Shown here one piece after another: positions 1-64,000 of a stretch of DNA of 64,000 nucleotides (the first letter of the stretch is position 1; every line of letters starts with the position of its first letter). The translations under genes were made by a program, and so were the position numbers. The stretch is from Sipunculus nudus (lineage: Eukaryota > Annelida > Sipuncula > Golfingiida > Sipunculidae): assembly GCA_026874595.1 (NCBI GenBank), contig CM049316.1, positions 57,111,676 through 57,175,675 of the forward strand, in the 5' to 3' direction. The notes under the pieces are model-generated. The model was not told where the DNA came from. It worked only from the letters and a program-made list of their open reading frames with translations, and did not search any database.

Positions 1-1381
1 AACTTATAAATGGAACCAAAGTCTATAATTCTATTTATTTATATATTTCTTTTGAAATATACAAATATTATTTTCTGAAAAGTGGGGGGATGATTACATT
101 GACCATCCCCCTTTGCCAAAAAGTTGGGGGGGGGGATATATACCCCCATCCCCCCCCCTTTATTGACACCCCTGTTCATATACACACAAACACACACACA
201 TACATATATATATATATACACGTCATTCCTTTCATTATACAACACATTTGGGGAAATGTTGATGACCATGATAGTGATCATCATACATGATGATATACAC
301 CAATTAAATAAGAGCAACTGCCTTTACAGAACACTTTACACTTATATCTCTTTTGCCAGATATCCACGCGTCCCGTATTTCTTTGAATTTTGGAAGTCTC
401 ATAAATAGGTGAGAAAATTGGTAAAAAGTAGAAAATATATACGTTTAGCAGCTGATGAAACTGCCATGCTCAATAAACAAAGGAAGGTAAAAGGTAATCC
501 CTGCATTAATTTATCAGGTACCGGATCATTTGCATCCAATTTATCATGTTGTTTATTGGTGGTTAATTCACATTATAATTATGTTACCACAATTTTATTT
601 ACAGATGAATTCTTAGCCATCATACAGTCCAGATATGTATGCAGTATCTTCTCTTTTTGTTCAAAATAAAATTAACATCAAGGTGTTTCGTATAAATTCC
701 ACCTATACAACTATCCATCATTGAGAGGAACGTAGTTATTAAGTGTTTTATAGAGAAATTTTCCAAGATGAGTATGAAAGTTACTTTTGTATATTCCATT
801 ATAAACTAGTTTCCATTTCACCTCGATAGTATTTTCTCGGTTTCTGTTATACCACACTTTCTGAACTGTGAACGTGTATATATTTCTATCATTTTAAAAG
901 TATCCAATGCCTTTAAACTATGCACAGTTACAACACTGTCAACTTCATATCCTTCATCCTGTAATTTTGTATACTCTTTAGGCTATAAACCCGTCTCTCA
1001 AAGTTTTTGGAATGGCCTGTTTTAATGCTATCAAAAATATCAAAATATCTGATATATGTGATTCATAATGCATTCTTCTCATGAATTTTTTCATATGCTG
1101 TCTGTCCATGGATCCTTGGGGGGTTGGGGGATATTAGGTAGCCCTCTAACCCTGAGCCCGCAGGGTCTGCTTACCCCCCCCCCCCCCCCAAACATACCAC
1201 CTGGATCCGGCTCTATAGATCAGATGACTTGAGGTCATGATGCAGTTGGGCTAAAAGGAGGTATCCGGTAGAATTCTACGCGCAAACACGCAGAATACAT
1301 CACTGCATTCGAAAAAAAAAACAAAAGTTATGAGATCAATTCAGGTGTAGGGAGGTATTTGTGACAAATGGAACATCTTAC
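1..1381. other. Intron 2 of gene C; no other gene seen
   Basis: Poly-G and poly-C tracts (about 125-160, 1176-1189), a short CA/TA tract near 190-225, and no recognisable exon. The open frame at 409-669 (+) has no known motif. Sequence at 1100-1220 ends in a pattern seen at other spots in the window (ggatccrggctc), suggesting an old repeat. Confidence 0.4.
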
Positions 1382-1817
1382 CTTGGCATTCTGTTTTATC
1401 AGATTTTCGATGTCTAAGACCAAATACTTTTTTCGTAAGGAAACTCGTAGTCCAAGAAAACGGTCTGGGTTGTCTGGCGCCAATCGAAGACGAAGTTTAC
1501 ACACAACCGTTGTTCTAATTTCTCGCGCGTTCTGAAAAGAATTGTTTCAGAATTGAATAAAATAACTACCCGAAGATGCTGCTCAAACTATCCTGTTCAA
1601 AGGCTGTGCCGGGAACTACAACTGTAATACTGCACCATTCGAACAAAGTCGAATATTATATTTTATGAATCAAATTGAAGTTACCCGAATTTCAATTCTT
1701 GTGACTTTATCCTGATGAATATCCTGTATTGAATTTATTCCCTCTAAAACTGAAATAGTAGAGATAATACCTGCATATATCGTATACTCTTACCTTCAGG
1801 TCCTGTTCGGACTCCAT
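1382..1817 (-). CDS. RNF31-like: Gene C: RNF31/HOIP-like protein, first two coding exons (partial)
   Basis: Two exons of a third paralogue that runs off the left edge. Exon 1 is 1794-1817 (MESEQDLK, 24 nt, donor gtaaga). Exon 2 is 1382-1531 (150 nt, 50 codons, acceptor cttttcag, donor gtaaga). Their sizes and phases equal exons 1 and 2 of genes A and B. Exon 2 encodes the start of a PUB domain: NAREIR..., then RVSLRKKYLVLDIENLIKQN, which aligns with QVSLGNKYVKLDLEDLIKKN of gene A. PUB domains in HOIP and PNGase bind p97/VCP or PIM-motif partners such as OTULIN; that is family knowledge. I searched 1-1381 on the minus strand for the expected 153-nt exon 3 and did not find it, so intron 2 is probably longer than 1.38 kb. 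Activity cannot be judged without the RING2 exon. A splice-acceptor-like sequence just before the ATG (gactgccaggggtag) suggests an upstream noncoding exon, as in A and B. Confidence 0.72.
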
Positions 1818-2186
1818 GGTGTAGGCCTACCCCTGGCAGTCTGATGAAATAGGTTCAGTAGCTAGAATCAGCTAATCACTTAGCTTCAACAGAAACATAC
1901 AGTTTACTGATAGGTTGACCGGAGGAAAACAAATTGTGAGGGAAACAAAATCCTATTAATATATTCGCAAAGAGGACCTAAAATTCCCCTTGTGTCAATT
2001 CTTTTTTATGTATATAGCATTGGATGTAAAACAAGTAAGAGACAGCAAATTCAGTTAAGTTAATCAGTTGGGTTTATCGTGTAAATTATGATATCGATGA
2101 ATGATTGATCACTGACTGTTGGTATTTTGGAACGCTGCTTCTGGGAAATTTGGTTAACTAGCATGTATTATTCTCATTACTGAATG

Positions 2187-2189
<3 letters not shown>

Positions 2190-2257
<68 letters not shown>

Positions 2258-2290
2258 TATATATATATATATATATGTATATATTATATA

Positions 2291-2335
<45 letters not shown>
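2190..2335. repeat. (CT)n then (TA)n compound microsatellite
   Basis: About 30 bp of CT units followed by about 115 bp of TA units with ATG/TAT interruptions. Open frames across it encode only Ser-Leu and Ile-Tyr runs and are not genes. Confidence 0.95.
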
Positions 2336-2337
<2 letters not shown>

Positions 2338-3256
2338 TGCCCCCTCTTGGGCCTTCTATACTTCCTCGAAAGTGAACAGGATTATTTTAATCTTCTAAGC
2401 TTTACGCGTTACATCTTTTTTGAGCACACCAAAAGCATACGTGATCAATGCCACGAGCAGAGGTAAGTTTAGTTTGGAATAAGTCTGCAAGAAGTAACAT
2501 ACCCATGAAGCCTCCGTCAATAATTAAGATGATCAGACTGGCTTCACCTGGAGGTAAACATTGCAACTCAAATAAAACCAGGTTGACCTTAACATAACCA
2601 CATTTGGGAAACCCCAAAGCATTCACTACCGCATGGGCAAGAACTGAGAATAACGTGCTGTCCTCTCGTGTTAAATAGCAGAACTGCAGGTCTGATAACT
2701 TGGTTTCACTTTTACCACGAACCCCCAACTGAGGTCAGTTTTTATGTCAAATACTAATACTCTTAAGTTATGGTTAAAAATGAAGGACGAGACAGTCATG
2801 GATAATGAAATGCTTATTCTGTTTACTTAACATGATATACACATTTTACGCAGGGGAATCGTTCGTTTACTAAATAATACATGTATATGCAGTAGCCTAG
2901 CCTGCGGTGGGACCTGGTTGAATTTGTTACTTTTCCGGATCATTTCCTTACATCTATTACTTATCAGATCCTTTTATAGTCTTTTACATACTAATAATTT
3001 ACTCCCCCCCCCCTAACTTTGCTCCTGATATATACAATGTAGCTGATTAAATTCTAATACTGCTAACACAACGACTAGTACATCAGCCAGAGGGTTCACT
3101 GGTACCAAACAGGTGACAATTGCTATTAATGTTTTTTTAAAGGTGTATGTGTGTAGATAATAACAATGCCTGATAGCAGTCTGAAAGTGGTAGCTTTCTG
3201 TAAAAGCCTGTTTTTGAAATGTACTTGTACCGAACTTGCAAATTTGCGGTACATAC

Positions 3257-3260
<4 letters not shown>

Positions 3261-3320
<60 letters not shown>
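3261..3320. repeat. (TA)n microsatellite
   Basis: About 30 uninterrupted TA dinucleotides. Confidence 0.95.
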
Positions 3321-3324
<4 letters not shown>

Positions 3325-6300
3325 TAGTTATAACATCTTATATAATGCCTGTTTTAAAACAAGTTTGATGTTAGTTGATAGTAGACATTTATAGCTTTCA
3401 TCTGGTGTGTTATAAATGTATATTGCTTTCCAAATTCTAAAGATATAAATACTTTTCCTCAACCTGAATCATGGCAATGTGTTTAATTTTAGCTAATTTA
3501 TTAAAAAATACATGATGTATTTCTGATTAGACCAACCGTGACCAACTTTTTTTATGAAGTGATCAGTGAAGACTGTAGTCTTCTAGTTGAAAAAAAAAAC
3601 ATGTTTTGCTCCCAACTACAATTTGTGGATTTAGGCGTGGTCACGGAACGTTGTTATTCCGTTCTAAAGTTAGCCGATACATGTTCCATTACCACCAACT
3701 GTCCGCAAAAACAATTAATGCCTTGTTGATGTTTTTGAGTACTTTTTTGTCGCATACCCATGCACTTATCGAACCCTGATTGGTTAATCCTCCCAATTAT
3801 TCCACTCGGCTGCTATTATGGGGTGGGGGTGGGGGAGGGGGGTGATATATAGACTGAAACCTGGATGTAGCAAGCCGAATGTCACTCATGACATATATGC
3901 AGACACGGGTACTCGGCTAGTTGTTTAAATATATGTTTTTGCATGTCTCCGGTTGAAAAAAGGAAAAGGGCGACAAGTCATTTTGAGCAGTATATTTTTA
4001 TTTGTAAGTTTTTGTTATATTTGGTGCTTAAGTCACTTGTGATATGGTACAAATTAGGCCGCCGTATCTGCACTTCTGGCCAAATTCGCTTTCATACACG
4101 AAATATAAAAGAACCTTCGCCCAAGAGAGGGCTATGTTTTCTGCTGAAATATTTCCATGCAAATATTTCCTACAAACTTAAAATATAAAAGGCAAGAGCA
4201 GTAAATGTACCTACAACATTTTGCTTGGGTTGCACCATAAATAAATGATTGATATTGCAGTTTGCCTTTGTGTCAGGACTAACTGTGAAGCGGAGCTGTA
4301 AGTTATTCATTCTGAGTTGCCTCTGATTATACTGTTGACATTTCTTACAGGAGAGAGATTTCTTAATAAATACTCCTTTCTGTAACGGAAACTAGATGTT
4401 TATTCGAACCGTGGGGCAAACAGAGTTTTAACATGGATATATACTAGTTTGCTACATTGCAAGCAAGTGCAATGACTCATCCTGTTCCGGTTTTATGTTA
4501 ACACAAAGTTTAGTAAACGCTAATAATAAGCCCAAATTAATAAAATCAGTTGTTGAACAAATCTAATTTAATTCTAACCTGCTTTGACTCATGAGTTCAG
4601 GGATTATGTCTCAAACAAAACCTTAGCAGGCCATGTCAACTAACTTTACAGAACTGGAAGACATACATGGTTCGCCTTGGGCTATATACTTGCACCATAG
4701 AGTGTCATTAAGATCCGTTGTTTTAATCTTTAAAATGCAATTTTTCAGCAGCTTGTGGCCCTGCCATTTCCCAGGTTTAAGGGAGATCATGTTAATCACT
4801 GACTGTTGTACTGGCCGTACAGTTATAATATCAATGGGGTTTATGGTTTTGCCCTTAAGGGAATATCATCTCATGTTAATTAGAATATAATTGTAACTGT
4901 TAGATCACAAAATGGAGATACATATTCTAAATTTTTTTTTCTTCATATTATTTTCATTTATTTAAACATTTAAGTAGAAACACACATGATAATAAACATG
5001 AAAATAACTGATTTGTCGTTCTTCTGGTGATTTCTGTTTTAATTTCTTGCAAGTGCTAAATTTTAATGATTTGATTTGGCATGGTAGCCAGGCTTGAAAT
5101 AACTATAAGATATAATTGACTTATTAAAGCCCCAGTGATAATCCAAAATAAAAAAATGACGAAATGATTTTCATATTCCATCGATGTTATCTTTCCAACC
5201 ATGCAAAATAGAACTCATTAGATCTGATGTTTTTTTCTGTCAGTAAACGATTGCACATATTTATATGATTATGAACATATAAACTGATATTGCTTATTTT
5301 CCCTTTAAACCTAACATTAAATATTACTTAGATAGTTTATTTTTGGAATATGTAAGTTCAGAATACACAAGGGCCTAATTGTGAAATTATCAATGTAACA
5401 AACAATTCTTTACGGAGTCTTTATCACACAGCGAACATTCACGCTGAACAGTGAAACTTTACGTAAGTAAACAAATTCTATATCTTAAATATATCATAAT
5501 TATAATCTGTTACCTCTTCTGTTGATTTTAAATGTTTAACTTTACTAAGTAGCCCACTGGTCATAATGCTCAGCTGAATCTATATTGGTTAGTGATCTAA
5601 TTATCTACTAAGGATAATTTAAGAGAACCTGTATACACAACGTCTGAACATCCCAGGTCTAGCGATTAGGAGTTGTGCCTTGCTATATATCACACTGAAA
5701 GTTTCAGTTTGTCATTCACAAAAAAAGAAACTTAAAAGTCTTACATTATCTTTTTGCATTGTTCATAATCGCGAATAATGATGGAACAATAGAGTGAAAC
5801 TAAGAAATACCATTTCAGCTCTAGTCCATCATAATCGGTTAGCTACATATAGATTAAATTTTCTAACCATTCAGAAAAAAAAACAGTTTTGCTCAACGGT
5901 TTTGTTCGCAGAAGAAAGTCAAACATAAATGGTGCCATCTGTAGTTTATATACTCGTAAAAGTCACATGGTTAATTTTTGGTAAAGCTCATTAGAAATTG
6001 TAGGTAATTCAAATATCTATATTAACTATCCCTCACGTAAAATTTTTTTTTTTTTTGTTTCCTGACTTGAATAGAAAAAAACTGAAAAAGATCGTTTGAC
6101 TCAAGCCAGCATACTTGACGATACTTTCAATTAAGTCATGGGATCAATACGCTGGGTACTGGTCATAAAATTATGAATACAAACACTTGTGATCAGCAAA
6201 GTGAAAATAAAGTAAAGACAAATCTTATAATAATTCAGCACACCTCACATTTATTTAGTCATCTTTTGATCATCTCAAACGAAAGGAGTTATATTTTTGG

Positions 6301-7958
6301 CTTGCACAAGTTAGGACAACCTATAGCTTACAAACAAAATACCAGTCCCATGATCAATATTACCACATAACTCGGAGCTGACAGTTGCGGCAGTTCCTGC
6401 TGTATTCGGTTACCGACATAACGTTTTATCTGTTGACGTAATCGATATATAGAGTATTTTTCTAAGGGTATGGCAGAAGCGGGGGGGGGGGGGTACAGGA
6501 GGTCCCGACTTTTTATTAGAATGCATTTCCTAAGCAGTTTATACCCAGGGGTCATAAAAAGCATATCATACTGAAGCGTATTCTTTAAGCTCTCATTTGA
6601 GACCAAATTTGACTGGATACTTTTGCATATTAAGTAGTATGGGTAAGTGTAAGTAAGTGTAACCACTCTGAAGTCGGTGTCCTTGAAATAAAAAAAGATA
6701 TATACGTCATCCGACATAAAACATCCATTTATTCACTGAAAGCTACCACTTTCATACTGCTATCAGGCATTTTTATTACCTACACATGTATACCTATCAA
6801 GCACACATGGTGAAAATTTGTCACCAAAATGGTACCGATGATCCAAATTTTGGGGTCTGGCTTAAGTACTAGAAGTTTACCCGAGATGACCACAAGGGAG
6901 CCGTGTTTATTGGCGCCGTGCCACAAATGTTTCGACCCATGAGCAATACATTACCATGTGTAAGCCAAGTTTTAACGTGTCGCATGGCGCTACGGCGGCA
7001 GTCTCTTGCAAACGTTCCCAGCGGAGCAGTGATCAATAGGAAAGAGGAGTGTTAACAATATGGTTATGTTATCAATGCAACATTCAAATAAAGTTCTGCG
7101 TTGCTTTTGCTAATTTCAGACTTAATAAAGACAGTCTAGTTAACATTTTGATTTGTTCCTAATACTGAAAACATAATAAATACTCTAAAGCCGATGACTT
7201 TATCCCCTTATTCCATTATCTTATTTTGTATTGGCAATTTAATTAACGTTTTGACTTTTTTTATTTTCATATCACTGACTGTAGTATTTTTTAACTATCG
7301 ATGTGAAGGTGATCAAACATAAAACAATGGATGGTCACATTATAGACTCAAACTTATGCTGCGCAAACATGTTTATTTCCACCACACTTCTGACTCGGCT
7401 ATTCGTCAGAGAGGGATGTTGATTGAAACTTTATTAATATACAACTAGACCTATATACTAATGCAAGGTACTTTCCATGGCTCGGGTGGTGGTATTCGGT
7501 AATCTGTAAGGGTGGAGGATACTGGAGGATCCGAAGAAAATTATGCACCGGCTATGGACGGGCCACTGCAGGCCATTTTCATGGCCACGCCCAGGAACAA
7601 CTCTTTTGCCCCGCAAAAAAAGCTGCACCTGTTGAATAGGAATTGTTCCATCAAATCCCTCTTCGACTAAATGCAAGGTTATAGCACCATTAAGAGGGTT
7701 TGATATCAGGCGCGGATCCAGACGGGGGGGGGGGGGGACACCCCTGCTCTTAACCAACGACCGGTTTTAGACATTTTTACGCATGACACCCATTGACCCT
7801 TCCCTGCAAAAAATCCTGGATCCGCGCCTGGATATGTGCAATAAAGCACGTTTACTCCAAACCATATTAAGCCTGCATTATTTGCCAGGCTGATGGGCCT
7901 GACCAAGGTGCAAAGCTTCTCATGCATGGGCACCTTTCATGCATGTGATACGCGACTG

Positions 7959-7983
7959 CTCTCTCTCTCTCTCTCTCTTTCTT

Positions 7984-8018
<35 letters not shown>
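7959..8018. repeat. (CT)n microsatellite
   Basis: CT units with a few TT and CC interruptions; 60 bp just before the repeat composite that starts near 8180. Confidence 0.95.
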
Positions 8019-8020
<2 letters not shown>

Positions 8021-8683
8021 GGCACGAATTCCACGAAACTACTTACTCTCAAATGGTCCTACAGATAGCCTACGTGTCTTGTAATAACGTGGGCTCTGAC
8101 TTCCCCGATATTAGCGTAATTATCATGTATGAATCAATATACATTAAATTCACAACTTCTAATGTTTGAAGCAAAGCTAACTAATCGCCTATGGGCCATG
8201 ACGCTCAGCAGAATTCAAGGAAGGTTGAGCAATGAGCTACCAGAGTGCAAAAAATCATGAATTTTGTGAATAGTCCTTAGAAATGGGTTACAAATGGCTT
8301 TTTGACAGATGACCTCTTCATCTGAAGGTCTCTTAAATAGAAAATTTGCATAAAAGTTTGAAAAAATACAGGTACTGCCACTAGTCTGCAGGAACTGATG
8401 AAAACACTCCACGATCAATATGTATCCAAAGAATCATGGCTAACTAGGCATTAGTTATTCAGATTTTTTATTATTCTCGGGGGTACTTACGAGCCCTTTA
8501 GCTCGGAAAATATTGATATCAGAGACCTAATTTAAGATTTCCAAGGAAATTTCTTATTTGTCTCCCTGGATGTTAAGTAAGAAGTTTCTAGGCTCAGCGG
8601 TTACGGTTTTTGCATTGTTAACAGATGACCACTACATTTGAAGGTCTCATAAATAGAGAAAAAATGCCCCCAAAAAATTGAAA

Positions 8684-11124
8684 CTAGATGTGTCGGAACG
8701 ACACGAATGTCCCCGCCTGGGGCAAATTAGAAACATTTGTTAAATTTTGAAAATTTTGTTCAAGTTCAGGAGGTGTCATATGGTCAAAAGTAGATCAAAA
8801 AGGGCAAAATGCAAACTCGATCTGTTACGGGTCATTATCAAGCAACACAGAAAAAAATCAGGCCAGTATCTGCAGGCACTGTGAAAAAAGTACATACATG
8901 TGCATTTTCCATAAAAATTTCTGTCTTTCATGAAATTTTCTATGTTTAGGAGCCGTAAAACAATCAAAAGTAGGTCAATCGGGATGAAACGCGAACTCGA
9001 TCTGTAACTTTCATTATCTGCCAACACATAAAAAATCAGGGTGGTATCTGCAGGCATTGAGGAAAAAAAGTCGGTACATATGCATTTGTTATGAAAATTT
9101 CTATTTTTCATGAAACTTTCTATGTTCAGGAGCAGTCAAATGGTCAAAAGTAGGTCAACTGAGACAAAACAAGAACTTGATCTGTAACTTGTCATTATCT
9201 GCCTACACACCAAAAATCAGGCCCGTATCTGCAGGCATTGCGAAAAAAAAATCCGTAAATGTGTATTTGTCATGAAAATTTATATTTTTCATGAAATTTT
9301 CTAAGTTTAGGAGCTGTAAAATGGTCAAAAGTAGGTCAACCGGGACAAAACGCAAAATCGATCTGCAACTGGACATTATCTGCCCACACACCAAAAATCA
9401 GGCCAAAATCTGCAGGCATTGCGAAAAAAGTCCGTACATGTGTATTTGTCATGAAAATTTATATTTTTCATGAAATTTTCTAGGTTAAGGAGCCGTAAAA
9501 CGGTCAAAAGTAGGTCAACTGGGACGAAACGCGAACTCGATCTGTAACTTGTCATTATCTGCCAACACACCAAAAATCAGGCCAATATCTGCAGGCATTG
9601 CGAAAAAAAGTCCGTAAATGTGTATTTGTCATGAAAATTTATATTTTTCATGAAATTTTCTTAGTTTAGGAGCTGTAAAATGGTCAAAAGTAGGTCAAAA
9701 AGGGCAAAATGCAAACTCGATCTGTTACGGGTCATTATCAAGCAACACAGAAAAAAATCAGGCCAGTATCTGCAGGCACTGTGAAAAAAGTACATACATG
9801 TGCATTTTCCATAAAAATTTCTGTCTTTCATGAAATTTTCTATGTTTAGGAGCCGTAAAACAATCAAAAGAAGGTCAACCGGGATGAAACGCGAACTCGA
9901 TCTGTAACTTTCATTATCTGCCAACACATAAAAAATCAGGGTGGTATCTGCAGGCATTGAGGAAAAAAAGTCGGTACATATGCATTTGTTATGAAAATTT
10001 CTATTTTTCATGAAACTTTCTATGTTCAGGAGCAGTCAAATGGTCAAAAGTAGGTCAACTGAGACAAAACAAGAACTTGATCTGTAACTTGTCATTATCT
10101 GCCTACACACCAAAAATCAGGCCCGTATCTGCAGGCATTGCGAAAAAAAAGTCCGTACATGTGCACTTTTTTATGAAATTTTCTATGTTAGAGCACCGTC
10201 AAACGGTCAAAAGTAGGTAAACTGGGACAAAACATGAACTCGATCTGTAACTGTACATTATCTGCCCACACACCAAAAATCAGGCCAAAATCTGCAGGCA
10301 TTGCGAAAAAAGTCCGTACATGTGTATTTGTCATGAAAATTTATATTTTTCATGAAATTTTCTAGGTTAAGGAGCCGTAAAACGGTCAAAAGTAGGTCAA
10401 CTGGGACGAAACGCGATCTCGATCTGTAACTGGTCATTATCTGCCTACACACCAAAAATCAGGCCAATATCTGCAGGCATTGCGAAAAAAAAACCGTAAA
10501 TGTGTATTTGTCATGAAAATTTATATTTTTCATGAAATTTTCTAAGTTTAGGAGCTGTAAAATGGTCAAAAGTAGGTCAACCGGGACAAAACGCAAAATC
10601 GATCTGCAACTGGACATTATCTGCCCACACACCAAAAATCAGGCCAAAATCTGCAGGCATTGCGAAAAAAGTCCGTACATGTGTATTTGTCATGAAAATT
10701 TATATTTTTCATGAAATTTTCTAGGTTAAGGAGCCGTAAAACGGTCAAAAGTAGGTCAACTGGGACGAAACGCGAACTCGATCTGTAACTTGTCATTATC
10801 TGCCTACACACCAAAAATCAGGCCAATATCTGCAGGCATTGCGAAAAAAAGTCCGTAAATGTGTATTTGTCATGAAAATTTATATTTTTCATGAAATTTT
10901 CTTAGTTTAGGAGCTGTAAAATGGTCAAAAGTAGGTCAACCGGGTCAAAACGCAAAATCGATCTGCAACTGGTCATTATCTGCCCTCACACCAAAAATCA
11001 GGCCAATACCTGCAGGCATTGCGAAAAAAAGTCCGTACAACTGTTTTATTTCGGAATGCTGGAAGGACGGAATGACGGACATGGGTAAAACTATATGCCC
11101 CGGCCACTTTGTGGCGGGGGCATA
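8684..11124. mobile_element. Satellite-bearing element with inverted ends (pearl/Helentron-like)
   Basis: Left end CTAGATGTGTCGGAACGACA then CGAATGTCCCCGCC. Right end is a hairpin at 11094-11124 (TATGCCCCGGCCAC / GTGGCGGGGGCATA around a TTT loop). ATGTCCCCGCC at the left is a near inverted copy of the right end. Between them lies a 180-bp tandem array. Bivalve pearl elements are known to have this layout of short specific ends around a 150-180 bp tandem core; the assignment here is inference. It interrupts the surrounding repeat between a GAAAAAATG... module and its AAATACAGGTGGCGCC continuation. Confidence 0.55.
8755..11040. repeat. ~180-bp satellite array, about 13 monomers, with higher-order structure
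   Basis: The anchor GGTCAAAAGTAGGTCAA recurs at about 8780, 8961, 9142, 9323, 9504, 9680, 9861, 10042, 10205, 10384, 10565, 10744 and 10925, mostly 176-181 bp apart (one 163). Monomers 1-3 are nearly identical to monomers 6-8 (shift 900 bp), and monomers 4-5 to monomers 11-12 (shift about 1240 bp). That pattern indicates block duplications, not only monomer-by-monomer expansion. Open frames in the array are artefacts of the period being a multiple of three. Confidence 0.9.
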
Positions 11125-13719
11125 AAAATACAGGTGGCGCCACCAGTCTACAAGAACTGATGAAACTCTCCATAATCAATATGCATGCAGAGGATCATGG
11201 CCATATGCCTGCAAAAAATCATGAATTTTGTGAATAGTCCTTAGAAATGGGTTACAAATGGCTTTTTGACAGATGACCTGTTGATCTGAAGGTCTCATAA
11301 ATAGAAAATTTGCGTAAAACTTTGAAAAAATACAGGTAGTGCCACTAGTCTGCAGGAACTGATGAAAACACTCCACGATCAATATGTATCCAAAGAATCA
11401 TGGCTAACTAGGCATTAGTTATTCAGATTTTTTATTTTTCTCGGGGGTACTTACGAGCCCTTTAGCTCGGAAAATATTGATATCAGAGACCTAATTTAAG
11501 ATTTCCAAGGAAATTTCTTATTTGTCTCCCTGGATGTTAAGTAAGAAGTTTCTAGGCTCAGCGGTTACAGTTTTTGCATTGTTAACAGATGACCACTACA
11601 GGTGGCGCCACCAGTCTACAGGAACTCTCCATAATCAATATGCAAGCAGAAGATCATGGCCATCAGTTCATTATTTATACAGATACTGGAGTTTTTGTAT
11701 CACATTTTTAAAATTAGAAAACAGGTAGTCGACAAGCGAAAACGTGTATCCGCCGAGATCAGAGTGGTGCGAGTGAAGTGAGGGATGGATGGAGTGGTAC
11801 GTCACACCACTCCTGAATATAGTCCACTGAAACTCTGAGAAAAGGGCATTTAATTATTCAACAAAAACAACTGGCGCCACCTGTCTAGTTTACAAGAACA
11901 CTCTCCAAGACGGATTAACATGCCAAATTTCAGACCAATACCTTGAACCACTCTTAAGATTTGAGCAATTATCTCCCAAAGCAAATGTACGGATGGACGC
12001 CACGGGAAAGCGATTGCAGATGGCACCACCAGTCTTGAGTACAAGATGGAGGAGTCCAAAATCTATGGATATGCACAATTTCAGGCCAATACTATGTTTT
12101 GCCGCCACGTTCGTTTCCAGAGAACTCCTCTCAGACCCTTGGATCGATCTTTCCGAAACCTGGCATAAAAATTCGAAAAATATGCAAAGTATGCAAAGAA
12201 TCATGGTGATCAATGCCTTAGTTATTTAGATACTGAAGCTTTTGTATCAAATATTTAATTATTCCGAGGGGTACTTGGGAGCCCAATAGCCCGGAGGATA
12301 TGGGTATCAGAGACCTAATTTCAGGTTTCAAAGAAGAATTTTCATGGACCTCACTGGTTGCCAAGTTAGAAGACAAAAGGTCCAGCGTTTACGATATGTG
12401 ACTTGTTACCAGATGACATCTTCTTGAAGGTATCAAAATTAGAAAAAAAAATCGTAAAACTTAGAAAATTACAGGTGGCGCCACCAGCTTGCAGGAACTG
12501 ATTGAACATTTCATGATCAATATTCGTGCAAAAAACCATGATGATCAATGCATTAGTTATTCAGATACTGGAACTTTTGTATCAATGTTTAATTATTATG
12601 AGGGGTACTTAAGAGCCCCATAGCTCGGAGGATATGGGTAACAGAGACCTAATTTCACGTTTCCTCAGAGAATGGTTACGATTTGAGCCCTGTAATAGAT
12701 GAAAGCTTCTTTAAAGGTATCCACAATAGAGAAAAAATGGTAAAATGTTAGAAAAATACCAATTTGCAGGAACTGAAGGAACACTCCATGATCATGGTGA
12801 TCAATGCAGTAGTTATTCAGAATCTTGTGCTTTTGTATCAATTTTTTATTATTCGGGGAGGGGAGGCGGGCTTACGATACCCTTAGCTCGGAAAATATGG
12901 GTAAAAGAGCCCTAATTTCAGGTTTCCAAGGAGTTGTTTCATGGACTTAACCGGATGTCAAGTTAGAATATTAAAGGTCCAGCGGTTACGCTTTGTGTTC
13001 TATTAACGGACGACCGGACGACCGGCTGGACGGACGACGGACGAAGAGTAGTCGCTATAGCTCAGACGACTTTCACTCAGCTGAGCTAAAAACGAATGGG
13101 CACATGAGGCAGGCGGAGTATTGTATATGAAAGACCTTAAACGCTGTACCCCTTTCAAATGGGGTCTCTTCTCCACATGCATATATACATATTGTTACTC
13201 TACATAGATATACCACGCATAAAGCTGACCAACATGAGTGTTTGGTTTACACTTATGTGCTTGTAAAATATATGGGAAAAAAGTCAGTCTATCATTATTT
13301 TAGTTATATGCGCACATACTGCTAAGTTGAGGCACGCTATGTATTTCGTACACGATAAAGCTAAATTGGTACTTCAGGCATTTAAAATTTTAAAACAGTC
13401 CATCCGTCCATTATTTGTTCGACATGCGGCGTATTTTTCCAAATTTGTTCTAACTGTCAGTTTAAATCTTCTTGAATTATAGGATAATGCAAAACTGTTA
13501 TGCAAATCAGGCTCCATACGACTTTTCAAATAACGCATAGAACTGGTTTATTCTCATTAGCATAGTAACTCCTCATCCCTGGATCCCCGGGCAAACTGAA
13601 TTTCAAGTTTGACAATCAGAGATAGAACGACCGCGGTACGTGACAAAAAATAAGTGACACGCGAGAACTTCGACCATGACCCGGGCCGGGGCATGTGGAA
13701 GAAATCAGTTATAGCACAA

Positions 13720-13841
13720 TGAAATGTAATGCAAGCCGCGAGTTTTGGTTGGCGTTTGTCAATCATGGCGCAGCTCGGCTGAACGCCCCGCGTGCCATGT
13801 AACCCACGCCTTGCAAACCTCACGACTTGCATTACATTTCA
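13720..13841. repeat. Fold-back palindrome (hairpin MITE-like)
   Basis: The left arm TGAAATGTAATGCAAGCCGC and the reverse complement of the right end (TGAAATGTAATGCAAGTCGT) agree over 16 bases. Weaker complementarity continues inward (GAGTTTTGG / GAGGTTTGC, GGCGT / GGCGT), so nearly the whole 122 bp can fold. It is GC-rich against AT-rich flanks. No target-site duplication is clear. Confidence 0.7.
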
Positions 13842-14929
13842 CTTGGATATAACCAATACATATATCTGGTTATCAAAAACTCGGTTTGATCATCATAAAT
13901 TATGGACAATTAAATGTCGAAGTCACTTTCCAGTGCATGGATGACAAGCCCCAAGCCTAAACAGCCCCTCTCACCAATATCTTTACAGTAGGACGATTTG
14001 AAAGAAATTTACCTGTTAGTTTTGATTAATATTGGCCCCACCGTTCTTTAATGAGATAAACAGGGCAAAACCCGGAAATCATGCGGGCTGTATGTACCGC
14101 TACACGTTTCCACATAGGATAAATGCAACTCTTGATCAGAATAATTTGCAGGATTTTATCTATCCAACCTTTCTCGAGATCTCTAATAATGTTTTGTAAA
14201 ATTTTCAGAAAAAAAATTAATCAGTTCAATCTCACGTTTACTCTGGTAGTAAAGATAATGACCCCTTTATAAATAAGCCTCGTACTATCATCTATACCAA
14301 TATACATATTTTTTTTTTACTTTTGATTCTCGGGATATTATTTGTGAACGAGCAGGGACTTTTCCGCTTGTATGTCCGTTAAATTGTGGCGTTATTTAGG
14401 TCACCGACACTCCTATTGCTCATCATTCACACATAACTATAAAACGACTTTACTGTATGTCATAAAGGTTTATTAGACGTTATGTACATAACGTTTGGAC
14501 AATGATCAAAACCAAACAAAATATATTATTATATACTAAATATCTAAGCATATAGCAAGGTATATAGCGACATGCAGGCATATCACATTGGACACGTTTA
14601 TCTTCATGTTTCCCTGTTGTGCTTATAATGTTAAGCGTAACAAACATGATTTCAAATGGTACGGACAGAGTGATATATTACCTTTTTTATTACTGATACC
14701 CTTTTGGAATGAAGTCAATGTGTTTTGAACTAAGTCACTCAAGATTTGCAACCAACTTAAAACGGAGACATAGATAGAGGTTTAATATTACGTACACATT
14801 ATTATATGGCAACGATAAAACTTTAAAATCCAAATATTCTGTATCATATAGAGAAATAAATATTTCTAAATGTAACATTTATTGTTTGCTTTCTTGAATT
14901 ATATATTCCAACAAACAGAACAGACAGGT

Positions 14930-15155
14930 TTTATTGCGAAGCTGTGTTACATATAGCAATATCCAGAAGCAAACATGCATGACACGGATTTAATCAAAGA
15001 GTTTGGACTCTTCTCTTGGTTGAGGCCCGCATGTGTATATAATTTAAAAAGGCATGATGTAAACAAATAAGGCGATAAAAAACCCTCTTGAATCTTATTT
15101 TACGAAAAAATAATTTGTGTTTGAAGATAAATATTGTATTCAGTTTTTTTTTATT
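14930..15155 (-). terminator. Candidate polyadenylation signals of gene A
   Basis: AATAAA on the minus strand at 15150-15155 (88 nt past the stop) and at 14930-14935 (about 310 nt past). Which is used cannot be told from the sequence. Confidence 0.35.
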
Positions 15156-15242
15156 AATCAATTCATTGTTTAAGCAATCGGTACGATACCGATACTTCAA
15201 ATACCAATAATCGACCTGGTACTGATCCGGTATTCTGCTAAT

Positions 15243-16141
15243 TTACTGAGTCGACGGCAATGGGTACATCGTCTTCACTAGCTGAAACCATTAAAAAGAA
15301 AACCTTGAATACGCTGGTTGAGTAATTATCTTCATAAAGAGATTTTAACCAGCTAAAAGTTGCCGAAAAGAAAAACAAAGATATTAAAACCATTGCTGTA
15401 AATAGATAATATTTAAAAGTGTCAAGCTACACTGACCTCTTGCAGTCTGGCATATTCGTAGTGGGTGGGATCTTCGCCATATTCATGTTTGATTACATAT
15501 ATCAGCTGGTCATCAGTCATGACTGGGGCTGGGTCTAATCTATGATCCTTCATGAGCCATACCATGTATTCTTTGTAAGGATGACTGATAAGCACATGTT
15601 ATTTATGATTGTGTCTGTGAACATACGTCTCATCTTGAAACATTTACTCTGACCAAAACAAATTATTTATTATCTGATTTGTGTAGCAATAAACGTTTAC
15701 TTTTATATAAATTGATAACAGCGGCGAACAGGCGGACTGAGCAATCTGGTGCCAATGTATTTGATTCTTGAAGCATAATTTTAAAACTGTTCGTGGATGG
15801 CATTTAACTAACTCAAATACCGGAGCCTGTTTTGCAACTCCGACCACCCATACAGTAATTGTTATCCGATATATCAAAAAGCGGTATAATACTAATGTCT
15901 AATAATGGTGAAGAATTAAAGAAACACAAGATATGTATAATGATGACACCTTTCGTGGACTTCATTTAAATCATTTTAGCACTTGATAATGATAAAATTG
16001 GAAGCTGAAAGGACATATTTACCATAATCGATTATTCTCCTTACTCTTGTGTTCTCTCTTCATGACTTCCTGGTTACATCCATGATATTCTGCCACCTTT
16101 GCTAACCAGTCATTGTATTTATCATATTTTATGTCCCTTTC
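15243..16141 (-). CDS. Gene A exons 11-13: LDD region and C-terminus
   Basis: Exon 11 (16023-16141, 119 nt), exon 12 (15437-15584, 148 nt), exon 13 (15243-15281, 39 nt including TAA). A Cys codon split by intron 11 is followed by HPYKEYMVWLMKDHRLDPAP, which matches the HOIP LDD segment CQAHYKEYLVSLI...HSLDPA. The protein ends LVKTMYPLPSTQ. Candidate polyadenylation signals (AATAAA on the minus strand) lie at 15150-15155 and 14930-14935. Confidence 0.82.
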
Positions 16142-19100
16142 CTATAAATGTAAAGATAAAACATAATTTTCCAGACCATTCCTTAGTTCTTCCGTAGTTA
16201 CAGTGCACCAGTGTCAGTGCCGCCAGTCTGGAATATATTTTGAAAAGTATAACATCTTACAAGAAAACAATATTATATTTTCTGAAAAGGTTATGACAAT
16301 TTATAAACCGGTGCTGAACTGCATAGGCAGCTTTTGTATTTTACTTTTAATGATGCTTGTGAACAAGTTTCAGTTATTGTAATTGTGGCGATTTATATTA
16401 TAGGCATTTCATTCTTCTGAATATTCCCTCAATTTTTGGGGGAAGTCAAAAGTCATTCCAAAATATAGTAGTACTGTTACATTTGTCGCTCACGGCAAGA
16501 TCTGAAATATTCATGGAAAATAGCCTAAAACAATCATCTTGCTGCTGATAATGATGATTATGGGAGTTTTAATATATACAATTAAAAAATACTCCTGAAA
16601 CAGGGAATTAAAAATGATAAAGAGTCCCTCCTAATTTATCACGAAACTTTACAAAGTAAACAAAAGGCAGCATCACAATATTTCACTTAACACATACAAA
16701 TACTCACATCTAAAAAAGTTCTAATAAGGTCAAGTGAACACTGGTTAACATAGAATAGGCAATCACGCGGATGATGACAGTGCGGGTCTCGTGGGCATTC
16801 TTCATATTTCTGACATTCCTGTCAAAAGAATAACAAACCGTTTCCAAGGTTATAATAATTATATTTACTTGTTATTTTAGCTGATGGAGAATTACTTGTG
16901 CTTTGATGACATTCGTATATGAGCTGCATTTAAAGTCTAATTGATAAGTAAAAGAAAAACAAGTGACCCATAGGTCATGACGCTCAGCTGCCAAGCATGA
17001 CCTGCGACATCATGGGCTGAGATTCACAACTTCCAGTTAAATTTTGAAGACCCAATTTGCCAATATGTTGAAAATTTCTACGACAACAGAAATATATATC
17101 ACCTGTGTCTGGTTAAAACACAGTGAATTTATGGTCAGAGGAAAAATATTGATTGTTAAGCTATAAGCAACTATTCCCAGAGCTTGCTTGATACCTGTCA
17201 GTCTCAAAAGGAACACCACAAAGGGCAAATATAAGATCAACATATATAGCAAAAATCAAGGAAATCCATGCAAGAATTATTGAGAAATGGGTGCTTCTGT
17301 TTAAATTTTATTTAATACAAGCCAACTGTACTGCACCTGTATAAATGATGGTAATATTTATTAAGAAATATTTGACCTAATCCTTTGCAAGATAGGATTA
17401 ATATACTTCCAACTGCATTCACTTTAACGGTTCTTGAGATAATATAATCAAAAGGAATATGGTTGCCTGGTGGCCATATTCAACTTCTGACAGGTCTGAA
17501 ATCAGACAACAAACATTCTCTAAATTGGATCAAACACTGAAGAAAAATCACTGAAACTGCACTGAAAAAAAGGATTTCTAAGGTGGCTTACTGGCAGACA
17601 TAATGGATTTCTGACAAGTCAGACATTTGATATCACACATCCTCCAATAAGAGACCAAACTTGGGGCAAATTCTCCAAAGGATGGTACAGTAATGAATGT
17701 CCAAAACAAATCATATCAGATTTATAGATATCCAAATGTAAAAGTGTAAATCTAATATTTTTTATTATAACTCTGCTTTTCAATGGGGTCAGCAGGGTTG
17801 GTAAACTGCAAAACCTGAAAGAAAGGAAATGCAGAAAGCATGACTAAGAGTCTTATAATGAAAAAAAGCTATCCTTAATCTAGGTACATATCCACATATT
17901 ATGAGAACAAACACTTGCTTTTATATGTGGCGATTTATATATAAATATTCCAACATCTAGGAAACTAAGTTTATTGCTATGATTCCATTAAATAACCTGC
18001 AAAATGTTCCCATCATCTTATAAAGCAGTAGCTAAACTTTAATACTGTACTCTCATAGTCTTAATGCCTGGCTGAAGCAATCCGACAACTGTGTTTTTGT
18101 TATGCAGTAACGAGGTACTTATCACTCAGCCTTATCACTTAATAGGCTGATACAAAAGGGAGTCATATGTCACCAGTGTCACTCACAATTACAGCGACAC
18201 AGTGAGATGTACCAGCTGGATTGCAATGGTTATATATAAAAGAAAAATAGAGATGGTCTACAAAATAAGTTATTGCGAACATCCCTGACCAATGACCTTG
18301 GCCTTTTGCCCACATATCAACTGGATTCTTTCTAAATGATGGGTAAGTACTAACCACTTAAATCTGGTGTAATTACTTGGCAACCAAAGAGTGAATAACT
18401 TTGACCTGCAACCTTTAACCTCCTGAACAGCTGACTCCAAAATCAATCAGTTATTTCTTCAAGCAAAAAGACCCATAAATATGAAGTTTGGATCAAATTG
18501 AGTTATGCATAGATGTGGCATATGTGAAAGACTGAAGGTTTGGGTTGAACAGTTTCTCCAGAAATATGTTCACAAGCATTAAGAACAATTAAGTATTGTG
18601 GCCTTGAACTTTGACCTTTTGAACTCGACATCAATAGGCTTCTTCCCCTATTGGTAGGTAAGCCATATATGTCAGATGGAAGGTATAGATTGAAATGTTT
18701 ACCTGAAAATGTCTCCACATTAGAAGAGGGTGTGGTGAACTTGACCTTTGACCTCAAAATCAAGAGGTCTTTTCCCCTGTTGGCAGAGAATCGATATCAG
18801 TGCTGAAAGGTTTGGAATAAAAAGTCTTGCTTGAAATGTGTCCACAACCTTTTAAAAAATATGTTCACAAGCATTCAGAACAATATTGTGACCTTGACCT
18901 TTGACCTTTTGAACTCAACATTAATAGGCTTCTTCCCCTATTGGTAGGTAAGCCATATATGACAGATGGAAAGTATAGATTGAAAAGTTTGCCTGAAAAT
19001 GACTCCATGCAAGAAGAGGGTGCTGTGAACTTGACCTTTGACCTAAAAATCAACAGGTCTTTTCCCCTGTTGGCAGAGAAGCGATATCAGTGCTGAAAGG

Positions 19101-22100
19101 TTTGGAATGAAAGGTCTAGCTTGAAATGTGCCCACAACCTTTTCAAAGAAGTGGATCCTGTGACCCTGACCTTTGACCTTGTGACCTCAACATCTATAGG
19201 ATTCTTCACCCACTTAGTAGGTGAGTTATATGTGAAAAATCAAAGGTTTAGGATGAAAGGTTTGGCTTAAAATGCATCCACAGGCTTTTCAAAGAAGTTG
19301 GTTTTGTGACCTTGACCTTTGACCTTGTGACCTCAAAATAATTATGGTTCTTCCCCTGTTGGTAGGTGAGCTGTATGTGAAAGATGGAAGGTTTGGGATT
19401 AAAATTTTGGCTAAAAGAATTATTTCTGGGGGTGCAAACACACCCCATAACTTCGAGAATATATGTCGCAGTGACCTAATTTCAGGTTTGCAAGGAGATC
19501 TTTTTAGAACCTCTAAGACTGCATAGGGTTCATGGCCCTAGCCCCTACGGTTACGATTTGTGCCCTGCCAACGGACGGATGGCCGGCCGGACGGACAGAC
19601 GGAAGGACGACGGAGAAAGACCCATCGCTATAGCCCAGCATGACTGAAAGTCAGCTGAGCTAAAAATGATCTGTGGAAAAGATCATTGTCTCCCGCCTCT
19701 CATTAAAGTAGCGGGAAAAATGACTGGTTTAACATGCTTTAGGGGTCATCAATGTAAATTTAAGGTATGATTACGTGTTGACCTAATCCATGAAAAAAGC
19801 AAAGTAAAACAAATAAGGAATATAACAAGCATAATGGTAATTCCCTTTAATTGAAAACATGGTAAGAGAAACATGACAGGTTGGTAAGAAAATGATAACA
19901 TTTAGAATAATTTACCATTTCGAAAGGGCCTTTGCAGCCATCACAGAAACTCAAAGGACATGATATGCATTTTCTTTCCCCGAAAGCTCCCAATGCACTT
20001 TCGCAAGCAGACCCACACTTCGGACATCCTTCATGTATAACATATAACAAAAATTAGGAATTACATTTCAAAGAAAACAATTATTTGTAATATGATTAAT
20101 TGAATTAAATAGTATGTTAATGTGTCAGACTGACAATAGGTTAAAATATGTTTGTTTGCAGCAATTAGTTTTGTTCGTATATATAAATCGTATCTCAAAG
20201 AGAGTCACATACATACGTATATAATCTTGATCCGGCTTACTCTTGGCTTCAGCTTCTGAAGCAGTTCCCGGTGGCTGTAATGTTAACAAAAATTACTGTA
20301 TTGTTAATACAGATAACTGTAATGTTAAGACAGATAACTGTAATGTCAACACAAGTAACTGTTATGTTAAGTTAGACGACTGTAATAATATGACCACATA
20401 GATACCCTGACTCTAGGGTAATGTAAACAAAGGCGAATGTCATGTAGACAGATTTGGCTGTAACAGACAGATAGATAATTGTAATGTACTGTAAATGGTG
20501 GTAATTTCATATAAACATATAGGTGGCTATGTTTTTGTGTAAACACTATCATCTATAATTTTAAAGAGGCGATTATAGATGAAAAATGTTTTATTCCAGA
20601 GAATCTGTTATCACCATTACCTGAAGTCAGTGTTACAAAAGGGTTTTGAAAAGAGGGCATCTTTTTTTCTATTTTCTGGATGTTTTATGAAAAAAAAAAC
20701 CAATTGGTGATGTTCTCACACCTTGGGATCGTTCGAGGAACGTTGGACATCGGATGGCATCATACCCTCATTTTTTTCTGCTAACCCTGCATTATCATTT
20801 CCAGCACTGAGGAAACTATTTGAATCCTGTCTCTCACGATAAGCATTGTCGGTGAGAGAAAAGTAGCACATCAGGCATATGTTTGTGGTGCCTGGATTCA
20901 TGAAAGTGCAAGTAGGACACCTCTTTTCTTCAGGCCCCTTCTCTGTGCTAAATCCATTCTAAAAAAGATACACAATTATGCAAGTTACAAATGAAACGTG
21001 AAAGTATTAATAGATTCAATGCATATTTGAAACTAGAATACAAGCAGTCGACAAGGAACAACGTATGCCCCCCCCCCCCCCCCCGGGGCAGATGAGCATT
21101 GATAAAACCCTACAAGTATGTGACATCCGCGATGACAAAGTATCCCACGACGCACGGACGGACGGCACCACCAGACATATCCTATTATAAAAGCAAATAA
21201 CAACCTTTTGACGTGCACAATTTCAGGCTGTTATATCAAACCATTCCCAAACATGTGTGTTAATCAACAAATATAAACATACAGGTGGACAACAGTTGTT
21301 GATATAAACCACGATGGATGAATAGCAAAAGTTCAGGCCGATACAGCAAACCAATCCAGAGATAAGGGCATCAATGTATTCTATGAAAACGTCACAGTAG
21401 ATGGCGCCATCGTTCTTGTCTACGACAAAGCTATCAACGATGGATAACCATGCAAATTTCAGAATGTTACATCCACAAACTCCTGAGATATATGCAACTT
21501 TAATTAAAAACTGATTTATAGATGGGCACTTTGCGAAAACGGTTGTACGTGCTGCCACTTGTCTTGTGTACGCAAAAGTAGATGGACAAGCCAAAATTCA
21601 GGTCGCACACCTAACAGCTCTCGAGATAGTGCCATTAACACTATAAAGAAGCACAGATGGACACTTGGCAAAAAGTATTGTAGGTGGCGGTACCCATTTT
21701 TGTAAGGAACCATTTCACATATGATCCTATAAGATCCGTCCATGGGTCTCAGGGGAGTTGCCCGGGAAAGAACCCCTCGACTGCAGCGGGTCCCGCATAA
21801 AAAATAAGGATCTGTGAAACTCTGCGGATACAGTTAGACGGTTGGGCACGAGGCTGTTGATTTGACCTACCATTACTTGGTTTACGTCATGATCAGGAGG
21901 GGCTGGATGATCCAGAGGTTCAGCGCAGGATATACATAACTCTGCATCTGGCAAATTGATAAATTGGCAATGGTGACACCTCAATTCGGTTCCCAGAGAT
22001 TCTGTGAGGGATTCCTGAAACACAGTTAAAAACAGGACAAGTATATTCTCACCACTCTTGTTTTCGTTCTGTACTCATAATACTGAATTATGGGGGAATA

Positions 22101-25100
22101 CCTTATTTTTCCTGTAAGGTATTGTTTTCTGCACGCAGAAATTTGATAAATAAATCCTGTGCCCCTGTGTAAAGGTAAGGTGAAGCCTCATAAAAAAGTC
22201 TGGCATGAAAGCATGTCTTGGTATAATTCTTGCATGAAAGCGTGGCTAGGTAATCTATATACAATTATATCAAAATCATTATCCTTCATGCAATTTACGC
22301 TGAATGGCCTTTTAGTTAATGATCAATTGATTTTCTTACTTGAAATCCAAAATTTATTTTTAACAAAATAATAAATGAGCATCGGCATGTTCCAACAAAT
22401 CAAATAGTTTAACGACAAAATTACGTATAGATCTCACTTCTTCTTTGTTTATGTCTTGGTCCGAAACTGCGCACTCTTGACTACGAGACTGAGGAACATC
22501 CGATTTCGTGGCAAGGAGACAAAGTGCATCTGCCTGCTCCTTGGCATAGGGTTCTTTTATATTTAACTCCGGAACTGGGGGCCCGGGAACATTGGGTACC
22601 AAAACAAAGGACTCCAGGCCGTTTGGCTCGCAGGCACACTGATCTGCTACATCTGAAGCGGACATACGTTGGTGTGCACCATTTTGTTCGTAAACGTTAG
22701 GATCTCTGATATCTATCCACTTCAGCTTTTCAGGAATGTTGCCTTGTACCTCTGGAGTTGGAATCTCTACTTTTCCAAAGGACTTCTCTTGAGGACCATT
22801 AGGTTTTCTGTATGTAACAAGCGAAAACAGTATTCCCGAAAAGATTTAATTTTGATTAAGTCTCATTATGAAATATATATTTGACCCAGCAGAATGTTTT
22901 CCCACGTTTTTTAACACAGTATCCGTTCTTCGGTTTATTAATAAGCTCATATATTATAAAAGCACCAAGCTATTCAAGGAGCTTGGCTTTATGCTGCCTA
23001 CTCATATTAAATTTGGTGTCGCGACTAAAATGAAATGAAGATTTGATCGTAATTTGGTGCTAAAGGTATTTGAAAAGTGCTGCTTCTGGCTATTTAGCAG
23101 GTTAACCATTTGTTATTAGGTATTATGCTTTCATTGTGACTTGGGTTTTAAAACATAACTAGGCACACAAAACACTGTAGTAAGCCACAGAGTAAATTTC
23201 ATTTTGTGTGTGTGTGTGTGTGTATGTGGATACCTACTGGAACTGGGGAGGTACCAGACAGTCAAACAGATTGCCAAATGGATGAGACCCACTTAGATAA
23301 CATGTCAGCTCAGCTTCTGCTAGGTACAACTCTGCTGTCAGCTCTACCTTCTCTATGCAAACCGTTGGCTCTTCCTCAAACGTGAAAGCATCTTCATCTG
23401 CTCTGTATCCAAAGAGCTGCAGTATGTGAATGTGTCCCTGCAAACATATTTCAATATGATATTGCGAGTATGAGCGCACTGGGGAAAAATTATCATTAAA
23501 ATATCGTTAATTAATTATAGTGATGGATGCAAAACAGACATTGTCATGGACGTGTGGCGGCGGAATATGCATTCTCAAAGAAACTGGTAATTCTCATTGG
23601 CACATGCATTATCTTTATCAGCAGTGTGTTATTTATATATTTATTAAAAATACTTTACTGGCTTAAAATGAAACGGCCCGTTTTTAAGTTTTAGACATTT
23701 GATGGCAAAATTAATACACATTTTAACACACAATATTTACAAATCATTGTTTTCTTGTTTTTTTCTGACATCTTTTCTCTCTGAGGATCACATATCAATA
23801 TACATACGAATCTTTAAAATTGTCAATGAATCCCTGGTGTCGTTTTCATCAACACTGGGTTTCTAAAGTGTATATGCCCTGACACACTCAAAATAGATCA
23901 TGGGAACTTGTCACCAGAGGATTGTTATTTTGTTATTATATTGTATGTTTTAGTAGGGAGTATAACCAGATTATTATTTTGATAATTTACTGTATATTTA
24001 TAAGGGGTATCATGTTTAGATATTAGCGTGAGACCTTTGGTTAGAGAGCACACATGTTTCATTTGATGTTAATTTCGGTACAGTTTAATTTCGTAGGAGC
24101 CATCTCTGTTTGGCGGTCTCTATAGTAAAGGTGGTCTGTTAAAGACTTCAAAGGATGTGCACCTTTTTAGTTGGGTTTGATTTTCCGAGGTTTTTGTCTC
24201 TGGAGACGTGTCCATATCAAAATTTATGTAATAATTGGCAGTTGGCGGGAAGTGGTGATTGGCCGGAAGACGGTGGGGACTTGTGACGTCAGCAAGCATA
24301 TATAAGTCATGATTAAGATGATGTTCGCTACAACTGTCCCATCAGCGCGCCAGTTCGTGTAGCCCGACGATATCTGCAGTCCAGGAGCAGGTATGCGTGT
24401 ATCAGAATTTAAACAGCTGAAAGATGATGTCTTTAAGCGTAGATTATCAATGTCTGAGGTAGGCCACCATGATTTCTCTGTAACGAACTACACAGCGAGT
24501 ATCGCTTTCGCCGACGGATTGGGAAATCTGGGAATTAAACCTGTTGTGAGAGCTTTCAGGAACAGACCGAGGACATTAGTTAAACGCGTTACTGGATATT
24601 GCTGTGTGGGGCATTTTCGGTTACCTAGAGCTGGATGATTCCAGGAGACATCAGCTGTGAAAGACATTGACTCTAAGTCAAGATAGAATCGTCTGTGTGC
24701 TGCGTGAATTTTGCGTCTTGAGAGTTATTCCAGTACTCCAACGAGGGACTGTTGTTGGTCGGTGCTCCGTGTATCTAATGGGTGGACTGACTGTACTGTT
24801 AACACAACGCGAACAAACAGTAAGCTGGGCGACGCAGCATGTATCATGTGATCAGGAGAAGTGTAGACAAGGGACTACTCTGTGTACTTTGGTTCACGGA
24901 CTTGGTGTTTGTTTCTGTGATTATTATCGAACTGTTATCATCACCAGTGCTTGTATGTATGGAACGCTTCCCCAGAGAAACCTAAGTGTATCTTCTCTTT
25001 AATATATTGATGTGTTTTTTGTGAACTCATGACTTATTTATCTTTTGAAGTGTACGTATGCGTGGGACTCAGCCAGTTGATTTGACTGCTAAAAGAACCT

Positions 25101-25399
25101 GGTCGTTCACATCTCTAGTGGTGTTTCAGTACTCACCTCGATGTCTTTTAAGATATCCAGGTAGGTGATATCCGCGAAGCTTATATAGTCCCACATATCA
25201 CTTCGCTCTGCTGTTGGCTTCATTAATTCTCTACCCAGTGAGTACAACTGGGCTAACGCATGGTCAAGCCGTTCTCCCCAGCCATGTGCCTATGCGGATA
25301 AATATCACACAGTGATATAACTTTACTCCAACAGAGGTATACGTAATTTAAATGTCAATTAAAATGATAGCAGTTAATGTTTTCGTGTCATATACACAC

Positions 25400-25455
<56 letters not shown>

Positions 25456-26370
25456 ATACATCCTTTTATTGTACATATATCTAAAGCATCAGATGATGAA
25501 CCAGAAACAGGGAAATCATGCTTGAAATTGTTTATCTATGATTGCAAAATTTATTTTAGAGCAATACATATATATATTTATATATGTGTGTGTATGTTGG
25601 TGTGTGTGAGAGAGAGTGTGTGCACTACCCCCGCATCTGTTTACGGAACTTATTGCTATACTGAACGGCAGCATGAAGACGGTGTATAATTGAATTTCGA
25701 GAATCTGTACCATGTATTTTTCACTTTATTCGAACCTTCCTGTTGTCCATTTTACATGGGTCTCTACTGAAACGGAGATGTTTTTTGGCAATTAGCCTAT
25801 TCTCCCACTATGATATACTCATATCATAATTTATCCAAACATACCTTTGCATTCTTTTTTATCAGATCCTCCAAGTCCAGTTTCACATACTTATTTCCCA
25901 AAGAAACTTGCAGCTGGATAAAATCCCCCGGGAAAACCAGTTCTATCCCTTGTTGCAAAGCGTTTGCTACCGCTGATCGGATTCTTGAAGCCTCCTTGCA
26001 ACAAAAAATTAAAACAAATTAAAGAAATTGACTTCTGAATACCCGCTCAACCACATTGTCGGTACGTTTTTATTCATAATAGAGACAAGAATAAATATCA
26101 TAATAGAATTTAAGTAATAGAGATCAAGGACATGGTTAAAATATTATGTATTATAATTTGACCACGTTGTCCACGAAGACGTAATGACAAGTCCTAGGTC
26201 AAGGCCACTAAGGCTGATGTTAATGTTAGTAATAATAATAATAATTATAATAATAATAATATAAATTTCAAAACTATAATAACATGATCCGTCCATTTTA
26301 ACGTTTCCATATCAGGTTTATTTAATTCTGCTGTGTGATGACTTACCCTCATATCATCTTCAACGTCCAT
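15243..26370 (-). CDS. RNF31-like: Gene A: HOIP/RNF31-like PUB-NZF-NZF-RING2-LDD protein, predicted ligase-dead
   Basis: Hand-assembled CDS of 13 exons, 1866 nt, 621 aa. In transcription order: 26347-26370, 25845-25994, 25137-25289, 23238-23437, 22438-22807, 21871-22014, 20722-20958, 20217-20274, 19916-20028, 16708-16818, 16023-16141, 15437-15584, 15243-15281. Every junction is GT-AG and the phases agree throughout. Domains: PUB about 9-176; Ser/Pro/Glu-rich linker 177-299; NZF1 (Cys 312, 315, 326, 329); NZF2 (361, 364, 375, 378); RING2 447-506; LDD to about 609. In HOIP, RING2 carries the thioester cysteine and LDD positions the acceptor ubiquitin. Here HHPRDCLFY (498-506) and the YKEY...LDPA motif of the LDD are kept. 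RING1 and IBR are missing, and Phe461 occupies the catalytic cysteine position. I infer a non-catalytic ubiquitin or PIM-motif binding protein. The start MDVEDDMR matches the 24-nt first coding exons of B and C. An acceptor (ccattttatag) 14 nt before the ATG implies a noncoding exon upstream. Confidence 0.85.
16708..16818 (-). CDS. Gene A exon 10: second half of RING2 and start of LDD
   Basis: 111 nt, phase 0/0, acceptor tcttttgacag, donor gtgagt. It reads ECQKYEECPRDPHC then HHPRDCLFYVNQCSLDLI. The HHPRDCLFY string is the diagnostic HOIP RING2/LDD junction. HOIP has about nine more residues between the preceding Cys and HHPRDC, so this loop is shortened in both A and B. Confidence 0.88.
16961..19666 (+). 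mobile_element. CTCAGCTGA-family repeat filling intron 9 of gene A
   Basis: Starts CCCATAGGTCATGACGCTCA and ends GACTGAAAGTCAGCTGAGCT. It occupies 2.7 kb of the 3.1-kb intron between exons 9 and 10, opposite in strand to the gene. The 3' part has the (ACGG)n-like stretch (GGACGGATGGCCGGCCGGAC) typical of the family. The centre carries a degenerate tandem repeat (18,500-19,350). Confidence 0.7.
18480..19370. repeat. ~292-bp degenerate tandem repeat (TTGACCTTTGACCT type)
   Basis: Two good copies offset by about 292 bp (TTGACCTTTTGAACT at 18609 and 18901; TTGGCAGAGAA about 18779 and 19071) and two shorter, poorer ones. Each unit contains the motif GACCTTGACCTTTGACC, one or two times. Short open frames across it are repeat artefacts. 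Confidence 0.75.
19916..20274 (-). CDS. Gene A exons 8-9: linker and first half of RING2
   Basis: Exon 8 (20217-20274, 58 nt) encodes PPGTASEAEAKSKPDQDYI. Exon 9 (19916-20028, 113 nt) encodes CPKCGSACESALGAFGERK then CISCPLSFCDGCKGPFEM. Spacing C-x2-C-x15-C-x2-C-x4-C-x2-C equals that of HOIP RING2 from Cys871 to Cys901. HOIP has its catalytic Cys885 at the eleventh of the fifteen spacer residues; here that residue is Phe461, followed by Gly-Glu instead of Met-His. An extra Cys454 sits at the fourth spacer position. The donor of exon 8 could also be 4 nt downstream, but only the choice given keeps frame. Confidence 0.82.
20722..20958 (-). CDS. Gene A exon 7: RanBP2-type zinc finger 2 (NZF2)
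   Basis: 237 nt, phase 0/0, acceptor tttttag, donor gtgtga. KRC-x2-CTFMNPGTTNI-C-LM-C (Cys 361, 364, 375, 378). It has the Thr-Phe pair after the second Cys and the Met between the last two Cys, the signature of ubiquitin-binding NZF fingers such as Npl4's. The rest of the exon is a hydrophilic tail (ERQDSNSFLSAGNDNAGLAE...). Confidence 0.83.
21040..21720. repeat. Fragment of the GGCGCCA repeat family in intron 6 of gene A
   Basis: Contains repeated units of the form ACAGTAGATGGCGCCATCG, TTTCAGAATGTTACATCC and GAGATA, like those at 59.1-59.9 kb, after a 17-base poly-C (21068-21084). A 123-codon minus-strand frame here is a by-product of the repeat. Confidence 0.55.
21871..22014 (-). CDS. Gene A exon 6: RanBP2-type zinc finger 1 (NZF1)
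   Basis: 144 nt, phase 0/0, acceptor gtgtttcag, donor gtaggt. Pattern LRC-x2-C-QFINLPDAEL-C-x2-C (Cys 312, 315, 326, 329). The Thr-Phe pair and downstream Met that many NZFs use to hold ubiquitin are replaced by Gln-Phe and Ser, and the usual Trp two residues before the first Cys is Leu. Ubiquitin binding by this finger is therefore doubtful; a protein-binding role is possible. Gene B has no equivalent finger. Confidence 0.8.
22438..22807 (-). CDS. Gene A exon 5: disordered linker
   Basis: 370 nt, phase 2 in and phase 0 out, acceptor cttgttacatacag, donor gtgaga. It encodes residues 177-299, hydrophilic and rich in Pro, Glu, Gln and Asp (KPNGPQEKSFGKVEIPTPE... to ...SDQDINKEE), with no recognisable domain. 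It replaces two exons of gene B (70 + 285 nt), so one intron was lost here or gained in B. This is the most divergent segment between the paralogues. Confidence 0.75.
23238..25994 (-). CDS. Gene A exons 2-4: PUB domain
   Basis: Exon 2 (25845-25994), exon 3 (25137-25289) and exon 4 (23238-23437), residues 9-176. They read EASRIRSAVANALQQG..., then AHGWGERLDHALAQLYSLGR..., then GHIHILQLFGYRADEDAFTF. The last resembles the PUB core in which a hydrophobic helix is followed by a GY/GF and an acidic turn. Exon 4 ends on the donor gtaggt inside a split Gln codon; one base pair further on lies an in-frame TAG, so the junction is forced. Intron 3 (23438-25136) holds a solo LTR. The PUB assignment rests on similarity to HOIP and PNGase; the groove residues that bind partners were not mapped. 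Confidence 0.8.
24107..25109 (+). mobile_element. Solo LTR in intron 3 of gene A
   Basis: 1003 bp starting TGTTTGGCGG and ending GGTCGTTCA, flanked on both sides by the same six bases CATCTC (24101-24106 and 25110-25115), which I read as the target-site duplication. Inside are a CRE (TGACGTCA, 24284-24291) and a TATA box (TATATAAG, 24299-24306), as expected for an LTR promoter in sense on the plus strand, antisense to gene A. No gag or pol remains. A 6-bp duplication fits BEL/Pao or Gypsy, not Copia. It ends 21 bp before the exon 3 donor (25131-25136). The 81- and 111-codon frames inside are not genes. Confidence 0.65.
25401..25443. repeat. (TA)n microsatellite
   Basis: TA units in intron 2 of gene A, with a looser TA/TG stretch to about 25,620. 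Confidence 0.9.
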
Positions 26371-26384
26371 TTTCGAAATTCATT

Positions 26385-27134
26385 CTATAAAATGGTAAAA
26401 ACAAAAATCTATATCTATATTCCCGGCGGGCTTACGTAAAAAAAAGCGCATATCAGTGCAAATAATCAGATGCTATTGCCTATTGGACCATTCATAACAT
26501 AGCTGAATCTGCGAACACTAAATCCATGGATATAAGAAGCAAAGTATTTTTTATTACTAAGGAACTGAGTTTATAGTTTATTCGTTTTCACGATTAATAT
26601 AAACTATTCATGTTTTTTTTCAATTTCTTAAGGTGTCGATATTGAATCAACTAGTATTTACATGTTAGAGGCTTTTGTAATAAGAATTGTAAATAAAGAA
26701 TACTATTAGTTTATTAATACCAATGGACCATTTTAAATTCCCATCTCCTTCCCCTGATGAAGTGTCATATATGGTAAATAATAATAATAATAATAAAGAT
26801 AATAATTACAGTAAAAGTGACAAACAACAATAATCATAATTCATAATAAAATGACGATGGCACTAAATCGTTGTCGCGCGTACTTCTCTGAGGTCGCGCT
26901 TCGGAAATGCTGTCTTCTATAATGGAAGGGGTCATTTTCCATGTTTTCACATAAACACTGAGGGATTTTACATGTTTTGGAAAATTTCGCGAAGGTTTCC
27001 GTGCAGTCTATCCTAATGCAAGAAAGGATAATATGCAAATAAATAATAATGATAAATAATTAAATAAAAATAACGACCACCTGACATTGTTCTACAGTGG
27101 CAATAGGTATAAAATGCCGTACCTAATGAGTAAT
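26385..27134. other. Intron 1 of gene A, proximal part
   Basis: Nothing recognisable apart from short AAT runs near 26,780-26,810. The (AAT)n at about 26,229-26,262 lies just inside intron 1-2. Confidence 0.4.
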
Positions 27135-28046
27135 TGTATCCGCCAAAACGAAGTTTTGCGGATACTATGCTTTTGACCGGGTTCCGCCGCCGCCGCCGCC
27201 GCCGCCGCGTTCGTTTCCGGAGAACTCCTCTGAGACTACTGGGCGGATTTTTCCGAAACTTACACAAATTATCGGGTCACATGTGAACTGGTGCCTAACC
27301 AAGTGGCCTTGACCTCTGACCTTTCCTCTCTCCCCAGCGTCCGTTTGTACGTCTAGTTCCACACATAAACCCACACATCTCGGGAACCGTTTGACCGATC
27401 AGGAAATTTTTTTACACAAATGTAGCCCTTGGATAGCTTTATATCATACACAAAAAAAGGTGGCGCCACCTGCAACCATATTTGCGTCAATCCGTACTTT
27501 TGCCTTGGGTTAAAATCACTCATATCTCTGCAGTCGTTTGACGAATTCACCTAAAATTCGGCATGCGTATACAACCTAGATAGCTTTCTTGATTTTATGA
27601 CCTACATTCACGTTAACGCTGCAGACATCCAAGCTCATATCTCGGGAACCATTTGACGAATCAGGAAAAAATTTTACACAAATGTAGCCCTTGGATGGCT
27701 TTATAACATACACAAAAATGGTGGCGCCACCTGCAGCCATTTTTGCACAGCGTCCATCTGTTTGTTTGCCTTGGGTTAAAATCACTCATATCTCTGCAGT
27801 GGTTTGACCAAATTACCCGAAATTCGGCATGCGTATACATCCCGCATAGCTTTCTTGATTTTATGACAGGTTGCGCCACCTACATTCACGTTCACGCTGT
27901 AGACATCCATGCTTATATACACAGCGTCCATCTGTTTGTCTGCCTTGGGTTAAAATCACTCATATCTCTGCAGTGGTTTGACCAAATTACCTGTAATTCG
28001 GCATGCGTATACATCCTGGATAGCTTTCTTGATTTTATGACAGGTG

Positions 28047-30784
28047 TAGACAGGTCCAGGCCAGGAAAAAACTGCCAATTTTCCAGTCAAGGTTTTCTCA
28101 GTGGATTCTTGTAGTTTGATACATGCTCTTGAAAAATTGCTCTGGGGCCATCTTGAATTTCAATATGGCCACCAAAATTCCCAATATGGCCGCCAAAATA
28201 ACTAAAATGTCATCTTTCGGACACCTATCAGGTGAAAAATGAAGATTTTTTCCACTAATTTGTGATGATAATAGCCAATGAACATGACCCAATTACTTGG
28301 TTGCCACAGCAGAACACCATTGGTGGTTAAATCCAATATGGCCGCCGGGCCCACCACGCTTTTTGAAAAATAGCTATATCTCCTGTTCTGACAGAGATAT
28401 GGCTATACATTTGGTGTTTAGCCCTAGGTTTTCAGGGGTGGAGAATCTAAATATGCCATCGGATTCTAAAATAAGGTCAGTAGGTCATGAGGTAAATTCA
28501 AGATGGCCGCCAATGGCGATGTCCATAATCTGTTCATTGGTGTTTACCATATTCTACAGCAGTTACAAAAGTAATTCCAGGGCCGAGACAGAGATTTTCA
28601 GGGTAAAAAAATACGTTCCGTTACTTTCAGCCACAATATCTGCAACTGGTGCCATAAATCCAAAATGGCTGCCTTATCCAGCCTCGCTTTGATGAGTGGT
28701 AGCTGATGTAGAGTCAAAACCTTTATCCTCTGCACTCAGACAGAAGATGAACGTTCTGTAAGAGAATCTCTTCACAGAAACTAATCTCAGGTCTATTTTC
28801 AGATTAAATGAATCCATTCGACAGTGAAGACAATTAGGGGCCCCTGACCCAGATTCAGTGAATCTGTGGTTCAAAAATTACAAAGACATAGGAGTGTGTT
28901 TTATCTTCGCGACTGCCAGATTATTCGAATATAGCACTGACACCATATATTCGTCCAAAAGTAACCGACAAGGGGAGATGCAGTCTTTGCAATGAACCAA
29001 TCAAGGACAATGAAGACACTGCAGAGGTGGGACCCAGTGGATTGCATTCTCCTCTGGCCTATGCTGAAAGATGGGCTGGTATTGACGACATGTTATGCTC
29101 CAAGCCACCATATGTTGAATTTCGATTAGCAAGACCACGGTTGTCTGGGGACCACAATGACAATATCATTGTTCATAAAAGCTGCCGGATCAATTTTCGA
29201 ACAAGGCTGAATCAATTCATTGGCACACAACCCCCAACAGGGTACCAGTACTGCAGGAGAGGTCCCCTGAACATACTGAGCAATCTGAAGTTCACCCATA
29301 CCGTATCTGCAGGGGATCATTAGAGAAGAAAAAACTGTGTTTTGTGTGTGACAAAGATACTAAAGATGATATAAAACTTTCCAATGATGGTGGCCTGGGA
29401 CGATGCTCAGAGGAGAATGTTTTGAGTAAAATTAAACATTCTATGGACTTGAAAATGAAGGATGAGAAAAATAAGTATCATGCTGCAGCAAAGCGACTAG
29501 AAGTTCTTCTCAGTGGATCATCCAACGACGTATTTGTGCTTGATCTTTACTACCATAAGACGTGCTGATAACTTTACCTACATGTTTAGCTAGAAGCAGC
29601 CAACTACAGAGACTGAAGTACAGGAGAGATTGCAGACTGTAGTCATGGACAGATTTTTCCACCTGTTTCAGCGCAATGTTATCAAAGACCAAGAGGTTTT
29701 TCTTCTGACTGAGCTGTTAGAAGATATTAAAGAGCTTAGCAGTGAGAATTACCTTTACGACCCGCCCATCAAATAAACTGTCACTCTTAAGTTGAGGCTG
29801 TCAGAGAATATCGGAAATTCCATTGAATATCAGGATATAGGAAAAAGGCTTGTGGTCCATTCCAGCAGTGTAAACCCATTATAATATTCTGCAGCTACAA
29901 TTGAAGGCTAGGGTCTCCGGGAAAGTGATCTGACAAAAAAAATTTGGAAATTTTATAAGTCGCAAGGTATCACAGAGAGAAGAAGTCAAGTGGTCTTTGG
30001 AAGCACACTGACTGTTCAGACTGTTGACAGCCACATACACCTTCAGTACATTTATAATGCCATCTGTTGGTCAATCAGTCCTCGAAAACCCACAAATGCA
30101 CCGGGATATGTGACAGTTAAGGTAAGGCAGAGGCAGAGAAAATCTCAGCAGTCAGCCAAAGTTGGAAAAGCTTATTACTGGTAAACGACTACCATTAGGA
30201 ACCAGTAAAGGAACGTCTTCCTTGGCCCTAAAAATCGATGTCTTAGCCCTAGAATTACTGCTGTAGAATATGGGAAACACCAATGAACAGATTATGGATA
30301 TCGCCAATGGCGGCCATCTTGAATTTACCTCATGACCTACTGTCCTAATTTTGAATCCGATGGCATATTTAGATTCCCCACCCCTGAAAACCTAGGGCTA
30401 GACACCAAATTTATAGCCATATCTCTGCCAGAACAGGAGATATAGCTATTTTCCAAAATGCGTGGTGGGCCCGGCGGCCATATTGGATTTAACCACCAAT
30501 GGTGTTCTGCTGTGGCAACCAAGTAATTGGGTCATGTTCATTGGCTATTATCATCACAAATTAGTGGAAAAAATCTGCATTTTTCACTTAATAGGGTTCT
30601 TCAAGATGACATTTTAGTTATTTTGGCGGCCATATTGGGATTTTTGGCGGCCATATTGAATTTGAGGCAAAATTCAAGATGGCCCCAGAGCATATTTTAA
30701 ATAGCATGTCTCAAACTACCAGAATCCACTGAGAAAACCTTGACTGGAAAAATTGGCAGTTTTTTCCTGGCCTGGACATGTCTA
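28047..30784 (+). mobile_element. 2.74-kb DNA transposon with ~580-bp TIRs and GTG target duplication
   Basis: Ends TAGACAGGTCCAGGCCAGG and, inverted, TAGACATGTCCAGGCCAGG. The two arms match for about 580 bp (to about 28,625 and 30,210), with ATGGCGGCCATATTGG-type strings in both. The insertion splits the module ACAGGTGGCGCC of the outer element, duplicating GTG (28044-28046 and 30785-30787). The interior keeps broken plus-strand coding sequence (28,960-30,184). The superfamily is not identified; a 3-bp duplication and long TIRs exclude Tc1/mariner and piggyBac. Confidence 0.7.
28960..30184 (+). pseudogene. Decayed ORF of the long-TIR transposon
   Basis: Fragments in frame pieces: a Cys pair KGRCSLCNEPIKDNEDTAEV followed by GPSGLHSPLAYAERWAG... 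and VHKSCRINFRTRLNQF (29,027-29,323). Next comes KRLEVLLSGSSNDVFVLDLY then YHKTC (29,344-29,568), then SHIHLQYIYNAICWS (29,990-30,184). The paired C-x2-C near the start and a YHKTC after an SSNDVFVLDL segment resemble long uncharacterised ORFs carried by transposons in cnidarians and molluscs. Frameshifts and stops interrupt it at least three times. Confidence 0.55.
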
Positions 30785-31188
30785 GTGGCGCCAGCTTCAT
30801 TCACGTTCACGCTGCAGACATTATTGCTTATATCTCTGGACTCGTTTGACCAATCAGGAAAAAAAAATTACACAAATGTAGCCCTTGGATAGCTTTATAA
30901 CTTACACAAAAATGGTGGCGCCACCTGCAGCCATTTTTGCACAGTGTCCATCTGTTTGTCTGCTGTGGGATAAAATCACTCGTATCTCTGCAGTGGTTTG
31001 ACATTTCCACCTGAAATTTTGCATGCGATACATATTGGATAGTTTCTCTTCAAATAACAGGTGGCGCCACCTACAATCATGTTTACGTGGCAGAGATCCA
31101 TTCTAATATGTAACACGTAACTCTATTTCCCCTTGCCACTCAATCCAAGCCTCAATTCAGCCGTCCTACTCTGATTTTGGCGGATACA

Positions 31189-32763
31189 CGGAGTTTCACA
31201 CAATTTCCTTCCAGACTTCTGCTATCGAGCCTATAAATCGTATCTGGACTAGGTGTTGATCCCCCCCCCCCCCACACACACACACACACCTACTAAAAGA
31301 CTCACACTTGAAACCCGATTGTTACACAAAAACGCAAACCAGCAGCTACCACATACTGCATAATATCAAACCTTTGCATCAAACAGGTTAGCTTTACCAA
31401 GGACCGGGCAGTGATCGCAAAACAGACCTGACTGTGAATAACTCCGAACCTCGGGAAATGTACTTCTGGGAAAACCAACGACAGCAAGCGTTATATTTAG
31501 GTTCTTCAATAACTGCACGGTGGCGCTACGACATACCCGTCATGTTGAGAACTGAACAGATGCTCTTCCCCTACTCCATTTTCACAAAGAGTTGAAAATA
31601 AATAATACATTTCTTGTTGCCTTGTTCGAACCTTAATCGGATGGACACGTAACATACTGAGGACCTTCTTTAAGACAAGCTTTGCTCGATGTCTCGGTCC
31701 CGGGCGGGGTAAAGGGAGTCCACACAAACAATAATTGACTATGTTATGCGCATAGGCTTTGGAAAGGGGTAGGGGGGACGGAGGCGGAGAGTGCAGCACA
31801 TAAATATCCGGCAGTTTTTGTCGAATCCCCCTAATGAGTATCTTTGCCCAGAAGTCCCAGCTAATCCTCTCTTGAAAAAGGTTCAAAATGCATTAAAATG
31901 CATTTTTGTTTGGTTCATATATCAAAATTTTAAATACAATGTGAGGAAGAAACCCCCTCCTCCCAAACCAACCCTCTCATATATTTATATATAAAGACAT
32001 AAATTTGATCAATTTGCCACACTTGATTCTGTAAATTCAGTAAATGGTATTTTTTTGTATGGCGCAGCATGTGATTAAAAGTAGGGAAAAGGGCGAAGAA
32101 CTACATTAAAATGCATTTTTATGTTCTAATGCGAAGGGGATACCAAATCTTTTCCAATTAAGTCATGGACAGTGACAAAATGAAAGGGGGTCTATTTCAA
32201 TACCGTATTCTTTAAATCAAAATGATCTTATAAAACTGACCCGTGTTAAAGAATTGCAGATCAGATTTACATCTGAGTAGAGAGCAAGTTGTTTACACGT
32301 GTTGTATTACCCTAAAACTTAACTATGGACACTCACAGGTTTATATATTTATGTTAAATGGAAGTTAATTGATTGATTTGAAGATTAATAAAAGGAAGGA
32401 AAATATTGTGAAACAAGTGGGTCAAGAAAGTCGCGAAGTACCACGTATACATGGTGTTGGTGGACAAGACCTCATTTAAGGCAGGGTGATCATTACAAAA
32501 GTCAGTCCATGAGCAGACGGAGAATGTAGATTAAAGTAACCCAAAGCAGGGTAAATTTGTTGTGTAGAGTATCCAAGGGTAGGAGAATAACCTATGTTGA
32601 AACATATATTCTCCTCTATACATTTAGCTTTTTTAGGTTTTGTCATAAGGCCTCCTGGGTTGGGCCCCTCCTTTTCCTAAACTCTGTTTCCGCCCCTGTC
32701 CACCTGTGAATTAAGACCACCTTTTGCAAGTCCAACAGGTGGTCTTACTGCACAGGTTTCACG

Positions 32764-32821
<58 letters not shown>

Positions 32822-33166
32822 TTATATATATATATAAAGTATATATATATACAGGTATATATATAATACATATAAAGGTATACATTAAGGTGTATATATA
32901 TATATATATACAGGTATATATTTAAATACATATATATATATATATACATACATATATACACACACAAGCGGCACTCTCAATAGCCATAGCATGGACAATA
33001 CATGCACGTAGTGATTAGGAAATGACTCAACTTACCGTATCACGTGTTTTACAAGACTTCTGAGGATACATTTACATTAGCATGTTGTACACTCAATATA
33101 CTTGATGTGCATGCGTACATACTCTAAGGACCCACATATATTTATACATTGTCTATCAAACTATAC
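31189..33166. other. Distal intron 1 of gene A; microsatellites, no gene
   Basis: Poly-C/CA near 31260-31290, a compound (TA)n at about 32764-32960, otherwise unremarkable. A 126-codon minus-strand frame (31506-31886) crosses a GC-poor region without motifs. Confidence 0.4.
32764..32960. repeat. (TA)n compound microsatellite
   Basis: A pure TA run of about 55 bp followed by TA runs broken by AAA, CAGG and ACA. Confidence 0.93.
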
Positions 33167-33400
33167 CTTGTCGAAGTTCCACAGGTAATTGCGTTGAACT
33201 GCTAGTCAGAACTGCATAACATCACGCCCAGCCAGTATAACCTCTAAAGTTATAAATAACAACAACAACAAATCTGGGTAATCCCGTTACAGTGGGAAGT
33301 TTCACGCTGACAACATTCTCTGTCCGCGTGCAACATTCACTACAAATCGTGTACACTTAATATCAACCGCGGCACTTTGTCGCCATCTTTCGGACATATA
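33167..33400 (-). promoter_or_regulatory. Inferred promoter and noncoding exon 1 of gene A
   Basis: The minus strand has a strong donor (CGACAAG then gtatagtttga, exon side starting at 33167) preceded by sequence matching a block upstream of gene B, including TGATGTTATGCAGTTC against TGAGGTTATGCTGTTC. A TATA-like TATTTATA lies at 33251-33258. Two NF-kB-like sites lie just upstream: GGGATTACCC (33276-33285, one mismatch to GGGRNWYYCC) and GGGAAGTTTC (33294-33303, one mismatch). Further homology reaches about 33400 (GTGTACACTT region). The start site is not determined. This would make intron 1 about 6.8 kb. Confidence 0.5.
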
Positions 33401-35519
33401 TGATGTTTCTGCACGCAGAGTTACAGACTTAAAGCGGTCAAGATTGTCCACAACTTGATATATACGCGATGTTGCCGGGCCACGCCATTGCCGCTCATTT
33501 TTTGCCTCCGCCAGGAGCGCATGTGCGTTCATTCCCGTTCGAATGTTCCTGTGTGTGTGTTTTTACACAGCATCACTGATGCAATCATGAGCGGAATATC
33601 ATGAAATTTTCATGATATTTCGTAAATGGCCTGATCAAGAATCGATTTGATTTTGCAGAAGAGGATCAAGTGTGTGTGTGTGCGTGGGGGGGGGGGGGGT
33701 CCAGGTGCTCCGGGTCCCCTTGTTTTTAACATTGTTTAAAGAGGTCTATAAGACCAGTTAATTTCTCCTGGATTGGACCCCTCCTTTTCCTAAATCCTGG
33801 ATCCACCATTAGTTTGGCGTGGATCCGGCTCATGATCCCGATTGAGGAACGTCATCAAGGAATGTCCACAAATGTTTAGTCATTCATACAAAAATGAAGA
33901 TGGGAATATGGGCCGAATAAGTGAATGCCCACATGACTGAGGCATGTTTTCCTTTGAATGCAGATTTTTAGTATTCAATTCATCCTTTATTTCTGCTGTG
34001 TTAAACCAGTACACTGTAAATTCATAACATTGCCACCGTGAATTTCCTCATCTGTAACATCATTATAATAAAAATGTTTAACTTATGCTGTATCCGATAG
34101 AAAAATATCCTACCACATATACGTTTCAAATATAATTGAGCTGCAACAAAACAATTTGGTGGGGATGGAATATATATCCTGTTTTTTTTAACACCATGTG
34201 GTTTTGATTCTGTTTATCCCATGTACGTCATCAGTTAGCTGTTCAAGATATCAAGTAAATGTATTTTGTAATATTATTCAGGAACTCGCTACATATTTTT
34301 CTAATTTAGAATAGCGCACTCAAAAATGCAAATCAGAGGCCTTTTTGACCTACTGGCGAGTTTGGTAAAGATTCACGTATTTCCGAAGGTTTCCTAGTCA
34401 CATCCAATTACTAAAAGGGACCCCACAAATCCACTATAGAAGTGAAAATTCCATCAACAATTGACCAAATTAAACGCTATATATTTAGTGTGTTGATAAA
34501 TCTCTCCCAAATATTAAGTTATGCACAAAAACCGTGACTTGGTTAAAAGGTTAAGTCCACATATGGATTAAAATGTAATGGTTATGGGAGATGACCAATC
34601 ATAACAAAATAGTATTCAGCCCTTGACATCAACAGTGCTAGACCGCTGGAACCCTAAAATGCCTGATGAATCAACTCGTTTGCAATTTTAAAGACTAAAC
34701 GTTTCACGTTGTTAAGACTTCTTTCTTATCAGGCGGTATAGCCCCCCCCCCCCCCCCCCCCCCCCAATCCTGGGGCATTCATCGTATCCATTGAAAATTT
34801 TCATTTATAATAAATATATTTAATATAATAAATATTCATAAACTCTCTAAGTTTCTATATGCGAAAAATTGCAAAACATTTCGTACTAACCACAACTCAG
34901 AAAGCGTGTCTTTAGGAGGAAATTTTACTTGAAGAAAAAAATAGTTCAGTTCTGATACAGAATATGGCAAAAGATTAGGGTAAAGGATAAATTTAATTTT
35001 CTTTATTCATTTACTCGTGACCTATTCTGCATCTAAAATTAAGATTTCTAGCTATTTCTGATAATATGGGTATACATATTTTAGTGTGACAATGTTCTGG
35101 TAGTTTCCTCACAAATAATATTTTACCAAGTTCTGTGCATCCTATTACCAAGGTAACCCGGATATTTTTAGTCATTTGATTTCCAATTTAGACCCTTAGA
35201 TATGGCTTGGGTGTCCCGTTATTTGCTCACACACGGAAACAATTATTATAGCAAATAAAAGACCACGTACTATAAACACATGCATGCATTCTCACTTTAA
35301 TAAAAAGAATAATGCAGGTACTATAAGCTCCCAGACCGTCAGCATCTCGATTGGTGTTAATGTTTTTCATAGCATGCACCCCATTTCGTCCAGCAACAAA
35401 ATGTCCGATTAAACACTGATATAGCATTGATAATGTTATTCCTTGCGTAAAAAATATATATAGGCAATCCTTCGATTAGGGAGCAAGGGGCTAATCCAGT
35501 GATTTTACATGCAACATTA
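33401..35519. other. Upstream of gene A; no gene seen
   Basis: Contains a 13-base poly-G after GTGTGCG (near 33,690), an old repeat tail (CCTAAATCCTGGATCC), and 24 consecutive C at 34742-34765. No exon-like structure on either strand. Confidence 0.4.
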
Positions 35520-35521
35520 TA

Positions 35522-36441
35522 CAGTAGAACGCCTGTATTACGGTCACCATCGGGACTGGATGAAAGTGGCCTTAATACAGGAGTGGCCGTAATACAGGTC
35601 ACCAGAATAGGGGGGTTAAAATGTAACTCAAAACCAAGTTCATATCTTTATTACAATCAATAAAATAAACGTATATACAGAGTATTAGCATATTTACCGT
35701 TATCAATAAAAAAATAAAATATTTATATTCACGTCAACCCTATTTATAACAATTACCAACAATATATAAAAATACAGTGTTTGTTATTTAATTACAGATT
35801 GTTTATCCATAATATTTGTACAATTTAAATTTTAATTTTGCATTCATCATTATTCAAGTATGAGTAAACTGTGCGATGTTTACCGCACTGATTTCGTATG
35901 ATGTACGTGTTCACAAGGCCATTAAAGAAAGTTTAAAGATCCACAGTTTGCCTAACGTTTGTCTGTGGACATAATCATCGGGCCCCGCTGGTTGTCATTC
36001 GTTAATTAAATGATAAACACCCTGAGAAAGATCCGGCTCGCACGACTGATTCCCAAACACACACGCAGGTGGGATCACATACCTTACTATTGTGCATAGT
36101 ACGACGCTGGCTACGTGTCAAAAAACTCAGTTACGGTAGAGTGGCTCTCATTAACAGACAGGGATATGTGAGAGCGGACACTTGTGTAATGATATTGTGG
36201 TCAGAAGTGGCCGCTCGATTTGTTGAGCGCATGTCAGGAGTCACTGACACTGACCGTAATTGAGGCGTTTCCCGGCCTGCGGGACCGAGAGACCTGGCCG
36301 TAATACGGAATGGAGGAGTGACCGTAATTGACAACAAAATGATAATGAAATATAACGGTCGAAAATTCGGGACCGGAAAATCTGACCGTTATAGACGTAT
36401 TCACCGTTATTGAGGTGTGGCCGTTAGCAGGCGTTCTACTG
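35522..36441. mobile_element. TA-flanked TIR element (Tigger/pogo-like MITE)
   Basis: 920 bp with ends CAGTAGAACGCCTG and CAGGCGTTCTACTG, each flanked by TA (35520-35521, 36442-36443). That TA duplication is the hallmark of Tc1/mariner-type elements, and ends beginning CAGT-GAAC are usual in the Tigger/pogo group. Subterminal copies of GGCCGTAATACAGG and ACCGTAATTGAGG face inward from both sides. There is no transposase, so it is non-autonomous. Confidence 0.75.
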
Positions 36442-36443
36442 TA

Positions 36444-38006
36444 TATGGTTTCATCACTGGATTTTGCTCTTATCTGATCACTATTCAAACGGTTAAAAAG
36501 TATCACGGCCATGGATCACCAGGTCCAAAGTCTAAATTTCCGAGGAGATAAATAACTGGTTTCAATTAAGGTCTCACGCTCAGGAGTTACAGACTGTACA
36601 CAAATACACATGCACACAGAAATAAGAGAAGATAATATAAGATAAGATAAGCCTTTATTAGTCATTCAAGCATGAAATTTTGATTGCAAGCATTTACAGC
36701 ACAGGTAGGAAGCACAGTACATGTATTTTTACATGAATGAAGTTTATATTCTAAACATAATCACATATAAATAAAAGCAAATCACATTCAGAACCACACC
36801 TGGTTTAAAGCAAAGACTAATCAATGCAGAAACATCTACATACTTGTACAGTTTACAACCGTCAGAAATTGCCCTGCAATCACAAGTGTACGAGGTGAAT
36901 AAAATGGGTGATAAAACACATCCCTGAGGAGCTTCTGTATTAGGTGAATTTCTCTTGAACTGACAAACTGGCTTCTCTTCGTAAAAAGAAGATGTTTCCA
37001 GCGTATAATGAATGGTTTGACATTCATACTCAGTAGTTTCCCCAAGTGCACATGTAGTTGTATGGTATCGTAACCACTTGAAGTTTATAAATTAGGTCTT
37101 TGCAAACATGCTATGGTAGATCAGTCAGATTTGCTCTCGTATTATTGCAGCATTCATTTTTGTTATTTTTTAGGACCCCCTCCTAAGCTCCTATTACATT
37201 AAATATCAGAAACATTAATCTCTGCTGTGTTTTATAATGGTTCAACCAAAAGAAATCCATGATATTTATGTGCAATGTATATTTAATTTTTTACGTAAAA
37301 TATAGTTCAAATAACTGTACTGTGACATAAATTATACAGAAGTACAAAGATGAAATTCATGCCGTTAGAGTGTATGTTCCCAATATGAAGGCTGATCCGA
37401 CGATAAAGACAGAGAAAATAAATATAAAAGGAAATAGTGTAGATTTAATCTACATTATGCATTAAATGCAATAGAGAGGAAAAGGGGCAACATGGCTAAT
37501 TAATTCTCATGATGATAATCCTCGTGGGAAATGGGTAAACGTGTCTGGCTAAAGACTCTTCCGTTTGAATTCGACAGTTATAGGTTCAGGCAGATACTGG
37601 ACTTTGACCCACTTTGATGAAATTGCTCTTGCTAAGATAAGTTTGGGAAATATAGTAAGGGTTGTGGAATATCACACAAACAGATTTGATAGGGTGACTG
37701 AGGAATAAAGGGCCTTTTCCTCTGTCTTATCCAAAGTTTGTTCGCCCGGGGGACATCTGGGTTACATTTCTGACAGAAATACCTGTCAAGCGCACCTAAC
37801 GACGGGCCAATAAATCTCTTGGTGAGATGGAATTATGTTTACCCAGTACATGAATGATAGCTTCCTCTATCACAAATATTAAAATAAACCTTGGATAGCC
37901 CTTTTTTACAGCGTGTATTGACTATTATGTTTATGCGTTACAATATTAGTTTCTGCCTATTTCAAAAGCTATATATATTCTTCATCACATTAGTCTCACA
38001 GCCGAG
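36444..38006. other. Intergenic region downstream of gene B
   Basis: Holds a plus-strand GATAAGATAAGCCTTTATTA stretch (about 36,640) that looks like the 3' tail of a minus-strand LINE. The 3' UTR of gene B should lie just below 38,007, but no AATAAA is close. Confidence 0.35.
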
Positions 38007-38837
38007 TTATCTCATTGGACAGTTCTTCTGCACGAACTGCAAGATAACGGTACATCATTATATCAGCAGTGTGTATACAGAAACATATTTCACTTAATGT
38101 ATCCAGTTCAAAGATCAGCGTAGGTTATCCAAAAGGAAAAAATAAAGACAGTGTCTTTCGAAAATATAATATTTGATACGTAACATCTGAAACATTGAAA
38201 TGTGTTAATGAAGTATGATTTAGTCTTGAGAAAAAGTGCGGTGATTCAACTACACTGATTAATAATAAACTCTGTCACTGATACCTCGAGCAATGCACGG
38301 CCACTCATTTCCGGGGCTTCAATGTCAACCTCCCGTCGAATGATGGTTTTCAGCTGCTGTGGGTTCATTATAACAGCTGGGTCTACGTTGTGCTTATTAA
38401 TAATGCTGATAAGGTACTCAGTGTAGGGGTTGCTGTAAAGACATTCACAGTTTCAAATATATTCTTTACAGAAGTGACAATATGTTTGTAGACATATCAA
38501 ATATTTGATTATATACACATGTGCACAATACACATATAAATATATAAAGTGGAATGGATATAATAGTTAACAAAACATATTTTGCATCACGTATCATAAA
38601 GCAAGATTTTAAACAACAGAGACGGTAAGTTTCCCTTGTACCAAACATGTTTGTACAAATCTAAATAACTTAGTCAAAACCAGGTCAATGAATTGAGGAG
38701 AAAATGAATGGTATTTACCATAGCCAATTCTTTAATTCGCTGGTGCTTTCCCTATGAATAACTTTTTCCGAACATTTCCTTCGTTTGGCTTCCATTTTCA
38801 TCCAATCTACATACTCCTTACAAGCTAACCCGTGAGT
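38007..38837 (-). CDS. Gene B exons 11-13: LDD region and C-terminus
   Basis: Exon 11 (38719-38837, 119 nt), exon 12 (38285-38432, 148 nt), exon 13 (38007-38036, 30 nt including TAA). The split Cys codon is followed by NPYTEYLISIINKHNVDPAV. The last exon, FVQKNCPMR then stop, has a clean acceptor (cgttatcttgcag) and aligns with LVKTMYPL of gene A, which is why I preferred it to a competing open exon at 38115-38186. Confidence 0.76.
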
Positions 38838-41800
38838 CTTAGGGAAAATGGACAAAACAGGGAAATAAATGAAACTGTTTTTTAATCATAATTTTACACC
38901 ATTAAATGTACATGTATTTCGTTCATCACCGAATATTGCATGACTCATGACACATTTAGACTATATTAAATATGAAAAAGGAAACAAAGTGAACAACTTA
39001 GAATGTCCAAAGGTATCTCTTATAACAAGGAGTGCACAGTAATATGGATACAGGTGTACAGTGGGCAAACTGAAGCCCCCCAAATTATACAAATGCTGCG
39101 CTCGGACAAATACTTTTATTTAAAACGGGACACACTCTTTATGAAACGCTTCTTGAAGACCCGATTTTATTCCATATCCTTCTACTTGTGCATGATAAAA
39201 GGTTAATATGTGTATTAGGTGCATGTGCCAAACGTGTATACATATATGTTTTACGTACATATTAATTTATTATATGTCATTACACTATAATGATGTAAAA
39301 TAAATGTAATATATATGTATAATGTAGCATTTGTATGGTCAACTGACACCGAAGATTATGTTGTTTTCTTCACTATAGTCTAGTGCCGTGCCTTACTTTA
39401 TAAATGAACATCACACAAGTATCAATACACAATATATTAAAGAAGAAAAACGTTTCGTCAGTAGGGACTTTTTATTGTGAATGAACACAAAAATATATGC
39501 ATTATATCTTTTATGCATTATATCTAACACTTTGCCAGTTTTGAAACAATAGCACTCATTTTTCTTCCAAATTAACATGGCGACATGGTCTATGTTAACA
39601 TAAATTATTATAAATGTATGTTTGCCCACACATATTTCATTTCTGAGCTAAACAAATATGGATATATGGCTGGAAGTATTACCTGTTTTACTCAAAGTAA
39701 AATTTACCATTATGCATGTAAGAATGAAGCTGTAGGTGGCACTGCTAGCCTTGTGCTCGAATTAAACTATCCACCAGCTAAACGAATATCAAATTCAAAG
39801 GCAATATATGGGCTAATCTGTGAGCTTATATCTAAAATGCATTATACTTTTAATTCAGAATATTGTTTATACTGATTATACACAGTATAAATATTTTGTA
39901 AGAATATCTAACTATAAACTTCATTTAGGATATAGTGCCAAAATAATGGAGGCAAAGAATGAGGCAAAATACCATGGAACAGAGAGTATGCATCGATGCT
40001 ATTTAGCTAACGAATAAAAAGAAATTCCCTAGAAATTGTTATGCAATTTTTTGGAAACAATGCCTGTCATTTAAAATGAACTGTTTGAAAGCTTACTTAC
40101 ACTAAGTAGTTTCCTTAAGATTTTTGTATTGAAGTTTCGCAAGTAGAAAACACAGTTTCTCGGGTGATGACAGTGAGGACCTTTTGGGCAGTGCCTATTC
40201 CTTCTGCAGTTCTACAAAGGATCATATGAGTGACTCACTGACAAACTGGTTTATAATATGGACCACTCAAACACAGATATAAGAAAGTATACTCTTGGCA
40301 TGACAAGAAAACAGTGATCAAACATACATTCTGATTTATCAAAATAATGACACCCTAGGAGATTCTTCCGAAGTTAAAACAAACAGACTTTTATTTTTAA
40401 ACCAATATGTCTTGACTTTTACATACCGTCTCAAATGGTGAACTGCACGCATCGCAAAATCTATAGTCACAAGAGGTACATCTTCTGTCTTCAAAAGGGC
40501 CAAGGTTGGGTTGGCATTTTGATCCGCATTTGAGACAACCTAAGACAAACCATGATACGTGTGGTATTCTATGCGTGAAAAACATATAATTAAAATTATA
40601 TAACTATTAAATCATTTTAAGTTAAACTTTGTTTTAATTTTGACACTAAGTATTTATTTACGTACACATAAACATTCTTTAATATATGTATGGTTTATGT
40701 GTAAAATTGAAGGCGAATGGCTTTAAGCTAGAATACATGCGTGAGAATAGTTCCCTTGGAATATAATTAATATTTATGAATAATAAATAACTTACGTGAT
40801 TTGTCTTTCAAAAAATAATCACAGGCGTCATTGATTTTCAAAGTTATGCTAACCTACAACAGAAAACAATTGTCGTTTTTTTATTTATTAAAGTTTTGGC
40901 AAATAAACAGGCGAAAGATAATAAACTCATCCGTGTTTTATTACATATAGGAAAAATTCTGCCATTTTGGTCATATGTTAAGTTTTGGCTTTGGTGGCCT
41001 ATTATACATTATGTATAAGGTGGATTTAAGAAAACGTATTTAATATGTTTTAGAATACCAAAAGGAAAACCTTAGAAACCTTTCTTGGATTTTGACCCGA
41101 AAACTCTTGGACGATGTCAGTTCATAGTTTTCAGCTTCTCCAACAGCTCCCTCAGTGTTTATATTATAGTTTGGATCCTGTTTATCGACTGTGAATTTTG
41201 GCTCTGGGGCATACTCGTTTCCAAGAAGTGATGTATAGCACATTTCGCAGATGTTCGTTGTAACGGGGTTAACATACGTGCAAGCAGCACATTGTCTTTC
41301 ACCAATGGTTTCCTCCTGATTATCGATGCCCTGTAAGGTAATCATGCTTACACTTTCAAATCACCTATGCTCATGAGTTCTTAACCTGCTCAGAAGCCAA
41401 GTTTGGCCAGTGGGTGATGTTCTCAGTTATATCCCTTCTCATGCAGTCAGTTTATTGAAATTACAACGACAATACATGCTTAACATATGCAAATCCTACT
41501 ACATAGGTATGATAAAACCGACTACAGGGTATTACATTTGGTCCGTATGGTTGGGTAATAATTTTTAACTATATTCCGCTAGAAACAGATATTAATTTAC
41601 ATTTTAAAATTCTGCAACTATTTCCACCTCTAAGTGAATATTCCTGAGACAGACCCCTTTCACCTTTAACTTAAGATTAAGCAGGATCATTCAGTTGGAA
41701 AATAAATTAAAAGGGCATTAAATGTAATTCTTCTCGGAAGCGTGGCGCTCAAGAAGGATATGATAAATTATAGCAAATATTAAAACAATGTCGTAGTGTG

Positions 41801-43497
41801 CAAATATTGCAATATACTCATACGGAAACCCCACGAAAATCACACGATCACAAGTGACTACCAGATATTTGTCATGCCACTTGCCTTAGAGCAGACGGAG
41901 GACAATCGATGCGGCTAAACGATAGTCAAGCCACTTTCCAAATATTAGGCTTTACGTACAGGCATATTTCTGGCTATGTCAGACCATCGTCAATATGTTG
42001 CTGGATACTCTGTATTACGACTGAAAATGCACCTTGAAAGGATAGCCTAGGCCTCAGTCCAGCAGCTTACCTCGGGTTAAAATGGTCTTGCCGTGCACAT
42101 GGTGCACGGATGGTATGCCACTTGGGTTGGGAAGAAGGATCCATCTATAGCTATGTAGGGTGTATGTTGTGGAGAATTTGATATCAAACATACTAAAATA
42201 AAATACCCAAATCTAAGAAAATCAGAATTCCGGATACTAGTATTTGTTTCCCAAGATGTTTTCCAAAAATGTCGTCCAAGTTGGCCGCCAAGTCCGTAAA
42301 ATGACCAAACATCATTATTTTCATCCTAGAGTTGCAATGTTTGTTTATTTTATTAGGTTTGTGGTGTTATCAAATCCACAGACACCAACTTATATATAAA
42401 TGAGTAGTCATGTGTAAAGAACACCTAGATGGCGTCCAAATAGCTGGAGATTCATTGGCATTTACATTGGCATGGTCGTAAGTCATCGTTTACCTTACTG
42501 ATAAATGCAGGATGAATAGGGCGTTTACCTTACTGATAAATACAGGATGAATAGGGGAGAAGAAGGCAGACGAAGGCCAGCATAATGCTGAAACTGCCAG
42601 CCATAAGATATTCTCAATCCCCATCAAGTTAGTGTATAGAGCATCATGATCAAGCTTCGCCCTGCCTCTGTGCTCCCATTATAAGAGGTTCGACTGTGAT
42701 TCTGAAAAGGATGCTATCTCAATTAATTTGCACACTGCCAGTGAACAAAATGTCCTCGGTTTGCACCCCGTCAGTGTGCAAAATGTCCTCGGTTTAATCC
42801 CGCCAGTGTGCAAAATGAATCAAATATAAAAACAGCGTAGAAAGTTTAAGATAGAAAAGAAAGAATGCAATTTCAGTTATAAACGAAAAGAGAAACAAAT
42901 GTAATGTTGCAGTTACACATTAGCATAATCGGAAAGAAAGAAGGAAAAAAGCTTTGATGTAATTATTTATGGTGACAAGTAGCGAGAGAAACAAATATCA
43001 GTTAGTAAAAGTGGAAAATTTAAAGAACGTACAGTTTTAGTAAAAACTTTGTGAAACTATGGATGTCAGCAAGTTGAGGGAATTTGAGACTTTTGTTTGA
43101 AACTTTTAAGAAATCTTATTTCTCAGTCACAAATAACTTACATGCAACAAAAACTACATGTAAAACAAATGACTTGAGTACAAAACAGAAACATACGGTC
43201 ATTCACAGGTAAATACAGGACTTTGTATCAATGACCATTTTCATGTTATTATTATTATTATGACTGTCAGTTTAGTATGTATCTTAGTTCTTGACTATGA
43301 CTTTTGTTTCTGTAATTTAAAAAAATATAAGATAATTTAAGAAATTTTACTCTTCTTTATGAAGGGTGATGTATCCCTATAGATTTGACCATTTGTCTTT
43401 GAATTAATGCCTTATTCTGTGGCAATTTGTCTTTCTAATGTATAAGCTTCATATATATATGGAAAACACTTGAAATATTTCTTTTTGCATCTACAAT

Positions 43498-43537
<40 letters not shown>

Positions 43538-45951
43538 CTAAACGTGAGCATGTTCACTATTATTGAGTAGTGCACTGCAACCTGTCAAAATTAATACAGG
43601 AGGAAGTTGCTCTCAATACATCCAAATGATAATTTTTTCTCAAATTGCAGCAGACGCAAAATGCAAATATCACAGCAATCTAAGTTGATACAATTTCTCA
43701 GCGTGGTAAATCAGCTGTGTCATGACTCCTGTTTATCTAGTGATCCGCCATAACCTTCCCGACTGGTCACAAGCTCTTCTCACGAATATCCACAGCCGCA
43801 GTCAGGTAAGCGACAGGGGGAATGAGCATAATATATCATTAAATAAAGGCTCTAACTGCAATTAGTAAAAAAATTAAGTTGTTGAAAAAGTGTAACAGTG
43901 TCACGAATTTGCCAAAATATCAACGTTTCAAATATGAATAAAATAGCAAAATTACTGATAATATGGTGTGATTCCACCGTTGCAACGAGGGTGTGGTATA
44001 CTCAGCAAATTGCTTCAATATTGCTTACATTCTGATGACAAATTTTCTAATTTTTTTACACCGCAGTTGGGGGGGGGGTTCGGTTCCCCTCCCAAGCCCT
44101 TCCCCTTCAGTCGGTACCACACTCGACAGTGGCGAATCCTTGAAAACACTTGTCCCCCTCCCCCAACTGGGTTCTGGATCCACCACTGATAACATTTATA
44201 ATAATATTAAAAATAATAATAATAGTATTTTTATATTATTATCACAATATACTGAAATATGGGTGTATGTTATTTAATGTGGTATACCCCATTACAAGTG
44301 GTCTCCGTAACTCACCCAACTTCAAATTTGATCGAGATTTTGTTGATAATGCATCTGCTCTGAAAAAACGGAGCATCTTTTTTTAATTATATTTTAGATA
44401 TCACGCTCATTATGGTAAAAGTTAACGGACGCCGGTCCGTCGAACTGACGGACGGACGGTATTTGTGATGAAAATAGCCCATTAGTCTGGAGGCTAAAGA
44501 GGTGTGTGTGTGTTGGGGGGGGGGGTATCATCCTAAAGTATGCTCACCCATTTAAGGTTAATCATACAGATATCTGTTGACAGTGGCTTCGCTAATCGTA
44601 CGCCTGCATATGATATGGATTGTTTCGCGTCAGTCGTAAAACAAGTGACACAATGTTACGTTATTTAGACCCATTGCAACATGTGGTCCTTATTCTTGTT
44701 TTGCCAAAAGGTTACATACAATAACTACGATTGTTTTCGGGGACTAATCGTGGTAGCAGATAACCGTAGCGCAAGTGTGACTGGACCCTCAATCATCCCG
44801 TGTTTTCTCCATTGATGTAATCACACGGCATTTAACCATTTTTAGTATTTACTCTGGTAAATAATTATATCATAATAGAGAAGAACTTTTTAGGTAATCG
44901 ATAAGAAGAGATATCTATTTACTGCTTATATTTAATGTACCTTCCTTATTCCATTACCAGTGCTGGTTTTCCGTTTCTGTATACTTAGGGTACAGATATC
45001 AATTCTATTATTTACTAATTAAACTTATAAACTTAAACTTATATTTCGAAAACTGTTGCGATACACTGATTATTGCTGGCAAATTTTACATGTAAGGATG
45101 GGCTTTAATTTAAATGTATTCAAAGACTAAGTGAAAATAGCTCAGATATCTGCAGAACTGAAACATTGCAAGGGAAACTTATTTTCAAAAACACTTCAAG
45201 CAAAATTGCATAAGCGTTCCATTTTCCATTCAACAGAGTACAGATATTTTTCATTCGGAAAAAAATTATTGTGCGGACATGTCTGTTATGATTAAAAGCT
45301 GTATATACAAAGTATTTGAGCCACAAGCCCTATCCTACCATTTTCGAGGAGTTCGAACCATTTGACGTATTTTCTATGGATCCCGCCATGCGACTCGGCG
45401 GTTCATTCTGCGATTCTTTCTCAATATCTCGCCATATTCTCTAAAACAGGTAGAGCATGTATTATTCCGAAAAAATCGATCAACCGATTTGAAACTTCGA
45501 TATGAAAATTAGTCTTACCACTGCCATGGTATTCGTATCAGTAGTAGTTTAATCCTTTTAGTAAATTGAATTGAACCATTTCTTGTGTCCTTGTATCTGC
45601 TCTCTCTAAATAATGCATCTGGTATGAACATGTATATGCAATGTGATTATATTTTTATCATAATTCTCATAAGATCACAACGCATGAATTACTGTAAATA
45701 ATGTCTATATATTGTTGTAGAGTATTCCGTAGCCGGGTATTTCTGTCATATTGTATATGATAATATATGCGGAAGTTCCGTGTAAATAAGGATTTTGTGT
45801 AGGTGTACTTACATAATTAATAGTTTTAAAGGTTCCTCAAAATTCAGCAAATTATGAATAATTTTGGAAATTGTCAATACAATAATAGTTAGGAGATTCG
45901 AAATAACCATAGTTTAAATGAAATGTGATTATATTTTTTCGTAATGAATTA

Positions 45952-45982
<31 letters not shown>

Positions 45983-46409
45983 CATTATTATAGCTGCTGC
46001 AATGACTTCTAATTTTTCATATTCATGTAATAACTATGTATATACTGCGTTATGGATAATGTGAATAAAGGTCGTCCTCACCTTCATTCTTTTGGGCAAT
46101 TCATGTATTTTCCCATATTTATGAGCTGATGAATGACCGTTATTGGGTTCTGTGACAACGTAACCACGAGTTTCCTTAATGGGTAGACCACCTTTCAGCG
46201 TGGAACATGTAACTAGGCTTTGCTGTAACGGATTCTCTGGGGCCTGGGATCTTTGCCTTCCCCCGGCATGACCACATGAAACTATTGTTCTCTCTGTGCC
46301 ACTGACGGGGCTTTCTGGAATTTCTTCATTTCCCCGCATATTTGTGTCCGATGAACCAACTGAAGCCTTTAAGAACACAGATTTTTTTTAGGAATAAGGT
46401 TTGATATAA

Positions 46410-46466
<57 letters not shown>

Positions 46467-48794
46467 CTGGTACATGACATTATTTTTATATCTGTTTTAT
46501 GTCTTTTCTGTCTTTGTGCGTGAGAGAGAAAGCGAGAGAGGGAAGCAAAACAACAATACCTGTGCAATAACATTTCCATATCTAATCTTTCTTTGTGGTA
46601 GTGGGTGCGCGGAAGTCCCAGGTAACTCTCTGTTCACAGATTAAAATTCGTCCGTGTCATCCAGCTGATTAATGCTTAAACACCATTATGTTATAGACAT
46701 ACCTAGAGCACTATATTGTTCACATATTATAAAGCGACCAAAAATACTTCTGATGTGGCTCATATAAATCTTGAGGTCCGCTAATAATTTAAGGCTGTCA
46801 CACGTGTCACTTCAGGTACATAATAGATGTCTATGACATGTTCTTGTTACTTTCTATTGAAATTTTGCAACAGGCACTGAGACATGCCGGAAATGATAAT
46901 GGTAGGTAGAAAATTCCATGGGGAATTAATATGGATTCTACATTTGAACTTGTAAACAAGAACTTCACTTACTGCATTTTGAAAAGCAGAAATATTGAAA
47001 CAGGTTAACGCAGGCAATATAAGGATACATGGCGCATGTTATACAGAATGTCACAACTGACCTGGCTGTGCCCCGAAGCAGATTTCTGAATATATTAGGC
47101 TTTGGATGCGTTCCCTCCAGGAATTCAGAGAGCTCGTATTTTGCAATGACTATCTCGGAAAGGATCTGGACAACTTCTGTAATGTCTGGCTCGGCTTTAA
47201 GATATAGTCCATCCTCTCGAAGATTTACATATCCAAGAGCCCAAAGAATATCGAAATGACCCTGTGAGTGATATCAAGTTTCTTTGAAGATAACATAACA
47301 ACCTTTTTTTCAGTTTCTACTCCAATAGATGTTTTACTTTGTGAATTAGGATTAACATGAAACAAGTGTTTAATATACATCGCTTGAGTCTTGCTTCTCC
47401 ATTAAAACATGTTTATCACCTAAATAATTTTTAAAATATTATAGGCGGTTATAAGAAAAGGTCGCCCCAATTCTTAATACTATCTTTTCAAGCTGCAAAT
47501 TGATTCACAGTCTTTCAGCTTCGAAAACGTACAAGACCATTTATTTAGAGAAACGAGAAGTTGAACAGTTATTGCTCTTGCCTTAAGATCGGCCAATGTG
47601 TCTTTGTATATTTTGCTTTTAAATTGGACAACGTCCCATCCTGGTTGTCGTTTCATGGGTATCGTGATTAAATTCAGTCCTATTTCCACTAAGCTGCAAA
47701 ACCCATTAATCAGACGACTGACCCACTGTTCCTCCTGAATTCAAATAAATTTTGTATATGTTTATTTGCAAAACACTGTCTGTTTTTAACAGTATGCACC
47801 TTATGTAGCATGATGATAATTTCGATAAGATATCATATTACTACTTAACCTAGCAATAAATATACCATTTATTCTCTTTCGGCTTAAAGTGAGATTACCA
47901 TGGGTTTTATTTCAAACTTCATAACGATCCCGGAGTACGTTTTCCTCATATAACATCAAATTGGATTTCATATCCATTCTGACAGAAGAAACAGAAACAC
48001 AATACAATCTTACCGTAGCATTTTGAAGAATGAGAGAGTCCAAATTTATCCTTGGATATTTCTCCCGGACAGTTAACGATAACTGCAGATACTGTCGTGG
48101 AACATGCGGAATTACGCCTTCGTCTAGCGACTCGGCTACGGAATTCCTAATTGTGTTCGCCTCCTGTTGAGGATATATGACTGCTTATATAAACCGTATA
48201 TGTAAATAGTTAACTGTGATAAACTGATTGAATATATATTCAAATGTACCCTAGGAGCAGGATAAATGTTGCAAGATCACTATTTAGAAACATTGACCTA
48301 TTTGCTTTTAAGGGTGGTGTTGGAACATTTTACATTTAATACAAATAATGAGTATTAAAAATGGTTTGAATATGGTACTTAGTACATCTATCACTCAACA
48401 AAGAAAGCTTAACGTATATCAGTTATACATTTTTTGTACTAGCCAAGATATAAATACAAAAACAAAATATAAATACATACAGATGTTATCACATTTAATA
48501 ACGGAGTACATGCAATTCCTTCATTGTGGTAAAATGACAATGATAACAAAGGTTGACAGCGCATATATATCAGAATTGTGAACTGAAAAGGATGACGTAG
48601 GCTGTAAAATCAGTGCATCAGAAATTGATAGAAAGAACATGTATGAAGACCCAAAATGCCAATATTAGATGTAAGACAAAATTACTCCTCAAAAATAGCG
48701 TTATGTGGTAATAAAACATAGCAACGTTAAACATCAATCATTGAGAGTTTCAAAGCTCTTAAAAACTCACATTCTTATGCAGAAACACGTCCAT
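38007..48794 (-). CDS. RNF31-like: Gene B: HOIP/RNF31-like PUB-NZF-RING2-LDD protein, predicted ligase-dead
   Basis: Hand-assembled CDS of 14 exons, 1797 nt, 598 aa. In order: 48771-48794, 48014-48163, 47582-47734, 47062-47261, 46560-46629, 46082-46366, 45339-45440, 41097-41330, 40796-40853, 40427-40539, 40101-40211, 38719-38837, 38285-38432, 38007-38036. Domains: PUB about 9-176; polar linker 177-328; one NZF (Cys 342, 345, 356, 359); RING2 427-486; LDD to about 589. No RING1 or IBR is present. Phe441 replaces the catalytic Cys of HOIP, with Glu-Asp following. HHPRNCVFY and YTEYLISIINKH..VDPA mark the RING2/LDD core. It is diverged from A (PUB exons mostly differ) yet conserves most exon lengths exactly. 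Weak points: exon 7's donor (gtcaaa) and exon 6 (no homologue outside this locus). Intron 3 has a GC donor. Start MDVFLHKN; a strong acceptor (tatttttttcag) lies 28 nt before the ATG. Confidence 0.84.
40101..40853 (-). CDS. Gene B exons 8-10: RING2 with Phe at the catalytic position
   Basis: Exon 8 (40796-40853, 58 nt), exon 9 (40427-40539, 113 nt) and exon 10 (40101-40211, 111 nt) have the same lengths as in gene A. Exon 9 reads CLKCGSKCQPNLGPFEDRR then CTSCDYRFCDACSSPFET. Cysteine spacing is identical to gene A and to HOIP RING2. The catalytic position is Phe441, and the extra Cys434 aligns with Cys454 of A. Exon 10 reads CPKGPHCHHPRNCVFYLRNF. Confidence 0.83.
41097..41330 (-). CDS. Gene B exon 7: RanBP2-type zinc finger (NZF)
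   Basis: 234 nt, acceptor ttaccttacag. RQC-x2-CTYVNPVTTNI-C-EM-C (Cys 342, 345, 356, 359), clearly homologous to NZF2 of gene A (NP-TTNIC core). Thr-Tyr replaces Thr-Phe and the Met is kept, so ubiquitin binding is plausible. The donor used here (CGG then gtcaaa) is weak but is the only one found that keeps phase 0, and it gives 78 codons against 79 in A. Confidence 0.75.
41331..45338. other. Intron of gene B between exons 6 and 7
   Basis: 4 kb. Contains a 36-bp direct duplication (about 42,486-42,555, GATGAATAGGG units), three spaced copies of CAGTGTGCAAAATGTCCTCG (42,730-42,820), a (TA)n at 43498-43534, and a poly-G/GGATCC repeat scrap near 44,070-44,190. No hidden RING1 or IBR exon (no clustered C-x2-C open frames) was seen. 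Confidence 0.5.
43498..43534. repeat. (TA)n microsatellite
   Basis: About 18 TA units. Confidence 0.93.
45339..45440 (-). CDS. Gene B exon 6 (tentative), takes the place of NZF1
   Basis: 102 nt open frame, phase 0/0, acceptor ctgttttag, donor gtagga. It encodes RIWRDIEKESQNEPPSRMAG then SIENTSNGSNSSKM. It sits where gene A has its NZF1 exon but contains no cysteine. Position, phase and splice sites support it; there is no sequence homology to confirm it. If skipped, the frame stays open. Confidence 0.5.
45953..45990. repeat. (ATT)n microsatellite
   Basis: About 10 ATT units with one ATC. Confidence 0.85.
46082..46629 (-). CDS. Gene B exons 5a and 5b: polar linker
   Basis: Exon 5a (46560-46629, 70 nt) reads ELPGTSAHPLPQRKIRYGNV after completing an Arg codon. 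Exon 5b (46082-46366, 285 nt) starts ASVGSSDTNMRGNEEIPESP and ends PKRMK at donor gtgagg. Exon 5a is required: without it the phase-2 end of exon 4 cannot join the phase-0 start of 5b. Together they correspond to the single exon 5 of gene A. No domain is recognised; it is rich in Ser, Glu, Pro and Gly. Confidence 0.68.
46405..46462. repeat. (TA)n then (GA)n microsatellite
   Basis: About 20 bp TA followed by about 36 bp GA, in the short intron between exons 5a and 5b of gene B. Confidence 0.93.
47062..48163 (-). CDS. Gene B exons 2-4: PUB domain
   Basis: Exon 2 (48014-48163, 150 nt), exon 3 (47582-47734, 153 nt), exon 4 (47062-47261, 200 nt). They encode EANTIRNSVAESLDEG..., LTVREKYPRINLDSLILQ, EEQWVSRLINGFCSLVEIGL, and GHFDILWALGYVNLREDGLY. 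Exon 4 ends on a good donor (gtcagt) in phase 2. Exon 3 ends AAG then gcaaga, a consensus GC-AG intron donor; a GT donor giving the same 51-codon length as gene A does not exist nearby. Confidence 0.78.
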
Positions 48795-48822
48795 ATCAGT
48801 TGATATAATGTCTGGCTACGGC

Positions 48823-50559
48823 CTGAAAAAAATATATATATACAATAAGGACAACACTAGGTCATGTGCGAATAACACTCAGTACTGAATGGAATCGACT
48901 TTGGCTGATGGAAATGCTCTGTACACGCACTGTTGAGTGAAAGGGCGATGCAGGAAGAACAGCACACTCTGGAACATCATGGATGTTCATTCCTGTCGCC
49001 ATTTTTGTGTGTGAGGATGAGAGAGACAGTTCGAACTATGCAATTTCATTGTTAATATATATAAAAAAAAAACTAAAATTCTTTAGGCAAAAACCTTAAC
49101 ATTTTCCTGAATCGCTGAACTATTCCAAGAGAACTGAATTTATAGGTATTAATTTTTTAGAAAACGATTCGGAACGGTGTGAGGTGCTCACGAACTCTGT
49201 ATCGCAAATGACAATTGTGCATACGTATGCAAATGCTTTTTGCTGTTGCACATTTTTCAAAAGGCGATCTTCGCAACTAAATACAAAAATGAATATAGGT
49301 ACAAATATGATTTTTAGCTATGATCCTTGCAAATACCCTCTTTCTATGAGGTATACTTTTATAATTTTTCAAATTATCTATCAAAACTGACTCCCTGAAA
49401 TGTGGACATATGACGTGTATTTAATGTATCGTAAACGTATGATATGACATACTAGACTGTTTTTCTAAAATAAATCTCATTGGAGGTTCTATAAAGATCC
49501 CTACACATGGGGTCCCAACATGAACCTTTCAAGTTTCCCCCACTCAGTCCATCAGGCAGAACCTTGAAGAGGTTCTAGGTGGAACCTTACAGGTTCCATA
49601 AAAGAACTCTCGGATGGTTCCAAAATGAACGGTTCCCAACTCAGTCCACTTTGGGGTTCTAGCAGGAACCCTTTAATCTGAAGAGTGGGAGGCACTTACC
49701 ATTGCTTTCAAATTAATCCCCATGTATTGGAACGGTCCTGTTAAACACTTAACTGGTAATCGGAACGAATCCTGGATACAACTCCATTTTTGGCGTAGTA
49801 GGGTGTAAATGTAATTGTTTTGTCACATAACAGAGAAACATTCAAAACATTTATTTTATTTTCTTTCTTGTTTTCAAACATTTCACATCAACCCAGATTA
49901 TCGAAAATAATTAATACGGCAAATTTAGTGACTTGCATTGGCAACGTACACTTGATTGGAGTAACCATAAATCTAAATAATTTATAATCTTTATCAGTCA
50001 GTTTGGTTGATATAATTAAATAAAATTGTGAACGTATATATGTGGCCAGGTTGACCCTGTAATTTGCCATCAACCGACGTCTCCGTTGGGATGTTTTGCG
50101 ATAGAAGTTATGAGTTTTTACGGTAGGGCCAAACTTAAATTAAGATATTATTCCTGGGACATTGGAAATATTAATTTGGTTGTTAATAGGGAAGAAAAGT
50201 CTCGCTCGACAATTCGCTTGAATTTGCGAGATTGGGACATGGGTACTTCCGTGGTAACTTGAGACGTTGTTACAATAGTTTATAAAGTGCGCATCATATA
50301 ATCTCAGCCGCAAAACGCTTGTTGCCATTGAAAGGAAGAAAAAAACATATTAATTGCAGTTAAATCAGTAAGATTCTCCCAAGCCCCTGAAATGGACTTA
50401 TGACATGGGTATCATATCTACATTTATAAGACAACGGTTTTTATCTGTAATATCTAAGCTATAAAATAACTACATGCATTATCTAGCCCAGATAATTTTA
50501 GGGGTGCTTTCGCATGTTAAACACAAATTTTGATCACCTGCTTTGATGTACCACCTATC
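48823..50559. other. Intron 1 of gene B, proximal part
   Basis: No exon seen. Contains the GGTTC-rich block 49,486-49,680 and short AT-rich frames without motifs. Confidence 0.4.
49486..49680. repeat. Block of alternating GGTTC/GAACC palindromic motifs
   Basis: About 195 bp in which GGTTC and GAACC, often inside AGGTTCTA or AGAACC, occur ten or more times in both orientations (for example GAACCTTGAAGAGGTTCT and GGAACCTTACAGGTTCC). Two copies of CAGTCCA are about 100 bp apart, implying two rough units. It is able to fold into several small hairpins. Confidence 0.6.
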
Positions 50560-50930
50560 GATTACGTAGGAACATTCTCCATGGTTACCGCACTGGATTA
50601 TTGTGCCACAATATGGGACCCTTCACTAAAAAGCGGCATATGTATTTTAGAACAGATTCAACGCAAAGCAGCCGTGGTGACGAATATGGAATAGTGAGCA
50701 TGACTGGATTAAAAAAAATGTGTTGGAGTAGACTAGCAGATCGTCGGCGTGACCAACGTCTAATCTGGTTTTATAAATCACTTGATAATCTATGTAATGT
50801 TGTGCCTCACAACTCAATAAATATTATGGAGCGAAAACATCTACTCGCCAATTAAACAACCAACTTAATTTACAACGACCAAGAGCAAATCACAAATCTT
50901 CGCCAATCTGGCGAGGCACTGTTAACAATC
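50560..50930 (+). pseudogene. LINE reverse-transcriptase C-terminal fragment
   Basis: TALDYCATIWDPSLKSGICI then LEQIQRKAA, and after a frameshift RLADRRRDQRLIWFYKSLDN. This is the pattern at the end of Jockey/CR1-like ORF2 proteins (Y-x-TIWDP, LE-IQRKAA-F, RR-RL--FYK). Broken by at least one frameshift and stops. It lies in intron 1 of gene B. Confidence 0.7.
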
Positions 50931-51949
50931 TCCCCGTTGAGGCCCTCTATCTTTAAGAGTCGACTAACTGCGCGTATTCCCACTTCAAACGTCCTCTCCG
51001 GGGATCTGCCAAGTATATATCAAGACAAGATGAAAATCAAGTGCATGAGGTCAATACATACAATCATTGATTAGGAGAGGACTACAGTGTTGTGTATAGT
51101 ATACACAGGTATAGTTTGGCGAGTCATTATATCCGTCGTGATGTATACACAAAATAGCAGGTAAGGTTTCCGAGGGCCTATTAACATATGTCACACACCT
51201 GATAAGACTGAGTGTCCGTCTCTATAATACAGAGACGGAGAGCACTGCATGCATTCTTGTGGTGCCCTGTCTGATATCACTAAATGTCTCTCCTTTGGCC
51301 AAATTACCAAACATAATCTAGCTAACATACCCTTAACTACGACTCCTTACTTGTTTTCTTGCTCAAATAAGAAAATTAAAGATATAATCTAGGTGCAGAG
51401 TTAAGAAGCGATGCTCGCAGGTTTCTAACCAAACATGACATGTTGCCTTAGGTTCAAGGACAAAGGGAGAAGCCAATTTTCAAAGTCCTTCCGCTGACTG
51501 GCTGTTAGGTTTCAGGCTCATTCATCATGGAAATCCAACTTAATTTCAAGCATAAGATTTACTGCCTGGTCCCTAAAATAGTGCCATCTTGTGAATAAAA
51601 CATTAAGTGCAAGCAAAACAATGGTTCCAAGCGGGGCTAGTAGCCACCTGCAAATGTTCTCGTTTTCACTTATTAGAAATGGTTGACACACCCTGTTAAG
51701 ACCCATGTTTGTTTATTTTAAGCTCATTATCTGATTTATCTTAATTTCTGTGTCCTTGCTCGCACACCAATATTTTCAATAGAGTACTCGTAAGCCTCAC
51801 TGGGAGGCTTACTAAGTAGGCTAAAACCTGATATGTTCTGGACCGTGGCTGTTTATGTGTACCGCAGAGCCACAACTGAGTTTGAGTACGCGCATGTAGT
51901 TCATATTGAAAGGGTCCACAAATATTTTGTCTAGCCGGTCAAACCATAC

Positions 51950-52165
51950 CTTTTCAGTGCTTCATGTTCAATCATGTAGTGGTGAATAGAGCTTAACAGC
52001 TTCACTGAACAGCATAACCTCACGACCAAACAACATGGCCTCTGCATGTACAAATAATTACAACACTAGATCCGGGAAATCCCATTATGTACAGCGGAAT
52101 TTCCTCACTGACAACATTTACTACCGACAGTGTACACTTCAAGTCAACCACCACCTTTCCGCCAG
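51950..52165 (-). promoter_or_regulatory. Inferred promoter and noncoding exon 1 of gene B
   Basis: Paralogous to the block upstream of gene A. The donor is TGAAAAG then gtatggtttga (exon side starts 51950). A perfect kB consensus GGGATTTCCC on the minus strand lies at 52074-52083, and a second kB-like site (GGAAATTCCG) at 52095-52104. The TGTTGTCAG and AGTGTACACT strings are shared with A in the same order. No clear TATA is present; TAATTATTTG lies in the equivalent place. Intron 1 would be about 3.1 kb, ending at the acceptor before 48822. Confidence 0.5.
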
Positions 52166-52706
52166 ATGTCGTTTCTACTCAAAACGAACCTGTTGTCTAA
52201 ACGAACCTGTTCATCTAATACCATGTGGGACGGCCGGGACTAAAAACTAAATGTGTTACATTTCAATTTTACTTTTCGCATGCGTTTGCTTACAACCTAT
52301 TACTCATTCCGTGAATTTCTTGCCACGATAATACCAATGGTTATGCAATTTGCATTTAAACAAATATTAAACATATTTGAACGGACTACGTTACCCTCCT
52401 CACTACATTTTATACCTACGCCGCTGGTGTATTTAGAAGCCCCGGTGCATCGTTGGTGGCAGATTTTTACCAGAGTCGATTGTATTCTTGTAAGTCAGAT
52501 TCCGCGCAATATGGTCGACATGTTTCGGGCATATCATGAACCCTGCCGATGTACACTTCCGCACACGACACCCTACCAATAACGACAAGGAGCATACACC
52601 ACTAAAAAATGTATATATATGATCATCCTAAAATTGCCAGGTCTCCCGATTCCTATCCATCATTTTTATAATTATTCTGTTATGTTGTTCTAGGATGACA
52701 CTAAGA

Positions 52707-54470
52707 AGTGATCCATTGGTCATGACGCTCAGCTGACTAGAAAGACATTCAGAAAAGGAATTTATGATCTGAATGCCAAATTTTGTAGGTGGTATTCCCA
52801 TTCAACTGAAGCATATCTCGTAGGATATGGGTAACAGAGACCTTATTTCAGGTTTCCAAGGAGATTTCTCATGGACCTCCCTGAATGTCAAGTTAAAAGA
52901 TTCTAGTAACAATGGTTACGATTTGTACCCTGAAAAAACAGACGACCGAATCTTTGAAGGTCTCAAAATAGATAAAAATTGCGTAAAAAATGAAAAAAAT
53001 GCAGGTGGCGCCACCAGTCTGCAGGAACTGATGAAACACTCAATTATCAATATGAATACTAAAAATTATGGTGATCAGTTCAAAAGTTATTCAGATACTG
53101 GAGCTTCTGTGTCAAATTTTTAATTAATCTGGGAGGTACTTTCTTAAGTACAATGCGTGCTCTATCAAGGCTTAAGGATACAATGTGTGCTCTATCTGAC
53201 TGTAGTTGACATGTATTATAAGAATAAAGTTACTTTAAAGTTACTTTAAAGTTACCTGTTACGTGCACGTTTCTGGTGGGATTTTCCAAAATCTCCCTTG
53301 ATGTTGCGTTGGAAGATTTTAGGGCTTAAGGATACAATGTGTGCTCTATCTGACTGTAGTTGACATGTATTATAAGAATAAAGTTACTGAATTTCAGGGT
53401 TCAAAGGAAACTTGCCAACAACCTCCCTAGACTTATCAATAGAAGGTTAAAAGGAAAATATACTCAATTTGTACCTGGTCTGTCTGAATGCTCAAATTCA
53501 TATTTCTTTGGCTCATAGCGCATTGATAGCCTGTGCACCATAACCTAATTTCTGGTTTCCTAAGAGATTTCTCTATAACCTCCCAGGATGTTGCTTTGGA
53601 AGATTCTAGGCCTAACAAGTACGATTTGTGCCAAACTGACATTCGGGTGCTCATATGACACCTCTTTCCCTCTAGGTTGTAGAATATAGGTCACAGTAAC
53701 CTCATTTTATGTTTCCAAGGACATTCGCCGAGGCCTAGCCTTGATGTTATGTTGAAGTTTCTAGGCCTAATGGATACAATTTGTGCCCCGTCTGACTGTG
53801 TGTATGTTCATATGATACCTTTTCCAGTGACCTAAATTCAGGTTTTCAAGGACATTTGCTCAGGCTGTCGAAGAATTAGGTCAGAAGATTCTAGGCCTGA
53901 TGGAAACAATCTGTGCCATTTCTGACTGCCTGGGTGCTCAAAATCATGTTTTTGGTCCACAAGTCGCAAATATAGGTCACAGTAACCTATAGTTTCATAG
54001 TAGGTTTCATAGGACATTTGCACAGGCTGTCACTGAATATTAGGTCAGAGGTTCCAAGGCCTAATAGATACAATTTGTGCCCCGTCTGACTGTCTGGGTG
54101 CTCAAAATCATATTTTCGGCCCATAGGTCACAAAATATAGGTCACCATGACCTAAATTCAGGATTCTAAGAAGATTTTCCTAGTCCCTCCCTGGATGTAC
54201 AGTTAGATGTTTCAAGTTTAAACAAACACGACTTGAGCCCATCTGAAAGTCAAGGTGCTCATATGACAACTTTTTCCTATAGGTCACGGAATATAGGTCA
54301 CAGTGACCTAATTTCACTTATCCACGGACATTTCCCTAGGACCTCCCTAAATATCATGTTAGAAGATTCTAGTTTTCATGGATACATTTTGTGCTCCGTC
54401 AGACTGTCTTGGTACTCAAAATCATATTTTCGGTACAAAATATAGCTAGGTCACCATGACCTAAGTCATC
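52707..54470 (+). mobile_element. CTCAGCTGA-family repeat, forward copy
   Basis: Starts AAGTGATCCATTGGTCATGA then CGCTCAGCTGA and has the usual AGGTGGCGCCACCAGTCTGC module at about 53,003. The second half is a degenerate tandem array with the strings TTCTAGGCCTAAT, TTTGTGCCCCGTCTGACTG, ATAGGTCACAGTGACCTAA about every 180-210 bp. Confidence 0.6.
53169..53392. repeat. ~65-bp direct duplication, 157 bp apart
   Basis: GGCTTAAGGATACAATGTGT and what follows, down to AGAATAAAGTTACT, occurs at about 53,169 and again at about 53,326 nearly unchanged. A small ACTTTAAAGTT triplication lies between them. Confidence 0.75.
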
Positions 54471-55690
54471 TGCGCTATAGCGATCACTTTTTGTCTGTCA
54501 GTCGGTTCGTCCGTCCTTTAATAGGGCGTAAAATCGTAACCGTTGCACCTAGAATCATTTTATTAAAGACCCAAATGGGTTCGAAAACAATCGCCCGGGT
54601 TACCAGAAATTAGGTCACCCCAGAATAATTAAAAATTTGATATAGTAGCCCCAGTATCTAAATATCTAATTGATTGCCATGATTCTTTCCATTCATAATG
54701 ATCATGGGCGGTTTCATCAGTTTCTGAAGACTGGTTCCGACATTTTCCCTTCTTTCTAATTTTTCCGCCTTTTCCCTCTGTTTTGAGACCTTCAAATGCA
54801 GCAGTCCGGCCGTTAACAGGTTCCAAACCGTAACAAATAGACCTATAGATATTCTCACTGTACATCCAGATTAGTTCCTGGGCACGTCTCCTAGGAATCC
54901 TGTAATTAGGTAATGGTGAATATACTACAGGCCGAAAACATGATTTTGAGCACTCAGGGAACGTCATCGTCAAATAATCGTCTAACGGTGCTTTCAGGTA
55001 AGTCTCGAGTAAATAACCTTGGAAACATGAAATTAGGTCACCGTGACCTAGCCATATTCTGTGAGCTTTAGGAAAAACCATGATTTGAGCTCCCTGAATG
55101 TCAGATGGGCACAAATTGTTAGGTCTTGAATCTCCTAACTCGCAATCCAGAGACGTTCTGGGCAAATCTCCTTTGAAACTATTTCTTATGATAATAACTT
55201 TGAGAGCAACTGGTAAAAAATGTGATTATAAGCACAAAAAAAGTCAGACAGAGCATGAAGCCTAAAATCTACTGACGTAACATCCAGCGTGGTTCCAGGC
55301 AAATCTCATGGGAAACTATGTCATTGTGACCTTTATTCTGTGAGCGACTGTCCAAAATATGATTATTAGCACCCAAAAAGTCAGAAGGGGCACAAATTTT
55401 ATCGGTTAGCCCTAGAATCTTTGAACGTAAATCCAGGCAAATCTGGGGCAAATCTCCTTGGAAAACTGAGATTATTCATGATGCCCTTTAATCCGTGAGC
55501 TTCGAGTGGAAAAAAAACTCAAGTTCACCACCCTGAAAGTGAGACAGGGCACAAATCTGTTGGGGCGACAAACATCCTTCTGAAAGTAATGGGAGGTCAT
55601 TGTTATGTCTCCCTGGACATCCGAAGGAATGTTACTGTGACCTATATTCTGCAAGATATGTGAAAAAAACAGACTTTGAGTACGCTATTA
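54471..55690 (-). mobile_element. CTCAGCTGA-family repeat, inverted copy
   Basis: Reverse-strand version of the same tandem modules (GGTCACCGTGACCTA, AAGTCAGAAGGGGCACAAAT, ATCTCCTTGGAAA). Its 3' end (GCGCTATAGCGATCAC, then a (CCGTC)-like part) meets the forward copy near 54,471. The two form a large imperfect inverted repeat centred near 54.5 kb. Confidence 0.55.
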
Positions 55691-57376
55691 GTCAAATAAG
55701 CTAACTTTTAGGTTTTAGTTAACACTAATTGGTTTTGTTTCTGTTCATGCTTCCACAACGTCATAGACCTGTTATCTATTAACGATATTAAAAACATAGT
55801 TGTGTTATTTATTCATGAATAACAAAAGACACTATTATACACATCAGAAACCGTTTGGCCTAAAACAGTAAACGGCCAAAATTTGGTGATATAAATGTCC
55901 TTCACGATAGACCAAGAAGCCTAGTGCAGTGACAGGTTGTCGAGTAATGCCTTTGTCATTATACATACAAGGAATTCTCATTAAATGTGTTAGTTATAAC
56001 GAGATATACATTACAGAAAACGATTGATGCCGCCTGATCCGAGTGCTGATATATACACAACAAAAGATAAGGATACACATTCCTGCATTAACACACTTCC
56101 TGCCCAAACAACGAACCTTCCTGTCGGGTTAGGGTAAGAAGGTAAACATTCGTACCCATCACACCCTAAGCCCTACCACCGCCACTTCCTGTCTGTTACG
56201 GTAAAATGGTACACATTCATACCCCAACACACTCCCAGCCCTACCAATTTTATCGATCAAATACCACACCTTATTAAATTTCAGGGATGTTATACATATA
56301 TTTAAGCACTTTAAAAATGAGATAAAGACAAGAAAATTATGCCCTCACGATTAGGTATGTTGCTATATTATGTCAGAATTTTGTAATACCATATGGCGGA
56401 ATATATTATACTGACATACATTAACATTTATAGTAACTAGAAGATACGTCTGGGGCGGATATAGGAATTTGGTAAGCAGGGGTCCAAACCACGAGGGCTA
56501 GTGACAAAACCTGAAAAAACTGTCCCCATGTCCAGAAAGGGGGGGGGGTTGTCCATGCAGCATAAAATGATCTGAACACTGAAAAAAAGACTGCAGTTGT
56601 TGAAAAAAACGGAGGAGGTGGACCCTGGACCCTCTGAGAAAATTCATATTTCTGGGAAGTTCAGCTATACAACACGGGATCTGTTCAATGTACTTACAGT
56701 CAAGTGTCAGATTGACAGGAGTATACTGAACCTAATTCACTCACAAGAAGGTATACGTCCATTATTTGCTTACGTCAGTGTGACAGAGGCTGCTACTTCA
56801 GGCTGCACATAATTATTATGTGATGTCGGTCAGTGTGTATTTAGGAGACAATTTAATGAAAATAAATAGTCCTCTGTCAAGAGTCATTTTGTCCCTACCC
56901 ACTGCCCGCCAGTGATAATCAAGGGGTAATTGTTAAAATTTTCACTGTTTCAGATTTATTGCATTATCGATTTTTAAAACGTACACAGGTATGTGAATAA
57001 AGCTGTGTTTCCATTCATCCGTAAATCTCGTACGTCTCCTACGCAAAAAATCCGATCCCTCTTTTTTCAGATGAACTGTTTCCATATGTACGTTTTAACG
57101 TGCTCCGCAAACGTATCCGCAAAAACGGACAGTATCGAAACGGATCGGTGAGCAATTCATCCGTTTTGCGGATGGCAGAAATGCCTACATTTCCCAACAG
57201 TGCCCCGGCGCCGGGTGTGATACAGCTGTGCAGAGTCAGGGTCACTGAATTATGAACTGAACAGTCATAGGTTATATCAGTATATAATCCGCCGGGGAGA
57301 ACCCATGCATCAGACCTCAAGCAGCTAAAAACATTCACTCCCACTCGGGCACAACAGGGCACAATACATATTACGC
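55691..57376. other. No gene seen
   Basis: AT-rich flank, a poly-G near 56,540, and a region 57,050-57,180 with repeated CCGTTTT / GCGGAT strings. A 125-codon minus-strand frame at 57039-57416 has no motif I recognise. A 71-codon plus frame at 56597-56812 is likewise unknown. Confidence 0.35.
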
Positions 57377-57900
57377 AGAAACACGGTTTGAACAGAACAG
57401 AACAGATTTTATTCACAAAAGCGTCCCCTGTTGGGGAATGGTGTGAAATACAATCATATAAACATAGTAATGCTATCTGCCAGTAGGTGGTGTTACATAA
57501 TATATACAGAGAATTTACACTGACTATAGGTGCAAAAGTGGCATGATTTGTAATGCGAATTAATTTACAAAATTAATTAGCTGAACTAGCAATCTGCTGT
57601 CACTATTCATAAGACTTTCCATTTTCAATACGTTTGGGTGGGTGTAGATTTCTTTGGGTAGCATTTTTTTTCTGGCATTTATTTAATTTGTTACAAATGA
57701 AGAGATAATGGTATTCGTCCCCTATTTCATTTTTGGTGCACAGCTTGCAAAATTTTCCAGTTTGATGGTTTTGGTCTCTGAAACGTTGGTTAACTGTGTC
57801 ATGAGTGCATGTGAACTGAAAAATTCCAACTATATTGCATTGCATGTACGGGTAACAGTTCCGAATTGTAGTGAACCAAGGACGAGTTCACATGACTCCG
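57377..57900 (-). pseudogene. LINE ORF2 C-terminal remnant
   Basis: Minus-strand frame at 57603-57845 includes TGKFCKLCTKNEIGDEYHYL then FICNKL, the C-x2-C...GDE-H-LF-C knuckle found at the C-terminus of many LINE reverse transcriptases. Upstream coding is frameshifted. Sequence below it (57,377-57,600) looks like the untranslated 3' tail. Confidence 0.65.
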
Positions 57901-58454
57901 TTGCGACTTATCAAACCACGCTTCATACAAAAAAGGGTATTGCTAGCCTTTAGATCAGAGCCTCATAGAATACCATGACGAGATTTTGTCTTTGTAGTCT
58001 CTCATGTGTCATTCGAATAACCTGGTCAGAAGGGGTTCGTCGTTTTTGTACCCATTCTATGAGTGTTAGACCCGATCACTGACGGTATCATGGAGAGGAG
58101 CTTGTCGTCTGGGCCTGGACACTGACAACAAATCCACGCTATTATATGTTTTATGTTAAATAATATAATACAATACAAAACAATACAATTCAATATAATA
58201 TAATATTAGTAGGACGCATTAGTAAAAAATTGTTTTCTGTGTATTTTAAAGAATTCAAATTATGAAAAGATAAAAAAAATACATCTAGATACATCGCTTC
58301 TGCAAATACATATTCATTTTAGCTCTCTGAGAATGTACAGAATAGACATCGCATGGTTATATTCCAATGGCTGGATTCTTGGTTTATTTATTTGTATATT
58401 TATCGGTATATCTAAAATATCAGAATATATGCTATTATGACACATGTAGAAGTA

Positions 58455-58461
<7 letters not shown>

Positions 58462-58490
<29 letters not shown>
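58462..58490. repeat. (TA)n microsatellite
   Basis: About 14 TA units, followed by TTTAA repeats. Confidence 0.9.
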
Positions 58491-58493
<3 letters not shown>

Positions 58494-58567
58494 ATTTAAT
58501 TTAATTTTATAATTAGAAATCATTTATATTCAATTATACATATATGCTTGTATGGCACCCCGTAACA

Positions 58568-58789
58568 CACCCCCTTTTAAGAGCGTTCTGCTATCAGAAC
58601 AAGGCTAATTATCCCAGAAGTCAAACTTTGGTGAGCTTATTCCCTGGGCCGCAAAGTTTTCCGTCACATTGGACCAGCCCCCATTTTGTTACGAAGACAA
58701 TTTGTTCAGGGGAAAATTCTGGGCCGATCCGGCATTCGAACCCATGTCGGTGGCGCAAAAGTCCAACCGCTTCGCTAGCAAACCGCTTT
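58568..58789 (-). mobile_element. tRNA-derived SINE with 17-bp target duplication
   Basis: Flanked by TATGGCACCCCGTAACA (58551-58567) and TATGGAACCCCGTAACA (58790-58806), one mismatch. On the minus strand the body opens with a tRNA-like head having an A box (TAGCGAAGCGGTTGG, 58763-58777) and a B box (GGGTTCGAATGCC, 58731-58743). It is followed by about 150 bp of unrelated tail. It does not fold into a whole tRNA with an intact acceptor stem, so it is not called a tRNA gene. Confidence 0.7.
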
Positions 58790-59127
58790 TATGGAACCCC
58801 GTAACAATATAGACACATATATAAATAATACTATGTGTATAGTTAGCTTGATTTCAAAATTTACTACAGTACTGTTTCGTGAGTTCAACCTCTTTCAGAC
58901 ATAACACACATTATTTGGCAAGTTCAGCACCTGGTCAATCACCCCATCCCCCCCCCCCCCCCGAAGACAATTACCCCCGGACAATCATCCCCTCCCCCCG
59001 GACATTTACCCAGGCCCCTTGCATAGAACATACAATTTAAAGTAGTAGTTGAATTTGAGAATAATATGACGGGAGATATTTTTAACATATTGCTTCCAAT
59101 GTTTATTTCAACCTTATAAAAAAAAAC

Positions 59128-60279
59128 TAGTGGCCCATGGGCTATGACGCTCAGCTGAATTCAAGGAATGTTGAACAATGAGCAAAATGACTGCCAGAGT
59201 GCTAAAAACTCATAAATTTTGTGAAAAGTCCTTAGAAATGTCTGGTTTAAAAGAACTCTCCAAGAAGGATTGACATGCCAAATTTCAGACCAATATCTTG
59301 AACCACTCCTAAGATATGAGCAATTTTCACCCAAAGCACATGTAGGCACGGAGATGGCACCACCAGTCTTGAGTAAAAGATGGAGGAGTCCAAGATCTAT
59401 GGAAAATGCACCAATTCAGGCCAGTACAGCAAATCACTCCTGAGAAAAGGGCATTGATGTATTCTACAAACCCGGAAAAGTATGTGGCGCCACCTGTCTG
59501 GATTACGAGAAAACTTTCCAAGATGGATGGACATGCCAAATTTCAGACCAATATCTTGAACCATTGCTGAGATATGAGCAATTCTCACCAAAAGCAAATG
59601 TACTGATGGACACCACGCGAAAACGACTGCAGACGGCGCCACCCATCTTGTTTACGAGATGTAGGTGTTGAGGATCTATGAACATGCACAATTTTAACCC
59701 AATACATTGAAGAACCACTAAGACGAACAGGTGGCAAATGCACAGATGGACACTACGCAAAAAGTATTGAAGATGGCGCCAACGGTCTCAATTCTGAGAT
59801 AGAAAGATCCAAGATCTATGAACATGCAAACTTTCAGCACAATACATTGAGCCGCTCCTGAGATATGGCCTGTTACCTAAAAGACACCCAGAATCGTACT
59901 GCACAGAAAGGACTGCTGGTGGTGCCACCTGTCTTTGTTAGGCACAACAACATAGGTGTAGGAACAACTATGCTTGGTTTCGGGAAGATTGGTCCAAGGG
60001 TCTCAGAGGAGTTCTCTGAAAAAACTAACGCAGAGATTTTGTATCACATTTTTAATTATTCTGGGGGGTATTTACGAGACCCATAGCTCGGAGAATATGG
60101 GTAACAGAGACCAAATTTCAGGTTTCCAAGGAGGTTTTTTATGGACCTCCCTGGATGTCAAGTTAGAAGATTCCAGGTCCAGCGGTTACGATTTGTGCCC
60201 TGTTAACGGATGGCCGGACGGCGCCGGACAAAGAGTGATCCCTATAGTTCAGATGACTTTCAGTCAGCTGAGCTAAAAA
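59128..60279 (+). mobile_element. CTCAGCTGA-family repeat, most complete simple copy
   Basis: About 1.15 kb from CTAGTGGCCCATGGGCTATG to CAGTCAGCTGAGCTAAAAAA. It includes four modules of about 150-190 bp with GGCGCCAC and TTTCAGACCAATATCTTGAA, then GGTTTCCAAGGAGG and GCGGTTACGATTTGTGCCCT. This copy defines the family's ends best, because it is not interrupted by other elements. Confidence 0.7.
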
Positions 60280-60560
60280 ACCATGTATACTACTTATGAG
60301 AAAAAAACACATGTGTTATTAATTATATTTTAAAAAAATTTATTTACATGCAGGAAATGTATAACCATAGAAAAAAAAACGTTACATTTAAAGTTCATTA
60401 AATGGCCAAGTTTAGGCAATGCCTCCCAGATAATTCAATATATAAATAGCTGCGTTAATTATTATCTTTTATTGGCAATACCCGTCAAACATAGATAAGC
60501 TGCGCTGCTTTCATTGGATATGATTAAATATTCAAGATTTTAAAATAAATTTTCTTTTAC

Positions 60561-60600
60561 CTGTAAACATAGCTTTTATAGCCTCTGGAACCTCTTCTTC
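60561..60600 (-). other. Orphan exon-like sequence
   Basis: 40 nt open frame EEEVPEAIKAMFT plus one base, between a good acceptor (catcattttgatgatgtag is close; the immediate end is gatgtag) and a donor gtaaaa. The composition is coding-like. No partner exon was found in the surrounding 3 kb, so it may belong to an unseen gene or be chance. Confidence 0.2.
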
Positions 60601-60803
60601 CTACATCATTTTGATGATTACAGTAATTAATGTTTTCATCTCCGATCTGGCGTTTATACGTATAGAACTAAGGCTGACAGTACAATAACCCGGCCCGTCT
60701 CAGTAAAAGGCGGATTACCTACACGACCCGTCTCAGTAAAAGGCGGATTACCAATGATCCCTTTTTTTTATGCTAGGGTCATCTGCAAATCTCGATATTG
60801 AAG

Positions 60804-60825
60804 CCCCCCCCCCCCCCCCCCCCCC
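60804..60825. repeat. Poly-C tract
   Basis: 22 consecutive C. Similar tracts are at 34742-34765 (24), 21068-21084 (17) and near 58,950. Confidence 0.95.
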
Positions 60826-60951
60826 AAGTTCGTCCAGTGATCCCCAAAGATCTTCCAGTGATCTCTATGCGAGTGCATACTTCTGGTTATGGCGCTTTCC
60901 AGTCGTGACGGGAGGCAGTCATTATTATCAATGTTCCCTGGAAGTAGGGTA

Positions 60952-61022
<71 letters not shown>
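60952..61022. repeat. (TA)n microsatellite
   Basis: About 70 bp of uninterrupted TA. Confidence 0.95.
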
Positions 61023-61025
<3 letters not shown>

Positions 61026-62394
61026 TACATGTATCATCCAACTATTTGCTAGCATCCTCGCATAATAAAATAAAACATAATGAAATCAGTGGAGTTTCAA
61101 GCGGGGGGGGGGGGCTTTATTGCTACACATCAGTGTCATGCGCAAGACACCTCCACCTGACCCGGTCATTGGGTCCCTGTTTGAAAACTTCCTTACACAA
61201 ATCACATCCTTTCCATCACGAGAACCCCAAAAATACCCTTTTGATTTTAAGTTGTTGACATGGACGGGTCCATAATGTATGAATATTTGTAGCGGGAGGG
61301 GAGGTATAAACCTGTAAATCTGGCGTAGGCATTACTCTTTCAGTCGACCATAATCCGAATTATATCTGCTGATAATCCGTATTTGAGTTCCCATGTAACT
61401 CCTCCCCTCAGAAATCCTTTAATATGCTGAAAGGGACATAATCAGGAGCAATAGTATACATTTTCTTTACATAAACAGTTCAGTTTTGCTTCATACAAAA
61501 GTTTGCCAGCAAAACTAAACCAGCATACAGGTTCAGTACCTCGCACACAACTGTTTAACACCTTGTTACTGCTCTGCTTGTTGGTATACACAGTCCACGT
61601 GTGTATATTCACCATAACAAGACAACGTGACTGGAAGTCCAATATGAACCTCAATACGTGATGTTAAAGCCAGCGAAAACATGTATTACTTTTTTGGTCA
61701 AGTCAGTCGAGGCATCTCCTGATTGACACGTGTTATGGCTCCGCGATGCACACGGCCCAACGCGCTGGGTTTATGTTGACATCTGTGATCGCGCTCGATA
61801 CACTGTTTTTAACACTCGTTTACAGGAGTAAGCAAACGGTTTCATGACAATATTTTGGCAGGTACAGATTTATTTTTAAGGGAAGAAGCTATTTTTCGTG
61901 TTAATTCTACATGCTTTAAAGGTGATTGGGCCCCTTGAAATATTTAGTCCCAGCTTTCCTAACCGATCAAACATACTCCTGGTCGAAATTCTTATTGGGC
62001 ATTATGGATCAGAAAAGGTGGCATATTATCTGATGATAGTGTGACCAATGTAAATGCATTAATCACAGCAAAGTCGGACAGAGTGGATGTCCCTTCAGTT
62101 TCGAAAAAGGGAAAGAATATCGTCGCTGGTGGAACTGGATGGTCTATTTTTTCTTGACCCTGACTAGGATGCCTCGATCAGTTACTAAAATTCTTTCCTT
62201 GTCAAATGGCTGTCTGAACCGAATTTAGAAAATGAAGCAACCATCATGTCCCCTTCCCTAAGAAGCCAAAAAAAGGGGACTAACCAGCAACCTAGGAAGC
62301 CGCATCTTCAGCCTGTGACAAATTTAGAAGGGGCCGAACTTTCAATAAAATTGGTGTTTTTTTTTAAAGATTTTTTGGTGGAGGAAACCGCTAC
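61023..62394. other. No gene seen
   Basis: A poly-G near 61,102-61,112; sequence at 62,000-62,350 is C/A-rich with short broken frames and may be the decayed 3' part of the DIRS-like element to its right. Confidence 0.35.
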
Positions 62395-62763
62395 CATTTT
62401 TTAATGCTTTGCTTAACTAAGTTATGTACATCTACAGAGTTCCATTCCTGTTTCGGACTAGGTGACAGGGGCTTATATCCGATTTTCCCTGGTGTCAACC
62501 AGGTTCGGTATACGACTCCTGCGGGCCCTAAGGTGTGAATCATCCCCATTACTGGGTCATAACACCGAGGAACCCACGAAAGGCGCACTCGTTTGTTAGT
62601 GAAACACGACTGATGGGCACAGTACCCATTAAGCCTGCAGAACGCTAACCCTTGGTGGTGGCCGACCGTGAAAAATCTCACTGCCTCGCGATCGGCTGAG
62701 ATTCGAACTCACGATCTCTCGGCTTTGAGTCCTGCGCTCTAACCCTGATCCACCGAAGCCGGT
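62395..62763 (-). mobile_element. tRNA-derived SINE inserted in the DIRS-like element
   Basis: Minus-strand head GGCTTCGGTGGATCAGGGTT with an A box (TGGATCAGGGTTAGAGC, 62736-62752) and a B box (GAGTTCGAATCTC, 62698-62710), then a long non-tRNA body ending in an A-rich stretch near 62,396. No intact anticodon arm/acceptor pairing was found. It separates the recombinase fragment (62,781 on) from whatever lay downstream. Confidence 0.65.
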
Positions 62764-62780
62764 AGGTAGTTTTTTCTTTA

Positions 62781-63060
62781 CTACACGCGCTTGATGCACA
62801 GCAAGACCGACTTGAGAAAATAATTGTCTTGTAATGGATTAGGAAATCCTGCCTCCCTATGAAGGATTCGCATGATATTTATATACTGTTTTACTGTGCT
62901 GAATCTACTACGCGCCAGAAATGCAGCATATCTACACAAGTTGTCATTTGTAATAGGCTTTGGTTGTATATCCAAGTCCATACATAATTTTAAATAAGCC
63001 CTCCTGTGTACATTGTATGTTTGTTTTGCGCTTTTTACGAAAGTCGATGACCAGTAGAAC
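62781..63060 (-). pseudogene. Tyrosine-recombinase N-terminal (SAM-like) fragment
   Basis: Reads KSAKQTYNVHRRAYLKLCMD, ITNDNLCRYAAFLARSRFST and VKQYINIMRILHREAGFPNP, ending LKSVLLCIKRV. It fits the core-binding domain of DIRS/Ngaro tyrosine recombinases (T-YN--RRAYL-FC, Y-AFLA-S-FS--TI--YI--IRILH---G-PNP, GIKR). The catalytic domain with the R-H-R-Y residues is not present in the window; the SINE cuts in here. Confidence 0.7.
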
Positions 63061-63152
63061 CTGATTTTCCGTTCAGCAGTTCAGCCAGTTGTGTACACGT
63101 CGCATCTGTGGGAAAAGATATACAAACGATTTACTAGACGTGATAAGATAGG

Positions 63153-64000
63153 TCAGTTAGCAATGATATGCACCAGGCTACTTTGATCATGATACAGCAA
63201 GGAGGCTAGCCGTAAAATCTGTCCTGATTGGGGAAGCCTTGAAATGGCGTCTTTATTACGATTCCATTTTCTCGGAACATGTATGGATTCCAGCAAAATG
63301 TTATATTCAGACGATATAAAAATGTGAACAAATACCCTTTCGTTTTCCCAATACCTCCCCCACTTTCTTGCTGCCCATACAACAGAGAGTACCTGTTTGT
63401 AATTTATATACATGTTTTTACTGTGGGCCAATCAGCTGCCCAGTTGACTTACACCCAGTCATTGTGATGCTGGTTACCTGTTGCAATTGTTGAAGCATCC
63501 ATAAAAACACGTGTGTCTGTGAGTAATGGTTGGTAACACCTCCTGAACCCATGTTTTTGCAGGCATGTTTGCCACCATCTAATATCTTTATGGATTTCCC
63601 CTGACTGCTTTGCCCGATGGAACCCCCTTTTACAATAGGCCATAGTGATAAAAGAATACACCGTAAAAATACTTTACCGTCGCGTACAACCTGGCAAGCC
63701 CAGTTTAATTTCCCGACTAGACGCTCCTTAAGCTTAATGCAGAATTCGCTTGAAATATATTACTTTTTTATAAGGTAGTGCAATTGAAAGGGTCTTTGTA
63801 TCAATTAAAAAACCTAAGAAGGTTAGATTCTGTACAGGGCCTTCTACCTTTTTTCCACTTTATACAGAAACCTAATAGCCTCAGAAGTATTAAAAGTTGC
63901 GACATCGCAATTCGACTGTTTTACCCACAATGAAAAAATCGTCCAGGTATACGACAACGGAACTGAAACCCCTTTGTGCCATCATACGTCTCACGGACTG
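63153..64000 (-). pseudogene. DIRS-like retrotransposon reverse transcriptase-RNase H remnant
   Basis: Starts at the right edge. RT motif C reads SSVVVYLDDFFIVGKT (about 63,905-63,960), then after a frameshift SEAIRFLYKVEK and LTFLGFLIDTKTLSIALPYK. A thumb segment KERLVGKLNWACQVVRDGK follows, then IHKDIRWWQTCLQKH and VFMDAST of the RNase H, and YINYKQVLSVVWAARKWGRY (63,346-63,405). Several stops and frameshifts show it is dead. The order RT, RNase H, tyrosine recombinase is that of DIRS-type elements. Confidence 0.7.

Follow-up and report, generated by a model that had tools for sequence, protein, structure and literature searches.

A tandem array of HOIP-derived genes without RING1, IBR or the catalytic cysteine in Sipunculus nudus: putative ubiquitin-binding decoys or scaffolds

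Introduction

HOIP, an immune ubiquitin ligase and the catalytic subunit of LUBAC, is the maker of linear ubiquitin in well-studied animals where, to our knowledge, it is encoded by a single-copy gene. In a 64,000-nucleotide stretch of the Sipunculus nudus genome (hereafter the window), a first-pass annotation had recognised two tandem HOIP/RNF31-like genes, A and B, that keep PUB, NZF, RING2 and LDD and lack RING1 and IBR. The locus raises the question of whether such proteins can still be ligases and, if not, what they might do.

Results

Two HOIP-like genes and their exons

Both genes lie on the minus strand within window positions 15243-48794. Gene A was recognised through 12 exons, with an open frame of 611 codons and a stop at 15243; its short first coding exon was not found. 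Gene B has 522 codons in the chosen model, from an ATG at 48794 to a stop at 38007, and its exon 5 acceptor is uncertain, 46310 having been taken from several in-frame candidates. The exons common to the two genes are of equal length (150, 153, 200, 58, 113, 111, 119 and 148 nt). The exons, all on the minus strand, are as follows.

48771..48794, minus: gene B exon 1, ATG, MDVFLHKN
48014..48163, minus: gene B exon 2, N-terminal part of the PUB region
47582..47734, minus: gene B exon 3, PUB; donor of GC-AG type; PIM pocket (82/85/99/102/104) = I/N/Q/S/I
47062..47261, minus: gene B exon 4, end of PUB
46082..46310, minus: gene B exon 5, linker, acceptor uncertain
41097..41330, minus: gene B exon 6, carrying the NZF (CAACTYVNPVTTNICEMC); its donor, at 41097, is weak
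40796..40853, minus: gene B 58-nt exon, immediately upstream of RING2
40427..40539, minus: gene B RING2 exon; Cys885 to Phe, codon 40493-40495; extra Cys878, codon 40514-40516
40101..40211, minus: gene B exon 9, last part of RING2 (HCHHPRNC), then the beginning of LDD; 935/936 = R/N
38719..38837, minus: gene B exon 10, part of LDD
38285..38432, minus: gene B exon 11, C-terminal part of LDD, PF18091 above cut-off
38007..38036, minus: gene B exon 12, stop
25845..25994, minus: gene A exon 2, N-terminal part of the PUB region
25137..25289, minus: gene A exon 3, PUB; PIM-pocket positions 82/85/99/102/104 = L/E/S/D/T
23238..23437, minus: gene A exon 4, end of PUB
22438..22807, minus: gene A exon 5, linker
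21877..22014, minus: gene A NZF-like finger, QF replacing TF (CHHCQFINLPDAELCISC), kept in other array copies
20722..20958, minus: gene A NZF (CPTCTFMNPGTTNICLMC)
20217..20274, minus: gene A 58-nt exon, immediately upstream of RING2
19916..20028, minus: gene A RING2 exon; Cys885 to Phe, codon 19982-19984; extra Cys878, codon 20003-20005
16708..16818, minus: gene A exon, last part of RING2 (HCHHPRDC), then the beginning of LDD; 935/936 = N/Q
16023..16141, minus: gene A exon, part of LDD
15437..15584, minus: gene A exon, C-terminal part of LDD
15243..15281, minus: gene A last exon, stop

The passage from a 58-nt exon directly into RING2 is as first annotated, as are the gene B introns of 243, 256 and 215 bp, the first of which depends on the weak donor at 41097. 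The two 58-nt exons agree in place, length and phase, without clear sequence likeness. The long, repeat-filled intron of gene A (3097 bp), previously placed before RING2, lies downstream of the first RING2 exon. Pfam gave no match at E<=0.01 for a further six open frames in the window, and Rfam gave none above gathering scores for the window as a whole.

Both proteins have the order PUB-NZF-RING2-LDD and lack RING1, IBR and UBA. In phmmer searches against the PDB, human HOIP/RNF31 was the only significant match, both for PUB (E 2e-7 in A, 2e-10 in B) and for RING2-LDD (E 1e-12 in A, 9e-14 in B). Pfam found the LDD (PF18091) above cut-off in B and slightly below it in A; its PUB model fell under cut-off in B and was absent from the gene A matches.

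RING1 and IBR are absent from the array

No match to RING1, IBR or UBA was found in the window or in the surrounding array. None of the 36 matches of a whole-genome RING1-IBR search (E<=10) fell within this array, and over 159.7 kb of array loci the best of 12 queries covering RING1, the linker, IBR and UBA came to E 0.038, short of the 1e-3 limit. The same queries served as a positive control on 60 kb of other HOIP loci, where each RING1, linker or IBR query matched 8-10 loci; the UBA controls were weaker, at 2 loci per query. The initial claim that both modules are missing was confirmed, and on the window, array-locus and genome-wide searches we reject the idea of overlooked RING1 or IBR exons. 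In a protein database apparently poor in animal proteins, the only relative matched in another species was the Ruditapes protein P0001, which is RNF31-like and carries the full UBA-RBR-LDD; all six array matches found with it are confined to its residues 445-605.

The RING2 active site is replaced throughout the array

Genes A and B belong to a tandem array at about C11:56.85-57.38 Mb, whose copies form one clade (support 100/97, trait columns masked). The genome holds at least 10 HOIP loci with the catalytic cysteine and this array of at least 13 without it.

The RING2 framework is largely preserved: the main RING2 exon retains its six Cys positions in 12/12 array copies (L037 left out), and copy 14 (L074) has lost one Cys of the following exon, adjoining HHPR. 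The catalytic Cys885 is Phe in both A and B and is missing from all 13 array RING2 exons found (12 Phe, 1 Leu); it is kept in 10/10 non-array loci read and in Ruditapes. His887, part of the HOIP catalytic triad, has become E, D or Q in every one of 12 array copies (frameshifted L037 left out). RING2, which had been described as kept, is kept as a fold only, because Cys885 is Phe in both genes; the description fits the cysteines and fails for the catalytic site. Position 878 is Cys in 13/13 array RING2 exons and in 0/10 HOIP loci read elsewhere in the genome, where it is Phe in nine of the ten. An eleventh non-array RING2 match, at C11:18940606, was left out of these counts.

Judged from these residues, A and B would be unable to act as normal RBR ligases, as the first-pass annotation had proposed, although chiefly because Cys885 and His887 are lost rather than because RING1 is. 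Lacking RING1 would not settle the matter by itself, since isolated human HOIP RING2-LDD without RING1 is described as having some activity with UbcH5C (PMC6963773). Parkin C431F, the equivalent active-site change, is a loss-of-function disease mutation (PMC3305615), and C885A HOIP gave no activation of an NF-kB reporter (PMC7125101).

Ubiquitin-binding, partner-binding and acceptor surfaces

The NZF is the best-conserved part of the array proteins, with a mean identity over the same nine copies of 0.73, compared with 0.56 for RING2 and 0.51 for LDD. Its T-F/Y...M ubiquitin-binding motif is present in 11/11 array copies read (decaying L037 left out); in L073, where three fingers were read, one has no aromatic residue. 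These T, F/Y and M residues serve ubiquitin binding in other NZFs (PMC9294000, PMC4386640). Because the motif is retained, it is plausible that the array proteins bind ubiquitin through the NZF. The lower conservation of RING2 relative to NZF may stem from diversification and need not mean weak constraint.

The PUB pocket that receives PIM motifs (Y82, N85, K99, N102, V104) is altered in the three array copies read. Gene B retains N85 only and gene A none of the five residues, with Asn102 changed to Asp in A and Ser in B; the canonical HOIP of the same genome retains Tyr82, Asn85, Lys99, Asn102 and Val104. Asp at position 102 of human HOIP abolishes OTULIN binding (PMC4017264). Among the partners originally suggested, ubiquitin stands as plausible on the strength of the kept NZF motif, while the changed pocket residues of A and B speak against PIM-pocket binding of OTULIN, p97 and SPATA2.

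Asp936 is required for linear chain formation. It is present in 1/13 array copies and R935 in 10/13, and both are present in 11/11 of the others. Among these acceptor-ubiquitin residues, B has R935 only and A has neither.

Retention and turnover of array copies

Reading frames and RING2 cysteines are mostly retained across the array, the short exon preceding RING2 recurs in several copies, and exon phases are conserved. For six pairs of copies, dN/dS in conserved blocks was 0.11-0.41, values biased downward by the choice of alignable blocks, with A versus the rest saturated. Two copies are decaying: in L037 the RING2 frame is broken and NZF cysteines are lost, and L039 has a stop within an LDD exon. 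These decays, together with the Cys loss in copy 14, indicate that the array turns over. As far as the sequences can tell, the array copies look kept by selection, and a pseudogene status for the well-preserved ones is disfavoured.

Discussion

The array proteins share with HOIP/RNF31 the PUB-NZF-RING2-LDD order, the RING2 exon phases, the PDB matches and the RING2 cysteines. They differ in lacking UBA, RING1 and IBR, in the replacement of Cys885, His887 and mostly Asp936, in the altered PIM pocket, and in having a short exon where HOIP has the IBR-RING2 linker exon. Of the LUBAC accessory subunits SHARPIN and HOIL-1L, both of which carry UBL domains, the former is without a ligase module. In common with the array proteins they have NZFs, and SHARPIN and HOIL-1L bind ubiquitin and tune LUBAC (PMC11555115), but they lack a HOIP-type PUB or LDD, and the array proteins are HOIP-derived. 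Parkin C431F is the identical Cys-to-Phe change at an RBR active site, with loss of function (PMC3305615, as above), but it is a disease allele of an intact RBR, whereas the array is a fixed family without RING1 or IBR. TRIM pseudoligases are E3 folds with undetectable ligase activity (PMC11992055), but of another fold with a single RING. The expanded apoptosis-regulator (IAP) family of oysters has novel domain architectures (PMC8917759), but it is another family with other domains. Among the matches listed from the open-licence literature, there was no published account of the PUB-NZF-RING2-LDD layout.

On balance, we think it reasonably probable that A and B represent an old tandem HOIP clade that turned non-enzymatic and acts as ubiquitin-binding decoys or scaffolds. 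These tandemly duplicated paralogues lack UBA, RING1 and IBR and have the RING2 Cys and His replaced. Their NZFs would bind ubiquitin chains, and the folded PUB and RING2-LDD may serve as contact or structural parts. Such proteins could compete with or tune the same animal's catalytic HOIP-type ligases, presumably in ubiquitin-dependent innate signalling of the NF-kB type, and would neither join LUBAC via UBA nor recruit OTULIN or SPATA2/CYLD. Both the role as decoys and the choice of pathway are inferences.

A related reading makes the array proteins accessory subunits that join catalytic HOIP paralogues, lend them NZF or LDD surfaces in the way SHARPIN and HOIL-1L do for HOIP, and raise or redirect their output instead of blocking it. 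Partners are at hand, the genome having several Cys885-bearing paralogues as well as RING1 exons; the RING2-LDD fold seems maintained, and accessory subunits of LUBAC work through NZFs (PMC11555115). However, the UBA, HOIP's link to its partners, is absent and no interface was recognised in the array proteins, which leaves this reading rather unlikely. An extra Cys in every copy read could mean new chemistry, and it counts against a dead enzyme. Cys878 might then have replaced Cys885 as the nucleophile, accepting ubiquitin from an E2 or another E3. Its presence throughout the array and nowhere among the ten other loci, reciprocal with Phe885, would fit this, as would the partial activity that RING1-less HOIP RING2-LDD may have with UbcH5C (PMC6963773). 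Against it stand the replaced triad histidine in 12/12 copies, the loss of Asp936 in 12/13 and the missing RING1, and Cys878 is perhaps purely structural; a moved nucleophile is quite improbable. Equally improbable is the wider proposal that the swap between (mostly) Phe878/Cys885 and Cys878/Phe885, once Leu885, marks a moved catalytic cysteine in a RING1-less, HOIP-derived ubiquitin-transfer module, charged by another E3 or directly by an E2 and expanded into an immune effector family.

A functionless, decaying array of truncated HOIP duplicates would account for the lesions of L037 and L039 and for the weak NZF donor and uncertain exon 5 acceptor of gene B, but it accords poorly with a gene A open through 12 exons in conserved phases, a short exon recurring in several copies, dN/dS below 1 and six RING2 Cys positions kept in 12/12, and we give it little credence. 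The proteins could instead have a job unlinked to linear ubiquitin, for example as general ubiquitin receptors; HOIP-specific acceptor-site and PIM-pocket residues are lost and the NZF is the best-retained part, but the architecture remains that of HOIP, and this is the faintest of the prospects considered.

The Cys/Phe exchange lends itself to a clear biochemical test. The two HOIP sets of this genome would form a natural experiment on what the parts of HOIP do without catalysis, and the array is a candidate route by which an invertebrate may diversify its control of NF-kB-type signalling.

Gene structure and origin of the tandem paralogues

The window occupies C11:57111676-57175675 of a 1.43 Gb genome (153 contigs). 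In it the two HOIP/RNF31-like paralogues, genes A and B, are both legible exon by exon on the minus strand:

Window, stop at 15243, minus strand: gene A, 12 recognised exons, 611 codons
Window, ATG at 48794, stop at 38007, minus strand: gene B, exon-by-exon reading

The short first exon of A was not located; in B, the NZF exon has a weak donor, and exon 5 an uncertain acceptor. The proteins share 33% identity, and their shared exons are equal in length (150, 153, 200, 58, 113, 111, 119 and 148 nt). The B introns flanking the 58-nt exon measure 243, 256 and 215 bp, as the first-pass annotation had claimed. In both genes this exon runs from phase 0 to phase 1, the same phases as in our reading of the exon preceding RING2 in the canonical gene. 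Among related loci, a comparable 55-58-nt exon matches in L035 (E 0.002) and in L036, L038, L061, L071 and L072, where none of 100 shuffles of each interval scored as well. It is doubtful in L070 (5/100 shuffles as good) and was not recognised in L073 and L074 (42/100 and 36/100).

When the PUB and RING2-LDD regions of A and B were searched against the PDB, the significant matches were to human HOIP/RNF31 chains only. The Pfam LDD model scored above cut-off in B and just below it in A; the PUB model fell below cut-off in B and was unlisted in A. As judged from their domains, both genes derive from HOIP.

Several other features lie in or near the genes. Window positions 18562-19147, within a 3.1-kb intron of A, hold a 290-bp tandem repeat in two copies, and positions 27377-27867 hold another, of 266 bp and also in two copies. 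At 8762-11039 a unit of 180/359 bp is repeated in tandem (roughly 12.8 times at 180 bp, 76% match). Between A and B, overlapping plus-strand open frames with Cys-rich stretches (28892-29568) have no Pfam match and are possibly the remains of a mobile element.

Expansion of HOIP in the genome

HOIP itself is expanded in S. nudus. A genome search with P0001, a Ruditapes RNF31-like protein with a full UBA-RBR-LDD, returned 55 exon-level matches. They cover the canonical HOIP (C11:16.61 Mb), many places in the interval C11:18.7-19.18 Mb, further loci on C11 (66.41 Mb) and C16 (27.55 Mb), and, in a single match, a long open frame of C7. Six lie at C11:56.99-57.36 Mb, surrounding the window, all six within P0001 residues 445-605. 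Searches with B and A gave at least 83 and at least 72 matches, lower bounds with only the best candidates scored, and place the window in an array over about C11:56.85-57.38 Mb with one strand predominating. A few further finger-like matches lie to its left. At least 13 array RING2 exons were found, 12 from the A and B searches plus that of L037, and all 13 were read; further array copies have PUB or NZF matches without a RING2 match. A second array, whose members lie in either orientation, carries RING1-like exons, as do individual loci elsewhere; the catalytic cysteine is intact in those read. Loci named here are:

C11:57199500-57206499: L037, decaying array copy with a RING2 frame break and lost NZF cysteines
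C11:57051200-57058199: L039, decaying array copy with a stop inside an LDD exon
C11:18.7-19.18 Mb, C11:66.41 Mb and C16:27.55 Mb: L006, L010-L016, L018, L019 and L021-L033, HOIP paralogues beside the canonical copy

Loss of the catalytic apparatus

The claim that A and B lack RING1 and IBR held: neither domain matched in the window or the array. A genome-wide search with the canonical RING1-linker-IBR region gave 36 matches at E<=10, none of them in the array, 33 on other HOIP regions of C11 and C16, and 3 elsewhere. Twelve RING1, linker, IBR and UBA queries likewise found nothing at E 1e-3 across array loci totalling 159,720 bp, some overlapping one another; at E<=1 they gave 12 matches, the best at 0.038. 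In a control of 60,030 bp of partly overlapping other HOIP loci, every RING1, linker or IBR query matched at E 1e-3 in 8-10 loci, and three UBA queries in 2 loci each.

RING2 had been described as kept. The HOIP RING2 match stands, but the active-site Cys885 aligns with Phe in both genes, a change that had been overlooked; the alignments are ungapped around this site. In place of His887, gene A has Glu and gene B has Asp. Cys885, His887 and Gln895 form the HOIP triad, and substituting any one is described as inactivating (PMC3940038). Across the array, position 885 is Phe in 12 of 13 RING2 exons and Leu in one (L038), and both Cys885 and His887 are retained in all 10 distinct loci read outside it (an eleventh match, C11:18940606, was left out). 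C885A HOIP gives no activation of an NF-kB reporter (PMC7125101) and the same Cys-to-Phe change in Parkin is a loss-of-function mutation (PMC3305615). The conclusion that A and B cannot be normal RBR ligases is thus borne out by the absent RING1 and IBR and the replaced Cys885 and His887, although not by RING1 loss alone, which is undecisive because human HOIP RING2-LDD without RING1 retains some activity with UbcH5C (PMC6963773).

An extra cysteine occurs at position 878 in all 13 array exons; outside the array this position is Phe in nine of the ten loci read, His in one, and Tyr in Ruditapes. Catalytic copies therefore usually pair Phe878 with Cys885, and array copies Cys878 with Phe885.

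The array copies form one clade and look constrained. A tree of RING2 and the next exon separates 12 array rows, all but L037, from the rest by a branch supported at 100/99, or 100/97 with the trait positions masked. The dN/dS values for six pairs, over short aligned blocks picked for alignability, are 0.27, 0.41, 0.31, 0.11, 0.13 and 0.22; three pairs involving A are saturated at synonymous sites. One cysteine is gone from the exon after RING2 in L074.

Retained and altered binding surfaces

Mean identity over the same nine copies falls from 0.73 in the last NZF to 0.56 in RING2 and 0.51 in the LDD block. The NZF Thr, Phe/Tyr and Met are retained in all 11 copies read (L037 and the finger of copy 9 left out), and Ser replaces the aromatic residue in one of three fingers of L073. 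NZFs bind ubiquitin via a T, F/hydrophobic surface (PMC9294000), and mutation of T14, Y15 or M26 breaks binding by TRABID NZF1 (PMC4386640). An NZF-like finger with QF instead of the ubiquitin-binding TF occurs in gene A (window 21877-22014), L036, L070 and L072, near-invariant as C.HCQFINL.DAELCISCAEPL, and in looser form in L037 and L074.

Arg935 and Asp936 touch acceptor ubiquitin, and linear chains are no longer formed when they are mutated to Ala (PMC7125101). Array copies have Arg935 in 10/13 and Asp936 in 1/13 (L071); both are present in 11/11 non-array sequences (ten other loci and Ruditapes).

At PUB positions 82/85/99/102/104 the canonical copy retains Y, N, K, N and V; A has L/E/S/D/T, B has I/N/Q/S/I, and L053, a third array copy, has Ser at 102. 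The suggestion that the PUB binds OTULIN is not supported: these pocket residues are altered, and A has Asp at 102, where the N102D substitution prevents human HOIP from binding OTULIN (PMC4017264).

Putative function of the array paralogues

Protein-database searches for relatives in other species found one relative only. Open-licence papers on HOIP, RNF31 and LUBAC (molluscs, bivalves, oysters, expansion, pseudoenzymes) contained no such family among the matches listed, a small part for broad queries; an Aplysia in silico study gives one HOIP (PMC9334734).

As read from their exons, A and B are without the catalytic apparatus twice over and without the OTULIN pocket or UBA, but their frames are kept, as are most of the zinc-type cysteines and the NZF motif for ubiquitin binding. 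There is a small chance that the conserved Cys878 leaves room for new chemistry. From their sequence, A and B could be either inhibitors (decoys) or helpers (accessory subunits) of the catalytic paralogues; decoys or scaffolds are favoured, because the UBA used in LUBAC assembly is gone. The array paralogues A and B probably act as non-catalytic ubiquitin-binding regulators.
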